Origin: Azorinus chamasolen
Taxonomy: Eukaryota > Mollusca > Bivalvia > Cardiida > Solecurtidae
Assembly: GCA_963576725.1 (NCBI GenBank)
Contig: OY755252.1
Span: 25,488,655-25,552,654 of the forward strand
DNA length: 64,000 nt
Direction: 5' to 3'
Shown: positions 1 through 64,000 of the stretch, piece after piece
Layout: each line of letters begins with the position of its first letter
Position numbering within the stretch: the first letter of the stretch is position 1
Position numbers and translations under genes: made by a program
Notes under the pieces: generated by a model
Databases searched by the model: none
Seen by the model: only the letters and a program-made list of their open reading frames with translations
What the model was told of the DNA's origin: nothing

Positions 1-5
1 GCTAT

Positions 6-253
6 TTAACCCGTTCCTTCATAAATGCCTTTTCACACATCTGCAAACAGAGTAGACCCAAATCAGATGGCTCCTATAGGAGCCATCTGATCAGGGTCTT
101 CTCTGTTTGCTAATGGAATTTGAAAGATCTGTTCCTTTAGTTTCTAAAATGGCCACAATATTCCACCTTCCATATTTCATTATAACTATTTTGTACATGA
201 ATATCCAGTAGGTATTGAAGTTTTGAATAAACACAGAACAGGAAAAGGGTCAA
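6..253. repeat. TTAA-bounded palindromic MITE, family A
   Basis: TTAACCC-type left end, a long internal palindrome (43-110) with arms GCAAACAGAG.AGACCC and a GGCTCC/GGAGCC centre, then ~135 bp and a degenerate right end (AGGGTCAA). TTAA plus CCC at the termini is the hallmark of piggyBac-type non-autonomous elements; that class is inferred. Confidence 0.75.
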
Positions 254-316
254 CTCTTTATTTCATTAATATTCAGTCCAGACTCGACCTGTTATGAGAG
301 TTAATTGATTTAGTAT

Positions 317-580
317 TTAACCCGTTCCCTATTGTATGTTAGTTTCAAATTTTAATACCTACTGAATATTTATGGACAAATAGTTATATATAAATGAAAT
401 ATGAAAGATGGAACATTATTGTCATATAAAATGCTTTTTCATGCATTTTTCAACTGAGTAGCCCCAGACCAGACCAGCTGATCAGGATCTGCTCTGTTTG
501 CTAAGTGAGTTAGATAGTTACGTTATTTACTGTCTAAAATAGCTACAATTTTCCACCTTCCATGTCTCAGTTTTGCTACG
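317..580. repeat. Decayed family A MITE
   Basis: Starts TTAACCCGTTCCC and keeps the 'ACCTACTGAATAT' arm, a damaged palindrome around 450-521, and then family A right-hand sequence in the opposite sense (TTTCCACCTTCCAT). It is probably two overlapping family A fragments. Confidence 0.5.
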
Positions 581-600
581 AAATCTACAGTTTTCTGTAT

Positions 601-642
601 GTTATGTGTGTGTGTGTTGGGGCAGGGGGGGGGGGGGGGGGA
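601..642 (+). repeat. GT and poly-G microsatellite
   Basis: A short GT run is followed by an uninterrupted G tract (about 625-641). Homopolymers like this are prone to sequencing or assembly length error. Confidence 0.8.
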
Positions 643-890
643 TACTCTAAGTTTGATGGTGTTAGTGCTCATTAGAACCTGAGAAGGTTTTAATGAGTAC
701 CATCAAAATCAGAGTTTGTTGAGAAATAGGAATGGAACATTACTGAATGTCTTTGTCTCGAATTTAGCAGTTTGCCTTTTACAATCATTTATTCTGCAAA
801 ATATACCCTGCCAGAATAAATAGGTCAATCTCTATACAATATTAGGGTAATTAGGATGTTTCGTTTTGAAAATTTAACTGTAGAAGATAT

Positions 891-1095
891 ATAGTAAAAC
901 TTCTCCATAACGGCCACTAAATTGTGTTAATTAGTTGGTATTTATGGCAGGTGGTTGCTTAAAGCAAGGTGAAAGTAAAAGAGAAGGCTCCTATAGGAGC
1001 GTTCTGTTTTACTTTCACCTTGCTTTAAGCAGCCACCTGCCATAAATACCAACTAATTAACACAATTTAGTGGCCGTTATAGAGAAATTTTACTG
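891..1095. repeat. Near-perfect palindrome, family D
   Basis: About 205 bp that is almost entirely self-complementary: AGTAAAACTTCTCCATAACG at one end pairs with the GTTATAGAGAAATTTTACT end, through AGGTGGTTGCTTAA and a GGCTCCTATAGGAGC centre at ~986-1000. It ends just before the ASPH exon acceptor region. Related copies lie at 15,322, 18,162, 19,236 and 20,191. Confidence 0.85.
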
Positions 1096-1128
1096 TTCAT
1101 GTATTTTGTATTTTGAATACATTGACAG

Positions 1129-1265
1129 GATGGATGGGGAAGGAGGCTCTCACCTGGAAGTTTCTTGCAGACAAATTTCCGGACAGGATTGAATTTCAGA
1201 ATAAGCAGGGAGTAGCCTACCTGAAAATGGGCAAAAACGACAGAGCCAGAACTGTGTTCCAGCAG
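1129..1265 (+). CDS. ASPH: ASPH-type beta-hydroxylase, internal exon (TPR region)
   Basis: First visible exon of a gene that begins upstream of the window. It follows an AG acceptor at 1127-1128 and ends before GT at 1266. Two bases complete a split codon, then 45 codons read through a helical TPR-like segment (LADKFPDRIEFQNKQGVAYL, then KMGKNDRARTVFQQ). This matches the lumenal TPR region that precedes the catalytic domain in animal aspartyl/asparaginyl beta-hydroxylase, a type II membrane enzyme of the endoplasmic reticulum that hydroxylates Asp/Asn in EGF-like domains. Phase joins cleanly to the next exon (CAG|GTC). Assignment rests on the very clear catalytic exons downstream; this exon alone would be only 'TPR protein'. 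Confidence 0.85.
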
Positions 1266-1464
1266 GTTAGATTGGTTGCCTGACCTCAGAGCGCCAGATC
1301 ATGGGTGTAAAATAGAACTCGTCTACCCATTTCCTCATTTAAACTCTTTTGCATGCCTTGCAAACATCTGATCAGTGCCTACTCTGTTACTCTTATGTAA
1401 TTATAATAGATCTGACTCTATATCACAATACCAATACATCCTGATTACATAATGTTATGCCATT

Positions 1465-1693
1465 TTAACACTTTCCTCCATAGGCTATTTTTAGACCCAA
1501 CCTCTTTGAATCAATCTACCCAAAAGAAGCATTAACTAGAGAAAACAAATCTTTTTAGAATTTTGTAGTTTGAAACCATTGTGATAAATAGAGCATTTGC
1601 TCCTATAGGAGCAAATGCTCTATTTATCACAATGGTTTCAACGGGTGAATTTACACAGGCATAGAAAGGCGTATTTATGGAGGAAAGGGTTAA
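1465..1693. repeat. TTAA-bounded palindromic MITE, family C
   Basis: 229 bp from TTAACACTTTCC to GGAAAGGGTTAA. The centre is a perfect palindrome with arms CCATTGTGATAAATAGAGC and core TTGCTCCTATAGGAGCAA. Sequence left of the palindrome (GACCCAACCTCTTTGAAT) marks family C. Confidence 0.8.
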
Positions 1694-1805
1694 AATATCA
1701 GCTTATAAATATTCAAGGTGTAATGATCTCTTAAAAGAATATTCAACAGGGAAAGCGTTAAAGCAACCACAAAGTGAATAACCAAATATATATATCTACT
1801 AATTG

Positions 1806-1960
1806 TTAATCCTTTCCCTGTTCTATATTTGTTCCAAATTTCAATACCTACTAAAAATTTATGTACATAATAGTTGTGATGGAATATGGAAAGTGGAGCC
1901 ATTTTAGAAACGAAAGAAACAAATCTATCAAATTCCGTTAGTAAACAGTTTCTGTCATGG
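1806..1960. repeat. Truncated family A MITE
   Basis: Starts TTAATCCTTTCCCTGTTCT and runs through the family A body to AATTCCGTTAGTAAACAG, where it is cut before the palindrome core. Confidence 0.55.
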
Positions 1961-2047
1961 TAAAAAATCCCTGATCATATTCCCACTGTACTATTACAGA
2001 TACTTATCATTCATAAAGTCGATATTTTTGCATGAATGTTCATGAAG

Positions 2048-2238
2048 TTAACTTATTTCCTCCTACTGATGCCTTTTGACGCCTCTGTAAAAGTCACTTT
2101 ATGAAAACATTGTGATAAATAGAGCATTTTCTCCATAGGATCAAATGCACTATTTATCACAATGGTTTAAAAACTACTCAACTCTAAAACAAATCCCATT
2201 TTTTCTAGTAAATGCTCATTTTCAGTAGATTTATTTAA
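2048..2238. repeat. Family C MITE abutting a family A MITE
   Basis: Family C body with the palindrome around 2112-2166 (one arm mutated). Its right TTAA (2235-2238) is also the left TTAA of the next element. Confidence 0.65.
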
Positions 2239-2464
2239 CCCTTTCCCTGTTCTGTATTTAGGCCAAATTTCAATATACCTACTGAATATTCTTTAACAAT
2301 ATAGTTATAAAGAAATCTGAAAGGTGGAGCATTATAGACATTTTAGGAAGTAAAGAAACAGATCTATCAAATTCTATTAGCAAACACAGTAGACCCTGAT
2401 CAGACGGCTCCTTTAGGAGCCGTCTGATCTGGGTCTACTCTATTTGCATCAGGGAATGGGTTAA
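2235..2464. repeat. Complete family A MITE
   Basis: 230 bp from TTAACCCTTTCCCTG to GGGAATGGGTTAA; palindrome core CGGCTCCTTTAGGAGCCG near 2406-2423. It sits in the ASPH intron less than 100 bp upstream of the exon at 2560. Confidence 0.8.
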
Positions 2465-2559
2465 GGGTTATCTGTGGCTCAATAATTGTATGTTACATTT
2501 TTGGTATGCTCAAATGATCAAAGCACTGGTGACTGTATTGTTTGGTTTTATTTATGCAG

Positions 2560-2754
2560 GTCTTGGAACATAACCCAAATAGTGGCTTTGCCCTTGTGCA
2601 TCTTGGATTCATCTTGAAAACTAACGACCTGAAATTTGAAGAAGCCATACCGATGCTGCAGCAAGGAATTGATTCCAGAGAGCCTGGTGTGACAGATGCA
2701 CGGTTCTACACACATCTGGGTGATGCCTATCATAGGATGAACCAAACAGCCAAA
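2560..2754 (+). CDS. ASPH: ASPH-type beta-hydroxylase, TPR exon
   Basis: Exon of 65 whole codons between AG (2558-2559) and GT (2755). It encodes a TPR pair: VLEHNPNSGFALVHLGFILK, then EEAIPMLQQGID and RFYTHLGDAYHRM. The pattern NPN-GFA-VH-GFILK followed by a second helix-turn-helix with FYxHLGDA is characteristic of the TPR segment of ASPH. An open frame runs on into the intron to a stop near 2871, but that tail is intronic and contains ordinary AT-rich sequence. In-phase splice to 6169 gives NQTAK|AKEIYKQG, contiguous with the family, so no exon appears to be missing between them. Confidence 0.9.
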
Positions 2755-2934
2755 GTAATCAGTCTCACAGTTCTATTGACCACTGAACAAATGTTGAGAA
2801 GCGGGGCGGGGATATATATTTATCCATGTCTATCTGTCTGTCAGTTTGTCCATCCTTCAAATTTTTGTTGAATACAGTGGAACCCTTCTAACGTGGCCAT
2901 TCATTTATTGATCATAAGAGTCTTAAAAAGCAGG

Positions 2935-3183
2935 TTGTTGCTTCACTCATTCGCTCATATTGACACCTTCGATGCCTCTGTAAAAGTCACATCTTGAAAC
3001 CATTGTGATAAATAGGAGCAAATGCTTTATTTATCACAATGGTTTAAAAATTGCACAATTTTAAAACTCCTTTTTTCTAGAAAATGCTCCTTTTCGGTAG
3101 ATTTATTCAAAGAGGTTGGATCTAAAAATTAGATTTATTCAAAGAGGTTGGATCTAAAAATTACCTAAGTGGGAATGGGTTAA
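2935..3183. repeat. Family C MITE with internal 32 bp duplication
   Basis: Palindrome ~2998-3053 with a shortened arm. The segment AGATTTATTCAAAGAGGTTG and the bases after it occur twice in tandem at about 3099-3162. The right end is GGGAATGGGTTAA. Confidence 0.65.
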
Positions 3184-3334
3184 TCCTATAGAGCTTTGTG
3201 TATTACTTTTGTTTGACAAGCATGAAGCTACCATCTGCCTTACAGACCCACAATTAGATGTCTTTTTGATGGCCGCGTAAGACAGGTTGTATGGTATTCA
3301 TGTAAGAAGTAAAGACATACTGAGTATTTGTTAG

Positions 3335-3525
3335 CAGAATTTTTTTAATGGCATAATAATGAACACTTTAATATTGGGTACTGGTAGAAACTGTAGATTT
3401 ATTTAATTTCAAAAGCAAATAGAGCAGTCCCTCATCAAACAGCTCCTACAGGGGTTGTCCGATCTGAGTCTGCTCAGTTTGCAAATGCACAAAAAAGCTT
3501 TTGTATGAAGGAAACGGTTATGAAA
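3335..3525. repeat. Decayed family A/B palindrome
   Basis: Contains GAAACTGTAGA, AGCAAATAGAGCAG, an AGCTCCTACAGGGG centre and CTCAGTTTGCAAATGCA, then GAAGGAAACGGTTA. It is truncated where the satellite-bearing element starts. Confidence 0.45.
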
Positions 3526-3534
3526 GGTCTGTTT

Positions 3535-4886
3535 GTTGTTAGCTCACTTGAGCAAAGCTTAGGGTGCGCTTTTGGGAGACTTGATTGTCCGGCGTGCGGT
3601 ATGCGTCGTCCGTTGTGCATCGTCAAAAATTTGCTTGTGAACACTCTAGTAGTCACAATTTTTGTCCAATCTTTATGAAACCTAATGAGAATGGTTGTCT
3701 TGATAAAATCTCGGACGAGTTCGAAAGTGGGTCATGTTGGGTAAAAAACTAGGTCACTTGGTCAGATAGTACGAAAACCTTGTAAACACTCTAGAGGTCA
3801 CAGTTTTAGCCCGATCTTCATGAAACTTAGTCAGAATGATTGTCTTGATAAAATCTCGGATGGGTTCGAAAGTGAATCATGTTGGGTCAAAAACTAGGTC
3901 ACTAGGTTAAATAGTAGGAAAACATTGTGAACAAGCTAGAGGTCACATTTATAGCCCAATCTTCATGAAACTTAATCTGAATGTCTTGATAAAATCTCGG
4001 AAGAGTTTGAAAGTTGGTCATGTTCGGTCAAAAACTAGGTCACTAGGTCAAACAGTAGAAAAACCTTGTGAACACTCTAGTGGTCACATTTTTTGTCCAA
4101 TCTTCATGAAACCTAATCAGAATGATTGCCGTAATAAAATCTCGGACATGTTTGAAAGTGGGTCATGTTGGGTCATAAACTAGGTCACTAGGTCAAATAG
4201 TAGAAAAACCTCGTGAACACCCTAGAAGTCACATTTGTAGCCGAATCTTCATCAAACTTTATCAGAATAATTGTTTTGATAAAATATCTGACAAGTTTGA
4301 ACATGGCTCATGTTTGGTCAAAATCTAGGTCACAAGGTCAAACAATAGAAAAACCTTTTGAACACTCTAGTGGTCACATTTTTTGCCCAATCTTCATGTA
4401 ACTTAGTCAGAATAATTGTTTTGATAAAATCTCGGATGAGTGTGGCAGTGAGTCATGTGGGGGTCAAAGACTAGGTCACTTGGTCATATCTTAGAAAAAT
4501 CTTGTTTACACTACAGTGGCCTGATTTTGAGCCCAATCTTCCCCAAAATTGCTCAGAATGTTTGTCTTGGCGATATCAAGGTTTAGTTTGATCATGGGTG
4601 GGGTGGGGGTAAAAAAGTAGGTCACTAGGTCAAATCTTAGAAAAATCACTCTAGAAGTCACATTTTAAGTCCAATCTTCATTGGCCTGAATGATTGTCTT
4701 GATAAAATCAATATTCTAAATCTTTGAAATCTTGTTCTCCAGAACCACTGCTCATGATCCACTATCAACATTGTTCAAATATTGTCCCTTAGGTCAATAT
4801 TGGCCCCATCCTGGGGCTACCCAGATATAATTTTAATTCTATGGTAATCGGGTGAGCGATTAAGGGCCATCTTGGTCCTCTTGTTT
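3535..4886 (+). mobile_element. Satellite-bearing (pearl-like) element with ~145 bp monomers
   Basis: Starts with a short inverted head (AGCTCACTTGAGC) followed by CG-rich CGTCGTCCGTTG, then seven to eight diverged ~145 bp monomers (landmarks: GGTCACA at ~3650, 3790, 3940, 4080, 4225, 4370, 4513, 4645; AGGTCACTAGGTCAAA), and ends with a hairpin GGGCCATCTTGGTCCTCTTG. No coding capacity is seen. The architecture is that of bivalve pearl-type non-autonomous elements, often grouped with Helitron-like elements; the grouping is inference. Confidence 0.65.
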
Positions 4887-4906
4887 ATAATATGCACACA
4901 ATATTA

Positions 4907-5080
4907 TTTTACCCTTTCCCCCTATATAAACACAATTTCACACATTTGCATACAGCGGAGACCCAGATCAGATGGCTCCTCTATGAGCCATCTGATCAGG
5001 CTCTGCTCTGTTTGCTTATGGTATAATACAGATCTGATTGTTTTGTGTTCATATGCCATTATAAAAAATAATCTAATTAA
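4907..5080. repeat. Family B MITE, shortened
   Basis: Left end ACCCTTTCCCC, palindrome ~4949-5021 with core GGCTCCTCTATGAGCC, then family B body (TATGGTATAATACAGATCTG, CATATGCCATTATAAAAA). It ends at a TTAA (5077-5080) used by the next element. Confidence 0.6.
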
Positions 5081-5326
5081 CCCTTTCCCTGTTCTGTATT
5101 TAAGCCACATTTCAATACCTACTGAATATTCATTAACAAAATATTTATAAAGAAATCTGGAAGGTGGAGCATTGTAGACATTTAACGAAGTAAAGAAACA
5201 GATCTTTCAAATTCTGTTAGCAAACAGAGCAGACCCTGATCAGACGGCTCCTCTAGGAGCCGTCTGATCTGGGTCTACTCTGTTTGCAAATGTGTGAAAA
5301 CACGTTTATATGAGGGAAAGGGTTAA
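5077..5326. repeat. Complete family A MITE
   Basis: 250 bp, TTAACCCTTTCCCTG to GAGGGAAAGGGTTAA. The palindrome (about 5220-5287) has core CGGCTCCTCTAGGAGCCG and uninterrupted arms. Confidence 0.85.
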
Positions 5327-6168
5327 TATTCATGATGTAATTATTTCTTTCATGAGCATGCATTAAGGAAATAGTTAAGTTCTAGCTGTTTGTTATAGGT
5401 CATACCATAGCTACACATTCATACTGGAGCAGGCAGTACATTGTCTACTGATAATTTTTGTATCACTTAAGCTGTTTGCTCTGAAGATGCTCATAAAGTC
5501 AGTACATGAGAGTACACCCTTTGAATGCAAGACATGTTGCCAAAAGTCTCAGCTAGATCTTGTCATGCCCACCTACTCCACAAGGTGGGTGGGGGCATAT
5601 ACAGTCTTGATGTGAAGATGCTCATAAAGAATGGAATGTTTGCTCTGACCATTTAAACCAGAGCATAGACTTTGAAATTTTCTTCGCTTTATATGTTATA
5701 ATTGAAAACTCTTGTGTGTTCAGCTGCTCATGCAACACTGGGAGGAATTGTTTCAAACTTTAACAGTTCATCTGGACACATTGCCAAATGCCTCAGCTAG
5801 GCCTTTGGTTCATCAAAACTCATTGCCAACAGTCTAAACTGGGCCTTTTGGTTCATCTGGACTTATTGCCAAAAGTATCTGCTAGACCTTTGCTTCATCT
5901 AGAGTCATTGCCAAAATTATAAGGTAGACCTTTTTTAGCTTCACTTTTTCAAAAATGGAGCTATTGTCATGACCCTCTTGTCGGCGTCGGCGTTGGTGAA
6001 CCTTTATGTTCAGGTCCTTTTCTCAGAAATCATCAAAGATAGTTGGTTCATATTTGGTATGTATGTTAACTATCACAAGGGGAACCCATTTCACAATATA
6101 GCTAAGTAAATCCTCCAGTCCATTGCAATTCATTATAACCGAGTTTTACTGTATATGTTTTCTTGCAG
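5327..6168 (+). other. Intron remainder with partial satellite-type head
   Basis: No gene seen. At 5933-6130 there is a fragment starting TTTTTAGCTTCAC...GAGCTATTGTCATGACC, then CGGCGTCGGCG, resembling the head of the element at 21,622. At 5755-5930 there are three diverged short repeats (TCATCTGGAC..ATTGCCAAA). Confidence 0.4.
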
Positions 6169-6309
6169 GCAAAAGAGATTTACAAGCAAGGCCATGAACT
6201 TGGTCTGTTTTTGTCTGAGTACCAGAGATCGACATATAATGCAGAAACTCCACTAACTGGCCGACCTTGGTGGACGGTGGAACAGACAACCTACACACAT
6301 CACCTGAAA
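6169..6309 (+). CDS. ASPH: ASPH-type beta-hydroxylase, linker exon
   Basis: 47 codons between AG (6167-6168) and GT (6310). Reads AKEIYKQGHELGLFLSEYQR then STYNAETPLTGRPWW and YTHHLK. The motif 'GLF-S-YQRS-YN ... PWW' is the conserved linker between the TPR repeats and the oxygenase fold in ASPH; the paired tryptophans mark entry into the catalytic region. Phase 0 on both sides. The preceding intron (2755-6168) carries several MITEs and a satellite-bearing element. Confidence 0.92.
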
Positions 6310-6356
6310 GTCAGTACATGAGATTTCATGTTGTCATTCAAAACATTCTAGCAAGT

Positions 6357-6580
6357 TTTACCCTTTCCCTCATATAAACGTGTTTTTACGCATTTGCAAA
6401 CAGAGAAGACCCAGATCAGACGGCTCCTAGAGGAGCCGTCTGATCAGGGTCTGCTCTGTTTGCTAATGGAATTTGATAGATTTGTTCCTTCCACCTTCCA
6501 TATTTCATTATAACTATTTTGTCCATGAATATTCAGTGTGTATAGAAATTTGGAACAAACATAGAACAGGGAGCCTTTCA
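6357..6580. repeat. Family A MITE, right end damaged
   Basis: Starts TTTACCCTTTCCCTCAT; palindrome ~6396-6463 with core CGGCTCCTAGAGGAGCCG; the right end reads CAGGGAGCCTTTCA rather than GGGTTAA. Confidence 0.7.
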
Positions 6581-7058
6581 TTCTCAGTGGACTCTATAGT
6601 TAAACACTGATGAGCTATTCCACTCTGAACATTCAGGGTTGAAATGGTTATACTTGTTTCCCTGGTGGCAATTAGCTCTGAAAGTTTATTATTTTGATTT
6701 CCACCCAATTATATCTGGTGGCAAGATTTTGCCACTGACTTTCAGATCAGTTGGCAAGTTGGAACTTATCTGATGGCAAAATTGCCACTTGCCACTGTTA
6801 GTTTCGAACCCTGGGTTATATTCTAAACAATGGATGACTCCTCTATAATTTTTGTGCAGAGTTGTACAAAGGTGAATCCCCCACCCCCCATAACTTCGCT
6901 TTTGCAAGTTATTACCATACAATTACCTCTCATTAAACAAATTACAAGTTTGTTCCCTTTTTTCAAACTTACTACATGCATTATTTATAGATACATCGCT
7001 TTTCAACTCATTTGGATCTAAAATGTCCGCAAAAGTAACCATTGAATCTGGCTTTCCC

Positions 7059-7316
7059 TTAACCCTTTCCTTCATATAAATGCTTTTTCAACATTTGCAA
7101 ACAGATAAGATCCAAACCAGATGGCTCCGATAGGCTCCATCTGATTATGGTCTGCTTTGTTTGCTAATGGCATTTGAAAGGTCTGTTTTCCTACTTGCTA
7201 AAATGGCTACATTGTTCTACCTTCCATATTTCATTATAACTATTTTGTCTATGGATATTCTGTAGGTTTTGAAATCTGGAATAAAACCAATAAATAAAGA
7301 ACAGATAAAGGGTTAA
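7059..7316. repeat. Complete family A MITE
   Basis: 258 bp, TTAACCCTTTCCTTC to AAAGGGTTAA; the palindrome ~7097-7164 has several mismatches (GGCTCCGATAGGCTCC), so it is an old copy. Confidence 0.75.
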
Positions 7317-7346
7317 AAGAGAACTTTTGCATTACTGTTGTAATGC

Positions 7347-7578
7347 TTTATCCCTTTATTTGATAAAGAATCATATTTACATAGACCTGTTAATAGAGAA
7401 GACCCAGATCAGTCAGCTCCTTTAGGAGCTCTCTGATCAGGGTCTTCTCTGTCTACTGTTTAATAGAGATCTGATTCTACCATGGCCAAAATATTTCGTG
7501 TTCATATTCCATTATAAAAATTCAGTTCATTAATATTCATGATGTCATTACTTCTGACATAAATATTCATTAGCTAAA
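7347..7578. repeat. Family B MITE
   Basis: Palindrome ~7393-7459 (GACCCAGATCAG, AGCTCCTTTAGGAGCT) followed by family B body including CCATGGCCAAAAT and TTAATATTCATGATGTCATTA. It lies less than 50 bp upstream of the ASPH exon at 7613. Confidence 0.6.
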
Positions 7579-7612
7579 AAGTAAAAAAAAGTTTTATTGT
7601 TTAACTAAACAG

Positions 7613-7748
7613 TTATTGGAGAAGAACTGGAAGATCATTCGTGAGGAAGGCTTGGCCCAGCTGAACAAAAAATCTGGTGCCTTTGAACCAGAGGCTGAGA
7701 ACCTACGGGAAACAGGTGACTGGAAGCAGCTTACACTTTACCAGAGAG
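7613..7748 (+). CDS. ASPH: ASPH-type beta-hydroxylase, exon at start of catalytic domain
   Basis: 45 codons plus one base between AG (7611-7612) and GT (7749). Encodes LLEKNWKIIREEGLAQLNKK, then FEPEAENLRETGDWKQLTLYQR. 'NWK-IR-EGLA' and 'E-LRE-GDW-Q-TLYQ' are family signatures at the N-terminal edge of the aspartyl/asparaginyl hydroxylase domain. The last base pairs with GG of the next exon to make a glycine codon. Confidence 0.94.
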
Positions 7749-8006
7749 GTATTGAAAATGCCGTTGAAACATAGTGTTATGAATAGTGTGTGATGATCAG
7801 CATAATTAACATTATGAGTTACACATTGCTTTGAAGGGCTAGATGTATTACAATTGGGGGAGACTCTGATACTTTTCTCTATTCACTTGCTTTAACTGGA
7901 GAAGCTTTTGTCCAATCATAAATTTGGCATAATATTTCAGTCAAGGTTGATAAGCATTTATATCCATGCAGACACTTTGGAGTTGTGGTCCTTTCATTTG
8001 GAAATT

Positions 8007-8486
8007 TTTATGCCCCCGTTGACGATAGTCAGGGGCATTATGTTTTACACATGTCCGTCCGTCTGTCCGTCTGTCACGCTTTTAGGTGCAGTTGGTTGTC
8101 ACAGTTTTTCAAGTGTTATAAGTCAGTAATTTCTACACTTATACACATGAAACATCACATACACATCAATTACCATCTGTGCTATCATTTGGCACCCCTT
8201 CCATGCTGCCTACAAGCCCAAGGTCGAGGTCAAATGACTTGGAAATTTTACGTGCAGTTGGTTGTCACATTTACGTGCAGTTTTTTGTCACAGTTTTTTC
8301 ATTGTCTTATATCTCCCTAACCACTGTAGCTATTGCCATGGAATTGCATATACACATTAAACACCATCGATACTTTCACTGCACACCCAGCCCATGCTGC
8401 CCGCAATCCCAAGGTCAAGGTCAAATGACTTGGAAATTTTACGTGCAGCTAGGCAAGCACCTATACGGGGGCATCACTGTGTCTTA
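8007..8486 (+). repeat. Short satellite-bearing element, two ~170 bp monomers
   Basis: Opens TATGCCCCCGTTGACG..CAGGGGCATTATG with a CCGTCCGTCTGTCC stretch, contains two monomers each ending AAGGTC(A/G)AGGTCAAATGAC + TTGGAAATTTTACGTGCAG, and closes near ACGGGGGCATCA. Long open frames across it are side effects of the repeat. Confidence 0.6.
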
Positions 8487-8639
8487 CACACAATTTTTTA
8501 GTTACTTTGGAGTTGTGTCCAGGATGAGCATATTTTGTGTAAAAAAATTGCGGCTTTTTTTTCAGAAAGGCAAATTTAAAAATTCATATAAATCTTTCCT
8601 CTCTTTTAGAACCAAATTATAAATATTTTGTCTGGAGAA

Positions 8640-8940
8640 GTAACCAGCCACACTGTACCTGTCTAGTAGCTAAGATACAATATGTAAATGTGCATATTGT
8701 CGGGAATGTTTCCGTCTACAATTTTTCTCGGAGTTATGTCCCTTTGAACTTAGAAATTACTAGATCTTTTGACCCTATCCTGGTAACCGCAACTCCTCTT
8801 TAACTGTTTAACAGCATTTCATAAAACCTTCTATTTAGCATAGACACAATATGTAGATGTGCATATTGTCAGGGAATTTTTCTTCTGCAATTTTTCTGGG
8901 AGTTATGCCCCTTTGAACTTAGAAATCGCTAGTTAATTGT
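8640..8940 (+). repeat. Two diverged ~175 bp tandem repeats
   Basis: ACAATATGTAAATGTGCATA + TTGTC..GGGAATGTTTC.. GGAGTTATGTCCCTTTGAAC recurs as ACAATATGTAGATGTGCATA .. GGAGTTATGCCCCTTTGAAC. Likely the remnant of a monomer array. Confidence 0.5.
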
Positions 8941-8991
8941 GAAGGAAAACCGGGTTTGATGTTGTGTCGACATTTCTTGTTTTCTTTTTAG

Positions 8992-9214
8992 GGAGGAAAG
9001 ATACTGCAAACTGTCAGAAGGCTCCCAAAACATGTGCCTTAATAGATGAGTTCCCTGCCTCTCGTGATTGTACTAGGGGCCAAGTTAAGTTCTCTGTGAT
9101 GCATCCTGGAGTGCATGTCTGGCCCCACACTGGCCCCACAAACTGCCGAATTAGGTCTCATCTTGGACTAGTCATTCCAGAAGGACCTAGAATCCGTGTT
9201 GCTGATGAGATCAG
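8992..9214 (+). CDS. ASPH: ASPH-type beta-hydroxylase, catalytic exon with first iron histidine
   Basis: 223 bases between AG (8990-8991) and GT (9215). Encodes CQKAPKTCALIDEFP, GQVKFSVMHPGVHVWPHTGP and RIRSHLGLVIP. The histidine of W-PHTGPTN is the first Fe(II) ligand in the family, and SVMHPG/HTGPTN lines the 2-oxoglutarate and substrate pocket. Animal ASPH uses two histidines without the usual acidic ligand. Cysteines in the family's disulfide positions (PKTC...DC) are present. No stop, frameshift or substitution in the motif core, so the enzyme looks functional. Confidence 0.96.
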
Positions 9215-9330
9215 GTAGGTTATGTTTACAGTAACTGTTGGTTACTTCATGAATAATAATGAAAGACGTAATGAATGTTTATTAGCTTAGTATGTGTAAT
9301 GGTTTTAACTTTACATGTACGATCATGAAA

Positions 9331-9483
9331 GCAGGATTTTTTTACTTTGGCAGAAATTGTAGAATCGGATCTTTATAATGCCATAAGCAAACAAAGCAGA
9401 CCATGTTCAGACAGCTCCTGCAGGAGCCATCTGATCCGGGTCAACTCTGTTTGCAAAGGTGTCTCTATAAGGTGAAAGGTTAA
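9331..9483. repeat. Truncated family B MITE
   Basis: Reverse-oriented body (GGCAGAAATTGTAGAATC) and palindrome ~9391-9460 with core AGCTCCTGCAGGAGCC; the right TTAA (9480-9483) is shared with the next element. Confidence 0.6.
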
Positions 9484-9731
9484 CCTTTTCCTTCAAATAA
9501 ACGTGTTTTCACGCATTTGCAAACGGAGTAGACCCAGATCAGACAACTCGTATAGGAGCCATCTGTTCAGGGTCTGCTCTGCTTGCTAATGGAATTTGAA
9601 AGATCTGTTTCTTTACTTTCTAAAATGGCTACCATGTTCCACCTTCCAAATTTCATTATAACTATTTTGTCCATGAATATTCAGTAGGTATTGAAATTTG
9701 GAATAAAAATATAGAACAAGGAAAGGGTTAA
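9480..9731. repeat. Complete family A MITE
   Basis: 252 bp, TTAACCTTTTCCTTC to GGAAAGGGTTAA. One palindrome arm is mutated in the centre (AACTCGTATAGGAGCC). Confidence 0.75.
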
Positions 9732-9864
9732 GTAGTTATGTTTGTAGCATTGAAATATTGACGCATTATACAATATCATGAAAACCTCAAAGATTGCTGC
9801 AAGTGATAGTATGCCTTTATGTGTACATGCCAGTATTGACTGTAGTAACAGGTGTAAAAGGACT

Positions 9865-10107
9865 TTAACCCTTTACTCCATGATTAATCATGTTAGAAAC
9901 AATGACATCATAAATATCGATTAGATTAATTATTAAAATAGCTTATGGAAACAGGTATTTTTGGCTATGGTAAAAACTCTAGAATCATTATTATTTCATA
10001 AGCAAACAGAGCAGACTCTGAACAGGGGGCTGCTACAGGAGCTGTCTGATCTGAGTCTACTCTGTTGCAGAGGCATAGACTGGCGTATTTATGGAGTATA
10101 GGGTTAA
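9865..10107. repeat. Family B MITE, first of three sharing TTAA junctions
   Basis: TTAACCCTTTACTCCATGA to GGAGTATAGGGTTAA; palindrome ~9999-10065. Its right TTAA is the left TTAA of the element at 10,104. Confidence 0.75.
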
Positions 10108-10332
10108 CCCATTCCCTCATATTGACACCTTTTGACACCTCTGTAAAAGTCACTTTCTGAAACCATTGTGATAAATAGAGCATTTGCTCCTTAGGAGCAA
10201 ATGCTCTATTTATCACAATGGTTTCAATACTACACAGCTCTGAAAAAATCCCTTTCTTTAGTTAATGCTCCTTTTTGGTAGATTTATTCAAAAAGGTAGG
10301 GTCTAATAATAGCCTATGAGGGAATGGGTTAA
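10104..10332. repeat. Family C MITE, second of three sharing TTAA junctions
   Basis: 229 bp from TTAACCCATTCCCTCAT to ATGAGGGAATGGGTTAA, with an uninterrupted palindrome CCATTGTGATAAATAGAGC ... GCTCTATTTATCACAATGG at about 10,163-10,221. Confidence 0.85.
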
Positions 10333-10586
10333 CCCTTTCCTTGATGAAATTTATGCATGAAATGGATCACATCATGAATATCTGTTAAATTAATATTTGC
10401 ATTGTAAAGGTTTAAAGGGAATTTTTGTCTTTGTAATAGAAGTTTTGGCTTTATAGACAAACACTGTAGGATCAGATATGCAAACAGAGCAGACCCTGAC
10501 CAGACGGCTCCTACTGGATATCTCTGATATGGATCTACTCAGTTTGCCAAGGCATGAACAAGCATTTATATCAGGATAAGGGTTAA
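10329..10586. repeat. Family A/B MITE, third of three sharing TTAA junctions
   Basis: TTAACCCTTTCCTTGATGAA to GGATAAGGGTTAA; the palindrome ~10,479-10,548 is degraded at its right centre (TACTGGATATCTCTG). Confidence 0.7.
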
Positions 10587-10726
10587 GGAGTATGCAAATG
10601 CAATGATCAAAGTCAGAACAAATCATACATTTGATGCAGGTTTGTTAAAAGAGCATTGAACAAATAATATGTAAATATATATGATGATCTGCTCTGTCTG
10701 CAAAGGTGTTGATGTTGTATTTACAG

Positions 10727-10877
10727 AACATGGAAGGAGGGAAAGTTTATCATATTTGACGATTCTTTTGAGCATGAGGTCTGGCACAATGGAACAGAAC
10801 TACGCCTTGTTCTTATCATAGACTTCTGGCATCCAGAGATTCCAGAATGGGAGCAACGGTCTCTTTCACCAATATAA
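10727..10877 (+). CDS. ASPH: ASPH-type beta-hydroxylase, terminal exon with second iron histidine and stop
   Basis: Starts after AG at 10725-10726; the split codon AG|A restores arginine. Encodes TWKEGKFIIFDDSFEHEVWH, then ELRLVLIIDFWHPE and a short tail ending SLSPI with TAA at 10875-10877. FDDSFEHEVWH carries the second Fe(II) histidine and the arginine of ELRL is the expected 2-oxoglutarate carboxylate ligand. The short C-terminal tail after WHPE is normal for ASPH. The 3' UTR length is not clear; there is no convincing AATAAA immediately after the stop. Confidence 0.95.
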
Positions 10878-10944
10878 ATGCTGGTCTACCCTGATCTCAA
10901 CACACCTGCTGACCTGTGATTAATATCTCCTCTGTTACTTACAT

Positions 10945-11345
10945 ACTAATCATGGCATAATTACTTTTTAAACATTTACATCATAAATATTCATAGAAAA
11001 TATTAATGGCATTATGAATATAGATCAGATTGCTTGTGAACAAAATCATTTTGGCCTTAGCAGAAACTGTAGAATCTGGGTCCATGCTTATAAAACTTTT
11101 CGTTGAGTGTGAGTACGTTCTCAAGCTTTTGATTGGTCAGATTTGAGCCTCTGGCTCAAATCTGACCAATCAAAAGCTTGAGAACTCAAATCTGACCAAT
11201 CAAAAGCTTGAGAACGAAACTCAGACTCAACTAAAAGCTTTATAAGCATGGCCCCAGATTCTATAAGCAAACAGAGCAGAGCCCTCCTACTGGAGCATTT
11301 TGATCTGGACCTGTTCTGTTTGCAATGGCAGTAACCCTTTCTCTG
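10945..11345. repeat. Family B MITE split by a family F palindrome
   Basis: Family B body in reverse (GCATTATGAATATAGATCAG, GGCCTTAGCAGAAACTGTAG) is interrupted after AGAATCTGG at ~11,078, resumes at ~11,256 with AGATTCTATAAGCAAACAG, and continues to CTGTTTGCAATGGCAGTAACC. Confidence 0.6.
11078..11255. repeat. Family F palindrome
   Basis: GGTCCATGCTTATAAAACTT..TTGAGT..GTTCTCAAGCTTTTGATTGG + TCAGATTTGAGCC meets its reverse complement, with one arm containing a duplicated 26 bp unit (CAAATCTGACCAATCAAAAG). Copies at 14,051 and 24,481. Confidence 0.8.
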
Positions 11346-11525
11346 TTGAATATTCACATAAGAAATAATGACATCATAAATGCTGATGTTTAGCTGTCTG
11401 TTAAGAGCTATTGACGTAACTCCAGCAATCCCATTGTCATTGTTATTTTCATTTTCGTCATCATTTTTGTCGTCCGCAAACTTTAACATTGGCTTTAACT
11501 TCTTTATTACTCATTATACAAATCT

Positions 11526-11860
11526 TATGAAATCAGGGCTCTACAATAACTTTTGAATGTGGTTGCCAATTCGGGCAAGTTGCTTGAAATTTAGTTGTCC
11601 AAAGTTCCCAATCCAGTTTTCAGGATGCCCAAATATTTTTTATTTCTAATCATGACCCTGCCTATTCAGGAGAAAACCACAATTACATTTTAGTTAATAG
11701 TTTCTTTATTTTTGGTTCATTGGTAGAGTTAGCTTCAGGATTAGAATTTATTTGGTTTATATATCACTACGAATTTTCTGGTTGCCCAATTGGACAACCA
11801 GTGGGGCATCAAGGTTGTCCCAACAAACTTTTAGGGCAACTGTTAATGTAGAGCCCTTGA
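11526..11860. repeat. Short element with GGGCTCTACA inverted ends
   Basis: Ends read AGGGCTCTACAATAAC and GTTAATGTAGAGCCCTTG. The interior repeats GGTTGCC/TTGTCC-type words. No coding capacity; MITE-like. Confidence 0.6.
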
Positions 11861-11925
11861 AATACATTTGTTCACAAGGACTACAATTGAACAGGTGAGC
11901 ATTGGCACCCACATGCAGTGCTCTT

Positions 11926-12081
11926 GTTTATTAAGACATAGAGACACAGGATTTCTTGGTATTGATAGAAACTATAGAATCAGATCTATATTATTTCATA
12001 TGCTCCTACATCAGTCATCTGATCTCGGTCTACTTTGTTTGTGAAGGTTTCAAATAACCACTGTATTAGGTAAAGGGTTAA
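11926..12081. repeat. Truncated family B MITE
   Basis: GGTATTGATAGAAACTATAG then a damaged palindrome (TGCTCCTACATCAGTCATCTG) and GTAAAGGGTTAA; it shares TTAA 12,078-12,081 with the next copy. Confidence 0.5.
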
Positions 12082-12326
12082 CCCTTTACTCCATAAATAT
12101 GCCTTTCTTTGCCTTTGCAGACAGTGTAGACCGAGATCAGATGGCTCCTATAGGAACCATCTGATCAGGGCCTGCTCTGTTTGCTTATGAAATAATATAG
12201 ATATTATTCTACAGTTTCTGCCATGGCCAAAACTTGCTGTGTCCATTTGCTATTATAACAACTAATTTTATTAATATTCATGATGTCCTTATTTCTTACA
12301 TGAATATTCATGGAGTAAAGGGTTTA
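12078..12326. repeat. Complete family B MITE
   Basis: TTAACCCTTTACTCCATAAA to GGAGTAAAGGGTT. Palindrome ~12,117-12,183 with core GGCTCCTATAGGAACC; the body includes TCTACAGTTTCTGCCATGGC and TTAATATTCATGATGTCC. Used here as the reference family B copy. Confidence 0.8.
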
Positions 12327-12401
12327 GAAGAGTTATACTCTTTCATAAATATATTTTTTCCATTTCTCCATCAAACTTCATTGGTATCATTTTGGAGAGA
12401 C

Positions 12402-12486
12402 TTAACCCTTTACTCCATGAAATTGATGAATATTCATGTAAGAAAAATGATGTCATGAATATAAATTAGATTTATTTGCTATAATT
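12402..12486. repeat. Family B MITE end, interrupted
   Basis: TTAACCCTTTACTCCATGAA...GATGTCATGAATATAAATTAG; it stops where the long family G palindrome begins. Confidence 0.5.
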
Positions 12487-12644
12487 AAGAAATGAATGAC
12501 GTGCTTCCGGTGTTCATGAGGTTATTCAACGCATAGCTTTACGAGCAAAGTTAGTGAAGCCCAAAAGGCTTCACGTGAATCTTTGCTCGTAAAGCTATGC
12601 GTTGCATAACCTCATGAACACCGGGAGCACGTCATTTATTTCTT
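12487..12644. repeat. Family G long palindrome (single copy here)
   Basis: 158 bp inverted repeat with a CAAAA loop at ~12,562: AAGAAATGAATGACGTGC..CCGGTGTTCATGAGGTTA..GCATAGCTTTACGAGCAAAG pairs with the matching 3' arm. Only a few mismatches, so it is young. Confidence 0.85.
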
Positions 12645-13719
12645 ATATTTATATTCCATTGTATTTCTTATATTTCAACGGATTTTTTTTTTAAATATTA
12701 TATACCGGTCACGTAATAGCCGCTATCTAGGTCGTTGCCAGGTTCGTTTCTAACGTAGTAGGATCTCTATATATGGTATGAAAAATAGTCCCAAACACAT
12801 ATTATAAATATAGAATGAATACAAGATTTTAATCAGTAAATTGTCCAGCTATGTTTAAAGAAAAGATTATCGAGATATTTCAAATCATATATATTTACGA
12901 AATGTTGGTATTAAAGCATCTTCTTAAATGTAGGTCGCGGTGTCGAAGCCAATTTACTCACCCGCCATGCTTGATCGAAAGCGGGTCACAACGTTGGATT
13001 TTATTCTCGGATTTTTCTTTGTTAACGGTAAGGACATTGACTTATTTATGCTTCACTCATTACTTGATAATATATTTTGATACGCCACGGCTGTTAAAGT
13101 TGGCAATAGTATGTATTCAAGCGATAATTCTCAGTAAGAAGATGCCACATTTCAAATTTTCAGGGCCGCTTGAACGGCAAAACACGGACAAAATGAAAAT
13201 TTAGAAGCAATCCATTTTCTGTTTTGCGCTTAACACTCATGGGGGCTCCAGTTAATGTCTGCTACACTTGATTCACACCCATTGACAACATGCTGTGTTG
13301 TATCATCATGTACAAGTTCAATTACAGGATTTTATGATTGTCGAGGTCCCACGAAAAAACACCAAACCACCCAACCATTTATACCACTAGAGCATTGATT
13401 TAGATTTATTTATTTCATTTTTATTCGTGCATTGCAAAATAAACATTTCCACATAAGTACTGAAATAAGGCGTCGTTAATCGCTGACGTTTCAGTAAGTG
13501 GAGTGTTTATGTTTACATTGTCACGTATCGATTCCCCATTGATAAATCTTAAAATAGGTCATAACTGGGTCAGTACAGTATTACTCCGCGCTTACACAGC
13601 GGAATTCTGGGAAAAGGAGAACCGACTCAAACCGGTATTGAAATGAACGTTCATGGGAAAATGCAACTTTCTTTTTAGAATAAAGTTATATAAGGACGTT
13701 GCAGGGCGAATGTAAATAT
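12645..13719 (+). other. Unclassified intergenic DNA
   Basis: No recognised repeat or gene. The longest open frame (12,851-13,204, 117 codons) shows no motif. An AATAAA occurs at 13,438-13,443, but nothing ties it to the ASPH transcript 2.5 kb upstream. Confidence 0.4.
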
Positions 13720-13968
13720 TAGCATATGGACACAGGGCAGAAACTGTAAAATTGTATCTGTATTATAAGCAGACAGAACAGACTCTGATCAGACCACGCC
13801 TATAAGAGCCATCTGGCCAGGGTCTGCTCTGTTTGCTAATGGTATAATATAGATCTGGTGCTACAGACACTGCCGGAGCCAAAATGTTTATGTCAATATG
13901 CTGTTATAAAATAAATCTAATTAATATTATTACTTATTACATAAATATGCAACAGGGAAAGGTTTAAC
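13720..13968. repeat. Decayed family B MITE
   Basis: CATATGGACACAGGGCAGAA, palindrome ~13,770-13,840 (CACGCCTATAAGAGCC centre), then AATATAGATCTGGTGCTACA and GGGAAAGGTTTAA. Confidence 0.55.
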
Positions 13969-14050
13969 ATTTAAAATATTGGCAAATTCAGAATTACAGT
14001 CTCGTCAGAATCATGTCTTTTGTCTTTGGAAAGAAAATATCCAAAAGTCT

Positions 14051-14230
14051 GGGTCCATGCTTATAAAGCTTTTAGTTGAGTCTGAGTTTCGTTCTCAAGC
14101 TTTTGATTGGTCAGATTTGAGTTCTCAAGCTTTTGATTGGTCAGATTTGAGCCAGAGGCTCAAATCTGACCAATCAAAAGCTTGAGAACGATCCCAGGCT
14201 CAACTAAAAGCTTTATAAGCATGGACCAAG
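14051..14230. repeat. Family F palindrome
   Basis: Same element as at 11,078 but in the opposite orientation: here the duplicated 26 bp unit (CAAGCTTTTGATTGGTCAG) is in the left arm. The open frame across it (ending near 14,185) is an artefact. Confidence 0.8.
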
Positions 14231-14231
14231 A

Positions 14232-14482
14232 TTAACCCATCCCTTTTGAATATTCATATAAGAAACAATGACATCATGAATACCAATTAGCTGATAGAAA
14301 CAATGACATCATGAATACCAATTAGCTGATGTTTTATAATGGCATATATATACACACAGGATATTTTGGTATTGGAAGAAACTGTAGAATCCTGTGTGTA
14401 TATGCCATTATGAAAATTCAGCTAATAAATATTCATGATGTTATTATTTCTAATAATAATATTTAACAGGAAAATGGGTTAA
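14232..14482. repeat. Family B-like MITE with an alternative palindrome
   Basis: TTAACCCATCCCTTTTGAAT to GGAAAATGGGTTAA. It contains a tandem duplication (AGAAACAATGACATCATGAA twice at ~14,263-14,332) and inverted arms TATAATGGCATATATATACA / TGTGTATATGCCATTATGAA instead of the usual core. Confidence 0.6.
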
Positions 14483-14579
14483 TTTTATCATTTCTGTAGT
14501 TTGTAATCCTCTTCTTGAATTTTTCTTATGTCCCAGCCAAAGTCTATCTTAGTGGTACTTATAAGTATTGTCTCAGAAG

Positions 14580-14747
14580 TTAACCTATTTTTCCATTGGC
14601 TACCTTTTTATACCCAAGAAACATTTCAGAATGTGTAGTTATGACACCATTGTGATAAATAGAGCATTTGCTCCATAGGAGCAAATACTCTGTATATCAC
14701 AATTGTTTCAAAAAGTGTCTTTTACAGGGGCATCAAAAAGGTGTTAA
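14580..14747. repeat. Shortened family C MITE
   Basis: Family C words and palindrome CCATTGTGATAAATAGAGC with core TTGCTCCATAGGAGCAA, right end at GGTGTTAATG. Confidence 0.55.
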
Positions 14748-14847
14748 TGTATATATAAAAATCTTATAGATTTCTAAAACTCATTTGATGTCTAAAGGCA
14801 AGACACAGAACAGCAGATAAAATGTCACAGCTAAACCCAATAATGGT

Positions 14848-15212
14848 ACAGTGTTCCCTCTCTACAACGACACCCTTTGGGATACGAAGATTGTATGTGT
14901 TGTTCAGAGGGAGTTGTTATAGGGAGGGAAAATCAAACATAATTAGCTTGTTTTCAGATCCCCAGATAAGGTGTATTTCGAGAACTAAAACCGTTATGCC
15001 TCAATCAAACCCTATGTTGTGACCACTCTTTAGAATCGTCACAAAGTGACGATTCTAAAGAGTGGTCACAACATAGGGTTTGATGGAGGCATAAATAAAA
15101 TACGATGGAAAAAAGTTGTTTCTGTAGCCTTGTTGTTTCGGAAACAGTGACATGCGTTGTTGTAAGGAGGGAATCGTTATTGAGAGGGTCGTTGTAGGGA
15201 GGGAGCACTGTA
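14848..15212. repeat. Family E element with TACAGTG.TCCCTC inverted ends
   Basis: 365 bp; ends TACAGTGTTCCCTCTCTACA and the reverse complement of TACAGTGCTCCCTCCCTACA. Centre: a perfect ~90 bp palindrome (TCAAACCCTATGTTGTGACC..GAATCGTCACAAAGTGACGATTC) at ~15,003-15,083. Confidence 0.8.
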
Positions 15213-15321
15213 CTCATTTGAATGAAATCATAGAAGTGATTCTAGCGAGTACCAAGGATTATGTGATAAAAATGCCATGGATTTCCAAATATGCTTGTCA
15301 TGTGGAAGTTAGAGATGGATT

Positions 15322-15530
15322 TACAGTTTAACCCCGCTAATGCGACCACTTAATAAACAGCCACTGGTGTCGTTTAAAGCAGGTGGTTGCTTAATGCAGG
15401 ACGAAAGTTATGCAGAAAGCTCCTACAGGAGCTTTCTGCATAACTTTCGTCCTGCATTAAGCTACCACCTGCATCTAGCACCCAGAATTATGCCCATTTT
15501 TGGTGGTCGCATTAGAGGGGTTTTACTGTA
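15322..15530. repeat. Family D palindrome
   Basis: TACAGTTTAACCCCGCTAAT ... AGAGGGGTTTTACTGTA with inner palindrome GCTTAATGCAGGACGAAAGT..AAGCTCCTACAGGAGCTT. It shares the core with families A, B, C and H but not their arms. Confidence 0.8.
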
Positions 15531-15589
15531 TATGTATGCATGGCACAGGGCTGTAGATAAGAAGCGTATTTAGAAAATCTAATTAAACT

Positions 15590-15690
15590 ATTTTTGATAT
15601 TTCTTCACCAGACTTTATGTTGTTGCAAATCATTAGAATCTTCTCTTCGAGGTCTCAGAGAAGTGATTTGAATGAATACCAACAAAGAAG
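15590..15690. repeat. Degraded family E palindrome
   Basis: TTCACCAGACTTTATGTTGT..AGAATCTTCTCTTCGAGG resembles the family E centre with many changes. Confidence 0.35.
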
Positions 15691-16011
15691 GCTTCAGTTG
15701 AGATTTGTATACCAAATTTCTAAACTGTTACTATGTATTCATGCCAATTACTAGTTCACTTTACACTGATTCAAGTCAAATTCTCCAAATGTGCAGATAT
15801 TTATACTGAAATAAAATATTATCATACTTTTAAAGTATATGTATCTGAATGTACACAAACTGTGACTTGAATCAAACTAAAGTGGATTAGATAATTTGCA
15901 TGAATACTTGTTGGTGGTGAATATGTAGTGGTGATTTAGAAATTTAGTGTAGTAAAGAAACACACAGAGCTCAAGATAAGATGCGTAGATTAAAACATTT
16001 TCAAGAATAAC

Positions 16012-16125
16012 TTTTTTATTTCTCCACCAAACCCTGTACTGTGACCACTCTTTAGAATTGTTTCGAAGAGAGGATTCTAAAGAGTGGTTACAGTATAGAG
16101 TTTGGTGGAGAAATGGCGATTTAAG
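16012..16125. repeat. Family E palindrome, internal part
   Basis: TATTTCTCCACCAAACCCTG and CTGTGACCACTCTTTAGAAT pair with AGAGTGGTTACAGTATAGAG and TTTGGTGGAGAAAT. Confidence 0.7.
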
Positions 16126-16276
16126 TAATTGGGTACATACCTTTATCTGTAACTCTGAGCAACATTTTCCTAGATTTCTCAATACTCTCCTTGGCTATGG
16201 CCCAGAAATAATAATAATCACTGCTGACCTAACTCTACTATTATCTAGTCATAGGTGACTTTGTACATATACTGTT

Positions 16277-16400
16277 TTAATGCTTTACTTGACAGTACTG
16301 TACTTCCTTTTTATGGCTTTGCAAACAGAGTAGACACAGGTCAGATAGCTCCTGTTGGAGCTGTCTGATCAGGGTCTTTTCTGTTTGCTATAAGCGAAGA
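16277..16400. repeat. Truncated family A/B palindrome
   Basis: TTAATGCTTTACTTGACAG, then GCAAACAGAGTAGACAC, core AGCTCCTGTTGGAGCT, TTTTCTGTTTGC. Confidence 0.55.
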
Positions 16401-16519
16401 AGGAAATTAATTGATTGTTATAGTAGCATGTGCATTACAATAATACACACATATCTTGATGAATAAGTAAATGAACCCACCGGGTGATTCTATATGTCAT
16501 CTGTAATAATAACATACCT

Positions 16520-16739
16520 TTAATCCTTTACTTCATGAATATGCCTTTCTATGCCTTTGCAGACAGAGTAGATCCGGGCAAGGGTCTGCTCTGTTGGCTT
16601 ATGATATAGGTATGATTCTACAGTTTCTGCCATTGCCAAAATTTCCTGTGGTCATGTGCCGTTATAATAACTTTTAATCTAATTGATATTCATGATGTCA
16701 TTATTTCTTAAATGAATATTCGTTAAGTAAAGGAGTTAA
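16520..16739. repeat. Family B MITE lacking the palindrome core
   Basis: TTAATCCTTTACTTCATGAA to TAAAGGAGTTAA. The palindrome is collapsed to AGACAGAGTAGATCCGGGCA + AGGGTCTGCTCTGTTGG, i.e. the central part is missing, as expected after hairpin deletion. Confidence 0.65.
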
Positions 16740-16880
16740 TTATAATAACAAGAATGTTACATATGTCACAGATTTGACTTTGTACTGTTTGTTAGGGCAG
16801 TACATTTCCATGTCCTATTTTTTGATACAAGAATTCATAAAGATGTAGTGTTAGAAGAATTAGTTTAATATTCACACTAT

Positions 16881-16960
16881 GTTAACGCTTTACTTGACAA
16901 TCTTGTCTTTTTATGCCTTTGCAAATAGAGTAGATCAGAGGTCTATTCTGCTTAATATTA
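16881..16960. repeat. Family B fragment, palindrome core deleted
   Basis: GTTAACGCTTTACTTGACAA, TTTGCAAATAGAGTAGATCA directly followed by GAGGTCTATTCTGC: arms joined without the core. Confidence 0.45.
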
Positions 16961-17034
16961 TAAACACCTTTAATATGTTATGAATTTTAGTCTTTGCTGT
17001 TTGATATTGTAGTACATTTCCTTAGTTTATTGTT

Positions 17035-17283
17035 TTAACCCTTCGCTTGCTGAATTTCAAAATGCATGTCTTCTTCTTTACCCATGCCCTGTTGTATAAT
17101 TACATTATCTTCACTGTGTACACGTATTTCGCTCTGCAATCACTGCTGTGGAGTACACTGGTTGCACAATCAACTTGTAAATAGTGCAGACCCTGATGAG
17201 ACAGCTCCTGCAGGAGCTGTCTCATCTGGGTCTTCACTATTTACAGGTAGGTATATTGACGTGAATAGCAAGCGAAGGGTTAA
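17035..17283. repeat. Complete family H MITE
   Basis: 249 bp with clean ends TTAACCCTTCGCTTGCT / AGCAAGCGAAGGGTTAA. Internal palindrome GTAAATAGTGCAGACCC..ACAGCTCCTGCAGGAGCTGT at ~17,176-17,246. Confidence 0.85.
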
Positions 17284-17321
17284 TACAAGATAACTAGATT
17301 AACATTCAAAATGGACAGGGT

Positions 17322-17560
17322 TTAATCCTTTTCCTGATCCAAATTTCAGTACCTGCTGAATATTCATAGACAAAATAGAAATAATGAAATATGGAAGGTG
17401 GAACACTGTAGCCATTTTAGAAAGTAAAGAAATGGATATTTAAAATTATATTAGCAAACAGAGTAGACCCTGATCAGACGGCTCCTATAGGAGCCGTCTG
17501 ATCTGGGTCTACTCTGTTTGCAAATGCATGAAAACAAGTTTATATGAAGGAAAGGGTAAA
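17322..17560. repeat. Family A MITE
   Basis: TTAATCCTTTTCCTGATCC to GAAGGAAAGGGTAAAG; a textbook palindrome at ~17,454-17,522 (AGACCCTGATCAGACGGC, TCCTATAGGA). Confidence 0.8.
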
Positions 17561-17579
17561 GAGTAGGAACAGACACTGA

Positions 17580-17733
17580 TTAACCGTCTCCCTATTTAAA
17601 TAACTACATGTACATGTACATCATATGCAAACATAGCAGACCCTGATCACACGGAGCTTGCAGGAGCTGTCTGATCTGGATCTACTTTGTTTGCAAAGGC
17701 ATGAAAACACGCTTATGTGAAGGAAAGGGTTAA
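17580..17733. repeat. Shortened family A MITE
   Basis: TTAACCGTCTCCC, then palindrome ~17,626-17,694 (GGAGCTTGCAGGAGCT) and GAAGGAAAGGGTTAA; the body between is deleted. Confidence 0.65.
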
Positions 17734-17999
17734 AGAAGATTACAGTCATTTAACTAAAATTCAAAATTTGCACTTAAATAATTTTTTGTCTGCACAAAAA
17801 GGTTTTCCTTTAGTTGTTTTGGAGAGCTGAAGAACAAACAGCTTGGTGTCTGATTTTTTTTGCATCTAATCTGGATCCATACTGTTTCCATGTGTAATCA
17901 GAAATTAGCCGCTTACATGCATTTAGAGTTACATGCATATTTTATGAAATTGTTTAAGAAAGTTTTGGGACCAATTTTATAGAAATAGATTTAGTAATA

Positions 18000-18125
18000 C
18001 AGTATATAACATAAATACCTTAATAATTCGGACAAACTTACTTGGACAAATAGTGCAGGCCCAGTTCAAACTGATCCTGAAGTAGCATTTTGATCTGGGT
18101 CTACACTATTTTCTACTTCCTTTGT
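18000..18125. repeat. Degraded family H-like palindrome
   Basis: GACAAATAGTGCAGGCCC..GATCCTGAAGTAGCATTTTG..GGGTCTACACTATTTTC: arms still pair, core lost. Confidence 0.4.
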
Positions 18126-18161
18126 TTCATTTCAAGTCAGCAAAATAATGCACAATTGACT

Positions 18162-18370
18162 TACAGTAAAACCCCTCTAAACTGGATGTTCAATTTAGTA
18201 TAAATATCGGTCTTGGAGACATGTGGCAGCTTAATGCAGGGTGAAAATCATGCAGAAAGCTCCTTCAGGAGCTTGTTGCATGATTTTCACTCTGCATTAA
18301 GCAGTCACCTGCCTAAAAGTATATTTGTTCTTTTCTACTTAAATTCCGGTTTAAAGGGGTTTTATTGTAT
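18162..18370. repeat. Family D palindrome
   Basis: TACAGTAAAACCCCTCTAAA to AAAGGGGTTTTATTGTA with core AAGCTCCTTCAGGAGCTT. Confidence 0.75.
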
Positions 18371-18420
18371 TAAACTTTACAAACTTTAGATGAGGTGAGA
18401 TTCGATGTCCCAGAGGTCTA

Positions 18421-18625
18421 GATAAGATGCGTAAATTTAAACATTTTCAAGAATAACTCCTTTATTTCTCCACCAAACCCTATACTGTGACCACTCTTTA
18501 GAATGGTCTCTTCGAGACGATTCTAAGGATCACCTCTGAGACGATTCTAAGGAGTGATTACAGTATACGGTTTGGTGGAGAAATAACGATTTTAGTATTT
18601 TGGTACCCACATTTATCTTCAGCTC
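18421..18625. repeat. Family E palindrome with duplicated loop
   Basis: CTCCACCAAACCCTATACTG..GAATGGTCTCTTCGAGACGA, then a second copy of the loop arm (CTCTGAGACGATTCTAAGGA) before the 3' arm. Confidence 0.65.
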
Positions 18626-19235
18626 TGGTGTCCGGTTATTTAGTTTAATTATGGTACTTAGTTTACATACTAGTTAGATAGCTGACAGTTTATATGCGTA
18701 CCATGAATATAATTGTTTGATAATTTGTGCTTGTAGTTCTATAGGTTGTATATGTTGTGTTTGAAACCATATATCCTTTCTGCTTAAGATCATAATAATT
18801 ATTAAGTCATAATTTTCAAAAACTGCTACTGCATTTATAGATGAAATTATGCAAAACGCTTTGTATGAGCGAAATTACTGTAATCATATACTGTGATTGC
18901 ATCTTCAATTTGTGATCGTGGTATGCTAAACACAGGACGATTTTATTTGGATGATCTTTTGTAACAGATTGGACCTATATGATATAAATTGATAAGAGAC
19001 AGAAATATTAATGTTTAGTGCTTAGTGCTTTAATGCTCCTAGTGATTAATGTTTTTTTATGCACCAACAGATACGTGACAATGCTGTTGTTTATTTACAG
19101 ATATAATTAGATATAGAAATGTGCATGCAAGGTACAATTAAACGAGTTGTGTCCCTTTAATCACTACTGTTAGTGTTTAGTGGTTTTTATGCCTCAACAA
19201 TATGTGACAGTGTTCTTGGTCTATTTACAGATATG
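18626..19235 (+). other. Unclassified AT-rich intergenic DNA
   Basis: No gene or clear repeat. Two loosely similar stretches (GTGCTTAGTGCTTTAATGCT, GTTAGTGTTTAGTGGTTTTT; both followed by ATGC(A/C)..CAACA.AT.TGACA.TG) suggest an old duplication. Confidence 0.3.
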
Positions 19236-19444
19236 CGGTAAACCTCGTCTTAACCAGACTTTAAATTAGTATCAATGCATTAGTATCTCTATGACAAGTG
19301 GGAGCTTAATACAGGTTGAAAATCATGCAGAAAGATCCCAAAGGAGCTTTCTGCATGACTTCCAACCTGCCTTAAGCAGCCACCTGCCTAAAAAGATAAA
19401 AAAAACCTTCGTTACTGAAATTCTAGTTTAGAGTGTGTTATTGT
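19236..19444. repeat. Diverged family D palindrome
   Basis: GCGGTAAACCTCGTCTTAAC...AGCTTAATACAGGTTGAAAA, core AGATCCCAAAGGAGCTT, AACCTGCCTTAAGCAGCCAC. Confidence 0.6.
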
Positions 19445-19549
19445 TATTGGTGATAAACATGTGCGGTAACTGATATATCTGAGCTAACAACATCACACAC
19501 ACTTGATTATTATTAAACAAGCAGAACTGGTTATAACTCTTTTCCTGCT

Positions 19550-19662
19550 GAAAAAAAATCTGCTCAAATTCTAATATGCTGTCGATTTAGTAAATGCTCC
19601 TTTTCGGTAGATTTATTCCAAGAGGTTGGGTCTAAAAATAGCCTATAAGGGAATGGGTTGAG
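19550..19662. repeat. Family C fragment
   Basis: TAGTAAATGCTCCTTTTCGG..AGAGGTTGGGTCTAAAAATA..GGGAATGGGTT. It lacks the palindrome. Confidence 0.55.
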
Positions 19663-19838
19663 ATGCTTTTTGCAGCCTTTGCAAACAGTAGAAGCAGATT
19701 GGATAGCTGATGTAGGAACTGTCTGATCAGGATCTTCCCTGTTTGCACAGGAACTAATATAGATCTGATTCTGCAGTTTCTGCCATGGCTAAACATGTCT
19801 CTTTGCTTATATACCATTATAATATTTCAGCTACTTAA
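19660..19838. repeat. Family B MITE fragment
   Basis: GCAAACAGTAGAAGCAGATT, core GATGTAGGAACTGTCTGATC, CTGCAGTTTCTGCCATGGC; the right TTAA is shared with the family H element that follows. Confidence 0.5.
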
Positions 19839-20084
19839 CCCTTTGCTTGCTAATCGCGTCAATATACCTACCTGTAAATAGTGAAGACCCAGATGAGACA
19901 GCTCCTGCAGGAGCTGTCTCATCAGGGTCTGCACTATTTACAAGTTGATTGTGCATTCAGTGCACTCCACAGCAGTGATTGCACAGCGAAATACTTGTAC
20001 ACAGTGAAGATATATGTAATTATACAACAGGGTATGGGTAAAGAAGGAGAAATGTATTTTAATATTCAGCAAGCGAAGGGTTAA
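19835..20084. repeat. Complete family H MITE (inverted relative to 17,035)
   Basis: 250 bp, TTAACCCTTTGCTTGCT to AGCAAGCGAAGGGTTAA, with palindrome ACAGCTCCTGCAGGAGCTGT near 19,895-19,920. The body is the reverse complement of the copy at 17,035. Confidence 0.85.
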
Positions 20085-20190
20085 TATTGATGATGTCCTT
20101 ACTTGTTACATAAATATTCATCAGGCAATGTGTTGAGTATATACACAGAGTCCTAAAGTGTGAATATTGTTGTAAGTTCACAGTTATAAG

Positions 20191-20384
20191 TACAGTAGAG
20201 CATGTCTTAAGTGACCATTAAAAAGGGGTCTAATTAAGGGTCTGTAGGCCAGGTGGTAGCTTAATGCGTGTCAAAAGCAATGCAGAAATCTCCTGTTGGA
20301 GCTTTCTGCATTACTTTTGCCCTGCATTAAGCAACTACCTGCTTTTTAAGATTCCTGTGTTTCTTCAGACAGGTTCTATTGTAT
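20191..20384. repeat. Diverged family D palindrome
   Basis: TACAGTAGAGCATGTCTTAA..GGTGGTAGCTTAATGCGTG, core ATCTCCTGTTGGAGCTT, CCCTGCATTAAGCAACTACC. Confidence 0.6.
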
Positions 20385-20642
20385 GGTCATATGCATTGTA
20401 TAATACATGCGTGTTAATGCAAAAATGTGAATATGGACCCAGGGCTTAGTGCACATGGTTGACTGTTTTTACTGTTTGTCAGGTTGAATCGTAGCATTCT
20501 GAAGGTTTTATGAACTCTATACCTCATGGTGACACCTTTCGGCGCCTTCTTTCCTCTCCCCTCTCCGTAGATTTATAAGCTGAATATGGATAAATTAGGA
20601 AACCTTAATTTTAACTCTTTGTATGTTAGTAGCAAAACCTTG

Positions 20643-20859
20643 GATAACCCATTCCCTCATTGGCTATTTAAAGGTCCAACCTCTTTGATTAATAAATCTA
20701 CCGAAAAGGAACATTTACTAGAGAAAAGGAACATGTTAGAATTGTGTAGTTTTAAAACCATTGTGATAAATAGAACATTTGCTCCATAGAGGCTCTATTT
20801 ATCACAATGGTTTGACAAAGTGACTTTAACAAAGGCGTCAATATGTGGGAATGGGTTAA
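20643..20859. repeat. Family C MITE
   Basis: ATAACCCATTCCCTCATTGG to GTGGGAATGGGTTAA; arms CCATTGTGATAAATAGAAC / CTCTATTTATCACAATGG with an asymmetric centre (TTGCTCCATAGAG). Confidence 0.75.
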
Positions 20860-21621
20860 GTATGCAACAGTTTGGATCCAGATGAGATGCCTCATAAAGC
20901 AGCGTCTCAAAGGTCAGAGTCTTAACTTTTACAGTATTTTTGCAAAGAAATAAGAGGATTTCTGTTTTCAGGGTTGAAGCAGATGGCAATTGTTGCAGAT
21001 GTAAAATTACCTGGCATGCAAAGAGTTAATTAAACTGACATATTAGCAAATGGTGTAGATCTTGATTAAATTGCTCCTTGAGGATATAGGATCACTGTGT
21101 GTCTTTGTTTTTAGTGTAATAAGAATGTAATTGAAGACTCTTTAATGGTAAATGTTACTGCGCCAGTCTAGCAATATTTTGAAAGATTTATCATAATAAT
21201 ATTTTGTGTCATTAAAGTGCAATAAAATTTTATTTGTAAATAAGATGACTTGGGTTTTACTTACTTTATGAATCCTGTTTGCTTATATCACTAGTTCATA
21301 ATGTATGTGGGTTTCAAGCAGTTTGGATTCTGATGCAATGCCTTAATTTACTGAAGGTCATTATATAATTCCTTGAAAATGACATGAATAGTTTGGTTTT
21401 ATTGAGACATATCAACAGGAGTACAGGTGCCACTCATATTGAATTTGGAACACCAGATTTATGGTATGACAATACTTAACCTTTTAGTCATTCTTAGTCA
21501 TATCCAAGAAACTGTTTGACCGTCTTCTACAAGACTTTGTGTAAATGTTTGGTACTTAATGCGACCTTGCAAGTATCACTCACATTTACCTCGGAACATA
21601 TGGAATTTTTTGAAAAACCTT
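20860..21621 (+). other. Unclassified intergenic DNA
   Basis: No gene recognised. Open frames are short and lack motifs; base composition is like the surrounding intergenic sequence. Confidence 0.35.
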
Positions 21622-23685
21622 TTTAGCTCGACTATTCGAAGAATAGTGGAGCTATCCTACTCGCCCTGGCGTCGGCGTCGGCGTCCGCGTCATACTTTGG
21701 TTAAGGTTTTTGTTAAAGTCCACGTTTTGCCTCTAACCTTTGGACTAAAGCTTTGAAACTTGGAACACTTGTTCACCATCACAAACTTCATCTGTAGGTA
21801 AGAGTACATAACTCTGTCAAGCATTTTGACGGTATTATGGCCCTTTTTAACTTAGAATTTTTGGTTAAGGTTTTTGTTAAAGTCCATTTTTTGCCTCTTA
21901 CTTTTGGAATAAAGCTTTGAAACTTGGAACACTTGTTCACCACCACAATATTTAATCTGTAGGCAAGAGTACATAACTCTGTCAAGTATTTTGACAGAAT
22001 TATGGTCCTTTTTGACTGAGACCTTTTGGTTAAGGTTTTTGTTAAAGTCCACTTATTTGCATAACCCTTTGAGATAAACCTTTAAAACTTGGAACACTTG
22101 TTCACCATCGCAAACTTCATCTGTAGGTAAGAGTACATAACTCTATCAAGCATTTTGACAGAATTATGGCCCTTTTTAACTTAGAATTTTTGGTTAAGGT
22201 TTTTGTTAATGTCCATTTTTCGTTTCTTACTTTTGGAATAAAGCTTTGAAACTTGGAACACTCGTTCACCATCACAATCTTAATCTGTAGACAAGAGTAC
22301 ATAACTCTGTCAAGCATTTTGACAGAATTATGGCCCTTTTCAACTTAGAATTTTTGGTTAAGGTTTTTGTTAAAGTCCATTTTTTGCCTCTTATTTTTGG
22401 AATAAAGCTTTGAAACTTGGAACACTTGTTCACCACCACAATATGCATCTGAAGTCAAGAGTACATAACTCTGTCAAGTATTTTGACAGAATTATGGTCC
22501 TTTTGAACTTAGAACTTTTGGTTAAGGGTTTTGTTAAAGTCCACTTATTTACATAAGCCTTTTAGAAAAAGCTTTAAAACTTGGAACACTTGTTCACCAT
22601 CGCAAACTGCATCTGTAGGTAAGAGTACATAACCCTGTCAAGCATTTTGACAGAATTATGGCCCTTTTTAACTTAGAACTTTTGGTTAAGGTTTTTGTTA
22701 AAATCCATTTTTTGCCTCTTACTTTTGGAATAAAGCTTTGAAACTTGGAACACTTGTTCACCACCACAATATTCATCTGTAGTCAAGAGTACATAACTCT
22801 GTCAAGTATTTTGACAGAATTATGGTCCTTTTTGACTTAAAACTTTTGGTTAAGGTTTTTGTTAAAGTCCACTTATTTACATAACCCTTTTAGATAAAGC
22901 TTTAAAACTTGGAACACCTGTTCACCATCGCAAACATAATCTGTAGGTAAGAGTACATAAACCTGTCAAGCATTTTGACATAATTATGATCCTTTTTAAC
23001 TTAGAACTTTTGGTTAAGATTTTTGTTAAAGTCCACTAATTTACATAACCATTTGAGATAAAGCTTTAAAACTTAGAACACTTGTTCATCATCGCAAACT
23101 TCACCTGTAGGCAAGAGTACATAACTTTGTCAAGCATTTTGACAGAATTATGGCCCTTTTTAACTTAGAATTTTTGGTTAAGGTTTTTGTTAAAGTACAC
23201 GCTTCGCCTCTTACCTTTGGAATAAAGCTTTGAAACTTGGAACACTTGTTCACGACCACAATCTTCATATGTAGGCAAGAGTACATAACTCTGTCAAGCA
23301 TTATGACCGAATCATGGCCCTTTTTAACTTAGGACTTTTGGTTAAGGTTTTCGTTAAAGTCCACTTATTTACATAGCCATTTGAGATAAAGCTTTGAAAC
23401 TTGGAACACTTGTTTACCACCTCAAGCTGCATATGTAGGCAAGAGTACATTACTCTTTCAAGCATCTTAACAGAAGTTATTGCCCGTTAAGTGTTTTACT
23501 TAAGTTTTTCTCTTTCATTAAAGAGTTCAAAGAGAGCCTACATCCTGAATACTATTAAAGATATTTTACTGAGACTGATTACTTGCTTCTAGTATCATTG
23601 GACACTATTTTAGTCCACTATCAACCATTTTTACACTAACAATTCTGAGAATAGTCGAGCGCGCTGTCCTGTGACAGCTCTTGTT
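21622..23685 (+). mobile_element. Satellite-bearing element with eleven ~164 bp monomers
   Basis: Head: TTTAGCTCGACTATTCGAAG (inverted-repeat word around AATAGTGGAGCTA) then CGGCGTCGGCGTCCGCG. Body: the landmark AACTTGGAACAC recurs at ~21,758, 21,921, 22,086, 22,251, 22,414, 22,578, 22,742, 22,906, 23,068, 23,233 and 23,396, a spacing of 162-165 bp. Monomers partly alternate between two types (CGCCTCTTAC-type and ACTTATTTACATAACC-type). Tail: GAATAGTCGAGCGCGCTGTC + CTGTGACAGCTCTTGTT, a hairpin then CTCTTGTT, like the element at 3,535. Open frames here are repeat artefacts. Confidence 0.75.
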
Positions 23686-23770
23686 GTTCCTGTGGTTAAT
23701 AACTCATTTAAATTCTGAGACTAGCACTTGTTTGGTGTGGGATATCAATTCAGCGAATTTGCTTGTTTAA

Positions 23771-24018
23771 TTAACCCTTCACTTTGCAGAGATGCATTTT
23801 CACACATTGCAAACACAGTATACCCAGATCAGATCAGATGACTCATGCAGGAGTCATCTAAGCAGGGTCTGCTCTGTTTGCTTATGCAACAGTTTAGATA
23901 TGATTCTACAGTACAATAATCGCTTTTTCCTAAATGCCAAATGTTATATAAATTTTCAGCAAATTAATATTCATACCTTTATTCTTTCTTATATATTATT
24001 CGTGGCATAAAGGGTTAA
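23771..24018. repeat. Complete family B MITE
   Basis: 248 bp from TTAACCCTTCACTTTGC to GGCATAAAGGGTTAA; palindrome ~23,807-23,882 with an extended ATCAGATCAGATGACTC arm and core GACTCATGCAGGAGTC. Confidence 0.7.
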
Positions 24019-24423
24019 AATGATTTTCAACATGATTTTCTGAAGAAACATACTATTTATTATCCCCGACAATTACGGGGGAATATGGTTTCGGTATTGT
24101 CCGGCTGCGAATTTGCTCGTTAAATATGAGTATATCATTTGGCACTGAGAAGGTAGACAGGTAATTTACCTAGGAAACACTTGGTGTGATCAAACTGGTT
24201 GCATTGAGTTTAAAAGATTAGATTGGATTAGTGTTGTTTAGGCTCAAGGTCCTTAATACTGCGAAATGGGTTCATGACACTAACTTTAGTTACGAAGATA
24301 ACAGAAGACCAAACCTTGCGTACAGATAACTTGTAAAGAGACAAAGTTTGATATTGCATTAGAATTGTTTGCAGTCACAGTCATTGTCGCTGAAAAAAAC
24401 AGGTTCTGGACAAATTCCTTTAG
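24019..24423 (+). other. Unclassified intergenic DNA
   Basis: Nothing recognised except TATCCCCGACAATTACGGGG at ~24,060, which resembles the head of other short bivalve repeats. Confidence 0.3.
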
Positions 24424-24796
24424 TTGACCCTTTCTCTGATAGAAACGCTTTTATTACGGCTTTGCAAACACAGTAGATCAGGGTCTATGTTTATAAAACT
24501 TTAAGTTGAGTCTGAGTTCGTTTTCAAGTTTTTGATTGGTCAGATTTGAGCCTTTGGCTCAAATCTGACCAATCAAAAGCTTGAGAACTCAAATCTGACC
24601 AATCAAAAGCTTGAGAACGAACTCCGACTCAACTAAAAAGCTTTATCAGCATATATCCAGATCAGACGGTTCCTGTAGGAGCCATCTGATCAGGGTCTGC
24701 TCTTGTTTTTTCCATGAAATAAAATATATGTGTAATTCTGAACTGTCTGTCGTGTCTGTCATTGCCAAATATTCATGTGTTCATATGTCAGATTAA
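24424..24796. repeat. Family B MITE split by family F
   Basis: TTGACCCTTTCTCTGATAG..GCAAACACAGTAGATCAG, then family F (24,481-24,654), then CCAGATCAGACGGTTCCTG + TAGGAGCCATCTGATCAGGG and family B body to GATTAACC. Confidence 0.6.
24481..24654. repeat. Family F palindrome inserted in a MITE palindrome
   Basis: GGGTCTATGTTTATAAAACT...CTTTATCAGCAT, same orientation as the copy at 11,078. The insertion point lies inside the host MITE's palindrome arm. Confidence 0.75.
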
Positions 24797-25010
24797 CCAT
24801 GCACTCTATGAATATTCATGTAAGAAATAATGACACGAACATCGATTAGATTAACTTTAATAATGACACACGAACGCAGGAAGTTTTGGCCATGGCATAA
24901 ATTTGTAGAATCATATCTATGTTATTACATAAGCAAACAGAGCAGATCTGATCAAGGTTTTCTCTGCAAAGGCGTAGCTCTAATGGCATGTTCATGGAAT
25001 ACAGGGTTAA
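24793..25010. repeat. Family B MITE with collapsed core
   Basis: TTAACCATGCACTCTATGAA to GGAATACAGGGTTAA. The palindrome is reduced to GCAAACAGAGCAGATCTGAT + CAAGGTTTTCTCTGC. Confidence 0.6.
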
Positions 25011-25179
25011 AAATTATTCTAATCTATATCCACTAAGTCATGAGTTCTTGTATTCATGATGGATAAGGTTAAGATATGATGACTTTATCGATGTACTAGA
25101 ATCAAAGGTTGGGGTCTGAGTTAAGGGCCAAGGTCACGGATAGGGTTAGTAAATATATAGAAAATGGTGGACAATAGTT

Positions 25180-25223
25180 TTAACCCGCATACATACGCAT
25201 TTTAACGTCTTGGCAAACGGTGG
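25180..25223. repeat. Truncated MITE end at the triplication border
   Basis: TTTTAACCCGCATACATACG...CTTGGCAAACGGTGG resembles a family A left end cut off exactly where the first copy of the large repeat begins. Confidence 0.4.
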
Positions 25224-28200
25224 CTCACATGACTCAATATATGTGTAAAAAATCCAGTTGGTAATTTAACTTCCTTGTATTGTTCCAATTTTAACATCGC
25301 CATATTGTGTTTCTAACGGATTAAAAAAGTGACTGGATATTAACAGAGGTAATGCAGATTCTTTAAAACATTTTGCATGTTTTGATATATTCTATATTTG
25401 TATAAAATTAGGTTGATTTACCCTTACACTAAACTTTCGCAAGACTTGTATTTAGCTTCAGTGTCTAAAGTACATTTTCTTCCATTACTGTCTGAAATAA
25501 ATGTGTCAAACTGTTTGGACACTGATGAGAGATGGGTGGGGGTGTTGTCGTGTCATTTGGATTAAGACTGTTTCCATTACTTTTCAAACTGATCCATCAT
25601 TCACAATAAGATCTACTTATTTTCTCATAGTGTGAATGTGTTGAAAACGAAAGTACTTTAATTTTTTTTTATAGAATTTGTGTTTTGAACATTTTATAAA
25701 CTTTGATAGATACTTTAAAGTATTGTTTGTGGAAATATTAACACTGTTGATCAGTAGAGCATCTGTAATGAACTTAATTTGAACCATTTGAATGGAGGTT
25801 ACCCCACCCACTTTCTCAAGTTAGCTGTAATCGTATAGATCTATCAATATAAACCAGTGTAACTTAACGAGCAAATCATAAACATAATTACACCTGTTTT
25901 AATCGAACACAAGTACCTCAGCACGTCTTTAATTTAGACATGGTCAAATGTTTGTCAGAGATTCCAGTCGGTCCAGTACAAAGCTGTCGTTGAGGTAGGA
26001 GTTACGTACCTTTCTTGTTCATCAGTCGTATAGACATACATGGAAGAGTGAGGAGCAAAGAGAGAGGCAGATAGAGAAAGCGACAGAGAGATTAATTAAA
26101 AGGGACTAACAAGTGGTTAGAGAGACAGACAAATTGATAAGAGATAGAAAAATAGATTTTAACAGTTACTGGCCATAGGTACCCACTATCACTGAACAAT
26201 GAACTCATAGACATATTCAGTGCCACTAGATATGAGTAACCTTCCCTATCCGTGATGACAACACTCTATATGTTATTGCCACAAACGATCACTAGTTAAA
26301 CAGATAAACCTCAATAAGTGAGCATGTCATAGTACTGACTAAAATATCTTTCCTTCACGAAGGAAGCCTATCCTACATCTTGTCCACCGGTGGAAGGATG
26401 CTAACGCATGCTCTGTGACCCATCAAAATGACTGAGTTTGCAGCACACTTGGCAAATCAGCCCATTTACCAATCTGTACTCTATTGGATATATTCAGAAA
26501 AATGTGCACTGCCGCCCTGAAATTAGTGGTCCATTCTAAGTTAACATCCACCAGGTTCAGCCAGCCATAGTGCAACTCCACTACCCGCCACTTCTCACGA
26601 AAGAAGAATTGTGCATACAAAAAAGTGCTGAGGACCAATGTACAGAAGACCTGGACATATACAAGGAGCTACAGAAAACATGCAAAGAAGAAGTGCAAGG
26701 AAGCCCATGATCTCTCTAACTTCTATTACATGTAATATCATGTAATACATCATACACAGTAACCTGGCTTTTCTTAGTACCATGTCATCATCAGCCAATG
26801 CCAGTGTTACATTAAATATTGACTGGTTGAAAAAGGACACGGCGGGTCAATTTTCAATGTTGAAAATCGACCGGGACACAATTTCAACAACAGATTTTGA
26901 TAAAAACAGCCGTTGAAAATTTGCCACCCGCTAAATTTTGATCAGTTCCCGGGTCTTTTTTCACGGTTAGTTGAAACCTTGTTGAACATCACAACAAGGG
27001 GTTGCATAGATCCAGCGAAAGGTCTAGACCCTCTTTAATCCCCTACCAATCAAAACACACCCTCTCAAGGCCAGGTCTATTTTCAACATTAAATATTGAC
27101 CTGAACAATATTTCACTTGTTCCCATTGCCTGCTAATCGCGACAATGATAATATGTACGGAAACTCTCTGGATGGAGAATCTGCTTGACGTTATATACAG
27201 TTGCGGATTCAACTCTAACCCCCACCCCACTACCACCACCAAACCTGTCCCCCTCACACACACTCACGCAAACACACATACACTTTCATTGTCAAAATGA
27301 CACTCCGCGATGATTGATTTTATATATCATAATAAGTAAAACTGAATAAATTTATTTCTAAGTTGAGTCAAATATTTTGTATGTTCATTTCACTTTTTCC
27401 GGGGAAGGGGAGTCTTGCATGTAGAGCATGCCCTAATGGTTAATACAGAGCATTTGCTAATGGTTAATAGCACAGCGACGATGTAGAGCATGTGCTAAAT
27501 CTGTATAAATATGCTTAGTTAAGCACATCGTGCTATAGGTCCGTGAATGATTTTGTTGCAGCTGACACCCCACCTTCTGACGCCCTCTCGATGCATCTAC
27601 AAGAGGACAGTCCTTAAGATTCGTTCCATGGGTTTGCAGGACCAAGGTCCTGAGGGAATATTGCGTTCACTCTGCTGTCAATATCATCTGGAACAAGCTA
27701 CCATAACATCAGGTGATAGCTCCCAATTTTCCAGGCTGGGGTCTCAACTGTCATGTAATATTCTTCTCTTTGCAATGTTTTAACCTTTTTTTTAATTTGA
27801 ACGTTGGACCCTCCCTCGCCTATGTGCATATCACAATAGTGCGAGTAGCCTGCCTTAAAGCGGCCAAGCTCAACAAAATAAGAAGCAGAATAAGAAGCCA
27901 CAAACACAGAGTTGATGTATACTAGTACTGCAGTATTCAACAGATGCATTGGAATATCGTTATTCAAGGCAAGTGCAAACATGAAGTGTCCCATCTGCCA
28001 TCAAATCATGATGAGGTGGATACATGGATTGTCTTGCATGCCTTCAAGGCTTGGATGCTGCTAGAAAGGTTAAAGCTGGATAGTTGTCAAATGCCAAGAT
28101 TTCAATCTACTGCCTGTACTGATACACCGTCTTGGACCTTTATAAGGCATTGAAGTCTGGATGAGGGCTGGGACCTCCAAGAATACAAATTTGTATTTTC

Positions 28201-30274
28201 CGCAAGTTATCTTAAGATGTCTGCCGGAACATGTTTGGGTTTCATGCAATAACTGGATGTGAGGCAACCCTTGCTTTCACTGGAATCGGAAAGAAGGCAT
28301 ATTGGAAGAAATATTTTAAATGCCCGATCTGCTTTCAGATATTTGAAGAGGTGTACGGTTATACAAGGCACAGACGTTTGATGCTTGATGCCAATGGAGA
28401 ATCCATTGATGATGAAATAATTTCACAATATGGTTAAGGTTAAGAAAACAATTGAACTGCTTCCACCAACAAAGGATGCACTAGAACTGAAAATTGCTAG
28501 AGCAAACTATCAAGCTGGTATATGGATCTGAGCTGATAGGTACAGAAATGAATGCTATTGATACTAACGCATAGCAAGATGGTGCCGAACCCTTATAAAG
28601 ATATAATGATTTCTCAATTAAGGTATATAAAATATGCACTAAGTTGACCTTTGACCTAATTATGAGAAACAAGGGCAAACTTTCAGGTGGCATGGGGCAG
28701 TTTCTGAATTCTTATACATCAAATATTACATATCCAGTGCATGCCAAATTATTCTGCTATTCAATGCCATGGGTCGACACATTTACCTCAGTTGGATGCC
28801 CAACTAATACGCGAAAGACAAGTTGATATAAGAGAGACACTTCTACTTACATAAATGACCCTGTTTTAAATCCAAACAAAAACATAAAAACCAGACGTTC
28901 AGCAATGGGCATTTTAAATCTTTATAGACAGGCGATTGCTTAACGTGATAGTGTCTACTTGTAACGTATTTTCAAAGTGCTTAAACTATATTAATCACTT
29001 GATTATATATGCTAAAAAGAAATATATCGCAAGAAACGCTGAAGAAGACGTTCACGTGTTCATATCGAAGACCCAATGTATTGGTATTTTATTCGGGTTA
29101 AGCTTTAATCGTTCGACAAAGCACACTCATAGCACAATCATAAAACAAAACAATGACACATTCTGAAAGTGGGAGATCTTTCGAAAGCAAAATTAGCATT
29201 GCGAAAAGAGAAAATTGCAGACTCGGTTTTATTGAGTCTGTTCATGAGTAGTAATTACAAATACAACACTACTAAAACAACCTAGCACTGGCTTAATCAG
29301 TATTCAGTTTTCAAAACTAATAACATCAAAACTAATGATCCCGAAGGAACAGAAAATGTAACAACACTGAGTATTGAAGGGAACGACTTATTTTGTATTA
29401 CAGGGTCTTTTTTTTTATTATAAGTTCAAATTGACAGTATCACGATATTGCTTGTATTGCTTGTATACCGTATAACAATTGTCAAGTTTTATGATGTTAT
29501 TGAAAATATGCGTTTATTGTAGGGACTATTACTTTAATGCAGTGTGTAAACCATACAGAAACCTCATTTGGGAGTAATCTGTACTACTGTCACTGTCTCA
29601 AGAGCTCACCTATTGTAGGGTCTTGCATTGATAAAAGATAGAAATTCCCCTGTAGAGAGGTTATATTGAACATATTGAACCCATTTAAGGCTATTGTTCC
29701 TAACCCTATGATCTGTGAATATTCATATAAGAAGTAATGCCATTATGAATATTAATTAGGTTATAATTTATAATGGCACATGGACACGGGCCTTATTGTC
29801 CATGGGAGAAACTATAGCATCGTCTGATCTGGGTCTACTCTGTTTTCAAAGGCACAGAAAGATGTATTTAAAGTGTAAAGTGTTAAGGCAATTGTTCCTT
29901 GAACATGTCCAAATACGTATTATAGACCAATCTAATTTTCATCCTGAGGGGTTTGTCTTTTCGAGGGATTTTGTCGATGTGACCTATGGATATTTTTTCT
30001 TGAAGCAAACAGTGCAGACCCTGATTATGGGACACTTTAATAAGCCATATAGTCTGGGTCTATACTGTTTGCCCATGGGGCTGTCGGATACACCAGACAT
30101 GCATTTGGTCGATATTAGCCCTTTCAACTCTGGATTATTAGAATGGAATAACCCATTACTACTTCAGTATAGAGTCCTCTCGGTATGGAAGGCTTAAACT
30201 TCTTAGAGGACTTTGACTCGCAAACAGTGCTGACCCTGATTAGGTGGCTCCTCTAGGACCCATTTTATCTGGGT
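25224..30274 (+). repeat. Large triplicated unit, copy 1
   Basis: From CTCACATGACTCAATATATG to the MITE word CATTTTATCTGGGT. Compared with copies 2 and 3 it lacks ~740 bp (the part equal to 31,466-32,204). Its front half differs from copies 2 and 3 at shared positions (for example GTGTAAAAAATCC vs GTGCCAAAAACCC), while its back half is nearly identical to copy 2. Contains simple AGAGAG-rich sequence (~26,045-26,160), decayed coding fragments (27,940-28,437), and MITE remnants near 29,700-30,070 and 30,218-30,274. Confidence 0.9.
27944..28437 (+). pseudogene. Decayed mobile-element gene fragment (copy 1)
   Basis: Two frames together show LPSNHDEVDTWIVLHAFKAW (frame of 27,944) and, ~75 codons later in another frame, GFHAITGCEATLAFTGIGKK followed by AYWKKYFKCPICFQ. 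The pair 'SNxEEADTR-xLHA ... HAxTGCDTxxAFxGxGK' is a recurrent signature of an abundant, poorly characterised invertebrate protein family often linked to mobile elements. Here TR is TW and DT is EA at signature positions, and a frameshift separates the halves, so it is not functional. Family assignment is from pattern memory and should be treated as tentative. Confidence 0.45.
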
Positions 30275-30545
30275 CATCATCGGTATTTTACTGTATGTGA
30301 ATTGAGAGAAATGTTAAAGTCTCTAGTCTTTCTAAATTAAAATGGTTACATACATGTGTTTCATATGTATACACCATTGTGATGTTTGTTATTGTATTGT
30401 AAGTAATTGAGACTATAATAAAGAATAATTGTATGACATTATAAAAAGTCAGCTAATTAATATTGATGTAACTATTTCTTTCATGAATATTTATGAGGTA
30501 AGGGTTTAAGCAAGCTTGTTCAGGCCTTAGAGTATACATGTAAAA
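30275..30545 (+). repeat. Inter-copy spacer 1
   Basis: 271 bp, CATCATCGGTATTTTACTG to GTATACATGTAAAA; absent upstream of copy 1 and downstream of copy 3. Includes a family B remnant (GACATTATAAAAAGTCAGCT, TTAATATTGATGTAAC, AGGTAAGGGTTTAA). Confidence 0.8.
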
Positions 30546-33500
30546 CTCACATGACTCAATATATGTGCCAAAAACCCAGTTGGTAATTTAACTTCCTTGT
30601 ATTGTTCCCATTTTAACATCGCCACATTGTGTTGCTAACGGATTAAAAAAGTGACTGGATATTAACAGAGGTAATGCAGATTCTTTAAAACATTTTGCAT
30701 GTTTTGATATATTCTATATTTGTATAAAATTAGGTTGATTTACCCTTACACTAAACCTTCGCAAAACTTGTATTTAGCTTCAGTGTCTAAAGTACATTTT
30801 CTTCCATTACTGTCTGAAATAAATGTGTCAAACTGTTTGGACCCTGATGAGAGATGGGTGGGGGGGGTGTTGTCGTGTCATTTGGATTAAGACTGTTTCC
30901 ATTACTTTTCAAACTGATCCATCATTCGCAATAAGAATAGTGTGAACGTGTTGAAAACGAAAGTACTTTATTTTTATAGAATTTGTGTTTTAAACATTTT
31001 ATAAACTTTGATAGATACTTTAAAGTATTGTTTGTGGAAATATTAACACTGTTGATCAGTAGAGCATCTGTAATGAACTTAATTTGAACCATTTGAATGG
31101 AGGTTACCCCACCCACTTTCTCAAGTTAGCTGTAATCGTATAGATCTATCAATATAAACCAGTGTAACGTAACGAGCAAATCATAAACATAATTACACCT
31201 GTTTTAATCGAACACAAGTACCTCAGCACGTCTTTAATTTAGACATGGTCAAATGTTTGTCAGAGATTCCAGTCGGTCCAGTACAAATCTGTCGTTGAGG
31301 TAGGAGTTACGTACCTTTCTTGTTCATCAGTCGTATAGATATACATGGAAGAGTGAGGAGCAAAGAGAGAGGCAGATAGAGAAAGCGACAGAGAGAGATT
31401 AATTAAAAGGGACAAACAAGTGGTTAGAGAGACAGACAAATTGATAAGAGATAGAAAAATAGATATATAAATAGGACCACTAGATATAGTTGGCAATCCG
31501 AAGTATAAAAAGTCGCTTATTTTTCGAGGTCCATGGCATTTTTCAGTAGAAATGTTTGAATACCATAATTGTGTTGCCAGATTCTAATCATTTGTGGTTC
31601 TGGTCCATGCCACTGCCAAAACCCTCTTTGAAGGTCAGAAACTAGGTCAAAGTTCAAATGAATGCAAAAATGTAATAAAAAATATATATAATCTATATAG
31701 TATAAAATAACCGTAATTTTGTCAATTTTAGACACTTTGTTTAGCATTTAATTTCTTAGCAATGCCTCCACAGTAAGTATAGAAATATTTATGGCGCATT
31801 TAAGGAAGATTTGAGTGACCCATGATGATTGCAAGTTCGGAAAACATCGTTTTAAATACGTTTACAGTACATTATCATACAGTATAATTATAACTTTGAT
31901 GCAAATCTGTGCAAGTTATAGTACCTCTTCACGCAGATGCACCTCTTTCGCGCAGATGTAATCATTTAGAGATGGTAATTAAAATGCCAGAAGATTAGTC
32001 TCTTATTGCCATAGTCTCAGTGTAAAAATGGTATGTTTGATTGTACACAACTTATATTAGCTGTCTGTATCACTAGTGATTGAAACGCCATAGCTCCTGG
32101 TGAGTATGGCGATGTTTTTACATAATGAATTAATATATGTTACTTATACCAGCAGTACTTATGACAAAGCCCTTTCGACATTTGCAGGAAATTGATTGGC
32201 CATTTTAACAGTTACTGGCCATAGGTACCCACTATCACTGAACAATGAACTCACAGACATATTCAGTGCCACTAGATATGAGTAACCTTCCCTATCCGTG
32301 ATGACAACACTCTATATGTTATTGCCACAAACGATCACTAGTTAAACAGATAAACCTCAATAAGTGAGCATGTCATAGTACTGACTAAAATATCTTTCCT
32401 TCACGAAGGAAGCCTACACTACATCTTGTCCACCGGTGGAAGGATGCTAACGCATGCTCTGTGACCCATCAAAATGACTGAGTTTGCAGCACACTTGGCA
32501 AATCAGCCCATTTACCAATCTGTACTCTATTGGATATATTAAAAAAAATGTGCACTGCCGCCCTGAAATTAGTGGTCCATTCTAAGTTAACATTCACCAG
32601 GTTCAGCCAGCCATAGTGCAACTCCACTACCCGCCATTTCTCACGAAAGAAGAAATGTGCATACAAAAAAAGTGCTGAGGACCAATGTACAGAAGACCTG
32701 GACATATACAAGGAGCTACAGAAAACATGCAAAGAAGAAGTGCAAGGAAGCCCATGATCTCTAACTTCTATTACATGCAATATCATGTAGATCATGGAAT
32801 ACATCATACACAGTAACCTGGCTTTTCTTAGTACCATGTCATCATCAGCCAATGCCAGTGTTACATTAAATATTGACTGGTTGAAAAAGGACACGGCGAG
32901 TCAATTTCGACCCGGACACAATTTCAACAGCAGATTTTGATAAAAACAGCCGTTGAAAATTTGCCACCCGCTAAATTTTGATCAGTTCCCGGGTCTTTTT
33001 TCACGGTTAGTTGAAACCTTGTTGAACATCACAACAAGGGGTTGCATAGATCCAGCGAATGGTCTAGACCCTCTTTAATCCCCTACCAATCAAAACACAC
33101 CCTCTCAAGACCAGGTCTATTTTCAACATTAAATATTGACCTGAACAATATATCACTTGTTCCCATTGCCTACTAATCGCGACAATGATAATATGTACGG
33201 AAACTCTCTGGATGGAGAATCTGCTTGACCTTATATACAGTTGCGGATTCAACTCTAACCCCCACCCCACTACCACCACCAACCCTGTCCCCCTCACACA
33301 CACTCACGCAAACACACATACACTTTCATTGTCAAAATGACACTCCGCGATGATTGATTTTATATATCATAATAAGTAAAACTGAATAAATTTATTTCTA
33401 AGTTGAGTCAAATATTTTGTATGTTCATTTCACTTTTTCCGGGGAAGGGGAGTCTTGCATGTAGAGCATGCCCTATTGGTTAATACAGAGCATTTGCTAA

Positions 33501-36314
33501 TGGTTAATAGCACAGCGACGATGTAGAGCATGTGCTAAATCTGTATAAATATGCTTAGTTAAGCACATCGTGCTATAGGTCCGTGAATGATTTTGTTGCA
33601 GCTGACACCCCACCTTCTGACGCCCTCTCGATGCATCTACAAGAGGACAGTCCTTAAGATTCGTTCCATGGGTTTGCAGGACCAAGGTCCTGAGGGAATA
33701 TTGCGTTCACTCTGCTGTCAATATCATCTGGAACAAGCTACCATAACATCAGGTGATAGCTCCCAATTTTCCAGGCTGGGGTCTCAACTGTCATGTAATA
33801 TTCTTCTCTTTGCAATGTTTTAACCTTTTTTTTAATTTGAACGTTGGACCCTCCCTCGCCTATGTGCATATCACAATAGTGCGAGTAGCCTGCCTTAAAG
33901 CGGCCAAGCTCAACAAAATAAGAAGCAGAATAAGAAGCCACAAACACAGAGTTGATGTATACTAGTACTGCAGTATTCAACAGATGCATTGGAATATCGT
34001 TATTCAAGGCAAGTGCAAACATGAAGTGTCCCATCTGCCATCAAATCATGATGAGGTGGATACATGGATTGTCTTGCATGCCTTCAAGGCTTGGATGCTG
34101 CTAGAAAGGTTAAGGCTGGATAGTTGTCAAATGCCAAGATTTCAATCTACTGCCTGTACTGATACACCGTCTTGGACCTTTATAAGGCATTGAAGTCTGG
34201 ATGAGGGCTGGGACCTCCAAGAATACAAATTTGTATTTTCCGCAAGTTATCTTAAGATGTCTGCCGGAACATGTTTGGGTTTCATGCAATAACTGGATGT
34301 GAGGCAACCCTTGCTTTCACTAGAATCGGAAAGAAGGCATATTGGAAGAAATATTTTAAATGCCCGATCTGCTTTCAGATATTTGAAGAGGTGTACGGTT
34401 ATACAAGGCACAGACGTTTGATGCTTGATGCCAATGGAGAATCCATTGATGATGAAATAATTTCACAATATGGTTAAGGTTAAGAAAACAATTGAACTGC
34501 TTCCACCAACAAAGGATGCACTAGAACTGAAAATTGCTAGAGCAAACTATCAAGCTGGTATATGGATCTGAGCTGATAGGTACAGAAATGAATGCTATTG
34601 ATACTAACGCATAGCAAGATGGTGCCGAACCCTTATAAAGATATAATGATTTCTCAATTAAGGTATATAAAATATGCACTAAGTTGACCTTTGACCTAAT
34701 TATGAGAAACAAGGGCAGACTTTCAGGTGGCATGGGGCAGTTTCTGAATTCTTATACATCAAATATTACATATCCAGTGCATGCCAAATTATTCTGCTAT
34801 TCAATGCCATGGGTCGACACATTTACCTCAGTTGGATGCCCAACTAATACGCGAAAGACAAGTTGATATAAGAGAGACACTTCTACTTACATAAATGACC
34901 CTGTTTTAAATCCAAACAAAAACATAAAAACCAGACGTTCAGCAATGGGCATTTTAAATCTTTATAGACAGGCGATTGCTTAACGTGATAGTGTCTACTT
35001 GTAACGTATTTTCAAAGTGCTTAAACTATATTAATCACTTGATTATATATGCTAAAAAGAAATATATCGCAAGAAACGCTGAAGAAGACGTTCACGTGTT
35101 CATATCGAAGACCCAATGTATTGGTATTTTATTCGGGTTAAGCTTTAATCGTTCGACAAAGCACACTCATAGCACAATCATAAAACAAAACAATGACACA
35201 TTCTGAAAGTGGGAGATCTTTCGAAAGCAAAATTAGCATTGCGAAAAGAGAAAATTGCAGACTCGGTTTTATTGAGTCTGTTCATGAGTAGTAATTACAA
35301 ATACAACACTACTAAAACAACCTAGCACTGGCTTAATCAGTATTCAGTTTTCAAAACTAATAACATCAAAACTAATGATCCCGAAGGAACAGAAAATGTA
35401 ACAACACTGAGTATTGAAGGGAACGACTTATTTTGTATTACAGGGTCTTTTTTTTTATTATAAGTTCAAATTGACAGTATCACGATATTGCTTGTATTGC
35501 TTGTATACCGTATAACAATTGTCAAGTTTTATGATGTTATTGAAAATATGCGTTTATTGTAGGGACTATTACTTTAATGCAGTGTGTAAACCATACAGAA
35601 ACCTCATTTGGGAGTAATCTGTACTACTGTCACTGTCTCAAGAGCTCACCTATTGTAGGGTCTTGCATTGATAAAAGATAGAAATTCCCCTGTAGAGAGG
35701 TTATATTGAACATATTGAACCCATTTAAGGCTATTGTTCCTAACCATATGATCTGTGAATATTCATATAAGAAGTAATGCCATTATGAATATTAATTAGG
35801 TTATAATTTATAATGGCACATGGACACGGGCCTTATTGTCCATGGGAGAAACTATAGCATCGTCTGATCTGGGTCTACTCTGTTTTCAAAGGCACAGAAA
35901 GATGTATTTAAAGTGTAAAGTGTTAAGGCAATTGTTCCTTGAACATGTCCAAATACGTATTATAGACCAATCTAATTTTCATCCTGAGGGGTTTGTCTTT
36001 TCGAGGGATTTTGTCGATGTGACCTATGGATATTTTTTCTTGAAGCAAACAGTGCAGACCCTGATTATGGGACACTTTAATAAGCCATATAGTCTGGGTC
36101 TATACTGTTTGCCCATGGGGCTGTCGGATACACCAGACATGCATTTGGTCGATATTAGCCCTTTCAACTCTGGATTATTAGAATGGAATAACCCATTACT
36201 ACTTCAGTATAGAGTCCTCTCGGTATGGAAGGCTTAAACTTCTTAGAGGACTTTGACTCGCAAACAGTGCTGACCCTGATTAGGTGGCTCCTCTAGGACC
36301 CATTTGATCTGGGT
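30546..36314 (+). repeat. Large triplicated unit, copy 2 (hybrid)
   Basis: Begins at the same CTCACATGACTC and ends CATTTGATCTGGGT. The front (to about 33,475) carries the variants of copy 3, including the ~740 bp block and TCAATTTCGACCCGGACAC. The back (from about 33,635) carries the variants of copy 1. Period to copy 3 is 6,040 bp. Confidence 0.92.
33984..34477 (+). pseudogene. Decayed mobile-element gene fragment (copy 2)
   Basis: Same fragment as at 27,944, with the same frameshift and only a few substitutions (for example LAFTG to LAFTR). Identical lesions show the gene was dead before the array formed. Confidence 0.45.
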
Positions 36315-36585
36315 CATCATCGGTATTTTACTGTATGTGAATTGAGAGAAATGTTAAAGTCTCTAGTCTTTCTAAATTAAAATGGTTACATACATGTGTT
36401 TCATATGTATACACCATTGTGATGTTTGTTATTGTATTGTAAGTAATTGAGACTATAATAAAGAATAATTGTATGACATTATAAAAAGTCAGCTAATTAA
36501 TATTGATGTAACTATTTCTTTCATGAATATTTATGAGGTAAGGGTTTAAGCAAGCTTGTTCAGGCCTTAGAGTATACATGTAAAA
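36315..36585 (+). repeat. Inter-copy spacer 2
   Basis: Second copy of the 271 bp spacer, essentially identical to 30,275-30,545. Confidence 0.8.
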
Positions 36586-39500
36586 CTCACATGACTCAAT
36601 ATATGTGCCAAAAACCCAGTTGGTAATTTAACTTCCTTGTATTGTTCCCATTTTAACATCGCCACATTGTGTTGCTAACGGATTAAAAAAGTGACTGGAT
36701 ATTAACAGAGGTAATGCAGATTCTTTAAAACATTTTGCATGTTTTGATATATTCTATATTTGTATAAAATTAGGTTGATTTACCCTTACACTAAACCTTC
36801 GCAAAACTTGTATTTAGCTTCAGTGTCTAAAGTACATTTTCTTCCATTACTGTCTGAAATAAATGTGTCAAACTGTTTGGACCCTGATGAGAGATGGGTG
36901 GGGGGGGGGGGGTGTTGTCGTGTCATTTGGATTAAGACTGTTTCCATTACTTTTCAAACTGATCCATCATTCGCAATAAGAATAGTGTGAACGTGTTGAA
37001 AACGAAAGTACTTTATTTTTATAGAATTTGTGTTTTAAACATTTTATAAACTTTGATAGATACTTTAAAGTATTGTTTGTGGAAATATTAACACTGTTGA
37101 TCAGTAGAGCATCTGTAATGAACTTAATTTGAACCATTTGAATGGAGGTTACCCCACCCACTTTCTCAAGTTAGCTGTAATCGTATAGATCTATCAATAT
37201 AAACCAGTGTAACGTAACGAGCAAATCATAAACATAATTACACCTGTTTTAATCGAACACAAGTACCTCAGCACGTCTTTAATTTAGACATGGTCAAATG
37301 TTTGTCAGAGATTCCAGTCGGTCCAGTACAAATCTGTCGTTGAGGTAGGAGTTACGTACCTTTCTTGTTCATCAGTCGTATAGATATACATGGAAGAGTG
37401 AGGAGCAAAGAGAGAGGCAGATAGAGAAAGCGACAGAGAGAGATTAATTAAAAGGGACAAACAAGTGGTTAGAGAGACAGACAAATTGATAAGAGATAGA
37501 AAAATAGATATATAAATAGGACCACTAGATATAGTTGGCAATCCGAAGTATAAAAAGTCGCTTATTTTTCGAGGTCCATGGCATTTTTCAGTAGAAATGT
37601 TTGAATACCATAATTGTGTTGCCAGATTCTAATCATTTGTGGTTCTGGTCCATGCCACTGCCAAAACCCTCTTTGAAGGTCAGAAACTAGGTCAAAGTTC
37701 AAATGAATGCAAAAATGTAATAAAAAATATATATAATCTATATAGTATAAAATAACCGTAATTTTGTCAATTTTAGACACTTTGTTTAGCATTTAATTTC
37801 TTAGCAATGCCTCCACAGTAAGTATAGAAATATTTATGGCGCATTTAAGGAAGATTTGAGTGACCCATGATGATTGCAAGTTCGGAAAACATCGTTTTAA
37901 ATACGTTTACAGTACATTATCATACAGTATAATTATAACTTTGATGCAAATCTGTGCAAGTTATAGTACCTCTTCACGCAGATGCACCTCTTTCGCGCAG
38001 ATGTAATCATTTAGAGATGGTAATTAAAATGCCAGAAGATTAGTCTCTTATTGCCATAGTCTCAGTGTAAAAATGGTATGTTTGATTGTACACAACTTAT
38101 ATTAGCTGTCTGTATCACTAGTGATTGAAACGCCATAGCTCCTGGTGAGTATGGCGATGTTTTTACATAATGAATTAATATATGTTACTTATACCAGCAG
38201 TACTTATGACAAAGCCCTTTCGACATTTGCAGGAAATTGATTGGCCATTTTAACAGTTACTGGCCATAGGTACCCACTATCACTGAACAATGAACTCACA
38301 GACATATTCAGTGCCACTAGATATGAGTAACCTTCCCTATCCGTGATGACAACACTCTATATGTTATTGCCACAAACGATCACTAGTTAAACAGATAAAC
38401 CTCAATAAGTGAGCATGTCATAGTACTGACTAAAATATCTTTCCTTCACGAAGGAAGCCTACCCTACATCTTGTCCACCGGTGGAAGGATGCTAACGCAT
38501 GCTCTGTGACCCATCAAAATGACTGAGTTTGCAGCACACTTGGCAAATCAGCCCATTTACCAATCTGTACTCTATTGGATATATTAAAAAAAATGTGCAC
38601 TGCCGCCCTGAAATTAGTGGTCCATTCTAAGTTAACATTCACCAGGTTCAGCCAGCCATAGTGCAACTCCACTACCCGCCATTTCTCACGAAAGAAGAAA
38701 TGTGCATACAAAAAAAGTGCTGAGGACCAATGTACAGAAGACCTGGACATATACAAGGAGCTACAGAAAACATGCAAAGAAGAAGTGCAAGGAAGCCCAT
38801 GATCTCTAACTTCTATTACATGCAATATCATGTAGATCATGGAATACATCATACACAGTAACCTGGCATTTCTTAGTACCATGTCATCATCAGCCAATGC
38901 CAGTGTTACATTAAATATTGACTGGTTGAAAAAGGACACGGCGAGTCAATTTCGACCCGGACACAATTTCAACAGCAGATTTTGATAAAAACAGCCGTTG
39001 AAAATTTGCCACCCGCTAAATTTTGATCAGTTCCCGGGTCTTTTTTCACGGTTAGTTGAAACCTTGTTGAACATCACAACAAGGGGTTGCATAGATCCAG
39101 CGAATGGTCTAGACCCTCTTTAATCCCCTACCAATCAAAACACACCCTCTCAAGACCAGGTCTATTTTCAACATTAAATATTGACCTGAACAATATATCA
39201 CTTGTTCCCATTGCCTACTAATCGCGACAATGATAATATGTACGGAAACTCTCTGGATGGAGAATCTGCTTGACGTTATATACAGTTGCGGATTCAACTC
39301 TAACCCCCACCCCACTACCACCACCAACCCTGTCCCCCTCACACACACTCACGCAAACACACATACACTTTCATTGTCAAAATGACACTCCGCGATGATT
39401 GATTTTATATATCATAAGTAAAACTGAATAAATTTATTTCTAAGTTGAGTCAAATATTTTGTATGTTCATTTCACTTTTTCCGGGGAAGGGGAGTCTTGC

Positions 39501-40026
39501 ATGTAGAGCATGCCCTATTGGTTAATACAGAGCATTTGCTAATGGTTAATAGCACAGCGACGATGTAGAGCATGTGCTAAATCTGTATAAATATGCTTAG
39601 TTAAGCACATCGTGCTATAGGTCCGTGAATGATTTTGTTGCAGCTGACACCCCACCTTCTGACGCCCTCTCGATGCACCTACAAGAGGACAGTCCTTAAG
39701 ATTCGTTCCATGGTTTTGCAGGACCAAGGTCCCGAGGGAATATTGCTTTCACTCTGCTGTCAATATCATCTGGAACAAGCTACCATAACATCAGGTGATA
39801 GCTCCCAATTTTCCAGGCTGGGGTCTCAGCTGTCATGTAATATTCTTCTCTTTGCAATGTTTTAACCTTTTTTTTTAATTTGAACGTTGGACCCTCCCTC
39901 GCCTATGTGCACATAACAATAGTGCGAGTAGCCTGCTTTAAAGCGGCCAAGCTCAACAAAATAAGAAGCAGAATAAGAAGCCACAAACACAGAGTTGATG
40001 TATACTAGTACTGCAGTAATCAACAG

Positions 40027-40523
40027 ATGCATTGGAATATCGTTATTCAAGGCAAGTGCAAACATGAAGTGTCCCATCTGCCATCAAATCATGATGAGGT
40101 GGATACATGGATTGTCTTGCATGCCTTCAAGGCTTGGATGCTGCTAGAAAGGTTAAGGCTGGATAGTTGTCAAATGCCAAGATTTCAATCTACTGCCTGT
40201 ACTGATACACTGTCTTGGACCTTTATAAGGCATTGAAGTCTGGATGAGGGCTGGGACCTCCAAGAATACAAAATTGTATTTTCCGCAAGTTATCTCAAGA
40301 TGTCTGCCGGAACATTTTTGGGTTTCATGCAATAACTGGATGTGAGGCAACCCTTGCTTTCACTGGAATCGGAAAGAAGGCATATTGGAAGAAATATTTT
40401 AAATGCCCGATCTGCTTTCAGATAATTGAAGAGGTGTACGGTTATACAAGGCACAGACGTTTGATGCTTGATGCCAATGGAGAATCCATTGATGATGAAA
40501 TAATTTCACAATATGGTTAAGGT
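40027..40523 (+). pseudogene. Decayed mobile-element gene fragment (copy 3)
   Basis: Third copy of the LPSNHDEVDTW / FHAITGCEATLAFTGIGKK fragment, with additional changes (for example CFQIFEE to CFQIIEE) in line with the greater divergence of this half of copy 3. Confidence 0.45.
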
Positions 40524-40970
40524 TAAGAAAACAATTGAACTGCTTCCACCAACAAAGGATGCACTAGAACTGAAAATTGTTAGAGCAAACTATCAAGATG
40601 GTATATGGATCTGAGCTGATAGGTACAGAAATGAATGCTATTGATACTAACGCATAGCAAAATGGTGCCGAACCCTTATAAAGATATAATGATTTCTCAA
40701 TTAAGGTATATAAAATATGCACTAAGTTGACCTTTGACCTAATTATGAGAAACAAGGGCAAACTTTCAGGTGGCATGGGGCAGTTTCTGAATTCTTATAC
40801 ATCAAATATTACATATCCAGTGCATGCCAAATTATTCTGCTATTCAATGCCATGGGTCGACACATTTCCCTCAGTTGGATGCCCAACTAATACGCAAAAG
40901 ACAAGTTGATATAAGAGAGACACTTCTACTTACATAAATGACCCTGTTTTAAATCCAAACAAAAACATAA

Positions 40971-42191
40971 CAAGAGTACCGCATACGGTACATAATACGC
41001 CCACTTGCAAACTTTCTCTGATTCAACATGCCTTATAAGGGTTGACATTTTCTAATCTGTGCTTCAGATCTTGATTTCCATATTAAGGTGATACTATTTT
41101 TTAAAAATAATGAAGTGAATATCTTATTAAATAAAAAAAGTTACAGCTAATCCTCATTTTTGCAAATTTTTGTAAAGTGCAACGGCCATAACTCTGTAAA
41201 GACAAACTGAATGAACCTCAAAATAAACTCAGCTTCAAATTTTGTTGCTTAAACATTTGTGTTAAGTTTCATTTATATCATTTTAATAGTTTTCCCAGAA
41301 AACAAAAGACACACTAAAAGTTGACCGACTAACAAAGCAATGAACACACGAAGTTCAAGGACCATAACTTTAGAATAAAATGACATATCAAAACCCCCGC
41401 AATATATGTGAAAATTCACATTAGGTTTAACCATATAAAAAAATGAAGTAAATATCATTTCAAATGAAAAAGTTATGGCAATCCTCATATTTGCATAGAT
41501 TTGCATTATTTTTTTAAGTGCAAGGGCCATAACTCCAAAACAACAAATCAAATGATCCTCAGAATCGACTTAGCTTCAGGTCTTGAAGCATTAAACATGT
41601 GTATGAAGTTTCATTAATATCTGTCAAACAGTTTTGTCAGAAAACAGCGGACAAACTATTTGCATATATTTGCATTTGTTTTTAGTAAAAGGGCAATAAC
41701 TCCGAAACGAAAAATCAAATAAACCTCAAAATCGACTCAGCATCAGATCTTGATGCATTAAACATTTTTGTGAAGTTTCATTAATATTTCTCATATAGTT
41801 TTCCCAGAAAATAGCGGAAAACTATTTGCATTATTTTTTAAGGACAAGGGCCATAACTCTGAAACGACAAATCAAATGAACCTCAGAATCGACTCAGCTT
41901 CAAACCTTGATGCATTAAACATGTGTGTGAAGTTTCATTAATATCTGTCAAATAGTTTTCCCAGAAAACAGCGGACAATCTATTTGCATATTTTTAAGGA
42001 CAAGGGCCATAACTCTGAAATGAAAAATCAAATGAACCTCAGAATCAACTCAGCTTCAGATCTTGATGCATTAAACATTTGTGTGAATGGAAAAGTAGTA
42101 AAGTCAAGCAGGCAAAGCCACATGCAAGACGCAACCACCACCAAAACACCAATAGACAGCATGACACACACACACACAACCACACACCCAA

Positions 42192-42225
<34 letters not shown>

Positions 42226-43083
42226 AATGAACACAGAAAACACCAAAAGACACACAAGAACCAGGGACAAACGTTCCACACATGAACAAATCACAAGCAC
42301 AAAGACGCAAGGCAAACAAAAGGAAGGGTGACAAAGAGAGTACCGCCTTGGCACGGTCAGTAGCAAAAACACCACTGGGGGTTTAAACCGGTTTACGGAC
42401 GTCCTAACCTCACACTTCTCTCAAAGTCACCCTAGCTGTACAAATATTGTAAATAAAGGTATCCCCGCTGGACTTACCCACAACATAGACGACGGTGAAC
42501 ACAGGACAACATGTAAAACATAGCATAATAACTATGACAATCCGTCAAATATGTACTCAATGACTTTGCTGAAGTCAGAGCACCTGCAGGTAAGCCGTTA
42601 AGGGCACGACAGGGAAAAAGTTTCATTAATATCTGTCAAATAGTTTTTCCAGAAAACAGCGGACAAACTATTTGCATGTATTTGCATTATTTTTTAAGTA
42701 AAAGGGCCATAACTCCGAAACGACAAATCAAATGAACCTCAGAATCGACTCAGCTTCAGATCTTGATGCATTAAACATTTGTGTGAAGTTTCATTAATAT
42801 CTCTCAAATATTTTCCCCAGAAAACAGCGGACAAACTATTTGCATATTTTTAAAGGACAAGGGCCATAACTCCAAAACGACAAATCAAATGAACCTCAGA
42901 ATCAACTCAGCTTCAGATCTTTATGCATTTAACATTCGTATGAAGTTTCATTAATATCTGTCAAATAGTTTTCCCAGAAAACAGCGGACAAACAAAATGT
43001 TGACGGACGAACGAACGAACGAACGAACGGACGGACGGACAGGGCCACGACAATATACGACCACCTTTATTAGGTGGGCGTAT
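40971..43083 (+). mobile_element. Satellite-bearing element with ~160 bp monomers, inserted in copy 3
   Basis: Both borders are exact by comparison with copy 2: AAAAACATAA | CAAGAGTACCGCATACGG ... AGGTGGGCGTAT | AAAAACCAGACG. About seven monomers (landmark AATCAAATGAACCTCAGAAT at ~41,545, 41,705, 41,865, 42,022, 42,722, 42,880), then a GAAC/GGAC microsatellite and a terminal hairpin ACCACCTTTATTAGGTGGG. No genes. Confidence 0.75.
42088..42618 (+). repeat. Insertion inside a monomer, with CA microsatellite
   Basis: The monomer breaks after TTTGTGTGAA and resumes at GTTTCATTAATATCTGTC. Between them are ~530 bp of unrelated sequence with a (CA)n tract at ~42,165-42,222 (interrupted). Open frames on both strands here are low-complexity artefacts. 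Confidence 0.6.
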
Positions 43084-44417
43084 AAAAACCAGACGTTCAG
43101 CAATGGGCATTTTTAATCTTAATAGACAGGCGATTGCTTAACGTGATAGTCTCTACTTGTAACGTATTTTCAAAGTGCTTAAACTATATTAATCACTTGA
43201 TTATATATGCTAAAAAGAAATATATCGCAAGAAACGCTGAAGAAGACGTTCACGTGTTCATATCGAAGACCCAATGTATTGGTATTTTATTCGGGTTAAG
43301 CTTTAATCGTTCGACAAAGCACACTCATAGCACAATCATAAAACAAAACAATGACACATATTCTGAAAGTGGGAGATCTTTCGAAAGCAAAATTAGCAAT
43401 GCGAAAAGAGAAAATTGCAGACTCGGTTTTATTGAGTCTGTTCACGAGTAGTAATTACAAATACAACACTACTAAAACAACCTAGCACTGGCTTAAGCAG
43501 TATTCAGTTTTCAAAACTAATAACATCAAAACTAATGATCCCGAAGGAACAGAAAATGTAACAACACTGAGTATTGAAGGGAACGACTTATTTTGTATTA
43601 CAGGGTCATTTTTTTTTATATAAGTTCAAATTGACAGTATCACGATATTGCTTGTATTGCTTGTATACCGTATAACAATTGTCAAGTTTTATGATGTTAT
43701 TGAAAATATGCGTTTATTGTAGGGACTATTACTTTAATGCAGTGTGTAAACCATACAGAAACCTCATTTGGGAGTAATCTGTACTACTGTCACTGTCTCA
43801 AGAGCTCACCTATTGTAGGGTCTTGCATTGATAAAAGACATAAATTCCCCTGTAGAGAGGTTACCGTATAACAGGTTATTTTTACTGCTGTAAAACTTTA
43901 CGGATTTGGGGCAAAAACACACGATTTGATTTTATATGACTTTTATTTTTACGAATCCATGAAGACACGTAAAATATTAGCTCATCTAAAGCTTACATCA
44001 TTAAAAATTCACAATAAATAATTTGGTTAATACAAAGTCAACTGTATGTCGCAGTTTGATAAGCGTTCACACCTACCACGGAAACCGTGCAGCAAACACA
44101 TGTACCTATCGCCCTGGGCATCAAACAACATAATTAACGTAATTGACCGTGTTGTACTACATGTACAAATTTATCCCAATGTTTATGGTCCAGTGTTCTG
44201 CCAACGACGACTTCTGCCGCAGAAATGAAGTTGGTAAATAAAATATACGTTATGAGTGCCATGAAAATGGTCGGATGAGTCCAAAAGCAATAGGGACGAA
44301 ACTGATACAGGAATGGTACCCCGCTTTATCAGACACATTCAGTAGGTGACTGAAACCAGCTACAATACCGTAATCAGTTAGTAACCGTGCATCTGATTGG
44401 ATGTTTGTCTCATTTCC

Positions 44418-44422
44418 TCTCG
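44418..44422 (+). other. Maverick target-site duplication, left
   Basis: TCTCG, repeated at 59,907-59,911. Maverick/Polinton duplications are usually 5-6 bp. Confidence 0.8.
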
Positions 44423-44527
44423 ATATATATGAGAAAGGGGAGTCCTGGCTCACTCACTCCGCTCGCGATCCAGGACACGCTTCGCTTCCCCTTTCTCATA
44501 TATATATATAGATATTGCTTAAAATTG
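44423..44527 (+). repeat. Maverick terminal inverted repeat, left
   Basis: Starts ATATATATGAGAAAGGGGAG and ends AGATATTGCTTAAAATTG. Internally self-complementary: GAGAAAGGGGA near the start pairs with TCCCCTTTCTC at ~44,487-44,497, and CTGGCTC..GATCCAGG lies between, so the end alone can fold into a hairpin. Confidence 0.93.
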
Positions 44528-44966
44528 CTAAAAAAAGAAAGCATTCATTTTAAGGAAAACAGCTATTTTTTTCGTAAAAAAAGCTCTAAACGTCTAAATA
44601 AAGAAGAAATGACCTCAAACTAAGCCTAAAAAGTGGTTTACAGGGTGTTTGTACCCAAAAAGTAGTAAAACAGTTAAACTTAAAAAAAAGAGGTACAGAA
44701 TGCTAAAGAGGTACAGTAGAATAAAATTTCAAGAAAAAAAACTAAAAAAACTAAAGAGGTACAAAATGTCAAAGAGGTACAGTAGAATAAATTCTCAGGG
44801 AGAAAAAATAAAAATTTCAAAAGAGGTACAGCCGAATTGAGAAAAAGTCCCGTCAGATTTTACCATTTTTACCCATTTTTAATGAGACACAAGAATAGCT
44901 AAAAATAAGGAAAAAGGGGTATAATAGATGAAAAAGATAAATATAACTTAATTTTTAATATAAAAA
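44528..44966 (+). promoter_or_regulatory. Left non-coding region with AAAGAGGTACAG iterons
   Basis: AT-rich leader before the zinc-ribbon ORF. The word AAAGAGGTACA occurs five times (about 44,690, 44,706, 44,752, 44,772, 44,820), arranged as two ~66 bp units (…GAGGTACAGTAGAATAAA…) plus a partial third. The adenine-rich open frame over it (44,649-44,840) mirrors the repeat and is not supported as a gene. Possible promoter or replication-initiation repeats. Confidence 0.5.
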
Positions 44967-45233
44967 ATGGAAGAACTTACAAAAGTTTGTTCTAAATGTA
45001 AAGAAAATAAGTTATTAAATGAATATCATAAAGCAAAAGGTAGAAAGATGGGTGTTAAATCTGCATGTAAAGAATGCCAAAAAGAAAGTAAAAAACAACA
45101 TTATATAGAAAATAAAGAAAAATATAAAAAAGCGTTTGTTTCATTTTTAGAAAGAAATCCAAATTACAGAAAAGAACATCCGACATATATAAAAAAAATA
45201 AAGAAAAATAATATGATTGAAATTTATTCATAA
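44967..45233 (+). CDS. Small zinc-ribbon protein
   Basis: 88 residues. C8-x2-C11 and C34-x2-C37 (VCSKCKENK ... ACKECQKE) form a four-cysteine zinc ribbon; the rest is a basic, lysine/tyrosine-rich tail. This layout is common in viral and phage accessory DNA- or RNA-binding proteins and next to HNH-type domains. The start has the AATATAAAAAATGG context used by other genes of this element. It ends TCA TAA, then one codon (GAA) and the polymerase ATG, in the same frame. It could therefore be a separate protein, or the N-terminal part of a polymerase fusion made by stop readthrough or broken by a recent mutation. Confidence 0.65.
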   Translation: MEELTKVCSKCKENKLLNEYHKAKGRKMGVKSACKECQKESKKQHYIENKEKYKKAFVSFLERNPNYRKEHPTYIKKIKKNNMIEIYS

Positions 45234-45236
45234 GAA

Positions 45237-48200
45237 ATGGGATCAAATAAAACTGAAGAAACTGAATTGGTATTAGTAGATAAACCAAAATGTAATTATT
45301 TTAAAGTATATGAAATTGAAGCTAGTAATTATAAAGACCCTAGTATATTATTTTCTGATAAAAGAAGTATTATAGTTGAGCAAATTATAAAAGATTTAAA
45401 TGAATATAATGGTATTAAGTTTTCTATAGGACTATCCCTTGAATTTAAAAAGGTTGAACAAAATGGTAATAAGAAAATTGTTCCTGCTGCAAACTATGGT
45501 AAACAAATTGCTGTATTATTTAATGAAAATATTGAAGAATATTATAATGATCAAACAGCTTATTTACAAGTGTGGATTGAGAAATTCACAAATACAGCTT
45601 CAGGCCTAGAAATTGAGAAATGTATAAAATTGTATTTGAACATTGCAAAATATGAACCAATTAAAGGTTCATCATACATTGATTTACCACAATATTTCAA
45701 AAATAAAAAAGCTATAATCAATGTAAAAAATAAAGATGATGCTTGCTTTTTCTGGTCAATAATTTCAGCTCTTCATCCTGCATCTAAAAATTCTGATAGA
45801 CCTTCATCTTATCCAGATTATAAAAATTTTTTAAATATAAAAGATATTGAAACACCTGTAACAATAAACCAAATAGTAAAGTTTGAAAAACAAAATAATC
45901 TTGCAATAAATGTTTATGGTTATAAGGAAAAAATAATAAAAGATTGTATAGAAAAGATTGTTGATAAAGTAATATTAAGAAAAAGAAAAATTCCTTTAGC
46001 TGATAAAGTAAAAGCAGTTGAAAAACTTATTGAAGATGTTAAAATAGATGAGTATAGAAAAACTTTAGCTATTGCAGCCCTTCCAGCACTTAAAAAACTT
46101 GCGGCTGAAGGAGTGCAAAAAGAATATAATATATTCCCATATTTTATATCTAATCAACCAAAAGAAATTAAAAGAATAAACTTAATGTTAATTGAAGAAA
46201 ATAAAACATTTAGAACACATTATTGTTGGATAAAAAATTTAAATAAACTACTATCTGACCAAACTAAACATCATGGACAAAAATTTTTCTGTGAAAGATG
46301 TTTACACGGTTTTTCAAGAGAAGATTTATTAACTAATCATAAAGAAGATTGTGAAGGAATAAATACATCTTCAATAAAAATTAATATGCCACCTGAAGGT
46401 TCCACAATTAAATTTGAAAATTATTACAAACAAATGCCAGTGCCTTTTGCAATCTATGCTGATTTTGAAAGTATAATAGAACCTGTTTCTATTAAAAAAG
46501 GTGAAAAAACAGAAATAATAAATGAACATAAACCATGTGGATTTGGTTATACAGTTGTTAGATATGATGGAAAAACAGAAGAACCAGTAATATATAGAGG
46601 AGAAAATACAGTAGAAAAATTTCTTACATGTTTAGAAGAAGAAAAAAAAAAGATTAATGAAATATTTAAATATCCAAAAGCAATGATTATGACACCACAA
46701 AATGTACAAGATTTTGAAAATGCGAAAAATTGTTGGGTATGTAAAAAAGAATTACTAGGTATTAAAGTCAGAGATCATTGTCATTTTACTGGTGAATATA
46801 GAGGAGCTGCTCATAAAATTTGTAATTTAAAATTAAGAATTAAACCATATTCAACAAAAATACCAGTAATATTTCATAATTTAAAAGGATATGATTCTCA
46901 TTTAATAATGCAAAAAATAAATATTTTAAAAGGAAATATTTCTTGTATAGCTAATAATTCTGAAAAATATATTTCTTTTTCGGTTGGGCAATTTGAATTT
47001 AAAGATAGTTTTCAATTTATGTCAACATCTTTAGCAGCTTTAACAGAAGGATTAATTGATTCAACTAATGGATGTGATAAGTGTGGATCAAAAGAAAAAA
47101 TAAATATTAATAAAGATTTTATGTTAAGGGGAAATTGTAAAAAATGCCATAATGTAAGATATAAACAATTAGATAAAGAAAAATTGCCAATAACAGCAAA
47201 TTTTTTTCCTAACAATCGTTTAAATCTTATTGCTCGTAAAGGAGTTTATATGTATGAATATATGGATTCATTTGAAAGATTTAATGAAACTGAATTACCC
47301 CCAATAGAAAATTTTTATAGTTCTTTAACAGGGAAAAATATTAGTAAAGAAGATTATGAACACGCACAAAATATTTGGAAAATATTTGGTTGTAAAAATA
47401 TAGGTGATTATCATGACCTATATTTAATAACTGATGTATTATTATTAGCAGATGTTTTCCAGGCATTTAGAAAACTTTGCTTAGAAGTTTATAAATTAGA
47501 TCCCCTCCATTATTATACATCTCCAGGATTATCCTGGGATGCATTATTAAAATATACAAAAATAGAATTAGAATTAATATCAGATATAGATATGGAACTT
47601 TTCATTGAAAAAGGAATTAGAGGAGGAATATCAATGGTTTCTAAAAGATATTCAAAAGCTAATAATCCATATATAGAAGGTTATAATAAAAATAAAGAAA
47701 ATAATTACATAATGTATTTTGATGCAAATGCTTTATATTCTTTTGCAATGTTAAGACCTTTACCATACTCTGATTTTAAATGGACTGAGCTCCCTCTTGA
47801 GAAACAAAGTAATTGGAAAGAGCTTAAATCAAAAGATAAAGGATGGATTTTAGAAGTTGATTTAGAATATCCTAAAGAATTACATAAAAAACATAATGAT
47901 TATCCACTTGCCTCAGAAAGACTTACAGTAAAAGAAGAATGGCTTTCTGATTATCAAAAAGAATTATTAGATAATAAAAGTTTATTTAAAGTAGAAAAAC
48001 TTGTTCCTAATCTTATGGACAAAGAAAAATATGTTATACATTATGAAAATCTTAAATTGTATGAAAAACTTGGTTTAAAAGTAACAAAAATTCATAGAAT
48101 CCTTGAATTCAATGAAAAACCTTGGATGGCCCCATATATACAACTTAATACTGAACTAAGAAAAAAAGCAAAAACAACTTTTGAAAAAGATTTTTTCAAG

Positions 48201-48983
48201 CTAATGAACAATTCAGTATTTGGAAAAACTATGGAAAATCTAAGAAAAAGAGTAGATATAAGATTAGTAAAAACTGAAGGAAGTGAAAATAACAAGATTA
48301 GAAAATTAATAGCTAAACCAAATTTTAATAGCCGTATAAAATTCACTGATGATTTATCAGCAATACATATGAATAAAGTAGAACTAACATTAAACAAACC
48401 AACATATGTAGGATTTTCTATTCTAGATTTATCAAAAGAAACTATGTATAAATGGTACTACAATGTATTAAAAAAGAAATATGGTGAAAAATGTAAATTA
48501 TTATATACAGATACTGATTCATTTTTAATTGAATTAGCAACAGAAGACGCTTATAAAGATATGGAAGAAATGAAAGATGAATTTGATTTTTCAAATTATT
48601 CAAATGATCATTTTTTACATGATGCAACAAATAAAAAAGTTCCTGGGAAATTTAAAGATGAATGTGGTGGAAAATTAATATCTGAATATGTAGGTTTAAA
48701 AGCAAAACAATATTCTTTATTAATGTATAATGGTGATTCTATTAAAAGAGCAAAAGGAACGAAAAAGAATATAATTGAAAATGAAATAAATTTTAATAAT
48801 TATAAAGATTCATTATTCAATAATAAAACATATACACATTCAATGAATATGTTAAGATCGATAAATCATAATATATATGAATTAAAAACAGATAAAATAA
48901 CATTAAATCCATTTGATGACAAAAGATACATACTAGAAGATGGAATTACGACGTACGGGTATGGGTATCAACAGGAACAATAA
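45237..48983 (+). CDS. POLB: Protein-primed family B DNA polymerase (Polinton PolB)
   Basis: 1,248 residues. Exonuclease motifs: ExoI YADFES (D409, E411), ExoII NLKGYDSH (D553), ExoIII YLITD (Y729, D733). Polymerase motifs: A DANALYS (D829), B KLMNNSVFGK (K988-K997), C YTDTDS (D1092, D1094), and KAKQYS (~1155-1160), the KxY motif. All catalytic acids are present. An N-terminal C2HC finger (C352, C355, H368, C372) and an HNH/endonuclease VII-like cluster (CWVC 499-502, RDHCHFTGEYRG ~512-523, C529-N530) lie before or among the Exo motifs, as in other Polinton polymerases. It should replicate the element by protein priming at the termini. The C-terminal 38 bp overlap the convergent integrase gene. 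The start lacks the usual A-rich context and sits one codon after an in-frame stop. Confidence 0.96.
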   Translation: MGSNKTEETELVLVDKPKCNYFKVYEIEASNYKDPSILFSDKRSIIVEQIIKDLNEYNGIKFSIGLSLEFKKVEQNGNKKIVPAANYGKQIAVLFNENIEEYYNDQTAYLQVWIEKFTNTASGLEIEKCIKLYLNIAKYEPIKGSSYIDLPQYFKNKKAIINVKNKDDACFFWSIISALHPASKNSDRPSSYPDYKNFLNIKDIETPVTINQIVKFEKQNNLAINVYGYKEKIIKDCIEKIVDKVILRKRKIPLADKVKAVEKLIEDVKIDEYRKTLAIAALPALKKLAAEGVQKEYNIFPYFISNQPKEIKRINLMLIEENKTFRTHYCWIKNLNKLLSDQTKHHGQKFFCERCLHGFSREDLLTNHKEDCEGINTSSIKINMPPEGSTIKFENYYKQMPVPFAIYADFESIIEPVSIKKGEKTEIINEHKPCGFGYTVVRYDGKTEEPVIYRGENTVEKFLTCLEEEKKKINEIFKYPKAMIMTPQNVQDFENAKNCWVCKKELLGIKVRDHCHFTGEYRGAAHKICNLKLRIKPYSTKIPVIFHNLKGYDSHLIMQKINILKGNISCIANNSEKYISFSVGQFEFKDSFQFMSTSLAALTEGLIDSTNGCDKCGSKEKININKDFMLRGNCKKCHNVRYKQLDKEKLPITANFFPNNRLNLIARKGVYMYEYMDSFERFNETELPPIENFYSSLTGKNISKEDYEHAQNIWKIFGCKNIGDYHDLYLITDVLLLADVFQAFRKLCLEVYKLDPLHYYTSPGLSWDALLKYTKIELELISDIDMELFIEKGIRGGISMVSKRYSKANNPYIEGYNKNKENNYIMYFDANALYSFAMLRPLPYSDFKWTELPLEKQSNWKELKSKDKGWILEVDLEYPKELHKKHNDYPLASERLTVKEEWLSDYQKELLDNKSLFKVEKLVPNLMDKEKYVIHYENLKLYEKLGLKVTKIHRILEFNEKPWMAPYIQLNTELRKKAKTTFEKDFFKLMNNSVFGKTMENLRKRVDIRLVKTEGSENNKIRKLIAKPNFNSRIKFTDDLSAIHMNKVELTLNKPTYVGFSILDLSKETMYKWYYNVLKKKYGEKCKLLYTDTDSFLIELATEDAYKDMEEMKDEFDFSNYSNDHFLHDATNKKVPGKFKDECGGKLISEYVGLKAKQYSLLMYNGDSIKRAKGTKKNIIENEINFNNYKDSLFNNKTYTHSMNMLRSINHNIYELKTDKITLNPFDDKRYILEDGITTYGYGYQQEQ

Positions 48984-49851
48984 GAAGTTCTTCTTTAACA
49001 AAACCTCTCGTTGGTGCTGGAGATTTCAAATAATAAACTCTTATACCCTGTGTAATAATATGATATTCTATATTATGAATATCGACTGACCATATTGGGT
49101 CGGTAGCTCTTCTCTTACCACCTCCTTCTAATTCTCCAGGCTGATATAAATATCTAACATTTGCCAGAGGACATATTTCAGTATCAACTTTTCTTTTTAA
49201 AATTGGAGAAGGTTTTTTTGTCTCATTATTCAAAGCCTTAACCACGTCCGGTAATCTCTTAACCCATTCTCTATTTCTTTTCTGTGTGTCAATCTCCTTA
49301 GCGTACTGATAACCGAACAATCTTTCGGCCAAAGTTCTATTAAATCTCTCTACAATTCCTTGATCCCTATGTATCTCTTTTCTACCTCTTCTTATTTTAA
49401 CATTATGTTTAGCCATTAGTTGAGAAACAACACCCATAAATTCTCTTCCAGGGTCAACTTGTAATAGTTTAGGATAGTTCAAATGTCTTTTATAAATCTT
49501 TTCAAAAGCGGCGGCAACTTCTTTACTGTCTTTCGATGTCAATGGTACAGCTTCTTTATATCTCGTTCCCACATCTACTAATGTCAATGCATACTTATAC
49601 GTTTTATTTTTTATTCTATCAAAAGGTAAGAACAGTAAATCAGCTTGATGTACTTCATTTTTTGCAGACACATCAAATTTAGGTCTTATTATCTTCTTTG
49701 GTGCAGGCAAATATATCTGCCACACTGCTTGTTTCTTTAGAAATTCTAATGCTTGTTTTTTATTAACTTTAGCTTCTTTTGCTAACTTACTAACAGCTGT
49801 CTTACCTTTCCAAAATCCTTTAGGGCTATAGTATATTTCTTCCATTTTCAT
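48946..49851 (-). CDS. INT: Retroviral-type integrase (Polinton INT)
   Basis: 301 residues. Catalytic core: HQADLLFLP (D71), LLQVDPGREFMG (D133), DQGIVERFNR (E168): a D,D35E triad. 'TLVDVGTRY' between the first two acids is typical of the RNase H fold of this family. The N-terminal ~60 residues are helical and basic without an obvious HHCC zinc finger. The C-terminal part (YQPGELEGG ... IWSVDIHNIEYHIITQGIRV) looks like the chromodomain/SH3-like tail of Polinton integrases. The start overlaps the stop of the upstream gene as ATGA; M3 is an alternative start. It inserts the element and would create the TCTCG duplication. The 3' end overlaps the polymerase gene convergently. Confidence 0.93.
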   Translation of the reverse strand: MKMEEIYYSPKGFWKGKTAVSKLAKEAKVNKKQALEFLKKQAVWQIYLPAPKKIIRPKFDVSAKNEVHQADLLFLPFDRIKNKTYKYALTLVDVGTRYKEAVPLTSKDSKEVAAAFEKIYKRHLNYPKLLQVDPGREFMGVVSQLMAKHNVKIRRGRKEIHRDQGIVERFNRTLAERLFGYQYAKEIDTQKRNREWVKRLPDVVKALNNETKKPSPILKRKVDTEICPLANVRYLYQPGELEGGGKRRATDPIWSVDIHNIEYHIITQGIRVYYLKSPAPTRGFVKEELLIVPVDTHTRTS

Positions 49852-50234
49852 AGAAAAATTAAATCATAAGCGTGGTAATTATTCTTTTTATTTTTTATAC
49901 AAGGTTTTAATCCTAGAGGTCTAATAAAAAATGGTGGTCGAAGTAACCCGTTCGCTTCGCTCACTTTATCCTCTATTTTTGTAGCAAGATGTGAAGGACA
50001 CCAAACCTTGGTTTCATCTTTTAATTTTAAAACTGTACTTTTTCCTATACTGGTGTCAATTATCTCAAAGTCAATAATTTGATAAATTTTATTTATTTCT
50101 AATTCAGTCCATTTTAAAATTTTATTTTTATTTTGCGCTTTTAACATTTTATCAAATTGTTCTTCTGTGATATCGATTTGCATTTGTGCTTTACTTTGCA
50201 TTTGTGCCATCATCTTTTTTTCTACCCCGCTCAT
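49848..50234 (-). CDS. Small conserved element protein, possible OB-fold
   Basis: 128 residues. After a Met/Gln-rich N-terminus (MMAQMQSKAQMQI) the core KWTELEINKIYQIIDFEIID, then GKSTVLKLKDETKVWCPSHL, has the alternating pattern of a small beta-barrel: 'L..G/N.IY.I..F....T..GKS..L.L.D...V..P..L'. Similar short proteins occur in animal Polintons and could bind single-stranded DNA, which protein-primed strand-displacement replication needs; this is inference from pattern only. The codons for DKVSEANGLLRP coincide with a GC-rich mini-sequence (49,941-49,970). It overlaps the integrase start by 4 bp (ATGA), suggesting coupled expression. Confidence 0.7.
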   Translation of the reverse strand: MSGVEKKMMAQMQSKAQMQIDITEEQFDKMLKAQNKNKILKWTELEINKIYQIIDFEIIDTSIGKSTVLKLKDETKVWCPSHLATKIEDKVSEANGLLRPPFFIRPLGLKPCIKNKKNNYHAYDLIFL

Positions 50235-50318
50235 TTTTAAATATAGAAAATCAATTTGTAATTTTTTTTTTTAATTTTGAAATTTTCCAAAATTACATTT
50301 ATTTTATTTGTCTATATT

Positions 50319-50738
50319 TTATATAAATTTCCAAGCAACAAAACCAGTTAATGCCATGCCACCAATAACAAAAGCAATCTCTCTATTTTTCTGGTCTTCT
50401 GAGGGTGTATAAAAATCACTTAATTTAGGTTCTGGAGGATCCCCTTGATTGGGTTCCCCACTCGCATAATAATATTCTTTCATAGCTTGGTCAACATCAG
50501 CAAATGTTTGTTCGGCATGATGTTCTTTTTTCATTTCTTTATTAATATAATCTAATCTTTGAGTTCTTTCTTTTTCCCAATCCGCTTTTGCTGCCTCTAA
50601 TTGTTCCATAGCTTTATCATGTCTTTCTCTTTCTTTATCCGAATCTTTTCCTAAATGTGAAAATAAATAATTACCACCAGTAAAAGCTAATGCATTTGTA
50701 ACTGCTCCCCCAATCATCATTATTGCTGCACTTGCCAT
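50319..50738 (-). CDS. Conserved Polinton two-TM protein of unknown function
   Basis: 139 residues from the preferred start MASAAIMMIGGAV at 50,738. An in-frame ATG at 50,807 would add 23 residues (MSERRRSDHREQAPLG..), but those are encoded entirely by the GC-rich repeat also found at 51,045-51,107, where it is non-coding, and the downstream ATG has the TAAAAAAATGG context. Hydrophobic glycine-rich N-terminal segment (GGAVTNALAFTGGNYL), a charged helical middle (ERERHDKAMEQLEAAKADW), 'DVDQAMKEYYYA', a proline-rich PPEPKLSDFYTPSEDQK and a C-terminal membrane segment (IAFVIGGMALTGFVAWKFI). The layout 'PEP.LSDFY.PSE.QK' + TM recurs in animal Polintons. A virion membrane or assembly role is a guess. 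Confidence 0.72.
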   Translation of the reverse strand: MASAAIMMIGGAVTNALAFTGGNYLFSHLGKDSDKERERHDKAMEQLEAAKADWEKERTQRLDYINKEMKKEHHAEQTFADVDQAMKEYYYASGEPNQGDPPEPKLSDFYTPSEDQKNREIAFVIGGMALTGFVAWKFI

Positions 50739-50739
50739 T

Positions 50740-50808
50740 TTTTTAGGAGTGAATTTCGTTCCAAGGGGAGCTTGCTCCCGATGGTCGCTGCGCCTCCGCT
50801 CACTCAAA
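50740..50808. repeat. GC-rich mini-element, copy 1 of a 65-70 bp direct repeat
   Basis: AGGAGTGAATTTCGTTCCAA, GGGGAGCTTGCTCCCGATGG, TCGCTGCGCCTCCGCTCACT: matches 51,043-51,108 almost base for base. GGGAGCTTGCTCCC is a small hairpin. Confidence 0.85.
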
Positions 50809-50821
50809 TTAAAAAATAAAA

Positions 50822-51040
50822 CTAGGATTCACGTTTACATCGAATCAAATTAATAATTTCTAAAATAGTTAAACCAATAAAAAAAATACTAATGCCATTA
50901 AATAAATAATCAGGTATATCTTTTTCTTCAATAGGAACGTATTTTGAATAATCTTTTATAACTTCTTCAACATCATCATCTGGTTTTAAAAATAAATAAT
51001 CATACTTATCACCTAACTTTATTGGTATTACTCTAGACAT
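50822..51040 (-). CDS. Small tail-anchored membrane protein
   Basis: 72 residues: MSRVIPIKLGDKYDYLFLKP, an acidic middle (DDDVEEVIKDYSK), then a hydrophobic helix (NGISIFFIGLTILEIINLI) and a basic tail RCKRES. Start context TCCTTAAAAATGTC matches neighbours. It lies in a run of four small membrane proteins (50,319-51,945). I do not recognise a family. Confidence 0.65.
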   Translation of the reverse strand: MSRVIPIKLGDKYDYLFLKPDDDVEEVIKDYSKYVPIEEKDIPDYLFNGISIFFIGLTILEIINLIRCKRES

Positions 51041-51042
51041 TT

Positions 51043-51108
51043 TTAAGGAGTGAATTTCGTTCCAAGGGGAGCTTGCTCCCGATGGTCGCTGCGCCTCCGC
51101 TCACTCAA
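51043..51108. repeat. GC-rich mini-element, copy 2
   Basis: Second copy of the direct repeat at 50,740, here wholly in the leader between two genes. Its position, orientation and junction to the A-rich start context are the same as in copy 1. Confidence 0.85.
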
Positions 51109-51134
51109 AAAAAATAAAAATAAGACAAGGAGCT

Positions 51135-51365
51135 CTACTTCATAATATCAGCTGGAATAATACCTTGTTTAACCAACATATCTCTTGTAGCCATTGCAAG
51201 TAATATATCAATAGTTAACATTCCAATATCACCCATATTAAAATCTACTTTAGGTGCTGATCTTTTTAATAGTTTTCTGCCTATTTCCGCATAACCAATT
51301 GTTAATACAGTTTCTACTCCTGCATGATATAACATGTTTGCTATTTGTTTTCCATCTGTTGCCAT
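51135..51365 (-). CDS. Conserved small Polinton membrane protein
   Basis: 76 residues: IANMLYHAGVETVLTIGYAE, then IGRKLLKRSAPKVDFNMGDI and GMLTIDILLAMATRDMLVKQ + GIIPADIMK. Two hydrophobic stretches flank a basic K-L-KR..PK linker. 'LAMATRD-LVKQGIIP' at the C-terminus is a pattern I associate with small proteins found beside Polinton capsid genes in invertebrates; function unknown. Start context TTTAAAAAATGGC. Confidence 0.68.
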   Translation of the reverse strand: MATDGKQIANMLYHAGVETVLTIGYAEIGRKLLKRSAPKVDFNMGDIGMLTIDILLAMATRDMLVKQGIIPADIMK

Positions 51366-51396
51366 TTTTTAAAGAAAAAATATAGATAAAAGAAAA

Positions 51397-51945
51397 TTAA
51401 TTAAATTCAAATGGGTTATATTCTTCTTTCTTTATTTCATAAGATATATTTTCTTTTTCTTTTTTGACTTGAATGTTTTTACTTTTTACGAATAAATATA
51501 ATCCAAATCCAACAACTACGATTGATGCATATAATGGTATGTAATTTTTTGTTATTTCTAATTTCGAATTTAAACTCCCTTCAAGGGGACTCGCTCCCGA
51601 TGGTCGCTCGGTCGCCCTTTCGGTTGAATTTTGAAAAGCATCATCATCTGAATCTTTTATTATTTGTCTTGGTGTCGAATTTAAACCAAGAGGAACTCCC
51701 TCCAAGGAGAGCTTGCTCCCGCTCGAAATTTTTAGTTCCATATTTTCTTTCTTCAAAAGTTCTGCTTCTTTTCTTTTTAATTCTGCTTTTAATTTTCTTG
51801 CTTCTGCACCTTTCTTACCCGCAGCTACTCGTTTTGGATTTTTGGGCTTCGAGAGATTACTCCCTTCCGAGGGTGCCCGAGCTGCTGTCGTCTTTTCTCC
51901 ACTATTAATATTTTCTTCATTATTAATATTTTCTTCACTATTCAT
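51397..51945 (-). CDS. Lys/Glu-rich protein with C-terminal membrane segment
   Basis: 182 residues. Acidic/asparagine repeat at the N-terminus (NSEENINNEENINSGE), a basic helix with KNPKRVAAGKKGAEARKLKA (recurrent in Polinton proteins), long Lys/Glu helix, then two serine/glycine-rich inserts, and a TM segment YIPLYASIVVVGFGLYLFV. The inserts (SSGSKLSLEGVPLG, ERPSGASPLEGSLNS) and PSEGSNLSKP are encoded by GC-rich mini-sequences at ~51,574-51,625, 51,684-51,728 and 51,858-51,893. The start lies within the end of the upstream gene (8 bp overlap). Possibly a DNA-condensing or virion core/membrane protein; inference only. Confidence 0.65.
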   Translation of the reverse strand: MNSEENINNEENINSGEKTTAARAPSEGSNLSKPKNPKRVAAGKKGAEARKLKAELKRKEAELLKKENMELKISSGSKLSLEGVPLGLNSTPRQIIKDSDDDAFQNSTERATERPSGASPLEGSLNSKLEITKNYIPLYASIVVVGFGLYLFVKSKNIQVKKEKENISYEIKKEEYNPFEFN

Positions 51946-52471
51946 TTTTTATATCTTTTTTTTGAGAATCATCTTCATTATTAGCAAGATTAACATGTTT
52001 TGCTGTTGTTAACATTGCGGTAAGAGGTGCTAAATACATTCCATATCTATAGTACAGTTCACAACATGAACTAGTCAAAGCGTGATTTATAAAAGGATCT
52101 TCCTCTAAGTCTTGTATTAGTTTTGGAGGGTTAACATTAAAAAACTTAGAAACACCCATAACATATAAATTAATAAAAGAATTACCTAATGTCTTAGTCA
52201 TACTAGCTCCTAATCTCGCTTCATATCTACAATATAGTTTTTTTATTTGATCGGAAGTCATTGCGTCAATGTCTGAAAGTTGTAACTCTCTTCCGAGATA
52301 TTGTTTACTACTACCACCAGCTACAATAGCTGATAATCGTTCGCGTTTTTTTTCATCAACATCTTCTCCCTGGGACAACCTCTCCCTTCCGGGGGCGACC
52401 GAGTGGAACGAGTTCCTTGAGCCCGAGCTGCTGTCGGTCTCGATTTCGGTTAATAATTCTTCGGCATTCAT
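51938..52471 (-). CDS. Conserved Polinton protein of unknown function
   Basis: 177 residues. A low-complexity N-terminus (SSSGSRNSFHSVAPGRERLS), partly encoded by GC-rich DNA (52,366-52,445), then a conserved-looking core: LSDIDAMTSDQIKKLYCRYE, ARLGASMTKTLGNSFINLYV, DLEEDPFINHALTSSCCELY and YRYGMYLAPLTAMLTTAKH. 'DID-MT-DQIKK-Y-RYEARLGA-MTKTLG' and 'L--DPFI-HAL-S--CELY-RYGM-LAPLTA-LTT-KH' recur in other animal Polintons between capsid and integrase genes. No catalytic motif. Start context TATATAAAATGAA. Confidence 0.7.
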   Translation of the reverse strand: MNAEELLTEIETDSSSGSRNSFHSVAPGRERLSQGEDVDEKKRERLSAIVAGGSSKQYLGRELQLSDIDAMTSDQIKKLYCRYEARLGASMTKTLGNSFINLYVMGVSKFFNVNPPKLIQDLEEDPFINHALTSSCCELYYRYGMYLAPLTAMLTTAKHVNLANNEDDSQKKDIKNE

Positions 52472-52547
52472 TTTATATAGTTTATTTTTAAGTTTAAAAA
52501 TAATTATAGTTTTTTTAAACCTTCAGTTTCCAATAGCATTTTAATTA

Positions 52548-52647
52548 GTAATGCTTAATCAATGCTTTAGTAATGCTTAAGCAATGCTTTAGTAATGCTT
52601 TAGCAATGCTTTAGTAATGCTTTAGTAATGCTTAATTAATGCTTAAT
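52548..52647 (+). repeat. 12 bp tandem repeat after the ATPase gene
   Basis: About eight copies of an AATGCTTTAGTA / AATGCTTAATCA unit run across the ATPase stop (52,643-52,645) into the intergenic space before 52,471. It may act in termination, or be polymerase slippage. Confidence 0.75.
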
Positions 52648-53290
52648 CAACTAACCAATAGCCAGTAGGTTGATCCGTTCTCAATATCAATTTACGTTGC
52701 TTCTTTTTTTTTAGTTCCTCTTTCATTTTTTGTCTTTCTTCTAAAGTAGGAATAACGTCATTTTCTCTTAGACAATTTTCAAAACTATCTCTGTCTTTTG
52801 TGTAGAACATACATAACCATTTTGTTTGTTCTCTTAAATCTTTTAAAACAGAATTGTATCTTTGTGAAATAACCCACACTGATTGTTCAGCGTGTCTCCC
52901 TGAAAAAGCTAATTCGGAAAGCATATCTCTTTTCTTCGTTAATTCTTTTGTTGCACTACAATCATCAATAATGTATAACGTTGGATAACCAGCATATTTT
53001 TTAAAGAACATTCTTAATAATTCTTGTAGTTTCTCTTCTTCATTAATTATAGGATTAACGATTATTATATTTTTTGTTTTAGGTTTCCTAACATCTCCAA
53101 TCCACTCACGATTTTTATAAGCTTTATTCCATTGAATAGTAGGACACAATATAACTATATATTTGAATATTTTAGAATATTGATTTTCTAAAAGGTCAAG
53201 TACAAACTCGGTCTTTCCACAACCTGTCTGTCCACATATAATAGCGCAATGAGGATATTTAGGAAGCTCACGGGAGTCGCGGTGCTCCAT
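52643..53290 (-). CDS. ATP: FtsK/HerA-like DNA packaging ATPase
   Basis: 215 residues. Walker A GQTGCGKT (20-27); Walker B LYIIDDC with D109-D110; then SGRHAEQSVWVISQR (130-144), the conserved segment of the Polinton/adenovirus-like/poxvirus A32-type genome packaging ATPase group. Length (~215-250) is normal. The C-terminus is basic (KEELKKKKQRKLILR). It would pump the element's DNA into capsids. Its start (CTAAAAAATGGAGC at 53,290) is 25 bp from the end of the major capsid gene. Confidence 0.93.
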   Translation of the reverse strand: MEHRDSRELPKYPHCAIICGQTGCGKTEFVLDLLENQYSKIFKYIVILCPTIQWNKAYKNREWIGDVRKPKTKNIIIVNPIINEEEKLQELLRMFFKKYAGYPTLYIIDDCSATKELTKKRDMLSELAFSGRHAEQSVWVISQRYNSVLKDLREQTKWLCMFYTKDRDSFENCLRENDVIPTLEERQKMKEELKKKKQRKLILRTDQPTGYWLVD

Positions 53291-53314
53291 TTTTTAGACG
53301 GAATTTTAGTTTCT

Positions 53315-54580
53315 TTAATAAACAACTTCTTTAAATCTACCATCTTCAAAATTAATTTGTGCGTCTTGTATAACAAATAGATAAACATTTATTGTTTCAT
53401 CTTCTCCTGCTTCTTTCGTTATTTGAATCGTAATTCCTTCGGATCCATTCTCAATTCGCCTTCCCGAACCGTGTAGCGAGTTATCATCCGTTGCGCGTAA
53501 ATCAAGCCATAACGCGTAATTACTGGTAAGATATTTTTCTAATGTCGTATTAGTGAAGAACGTATCTTTTAAAACTAAATTTGTTATTTTATTTCGTTTA
53601 GAATTCATAGCAAAACATTTTTTAATTTCATCCCATTGTTGATAAGCTTTCATTCCTTGACTGTATAATTGATTCGGAACTCCTTCGATGGTAATCTCTA
53701 CTTTTGTTATTTTAGGATTGAAATAAGTTTCGGTGTTCGTTCTTTCAGGGTCTTCGAATAACATCAGAATTCCTTTCATACTTCTCGCTGGAACATTTAA
53801 ATTTATATTCCATAGCGTATCAGATTTATTTTTAGTTATTTTTCTATGTCTTAGTATTCTATCGTATAATATTACCATTTTACCGGAAACTTGTTGTCTT
53901 ATTTGTCTAGATAATTCGGCGTCGGAAACCATATCAAATTCTAAACAAATATTACTTATTTTATAACTCGCATCTTTATCCGTTGAGTTAATAACTTTAT
54001 TATAATCGTTGAATGTAAGTTCGTATTCGAGTCTATCGCCGAGGCCAGACTGATAAAATGGTATATGCGTTTCTAATAGTTCGAAGTCTAACGGAATACA
54101 AAATCTATTTTTATACGCGTCAGCTATAGCTTCGTCTTCTTTGTCCGCACCAGCATTTCCCGCTCCAACTCTGTGTTTTAACATGTTTACTTTACCAAGA
54201 CCTTGATAAGCCATGTTTGTGCGTTCGGTAGGCGTTTTCCATAAATCAACGTAACAATGATAAATATCGCTATCATCGATTGACATAACTTCATTTCCGC
54301 TTATACGAATGGTCATTTTTTTAATTATTGATCTTCCTATATTTTGATAAATAGTTGAATTTGCATCCTTAGATTTAAGTTCAATTTCAAATGCTAATCT
54401 AACTGTTCCAGGAACAATAACATCATTATCCCCTAGGTTAGGGAATCTCACTAATAACTGTTGATTCTGATCAATAGTTGAAGGATTATTAGTTATTACA
54501 ACGCTCTGTCTAATTCCTTTTACACCTCTCGGTTCTCTTATTTTTCTGTAGGGGTTTAATTTTTCTCCGTAGGCCGACAT
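53315..54580 (-). CDS. MCP: Major capsid protein (double jelly-roll type)
   Basis: 421 residues, beta-rich throughout, no membrane segment. Segments typical of the Polinton major capsid protein: QLLVRFPNLGDNDVIVPGT near the N-terminus, NIGRSIIKKMTIRISGNEVM, CYVDLWKT, the FCIPLDFELLE..PFYQSGLGDRLEYELTFN block, ILRHRKI..KSDT, and LWLDLRATDD..LHGSGRRIEN..GITIQI near the C-terminus. The family forms double jelly-roll capsomers like adenovirus hexon and related viruses, though sequence identity to those is low. Start context CCTTAAAAATGTC. It lies between the ATPase and the fibre-like and minor capsid genes, the expected morphogenesis cluster. Confidence 0.88.
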   Translation of the reverse strand: MSAYGEKLNPYRKIREPRGVKGIRQSVVITNNPSTIDQNQQLLVRFPNLGDNDVIVPGTVRLAFEIELKSKDANSTIYQNIGRSIIKKMTIRISGNEVMSIDDSDIYHCYVDLWKTPTERTNMAYQGLGKVNMLKHRVGAGNAGADKEDEAIADAYKNRFCIPLDFELLETHIPFYQSGLGDRLEYELTFNDYNKVINSTDKDASYKISNICLEFDMVSDAELSRQIRQQVSGKMVILYDRILRHRKITKNKSDTLWNINLNVPARSMKGILMLFEDPERTNTETYFNPKITKVEITIEGVPNQLYSQGMKAYQQWDEIKKCFAMNSKRNKITNLVLKDTFFTNTTLEKYLTSNYALWLDLRATDDNSLHGSGRRIENGSEGITIQITKEAGEDETINVYLFVIQDAQINFEDGRFKEVVY

Positions 54581-54597
54581 TTTTAAGGGATTTTTTT

Positions 54598-55215
54598 TTA
54601 GTATGATAATTCGATTATCATTGACGCCACTGTATTAACACAAGTAGAATTATCTGTTTTAGAAACGAAATTGATTACGTCGAGAGCTTCAATCTTTAAC
54701 GGTATAGCGAAACGTGCCGCGGCGCTCGGAAAAATACCTAAAGACACGCTATATCTCGGTTGTTCAATTCCATTAATAGATACCGCAATGGCTACATTAT
54801 CATTGTTCGTTCTTTTACTTGATAATCCTAACCCCAATATCAAACCGGTCCTTCCCGCCACATAACCAACCTCGTCTTCTCTACCGGCATTACCGAAACT
54901 AAATACTTTTCCATCCTTTAATGCACCCTTACTTTCGGCGCATATGCTTATTGTCTTCTTTGTACTAATACTATCCCTCAATTTATTAATTTCTTCTTTC
55001 CTTTCTAAATTATCGGCGTGTTGTTTATTATATATTTGTGGAACTACGCCCCTAAATTTATTAATTTCTTCTTTCAACGCCAAATTATCATCACGTTGTT
55101 TATTAGATAACTGAGGAATTAAAACGTCCCTCACATGAATAATTTCTTTTTTAAGTTCTGAATTATTAGAACTAACACCTTTATATATTATTTTTTTAGT
55201 TCCAAATATACTCAT
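54598..55215 (-). CDS. Fibre-like protein: repeat shaft plus beta-rich head
   Basis: 205 residues. N-terminal basic anchor (MSIFGTKKIIYKGV), then three ~25-residue repeats at 18-43, 44-68 and 69-81, each opening N(S/L)(E)LK(K/E)EI and closing with NKQ.(D)DN (for example LKEEINKFRGVVPQIYNKQ), predicted helical/coiled-coil. From ~90 on comes a compact beta-strand domain: KVFSFGNAGREDEVGYVAGR, LILGLGLSSKR, VAIAVSINGIEQPRYSVSLG, ASMIIELSY. The anchor-shaft-head plan and the place between the major and minor capsid genes suggest a vertex spike or fibre. No family was recognised by sequence, so the role is inference. Confidence 0.65.
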   Translation of the reverse strand: MSIFGTKKIIYKGVSSNNSELKKEIIHVRDVLIPQLSNKQRDDNLALKEEINKFRGVVPQIYNKQHADNLERKEEINKLRDSISTKKTISICAESKGALKDGKVFSFGNAGREDEVGYVAGRTGLILGLGLSSKRTNNDNVAIAVSINGIEQPRYSVSLGIFPSAAARFAIPLKIEALDVINFVSKTDNSTCVNTVASMIIELSY

Positions 55216-55219
55216 TTTA

Positions 55220-55888
55220 TTAGATAGTTTTTGAAGTGGAACACTCCCTCCGGTCGATCTCTAAAACGCAATTAACTGGTAGACGATTATTTATTTTTTT
55301 ATTATTTTCATCTCTTATTTCTAATTTTAATTCAGTTATACAGCCATTATTTAACTGTTTGTATTCAGGATTCTCCAGTCTCATCGTTGTTATCTCACCA
55401 AATTCTTTATTCTCAACTGGAATAACTGCTAATAAGGTACTCGGCATACCATCAAGATAATTATGAGAAGTACTAACTTGTTCCAAATAAAGATACAATG
55501 ATTTATAGATAGCAAAATCTATATTTCTCTCACCAATGTGTATTTCATTAGCGGCAAATGTCAGTTTACCAAATCCTAATTTAAAGCTCAAATCTTTACT
55601 TATTTTAAATTCATTGGTAGAAACTAAAAATGCAATACCATTCGTTTCATTTACGCCTGATGTAATATTTATATTTTTAAATAAATCTGCTAATTGTTGA
55701 AAACTATAATAACCACCTGGAATTTGCATGGGCCCATCATCCACCGTTTGTACATATTCATCAACAATATTATACCAACCTACACCGTACGTAATACTTT
55801 TCAATCCAATATATTTATCCCCATTTCTATTATCGATATATTGTTGTAAGTTAATAGTTTTATCAATATTTGAAATTGTATGATACAT
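55220..55888 (-). CDS. mCP: Minor capsid protein (penton, single jelly-roll type)
   Basis: 222 residues from the preferred start MYHTISNIDKTINL at 55,888. An in-frame ATG at 55,933 would add 15 residues but would run into the divergent gene starting at 55,921, and the inner ATG has the A-rich CTAAAAAAAATG context. Conserved-looking blocks: KYIGLKSITYGVGWYNI, IPGGYYSFQQLADLF, LYLYLEQVSTSHNYLDGMPS + TLLAVIPVENKEFG, and a C-terminal ELKLEIRDENNKK..LPVNCVLEI. Beta-rich, like the Polinton minor capsid/penton protein that fills fivefold vertices. It is adjacent to the fibre-like gene, 4 bp apart. Confidence 0.82.
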   Translation of the reverse strand: MYHTISNIDKTINLQQYIDNRNGDKYIGLKSITYGVGWYNIVDEYVQTVDDGPMQIPGGYYSFQQLADLFKNINITSGVNETNGIAFLVSTNEFKISKDLSFKLGFGKLTFAANEIHIGERNIDFAIYKSLYLYLEQVSTSHNYLDGMPSTLLAVIPVENKEFGEITTMRLENPEYKQLNNGCITELKLEIRDENNKKINNRLPVNCVLEIDRRECSTSKTI

Positions 55889-55920
55889 TTTTTTTAGTTT
55901 GCTTTTTTTAATGTTTAAAA
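55889..55920. promoter_or_regulatory. 32 bp divergent intergenic promoter region
   Basis: Separates the minor capsid start (minus) from the 412-residue gene start (plus). It consists of T-rich then A-rich sequence (TTTTTTTTAGTTTGC, TTAATGTTTAAAA). Both genes are probably driven from this short interval. Confidence 0.5.
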
Positions 55921-57159
55921 ATGTCAATCCCAAAAGAATTTAAATTTAATCCAAACGTATCTTATAAATCGGGGGCCGCTTATAAACTTAAAAATATAGG
56001 CCTTATCAAACAAGATATGTACGTTAATAAAGATGAAAGTTTTCTAGTAAATTTTCCTGATATATTTCAAAATTATCAAAATCCTGCTTTACATTCGAAC
56101 GATCAGTGGAATACTTGGTTAAATTCTCCTTTCGATTGGTGGCAATGTCAATTAAATTTTGCTGTTTGGTGTGCAACTTCCGGTTGCGGCGTAAGTTACG
56201 AAGATCATTTAGAAAAAACTACCGATCTAACAAAAACGGTTTATACTTTTCACGTTTATTACTGTATTTTAAGAATAATAAAAGAATTACAATGTCCAAT
56301 TCCTACGGATCCAGCATTCTGTTATTATAGTAATCAATATGATAAAGCTGCGTATCAAAAATTATGTAACGAGTTTAATATTTCTCCTCATACGGATTGG
56401 AGACAGAAATTAGATAGAGGAGGTTGTCACGGTCTCGGAACATACAGTCAATACTTTAAACCCGATGGCGCATACAGAGCTAGTCATTTAAGCGATGGAC
56501 CATTCTTTAGCGTTAATGATTCTATAACTCATACTAGAAATATTAGTAACGCCTGGACTACTTTTTTATTAGATAAATCTAATGGATTTACTCATACGGG
56601 ATTAGTTAGAATAAACGAAAGTATTAGAATATTCGTATGGGCTTTACTAGGATCTCAAAGTCAAACTAGAGTAGAAATTTTAAAGGTAGGAACCGGTTTT
56701 GACGCCCAAAAACAATTCTTAGCAAATATACAGGATGCTGTCAATAGTCCGATAGATTTACCGAGTCAGATTTCGAGATACGAAAATGTTTTAAAATACG
56801 CTAGAAGTAAAGTTAATTACAGTTACGGACTCGGTCTTTATATGTCTCCGAGCGATATGATTTTACAAATAGGAACTATTGTCGGATATAATAATGAAAT
56901 TGTAGTATCAACTGAAGAACAAGTTTTAGGAATTAACGATGACGTTAATTCGATAAATAAATCTCCTTCTAACGTAATAAATGGAACAAAAACTAAAAAA
57001 TCTCCTATTATTCATATTAAAAAACCTGAACCTAAACCTGAACCAGAACAAGAGTCTCCAGAAGTAAACCTGAAGGTATCCGAACATGTAGATAATAAAA
57101 CGGCAATAATAGTAGGAAGTATAGCGGTAGGTCTTACGTTTTTATTTTTTTATCATTAA
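55921..57159 (+). CDS. Conserved Polinton protein with C-terminal membrane anchor
   Basis: 412 residues. Aromatic, cysteine-rich first third: NTWLNSPFDWWQCQLNFAVW + CATSGCGVSYEDHL, then FHVYYCILRIIKEL, a DWRQK..GGCHGLGTYSQYF block, FTHTGLVRINESIRIFVWAL + LGSQSQTR, and KYARSKVNYSYGLGLYMSPS. The C-terminal 80 residues are low-complexity (KKPEPKPEPEQESPE) followed by a TM helix (AIIVGSIAVGLTFLFFY). The WWQCQLNFAVWCATSGCG and GLGLYM.PSDM patterns recur in animal Polintons; no enzymatic motif is visible. It is likely a structural or membrane-associated virion protein; it might correspond to one of the uncharacterised 'PY/PX' proteins, which I cannot settle. Overlaps the next gene by 26 bp tail to tail. 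Confidence 0.72.
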   Translation: MSIPKEFKFNPNVSYKSGAAYKLKNIGLIKQDMYVNKDESFLVNFPDIFQNYQNPALHSNDQWNTWLNSPFDWWQCQLNFAVWCATSGCGVSYEDHLEKTTDLTKTVYTFHVYYCILRIIKELQCPIPTDPAFCYYSNQYDKAAYQKLCNEFNISPHTDWRQKLDRGGCHGLGTYSQYFKPDGAYRASHLSDGPFFSVNDSITHTRNISNAWTTFLLDKSNGFTHTGLVRINESIRIFVWALLGSQSQTRVEILKVGTGFDAQKQFLANIQDAVNSPIDLPSQISRYENVLKYARSKVNYSYGLGLYMSPSDMILQIGTIVGYNNEIVVSTEEQVLGINDDVNSINKSPSNVINGTKTKKSPIIHIKKPEPKPEPEQESPEVNLKVSEHVDNKTAIIVGSIAVGLTFLFFYH

Positions 57160-58477
57160 GATACTCTTTCGCAGCTGTAAATAATAAGCCGGCAACTAAA
57201 ACTAATAAAACCCATAGATTATTAGCGAGCCAATTAACAACTTTACCTGTTGCGGATAATAACCATGATACTATAGCACCTATTATTCCGGGTAATGCCG
57301 CTGCCGCTTTACCGGCTAATTTAGCTAATAATTTTCCAATATTATCTAATTGTTTTTTTATCCAATCTTTCACACCATCACCTTTTGGTGGAGGTTTTGG
57401 TGTTATAGTTCCTCCTCCTCCACCGGGTATAATAGTTTCGACGATTAAACCTATAACCATACCGAAGGCCGTTAAAACGCTAGCGATCGTAATTCCTTGT
57501 TCCCTGAATAATGTTTTTATTCTTTCGGCTAATGTCGTGTCTTCTCTCAATATTTTATTGATGGTTTCTTTTATTCTATTTACTTGGCTACGTATTTTTT
57601 CTTTATTAATATTAATTGCTTCTAATCTAGCACTTCTCTCGCCTTCCAATTCTCTTATTCGATTACTTATCCTTTCTATTTGAAATTCATTATTATCTTC
57701 TTTAGCCTGTTCTAATTTTTCTTTTTCTCTTGCTATATGTTTATTTGTTTCATTCAGTTTTGCTAATTGATTTGCAATCTCTTCTTTTGCTGTTGTCATT
57801 GCTTGAAGAATACCATCCACTTCTCTTTTTGTTATATCTGTTTGAACTTCTTTAGGTGCAGTTTCTATTTCTTCGACTACTTCTTTCAAAGCAGTTTCTG
57901 ATCTATTTGTTGTTGTTAATAAATTTTGAACATCTTTTTCTGAAGAAAGATCTTGCATTGGAATTTCTTGTCCTGCATTATTAATTTCATCTCTTGTATT
58001 TTGTAAAGCTGCAACAGCTTTGGTAGATAATTTTTTAGTTTTACTGTTATAATCTGGTAAATTTAATAAATCTCTAATTGTAGATGTACCACCAGAACCA
58101 ATTCTACTTGCTAAAGTATTCAAAGCAATAAAACCTCCTCTTTCAGATGTGATTTGAATTTCTCTATCTCCAACCTTTAAAAATAATGTTTTATTATCGG
58201 GGCCAAGTTCAAAGTTTGAAATATCTATACGAATCGGTTCTAATCCATATTTTTCTTTTATCATCTCGTAATATCTTTTAACTATTGATTGTTTCAGTTC
58301 CACTATTAATTGTGTTCTTGTATCTACATCATTAATATCTTCAATAAGAGCGGATAGGTTTTGTATGGATCTGTTAAATTCATCATCTGCAAACATATCA
58401 TTATCATCATTATAAACATAATCTTCAAAGTCTTCATGATAATCTGGTTCACTATAATCAAATCCACCTTCAGCCAT
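57134..58477 (-). CDS. Large coiled-coil protein with amphipathic and membrane C-terminus
   Basis: 447 residues. Acidic Tyr/Asp-rich N-terminus (SEPDYHEDFEDYVYNDDND), a small globular part (RIDISNFELGPDNKTLFLKV, ERGGFIALNTLASRIGSGGT), long charged coiled coil (~190-330), then ITIASVLTAFGMVIGLIVET, a poly-glycine/proline hinge (IPGGGGGTITPKPPPKG), amphipathic helices (WIKKQLDNIGKLLAKLAGKA, AAALPGIIGAIVSWLLSATG) and a terminal TM (NNLWVLLVLVAGLLFTAA). This C-terminal arrangement is widespread in invertebrate Polintons. The helices resemble membrane-disrupting segments, so an entry or capsid-internal role is possible, without direct evidence. Confidence 0.72.
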   Translation of the reverse strand: MAEGGFDYSEPDYHEDFEDYVYNDDNDMFADDEFNRSIQNLSALIEDINDVDTRTQLIVELKQSIVKRYYEMIKEKYGLEPIRIDISNFELGPDNKTLFLKVGDREIQITSERGGFIALNTLASRIGSGGTSTIRDLLNLPDYNSKTKKLSTKAVAALQNTRDEINNAGQEIPMQDLSSEKDVQNLLTTTNRSETALKEVVEEIETAPKEVQTDITKREVDGILQAMTTAKEEIANQLAKLNETNKHIAREKEKLEQAKEDNNEFQIERISNRIRELEGERSARLEAININKEKIRSQVNRIKETINKILREDTTLAERIKTLFREQGITIASVLTAFGMVIGLIVETIIPGGGGGTITPKPPPKGDGVKDWIKKQLDNIGKLLAKLAGKAAAALPGIIGAIVSWLLSATGKVVNWLANNLWVLLVLVAGLLFTAAKEYLNDKKIKT

Positions 58478-58553
58478 TTTTATTCGGAATAAATTGGTGG
58501 CGGGTTTTCATATCTATAATTATTAGTAACATAATTATTATTAATTATATAAA

Positions 58554-59141
58554 TTATGCTGTTTTTAAACTGTTTAACATATCTTCTTTTATCTTCTCGA
58601 TTAATTTTTTTTTTTCATCTTCAGTTATTCCTGAACCTGATTTCCCTAGGTCTGATTTTTTTATTGATCTTATTTCTTCTTTAAGTTTAGAATATTTTTC
58701 CATTTCAGTTAAAACTAATTTAAATTCTTCAGGGCTTATTTCTCCATCTTGAAGAGATTTAGAAATAATATCTCTAATACTATTTAATTTACTTTCTGCT
58801 ATCATTTTAACATTACAATGTTTTTGTGCTTTTGTCATTAATTTTCTTCTTATTATTTTAACACATACACCAATTCCTCCACATGCTACAGCCACTATTT
58901 GTAATGGTAACAGAATAGGAACTGCTACTCCAATTCCTGCTAAAATAATACTAGTTGATATTAATGTGGTATCAACCCCTTCAGTAATATTTATTCCTCG
59001 TTTATATTTTTTTCGTAATGATTTTCTTATATCTCTTTCATTAATTAATATTCTTTCAATCTCTGATATTTTTTGTAATCTATAATTTTGTCCATCCTCT
59101 ACTGGTAATTCAGGATATAACGGCGCCGTTGGTTGCTTCAT
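58554..59141 (-). CDS. Conserved Polinton protein with central membrane hairpin
   Basis: 195 residues. Proline-rich N-terminus with a late-domain-like APLYPELP stretch, then EIERILINERDIRKSLRKKY + KRGINITEGVDTTLI, two hydrophobic helices (STSIILAGIGVAVPILLPLQ, IVAVACGGIGVCVKII), and a helical C-terminal half (AESKLNSIRDIISKSLQDGE + ISPEEFKLVLTEMEKYSKLK). The 'INERD-RKSL-KKYKRG-N-T-GVDTTLI' pattern recurs in many invertebrate predicted proteins, probably all Polinton-derived. Function unknown. Start context CCCTTTAAAAATGAAG. It is the first gene from the right end. Confidence 0.72.
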   Translation of the reverse strand: MKQPTAPLYPELPVEDGQNYRLQKISEIERILINERDIRKSLRKKYKRGINITEGVDTTLISTSIILAGIGVAVPILLPLQIVAVACGGIGVCVKIIRRKLMTKAQKHCNVKMIAESKLNSIRDIISKSLQDGEISPEEFKLVLTEMEKYSKLKEEIRSIKKSDLGKSGSGITEDEKKKLIEKIKEDMLNSLKTA

Positions 59142-59801
59142 TTTTAAAGGGTTTTTTTTTTTAAAAAAAATTTTTTCTCGTGGTGGCGGGTAACACCCTC
59201 AACCTGACACATTTTTATTTATTCAAGCAGAGGACAATTTTAACCCTATAACATAATTTAAACAGTCAGTTCTGATTGGATAACTAAAAATAGACTAAGA
59301 AAAACCAATATCTTGCACAATGAGTTTAAACTTTATAAGCCCAATTTATATGATTTATACTTGTGTACACAAATAATAACTAGGTATTGCGTGGTAGGAC
59401 AAACTTCTAAGACTTTCTTCCACCCTGGAAGATTGTTAACATAGGGGTTTGATCCTACCCGGTTGTAAGGTCCGGAAGCTATTACAGAAAGGGTAGCCCG
59501 GATCTCGGCTTGCCAGTGTGGATCCAGAGGCAATAAAAATGGAAAAAAACCTTCCTCTCTATCTAAGTCCTCTGGATCCAGTGTACACAGAGAGGATTTT
59601 GCCGGCAGTGGGTTCGAATCCCACCGTCGATGATTTTTTTTTTTTACTTTCCAAATAGAGGGTTAAAATATTTTTTTTTATTTTCTTATAATGTTACCTG
59701 TATAAGGTTTTAGACCTAAAACAGAGTCAATTCTTCTAAATTTGAACATTTTGGACCATTTTTCCACAAATTAACCATTTTCTGTAATTTACTATTTTTA
59801 A
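59142..59801 (-). other. Right non-coding region of the Maverick
   Basis: 660 bp without a supported gene. It holds a T/A-rich leader (59,150-59,176), an imperfect hairpin set around two GGATCC-containing inverted words (GTGGATCCAGAGG near 59,518; CCTCTGGATCCAGTG near 59,569), a tRNA-like T-arm at 59,608-59,624 and T-rich tracts. The frame at 59,333-59,533 (minus) shows no motif. Confidence 0.5.
59608..59645 (+). promoter_or_regulatory. Perfect Pol III B box with T12 terminator
   Basis: GTGGGTTCGAATCCCAC forms a 5 bp stem and seven-base loop like a tRNA T-arm and contains the consensus B box GGTTCGAATCC, followed 12 bases later by twelve Ts. I could not fold a full tRNA: no complementary 5' acceptor for CGTCGAT and no good A box are seen upstream (best near-match is near 59,518). 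It is either a tRNA-derived Pol III transcript or a tRNA 3' fragment. Confidence 0.4.
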
Positions 59802-59906
59802 CAATTTTAAGCAATATCTATATATATATATGAGAAAGGGGAAGCGAAGCGTGTCCTGGATCGCGAGCGGAGTGAGTGAGCCAGGACTCCCCTTTCTCAT
59901 ATATAT
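59802..59906 (-). repeat. Maverick terminal inverted repeat, right
   Basis: Reverse complement of 44,423-44,527 with no mismatch seen over 105 bp; ends CTCATATATAT. Confidence 0.93.
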
Positions 59907-59911
59907 TCTCG
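59907..59911 (+). other. Maverick target-site duplication, right
   Basis: TCTCG, matching 44,418-44,422. Confidence 0.8.
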
Positions 59912-60866
59912 TATGTTTTGATTTCGGCCAATAGAAACGTTTGTCAGATAATGTGTTGTTTCTTCATAGTTTGTGTTGATACTGATAGCCTATTACACGA
60001 TGCACTGAAACACCTGTACACTACATGCATAGGTATTAACAATAACACGTCGCTCTAGTGTATCGGAAGATAAAAGTGACTTTGATAAGATTACCCTGCT
60101 TACGGTTAAATTCAAATGCTAGATACTAGATCTTTTCACCGGAGTTTACGCGGCGAAAATATATGAGGAATATTTTTACGAAAATGACATTGGTCGTAAA
60201 AATAAGTAAAAATTAGCAGCAGGTAAAAATAACCCGTTATACGGGGGGGGGGGTATATTGAACATATTGAACCCATTTAAGGCTATTGTTCCTAACCCTA
60301 TGATCTGTGAATATTCATATAAGAAGTAATGCCATTATGAATATTAATTAGGTTATAATTTATAATGGCACATGGACACGGGCCTTATTGTCCATGGGAG
60401 AAACTATAGCATCGTCTGATCTGGGTCTACTCTGTTTTCAAAGGCACAGAAAGATGTATTTAAAGTGTAAAGTGTTAAGGCAATTGTTCCTTGAACATGT
60501 CCAAATACGTATTATAGACCAATCTAATTTTCATCCTGAGGGGTTTGTCTTTTCGAGGGATTTTGTCGATGTGACCTATGGATAATTTTTCTTGAAGCAA
60601 ACAGTGCAGACCCTGATTATGGGACACTTTAATAAGCCATATAGTCTGGGTCTATACTGTTTGCCCATGGGGCTGTCGGATACACCAGACATGCATTTGG
60701 TCGATATTAGCCCTTTCAACTCTGGATTATTAGAATGGAATAACCCATTACTACTTCAGTATAGAGTCCTCTCGGTATGGAAGGCTTAAACTTCTTAGAG
60801 GACTTTGACTCGCAAACAGTGCTGACCCTGATTAGGTGGCTCCTCTAGGACCCATTTGATCTGGGT

Positions 60867-61275
60867 ATACACTGTTCGCCGAACTTTAATAACACAGAAC
60901 ATATTTGAAAAATATATTAAATTGAATTCTAAATGAAACAAGGTAATTCAGAGTAATATTGAATTAAATAAATCATTAATTCAATTTACGGTGCAGAAAA
61001 TGCGGTGTATGTTTTCATCTTAGGAAGGGGCTAGGTTAACTAAGGGTAAAAAATACCCTGACTGTGTCAGAAATTCGTCAAAATTTCAGTAAGTGTTCAT
61101 ATTTGTGTACTAAAACAGAAACAATAATAGTTTGGATGATTATTCTATTTATTTTGTTACTGATTGTTGGTAGAATTAAGAAAGATAGACTGAATGTCAA
61201 ACATCATTAAGGCGGACGAACGCCGAGTTAGTTGGTGTCTCATGCGGATCCAAGCTGTTTACATATCAAATTAGG
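60867..61275 (+). other. Unclassified flank downstream of the triplication
   Basis: The first bases complete the MITE palindrome (ATACACTGTTCGCC). The rest is AT-rich, with two TTAAATT/AATTCAATT words, and contains no gene. Confidence 0.35.
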
Positions 61276-62386
61276 TTGCAATTGCCAGGGTAAGGGCACA
61301 GGGGTAAGACCCGTTTGAGTCAGTATATGTATATATAGTAAGAAGGGATCCGACTTCGACAGATCCAAATTACCCACTACTCTACTTTAACTCTTCGAAA
61401 TGCAAGAAATGCAACGATTTCGACCAGATAAAAAGCTATTCCGTAAGCAAAGACTATGCAAAACTTTTCCCGGTCAAATAAGGGATAAACTTAACACGGC
61501 ACCAGATGCATGAGAAAAAGGATCGAAATTCGTTAGTCGGACACGACCTCGTCCCTGAGTGCGAACCGTGGACAGCCTTGAAAATTATTACATTACTTTT
61601 ACGTCAAACACAGTAAAATCTGTCGTTCATATCAGCAATATATTCAATGAAAAGAACTTCCCTACAGCGATCTTACACGAAAACGTGGTTTTACTCTCTT
61701 TTTGCGAGTTTCAACGTTTGCAGCTGACATCGTTTTCAAGAAGTCAAACTATGGTCACGTGACTATACACAGCTGCGTTATTTCATTGGACGGGCGGAAA
61801 ATGGCGACTGTTTTCCGATGGATCACGAGCAAGATTTGAATAGTTCGCTTACGTCAACTGCCAATCAAAACGTGGATAACAAGAAGTCACGTGGCATGAC
61901 TTCGTCGAATTGAAAATGAAAGTAAAAATTGATGACATGCGAGGAACATGTAAACACACAAAAAGGACAGTAAAACCTCGATTTCGTGTAAGATCGCAGT
62001 AAAAAGTTCTTTTTATTGAATATAATGCTGATATGAACGCCAAATTTTATTGTGTTTGACGTATAAGTAATCGTTTCAAGGCTGTCAGCGGTTCGCACTT
62101 GGGGACGCGGTAGTGTTAAACTTATTTTGAACATTTTGCTCATGTTTCTGATGCTATGTAAAGTTTATTCCTAATTTGACCGGAGAAACCTTTGCATATT
62201 TGAATAAAATAATGCGTTGCTTACGGAATAGCTTTTTATCTGATCGAAATCGGTGCATATATTGCAGAACGAAGGGTTTAAAGTAGAGGAGTGGGTAATT
62301 TGGACCCTTTGAAGTCAGATCCCTTCTTTCTATATATACATATACTGACTCAAACATGTCTTACCCCTGTGGGTAAAGGTTGATAT
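61276..62386. mobile_element. Imperfect foldback element
   Basis: The left arm (GGTAAGGGCACAGGGGTAAG, GTTTGAGTCAGTATATGTAT, AAGAAGGGATCCGACTTC ... GCGAACCGTGGACAGCCTTG) is matched in reverse by the right arm (GTCAGCGGTTCGC ... TCAGATCCCTTCTTTC, TATACTGACTCAAACATGTC + TTACCCCTG). Arms of ~465 and ~480 bp with many substitutions surround a ~165 bp spacer containing GTCACGTGAC. No coding capacity. Confidence 0.65.
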
Positions 62387-62459
62387 CCTCAACGTTAAAA
62401 GTCGACCCCTCTGTCGTGGAATAAAGACCCATCGGGTCCTTTTTCAACAGGGTCAAAAT

Positions 62460-62870
62460 TTAATGTAACACCGGCTTAAGCATTGTTCAATTTTCAAAAC
62501 CAGTAACATCAAAACTAATGACCACGAAGGACTAGAAAATATAACAACACTAAGCATGAAGTACGGGGCGACTTTTTACGGCCGCCATACAAACACTTAT
62601 CACCTGCTGTCGTGAAGTACGTATATATATTCTGAAAATAGATGATCATTCGAAAGCAAAAGTAGAAATGAAAATAGAGAAAATTGCAGACTCGGTTTTA
62701 TTGAGTCTGTTCATGAATATTAAAAGTGCAACACTACTCACGCCCCCAGCACCGGCTTAAGCACTATTCAATTTTCAAAACTAATAACATCAAAACTAAT
62801 GACCCTGAGGGACCAGATATATATAACAACACTGGGGCAACATTTTACAGTTAATTGTTCATTCTTAAGT
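62460..62870 (+). repeat. Diverged relative of the triplicated unit (two partial copies)
   Basis: CACCGGCTTAAGCATTGTTC..TCAAAACTAATGACCACGAA at 62,470 and again at 62,748, plus AGAAAATTGCAGACTCGGTT + TTATTGAGTCTGTTCATGA at ~62,676. These are recognisably the 29,160-29,400 segment of the triplicated unit, but more diverged. Confidence 0.6.
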
Positions 62871-62886
62871 ACGTCCTTCCATATTT

Positions 62887-64000
62887 ATGTCTCCCCCATT
62901 TATGGGGAGATATATTGTTTTTGCCAGAGTTGTCTGTCTGTCTGTCCGTCCGTCTGTCTGTCTGTCCGTCTGTCTGTCTGTCCGTCACAAACTTGTGTCG
63001 CGCGTATCTCTGAAACCAGTTGGGCTAGAGTCACCAAACTTCACAGGAATGTTCACCAGCATGAGTTGTTGTGCACCTGGGGTTTTTGAATTCTCTCCCC
63101 CTGATAACTTTGGAGTTATTGCCCCTGATGACTTAAAATTAGAAAAACTTTGTGTCACGCGTATCTTTAAAACCACTAGTACTAGAGTCACCAAACTTCA
63201 CAGGAATGTTTACCAGCATGAGTTGTTGTGCACCTATGGTTTTTGAATTGTCTCCCCCTGATAATTCTTGAGTTATTGCCCCTGATATGAATACTTAAAT
63301 TTATACAAACTTTTTGTCGCGCGTATCTCTGAAACCAGTAGGGCTAGAGTCACCAAACTTCACAGGATTGTTCACTAACATGAGTTGTTTTGCTCTTGGG
63401 GTTTTGAATTGTCTCCCCTTGTTAACTTTGGAGTTACTGCCCCTGATGACTTAAAATTAGACGAACTTTACCTAGTGTCATGCATATCTCTGAAAACCAC
63501 TAGGGCTAGAGTCACCAAACTTCACAGGAATGTTGACCAGCATGAGTTGTTTTGCATCTTGGTTTTTTAATTGTCTCCCCCTGATAATTCTTGAGTTACT
63601 GCCCCTAATATGATAACTTAAAATTAGAGAAACGTTGTGCTGCACGTATCTCTGAAACCAGTAGGGCTAGAGTCACCAAACTTCACAGAAATGTTCACCA
63701 GCATGAGTTATTGTGCATCATTAATTGTCTCCCCCTGATAACTTTGGAGTTACTGCCCCTTATAACTTAGAATAAGAGAAACTTTACTTTGTGTCACATG
63801 TATCTATGACACCACTAGTACTAGTCACCAAACTTCACAAGAATGTTGACAAGCATGTGTTTTTGTGTACCTGGGGCTTTTGAATTGTCTCCCCCTGACA
63901 ATGTTGGAGTTATTGCCCCTGATGACTTAAAAATTAGACCCTGATAAGTCACAGACATTACACTTGTGTATTGGAAAGAGGATGGGAGGGGGAGACATCT
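62887..64000 (+). mobile_element. Satellite-bearing element with ~160 bp monomers (runs to window end)
   Basis: Head ATGTCTCCCCCATTTATGGG + GAGATATATTG with a TCTGTCTGTCCGTC microsatellite (62,929-62,986), then at least six monomers with landmark AGAGTCACCAAACTTCACAG at ~63,029, 63,185, 63,346, 63,508, 63,668 and a weaker one near 63,822. The window ends at GGGAGGGGGAGACATCT, which mirrors the head, so the element is nearly complete. Overlapping open frames are artefacts. Confidence 0.7.

What the first reader, a model, noticed from the sequence alone, without database searches (positions are those of the whole stretch)
44423..59906. Complete, apparently intact Maverick/Polinton with identical ends
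Seen: two 105 bp terminal repeats with no mismatch found, a clean 5 bp duplication, and intact polymerase, integrase, ATPase and capsid frames with all catalytic residues present. Known: identical ends and open genes are expected only soon after insertion. Inference: the copy is young and may be part of an active, possibly virus-like lineage in this animal.
Basis: partly seen in the sequence, partly recalled or inferred. Interest (0 to 1): 0.8.

Follow-up and report, generated by a model that had tools for sequence, protein, structure and literature searches.

The report
Maverick-like element with mirrored, palindromic ends
A complete virus-like jumping element sits in this animal's DNA; it is one of many related copies that swap capsid genes, and their ends tend to keep a self-complementary shape even as the letters change, which hints at how such elements copy their ends.

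Summary
Window 44423-59906 has 105/105 identical terminal repeats, a 5-bp duplication (TCTCG) and open polymerase, integrase, ATPase and capsid frames. It is not alone: the same genome holds 18 paired-end elements (this one included) and 97 of 99 scored capsid genes without a stop. It lies inside a ~900-bp host transposon, so the empty site is that transposon (uninterrupted in 9 of 9 copies read), not the 6-kb unit.

Three further results: (1) each end is an imperfect palindrome whose arms change together among copies (13 of 26 pairs change on both sides; 0 of 500 shuffles reach this). (2) End type tracks polymerase similarity (Spearman 0.87, 14 elements); capsid similarity does not. Four elements have capsid dS 0.065-0.127 where a polymerase piece has 0.62-0.96, so capsid modules are exchanged. 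(3) Capsid dN/dS is about 0.09 and the nearest of 29 compared copies is at dS 0.065, so copies diverged while functional.

Most likely a recent insertion of a protein-primed, capsid-bearing Polinton-type element with fold-back ends used in replication (mechanism inferred). Infection, packaging and present activity are untested. New variant of a known kind.

The parts
44418..44422 (.). target-site duplication, left copy (TCTCG)
44423..44527 (+). left terminal inverted repeat, 105 bp identical to the right one
44423..44505 (+). palindromic (hairpin-capable) terminus, 19-bp outer and 7-bp inner stem
   Evidence: (44423-44527 as DNA, z -6.4)
44967..45233 (+). small frame before the polymerase, 88 aa, no family above cut-off
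45237..48983 (+). family B, protein-primed-type DNA polymerase, 1248 aa; C170 (90% or more) and H328 (all) conserved in 16 aligned polymerases (candidate vOTU pair)
48946..49851 (-). retrovirus-like integrase (rve), 301 aa, D71/D133/E168
49848..50234 (-). 128-aa frame, unknown
50319..50807 (-). 162-aa frame, unknown, hydrophobic segments by eye
50822..51040 (-). 72-aa frame, unknown, not scanned against families
51135..51365 (-). 76-aa frame, unknown, not scanned against families
51397..51945 (-). 182-aa frame, unknown
51938..52471 (-). 177-aa frame, unknown
52643..53290 (-). genome-packaging ATPase (Pox_A32, E 1.7e-14), 215 aa
53315..54580 (-). [quoted passage not shown]
54598..55215 (-). 205-aa frame, candidate minor virion protein (inference only)
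55220..55933 (-). 237-aa frame, candidate minor capsid/penton (inference only)
55921..57159 (+). 412-aa protein, C-terminal hydrophobic helix, family of 446 relatives at lower identity than the capsid's, no convincing fold match; candidate surface protein (inference)
57134..58477 (-). 447-aa protein, coiled-coil-like by eye, hydrophobic C-terminal part, unknown
58554..59141 (-). 195-aa frame with a hydrophobic segment by eye, unknown
59802..59906 (-). right terminal inverted repeat with the same palindrome (59824-59906)
59907..59911 (.). target-site duplication, right copy (TCTCG)
43863..44422 (+). left part of the ~900-bp host transposon (MITE-like, TA duplication) that was the target
59912..60251 (+). 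right part of that host transposon

Best explanation
A recently inserted, complete member of a large family of Polinton/Maverick-type elements in this genome. Shown: integrase-type insertion with 5-bp duplication, open genes, many relatives with open capsid genes, capsid under purifying selection, palindromic ends whose arms co-vary, end type linked to polymerase similarity, capsid gene not linked. Inferred: the polymerase copies the element as a linear DNA by protein priming; the single-stranded end folds back on itself and one arm serves as template for the other (or is held paired by selection), so both arms and both ends stay matched; the polymerase/priming protein recognises its own end type, while capsid modules are exchanged by recombination between co-resident or co-infecting elements; copies are seeded from lineages that keep a working capsid, most simply by passage through particles.
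For: Boundaries and target. Of 18 paired-end elements (window copy included) 16 have a 5-bp duplication flush with ATATATAT, 0 a 6-bp one. Co-variation: 13 of 26 pairs with change on both sides, 55 cells, 95.7% of cells paired, each with 0 of 500 shuffles as high; slid structures give 1-4 such pairs. Ends chosen without regard to end sequence: of 16 elements picked by capsid alone, 5 had the palindrome in the 1.1 kb looked at, outer arms 19/19 in four and 17/19 in one, hairpins 82-124 nt long. Linkage: end versus polymerase Spearman 0.87 (permutation p 0.0002), end versus capsid 0.28, polymerase versus capsid 0.23, 14 elements. Capsid exchange: from the window copy, four of eight elements have dS 0.62-0.96 in a polymerase piece but 0.065-0.127 in the capsid. 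Selection: pooled dN/dS 0.086 over 435 pairs of 30 copies; 97 of 99 scored capsid genes without stop.
Against: In one search one of five measures, the number of further pair types, is not exceptional (18; 79 of 500 shuffles as high), and the inner pair 22-52 fails in 9 of 18 rows. Eleven of 16 capsid-chosen elements showed no such palindrome in the stretch looked at. Palindromes are common in this host's DNA (15 of 39 control pieces), so a palindrome alone proves nothing. The copies are related, so cells are not independent events. Only best-scoring copies were examined. No protease or penton gene was recognised in the 14 of 16 frames scanned. The capsid model is poor (mean pLDDT 51). No relative was found in four IMG/VR scans.
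Confidence: 0.62

Rival explanations
1. The palindrome is a binding site for the integrase (two inverted half-sites per end), kept by protein recognition rather than by folding or copying.
For: The element has an rve integrase and insertion is flush with the palindrome's outer base.
Against: A fixed binding site would keep its letters; here letters change in both arms together at 13 of 26 pairs while the outermost ATATATAT is nearly constant. End similarity follows polymerase similarity; integrase similarity was not compared, so this point is open.
Confidence: 0.2
2. The copies spread only inside the germ line as transposons; the capsid is conserved because it helps mobilisation in the cell, with no infection.
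For: Many chromosomal copies in one genome and no relative in viral contig scans.
Against: The 29 compared capsid copies are open, yet at dS 0.065-0.151 from the window copy with pooled dN/dS about 0.09; a named relative at 84% exists in another clam assembly.
Confidence: 0.3
3. No gene exchange: capsid and polymerase simply evolve at different rates.
For: Capsids are more alike than polymerases at the protein level.
Against: The gap is at synonymous sites (0.065 against 0.72 in one element), and the order reverses between elements: others have polymerase dS 0.065 and capsid dS up to 0.127.
Confidence: 0.05
4. The element is a canonical Polinton with nothing unusual at its ends.
For: Gene set and size fit; 5-6 bp duplications are stated for mavirus and Maverick/Polinton elements (PMC8547959, passage read).
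Against: Palindromic ends with co-varying arms and a 5-bp duplication in 16 of 18 elements, against the 6 bp given for Polinton in PMC10045372 (passage read).
Confidence: 0.2

Closest known systems
Polintons / Mavericks (Polintoviricetes)
   Same: pPolB-type polymerase, rve integrase, packaging ATPase, double jelly-roll capsid, terminal inverted repeats; 15-20 kb is given in PMC4028283 (passage read)
   Different: no Ulp1 protease recognised, 5-bp duplication, palindromic co-varying ends
Meldvirus chimera Meld23486 (PMC11071296, section 16 and passages with a figure legend read)
Mavirus-like virophages / EMALEs (PMC8547959, passages read)
   Same: capsid-bearing integrated elements with inverted repeats, short duplications (mostly 3-5 bp), 138 copies in four strains
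   Different: host is a flagellate; the words hairpin and palindrom do not occur in its text
Streptomyces terminal-protein telomeres (PMC4513846, start of abstract in a listing only)
   Same: works-like comparison: protein-capped linear DNA with tightly packed palindromes at the ends
   Different: bacterial replicon with internal initiation, unrelated genes
Parvovirus / bidnavirus ends (PMC4061559, passages read)
   Same: hairpin ends in parvoviruses; bidnaviruses carry a Polinton-derived PolB
   Different: that paper says bidnavirus repeats do not form parvovirus-like hairpins; no Rep/NS1 gene recognised here

Membership tests
Polinton/Maverick | protein-primed family B polymerase | tested here: met
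   1550 relatives among the 7985 candidates scored, many of the 120 listed carrying PF03175; exonuclease and palm motifs present; own sequence gave no PF03175 hit at E<=1
Polinton/Maverick | retrovirus-like integrase | tested here: met
   Pfam rve 34.3 bits, cut-off 32.6
Polinton/Maverick | FtsK/HerA-type packaging ATPase | tested here: met
   Pox_A32 54.3 bits, cut-off 22.8
[quoted passage not shown]
Polinton/Maverick | terminal inverted repeats and 5-6 bp duplication (PMC8547959) | tested here: met
Polinton/Maverick | strict 6-bp duplication (PMC10045372) | tested here: not met
   0 of 18 paired-end elements; 16 of 18 have 5 bp. Sources differ, so filed only as Polinton-type in the broad sense
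Polinton/Maverick | Ulp1-type cysteine protease (identifiable in 74% of Polintons, PMC4028283) | tested here: inconclusive
   no such hit in the 14 of 16 frames scanned at E<=1
Polinton/Maverick | single jelly-roll penton | tested here: inconclusive
   no penton-like hit for the 205- and 237-aa frames; not folded
Adintovirus | integrase with C-terminal chromodomain (PMC11071296) | tested here: inconclusive
   no chromodomain hit at E<=1
Adintovirus | hexon recognisable by BLASTp to adintovirus hexons | not testable with these tools
   no reference hexons at hand
Parvovirus-like hairpin replicon | Rep/NS1 initiator | tested here: inconclusive
   no such hit in the 14 of 16 frames scanned; a polymerase of another type is present

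The most novel reading that the evidence does not exclude
A lineage of animal Polinton-type elements with fold-back (telomere-like) ends, in which arm-to-arm copying during protein-primed replication keeps each end palindromic and both ends identical, with ends and polymerase co-inherited as a unit and capsid modules freely exchanged, i.e. an actively recombining virus population recorded in one genome.
Probability: 0.35. Interest if true: 0.8.

Novelty: new variant of a known kind. Interest (0 to 1): 0.58.

Why it matters
How Polinton-type elements replicate their ends, and whether they still travel as viruses in animals, is open. Here one genome holds many copies with open capsid genes, which shows parts that go together (ends with polymerase) and a part that is swapped (capsid), and gives a concrete, testable structure at the ends. 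In the paper searches made (listings, plus passages of the few papers opened) I saw no report of palindromic co-varying Polinton ends; the founding paper tried (PMC1450207), Starrett 2021 and Jeong 2023 were not held, so this is not a claim of absence from print.

Full report

Where it sits. The window has a ~6.05-kb unit in tandem (26156 on, 32202 on, 38247 on). Copy 3 carries a ~900-bp insert with short inverted repeats and a TA duplication, and the element lies within that insert. The insert's left half gave 523 candidates in the genome, 40 scored at 94-100%, this one included. Of nine copies read across the site, nine are uninterrupted with one TCTCG. So the insertion is exact and came after the host transposon.

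Copies. The window's genome (G000) is 1.72 Gb in 137 contigs. A search with the left end gave 40 scored matches of 84 candidates; by position they make 18 pairs 15.1-21.4 kb apart (this one included) and 4 single ends. In 16 of 18 pairs a 5-bp duplication lies flush with ATATATAT; none has 6 bp; in the other two the end letter or the AT run has shifted. Twelve of 18 have no left/right mismatch in the first 83 bases. I did not check that all 18 carry all genes. The capsid search scored 99 of 536 candidates, 97 without a stop, at 95-100% identity, this one included; the polymerase search scored 37 of 986 candidates, giving 57 rows, some with stops or partial. These are the best matches only, so the share of open copies is biased upwards.

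Selection and age. Among the 30 capsid copies whose DNA was held (the best 30 of 99), median dS is 0.086, median dN 0.0070, pooled dN/dS 0.086, and no two are identical; the nearest of 29 to the window copy is at dS 0.065. Zero stops in 13,698 coding bases of the window copy bounds its own divergence since insertion at about 0.4-0.6% (frames chosen as open). Copies therefore diverged mainly while replicating under selection on the capsid, not while resting in the chromosome. That fits repeated seeding from capsid-dependent lineages; it does not prove infection.

Exchange of modules. In eight elements with both pieces held, four have a polymerase piece at dS 0.62-0.96 from the window copy but capsids at dS 0.065-0.127; the other four have polymerase dS 0.065-0.097 and capsid dS 0.082-0.127. 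The closest capsid of the 29 belongs to an element (C16) whose polymerase is 69-76% identical in its three matched segments. Over 36 pairwise distances among nine copies polymerase and capsid do not correlate (rho 0.16, p 0.35). Over the 14 of 21 other elements that had a row in all three tables, end similarity tracks polymerase similarity (0.87) but not capsid similarity (0.28); 7 of 21 lacked a polymerase or capsid row. Polymerase values there are those of the best-scoring segment, which is partial in several elements; all distances are to one reference copy and the elements are related, so the p-value is approximate. In the window the polymerase also has far lower GC3 (0.107) than capsid and integrase (0.24, 0.23), consistent with a different history, though some other frames (0.11-0.17) are also low.

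The ends. Each repeat begins with an 83-base imperfect palindrome: 19-bp outer stem, 7-bp inner stem, a loop and a one-sided bulge. Across one end from each of 22 elements (18 distinct rows) 95.7% of cells pair, 13 of 26 pairs show changes on both sides and 0 of 500 shuffles do as well; slid registers give 1-4 pairs; the number of further pair types is not exceptional (79 of 500 shuffles as high). Mismatches are 20 of 465 cells, nine of them at one inner pair. As a check I took 16 elements chosen by capsid only and looked at 1.1 kb near the expected end: 5 of 16 had the palindrome, mostly with new arm letters, hairpins of 82-124 bases, and outer arms matching 19/19 in four and 17/19 in one; two of the five, L099 and L105, are identical. 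Eleven of 16 gave none there; their ends may lie elsewhere or be different. Palindromes as such are common in this host (15 of 39 pieces).

Mechanism. Shown: structure, co-variation, linkage of end and polymerase. Inferred: a single-stranded end formed in protein-primed copying folds back, and repair or extension of one arm on the other keeps arms equal; the two ends of an element stay equal by copying. Selection for pairing alone would also give co-variation; the data do not separate the two. The polymerase C170 and H328 are conserved in the 16 aligned polymerases, and I take them for the Cys/His pair described for the vOTU domain thought to free the terminal protein (PMC11071308, passages read); the domain itself was not modelled.

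Relatives elsewhere. Capsid relatives number 4184 at E<=0.001 among 7157 candidates; the 120 listed are 83-89% identical, one named Mactra antiquata (84%, on a 58.9-Mb contig, a length none of the G000 contigs seen here has), one in a MAG of a Thiodiazotropha symbiont (85%), most unnamed. The 412-aa protein has 446 relatives; the 120 listed run from 73% down to 38% and include Mytilus edulis (61%). The best near-full-length polymerase match is 61% over 99% of the query (7985 candidates scored). The host is thus probably a bivalve (inference; no name was given). Mavericks are already known to be abundant in a clam genome (Mercenaria, 1.69% and 1.93% in the two columns of its table, PMC8905726, passage read).

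Placement. Polinton-type in the broad sense, possibly near the chimeric meldviruses with D13-like capsids (PMC11071296). The strict 6-bp duplication is not met, and protease, penton and chromodomain are undecided, so I do not file it more narrowly. New variant of a known kind.

Noticed in passing
26156-44000 and 60251-60866: A ~6.05-kb unit in three tandem copies, 97.6-99.5% identical by piece, the third split by two insertions.
   Followed up: partly
43863-44422 with 59912-60251: A ~900-bp MITE-like transposon with TA duplication; 523 first-look candidates in the genome, 40 scored.
   Followed up: yes
40970-43082: A second ~2.1-kb insertion in copy 3 of the unit.
   Followed up: no
3634-4645, 21696-23485, 62989-63938: Tandem arrays of about 145-, 164- and 162-bp units.
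   Followed up: no
44447-44469: On the minus strand the hairpin loop reads as GAGY-like tetranucleotide repeats; such repeats are recalled as initiator sites in parvovirus ends. A lead only.
   Followed up: no
L014 and L016, first 83 bases of the C14a ends: Left and right ends carry reciprocal mismatches at the same stem pair (A/C on one, G/T on the other), as if arms had been swapped; could be two chance changes.
   Followed up: no
L013 and L005; L019 and L029: In two elements left and right ends agree only over the hairpin (84-85 bases) and then differ, as if the hairpin alone had been copied from end to end.
   Followed up: no
PolB codons of about 959-1158 in C11a, C12, C5a, C5b (L088, L089, L094, L095): Nearly identical to each other in this piece although whole-polymerase identities to the window copy differ (92-99%), pointing to mosaic polymerase genes.
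   Followed up: no
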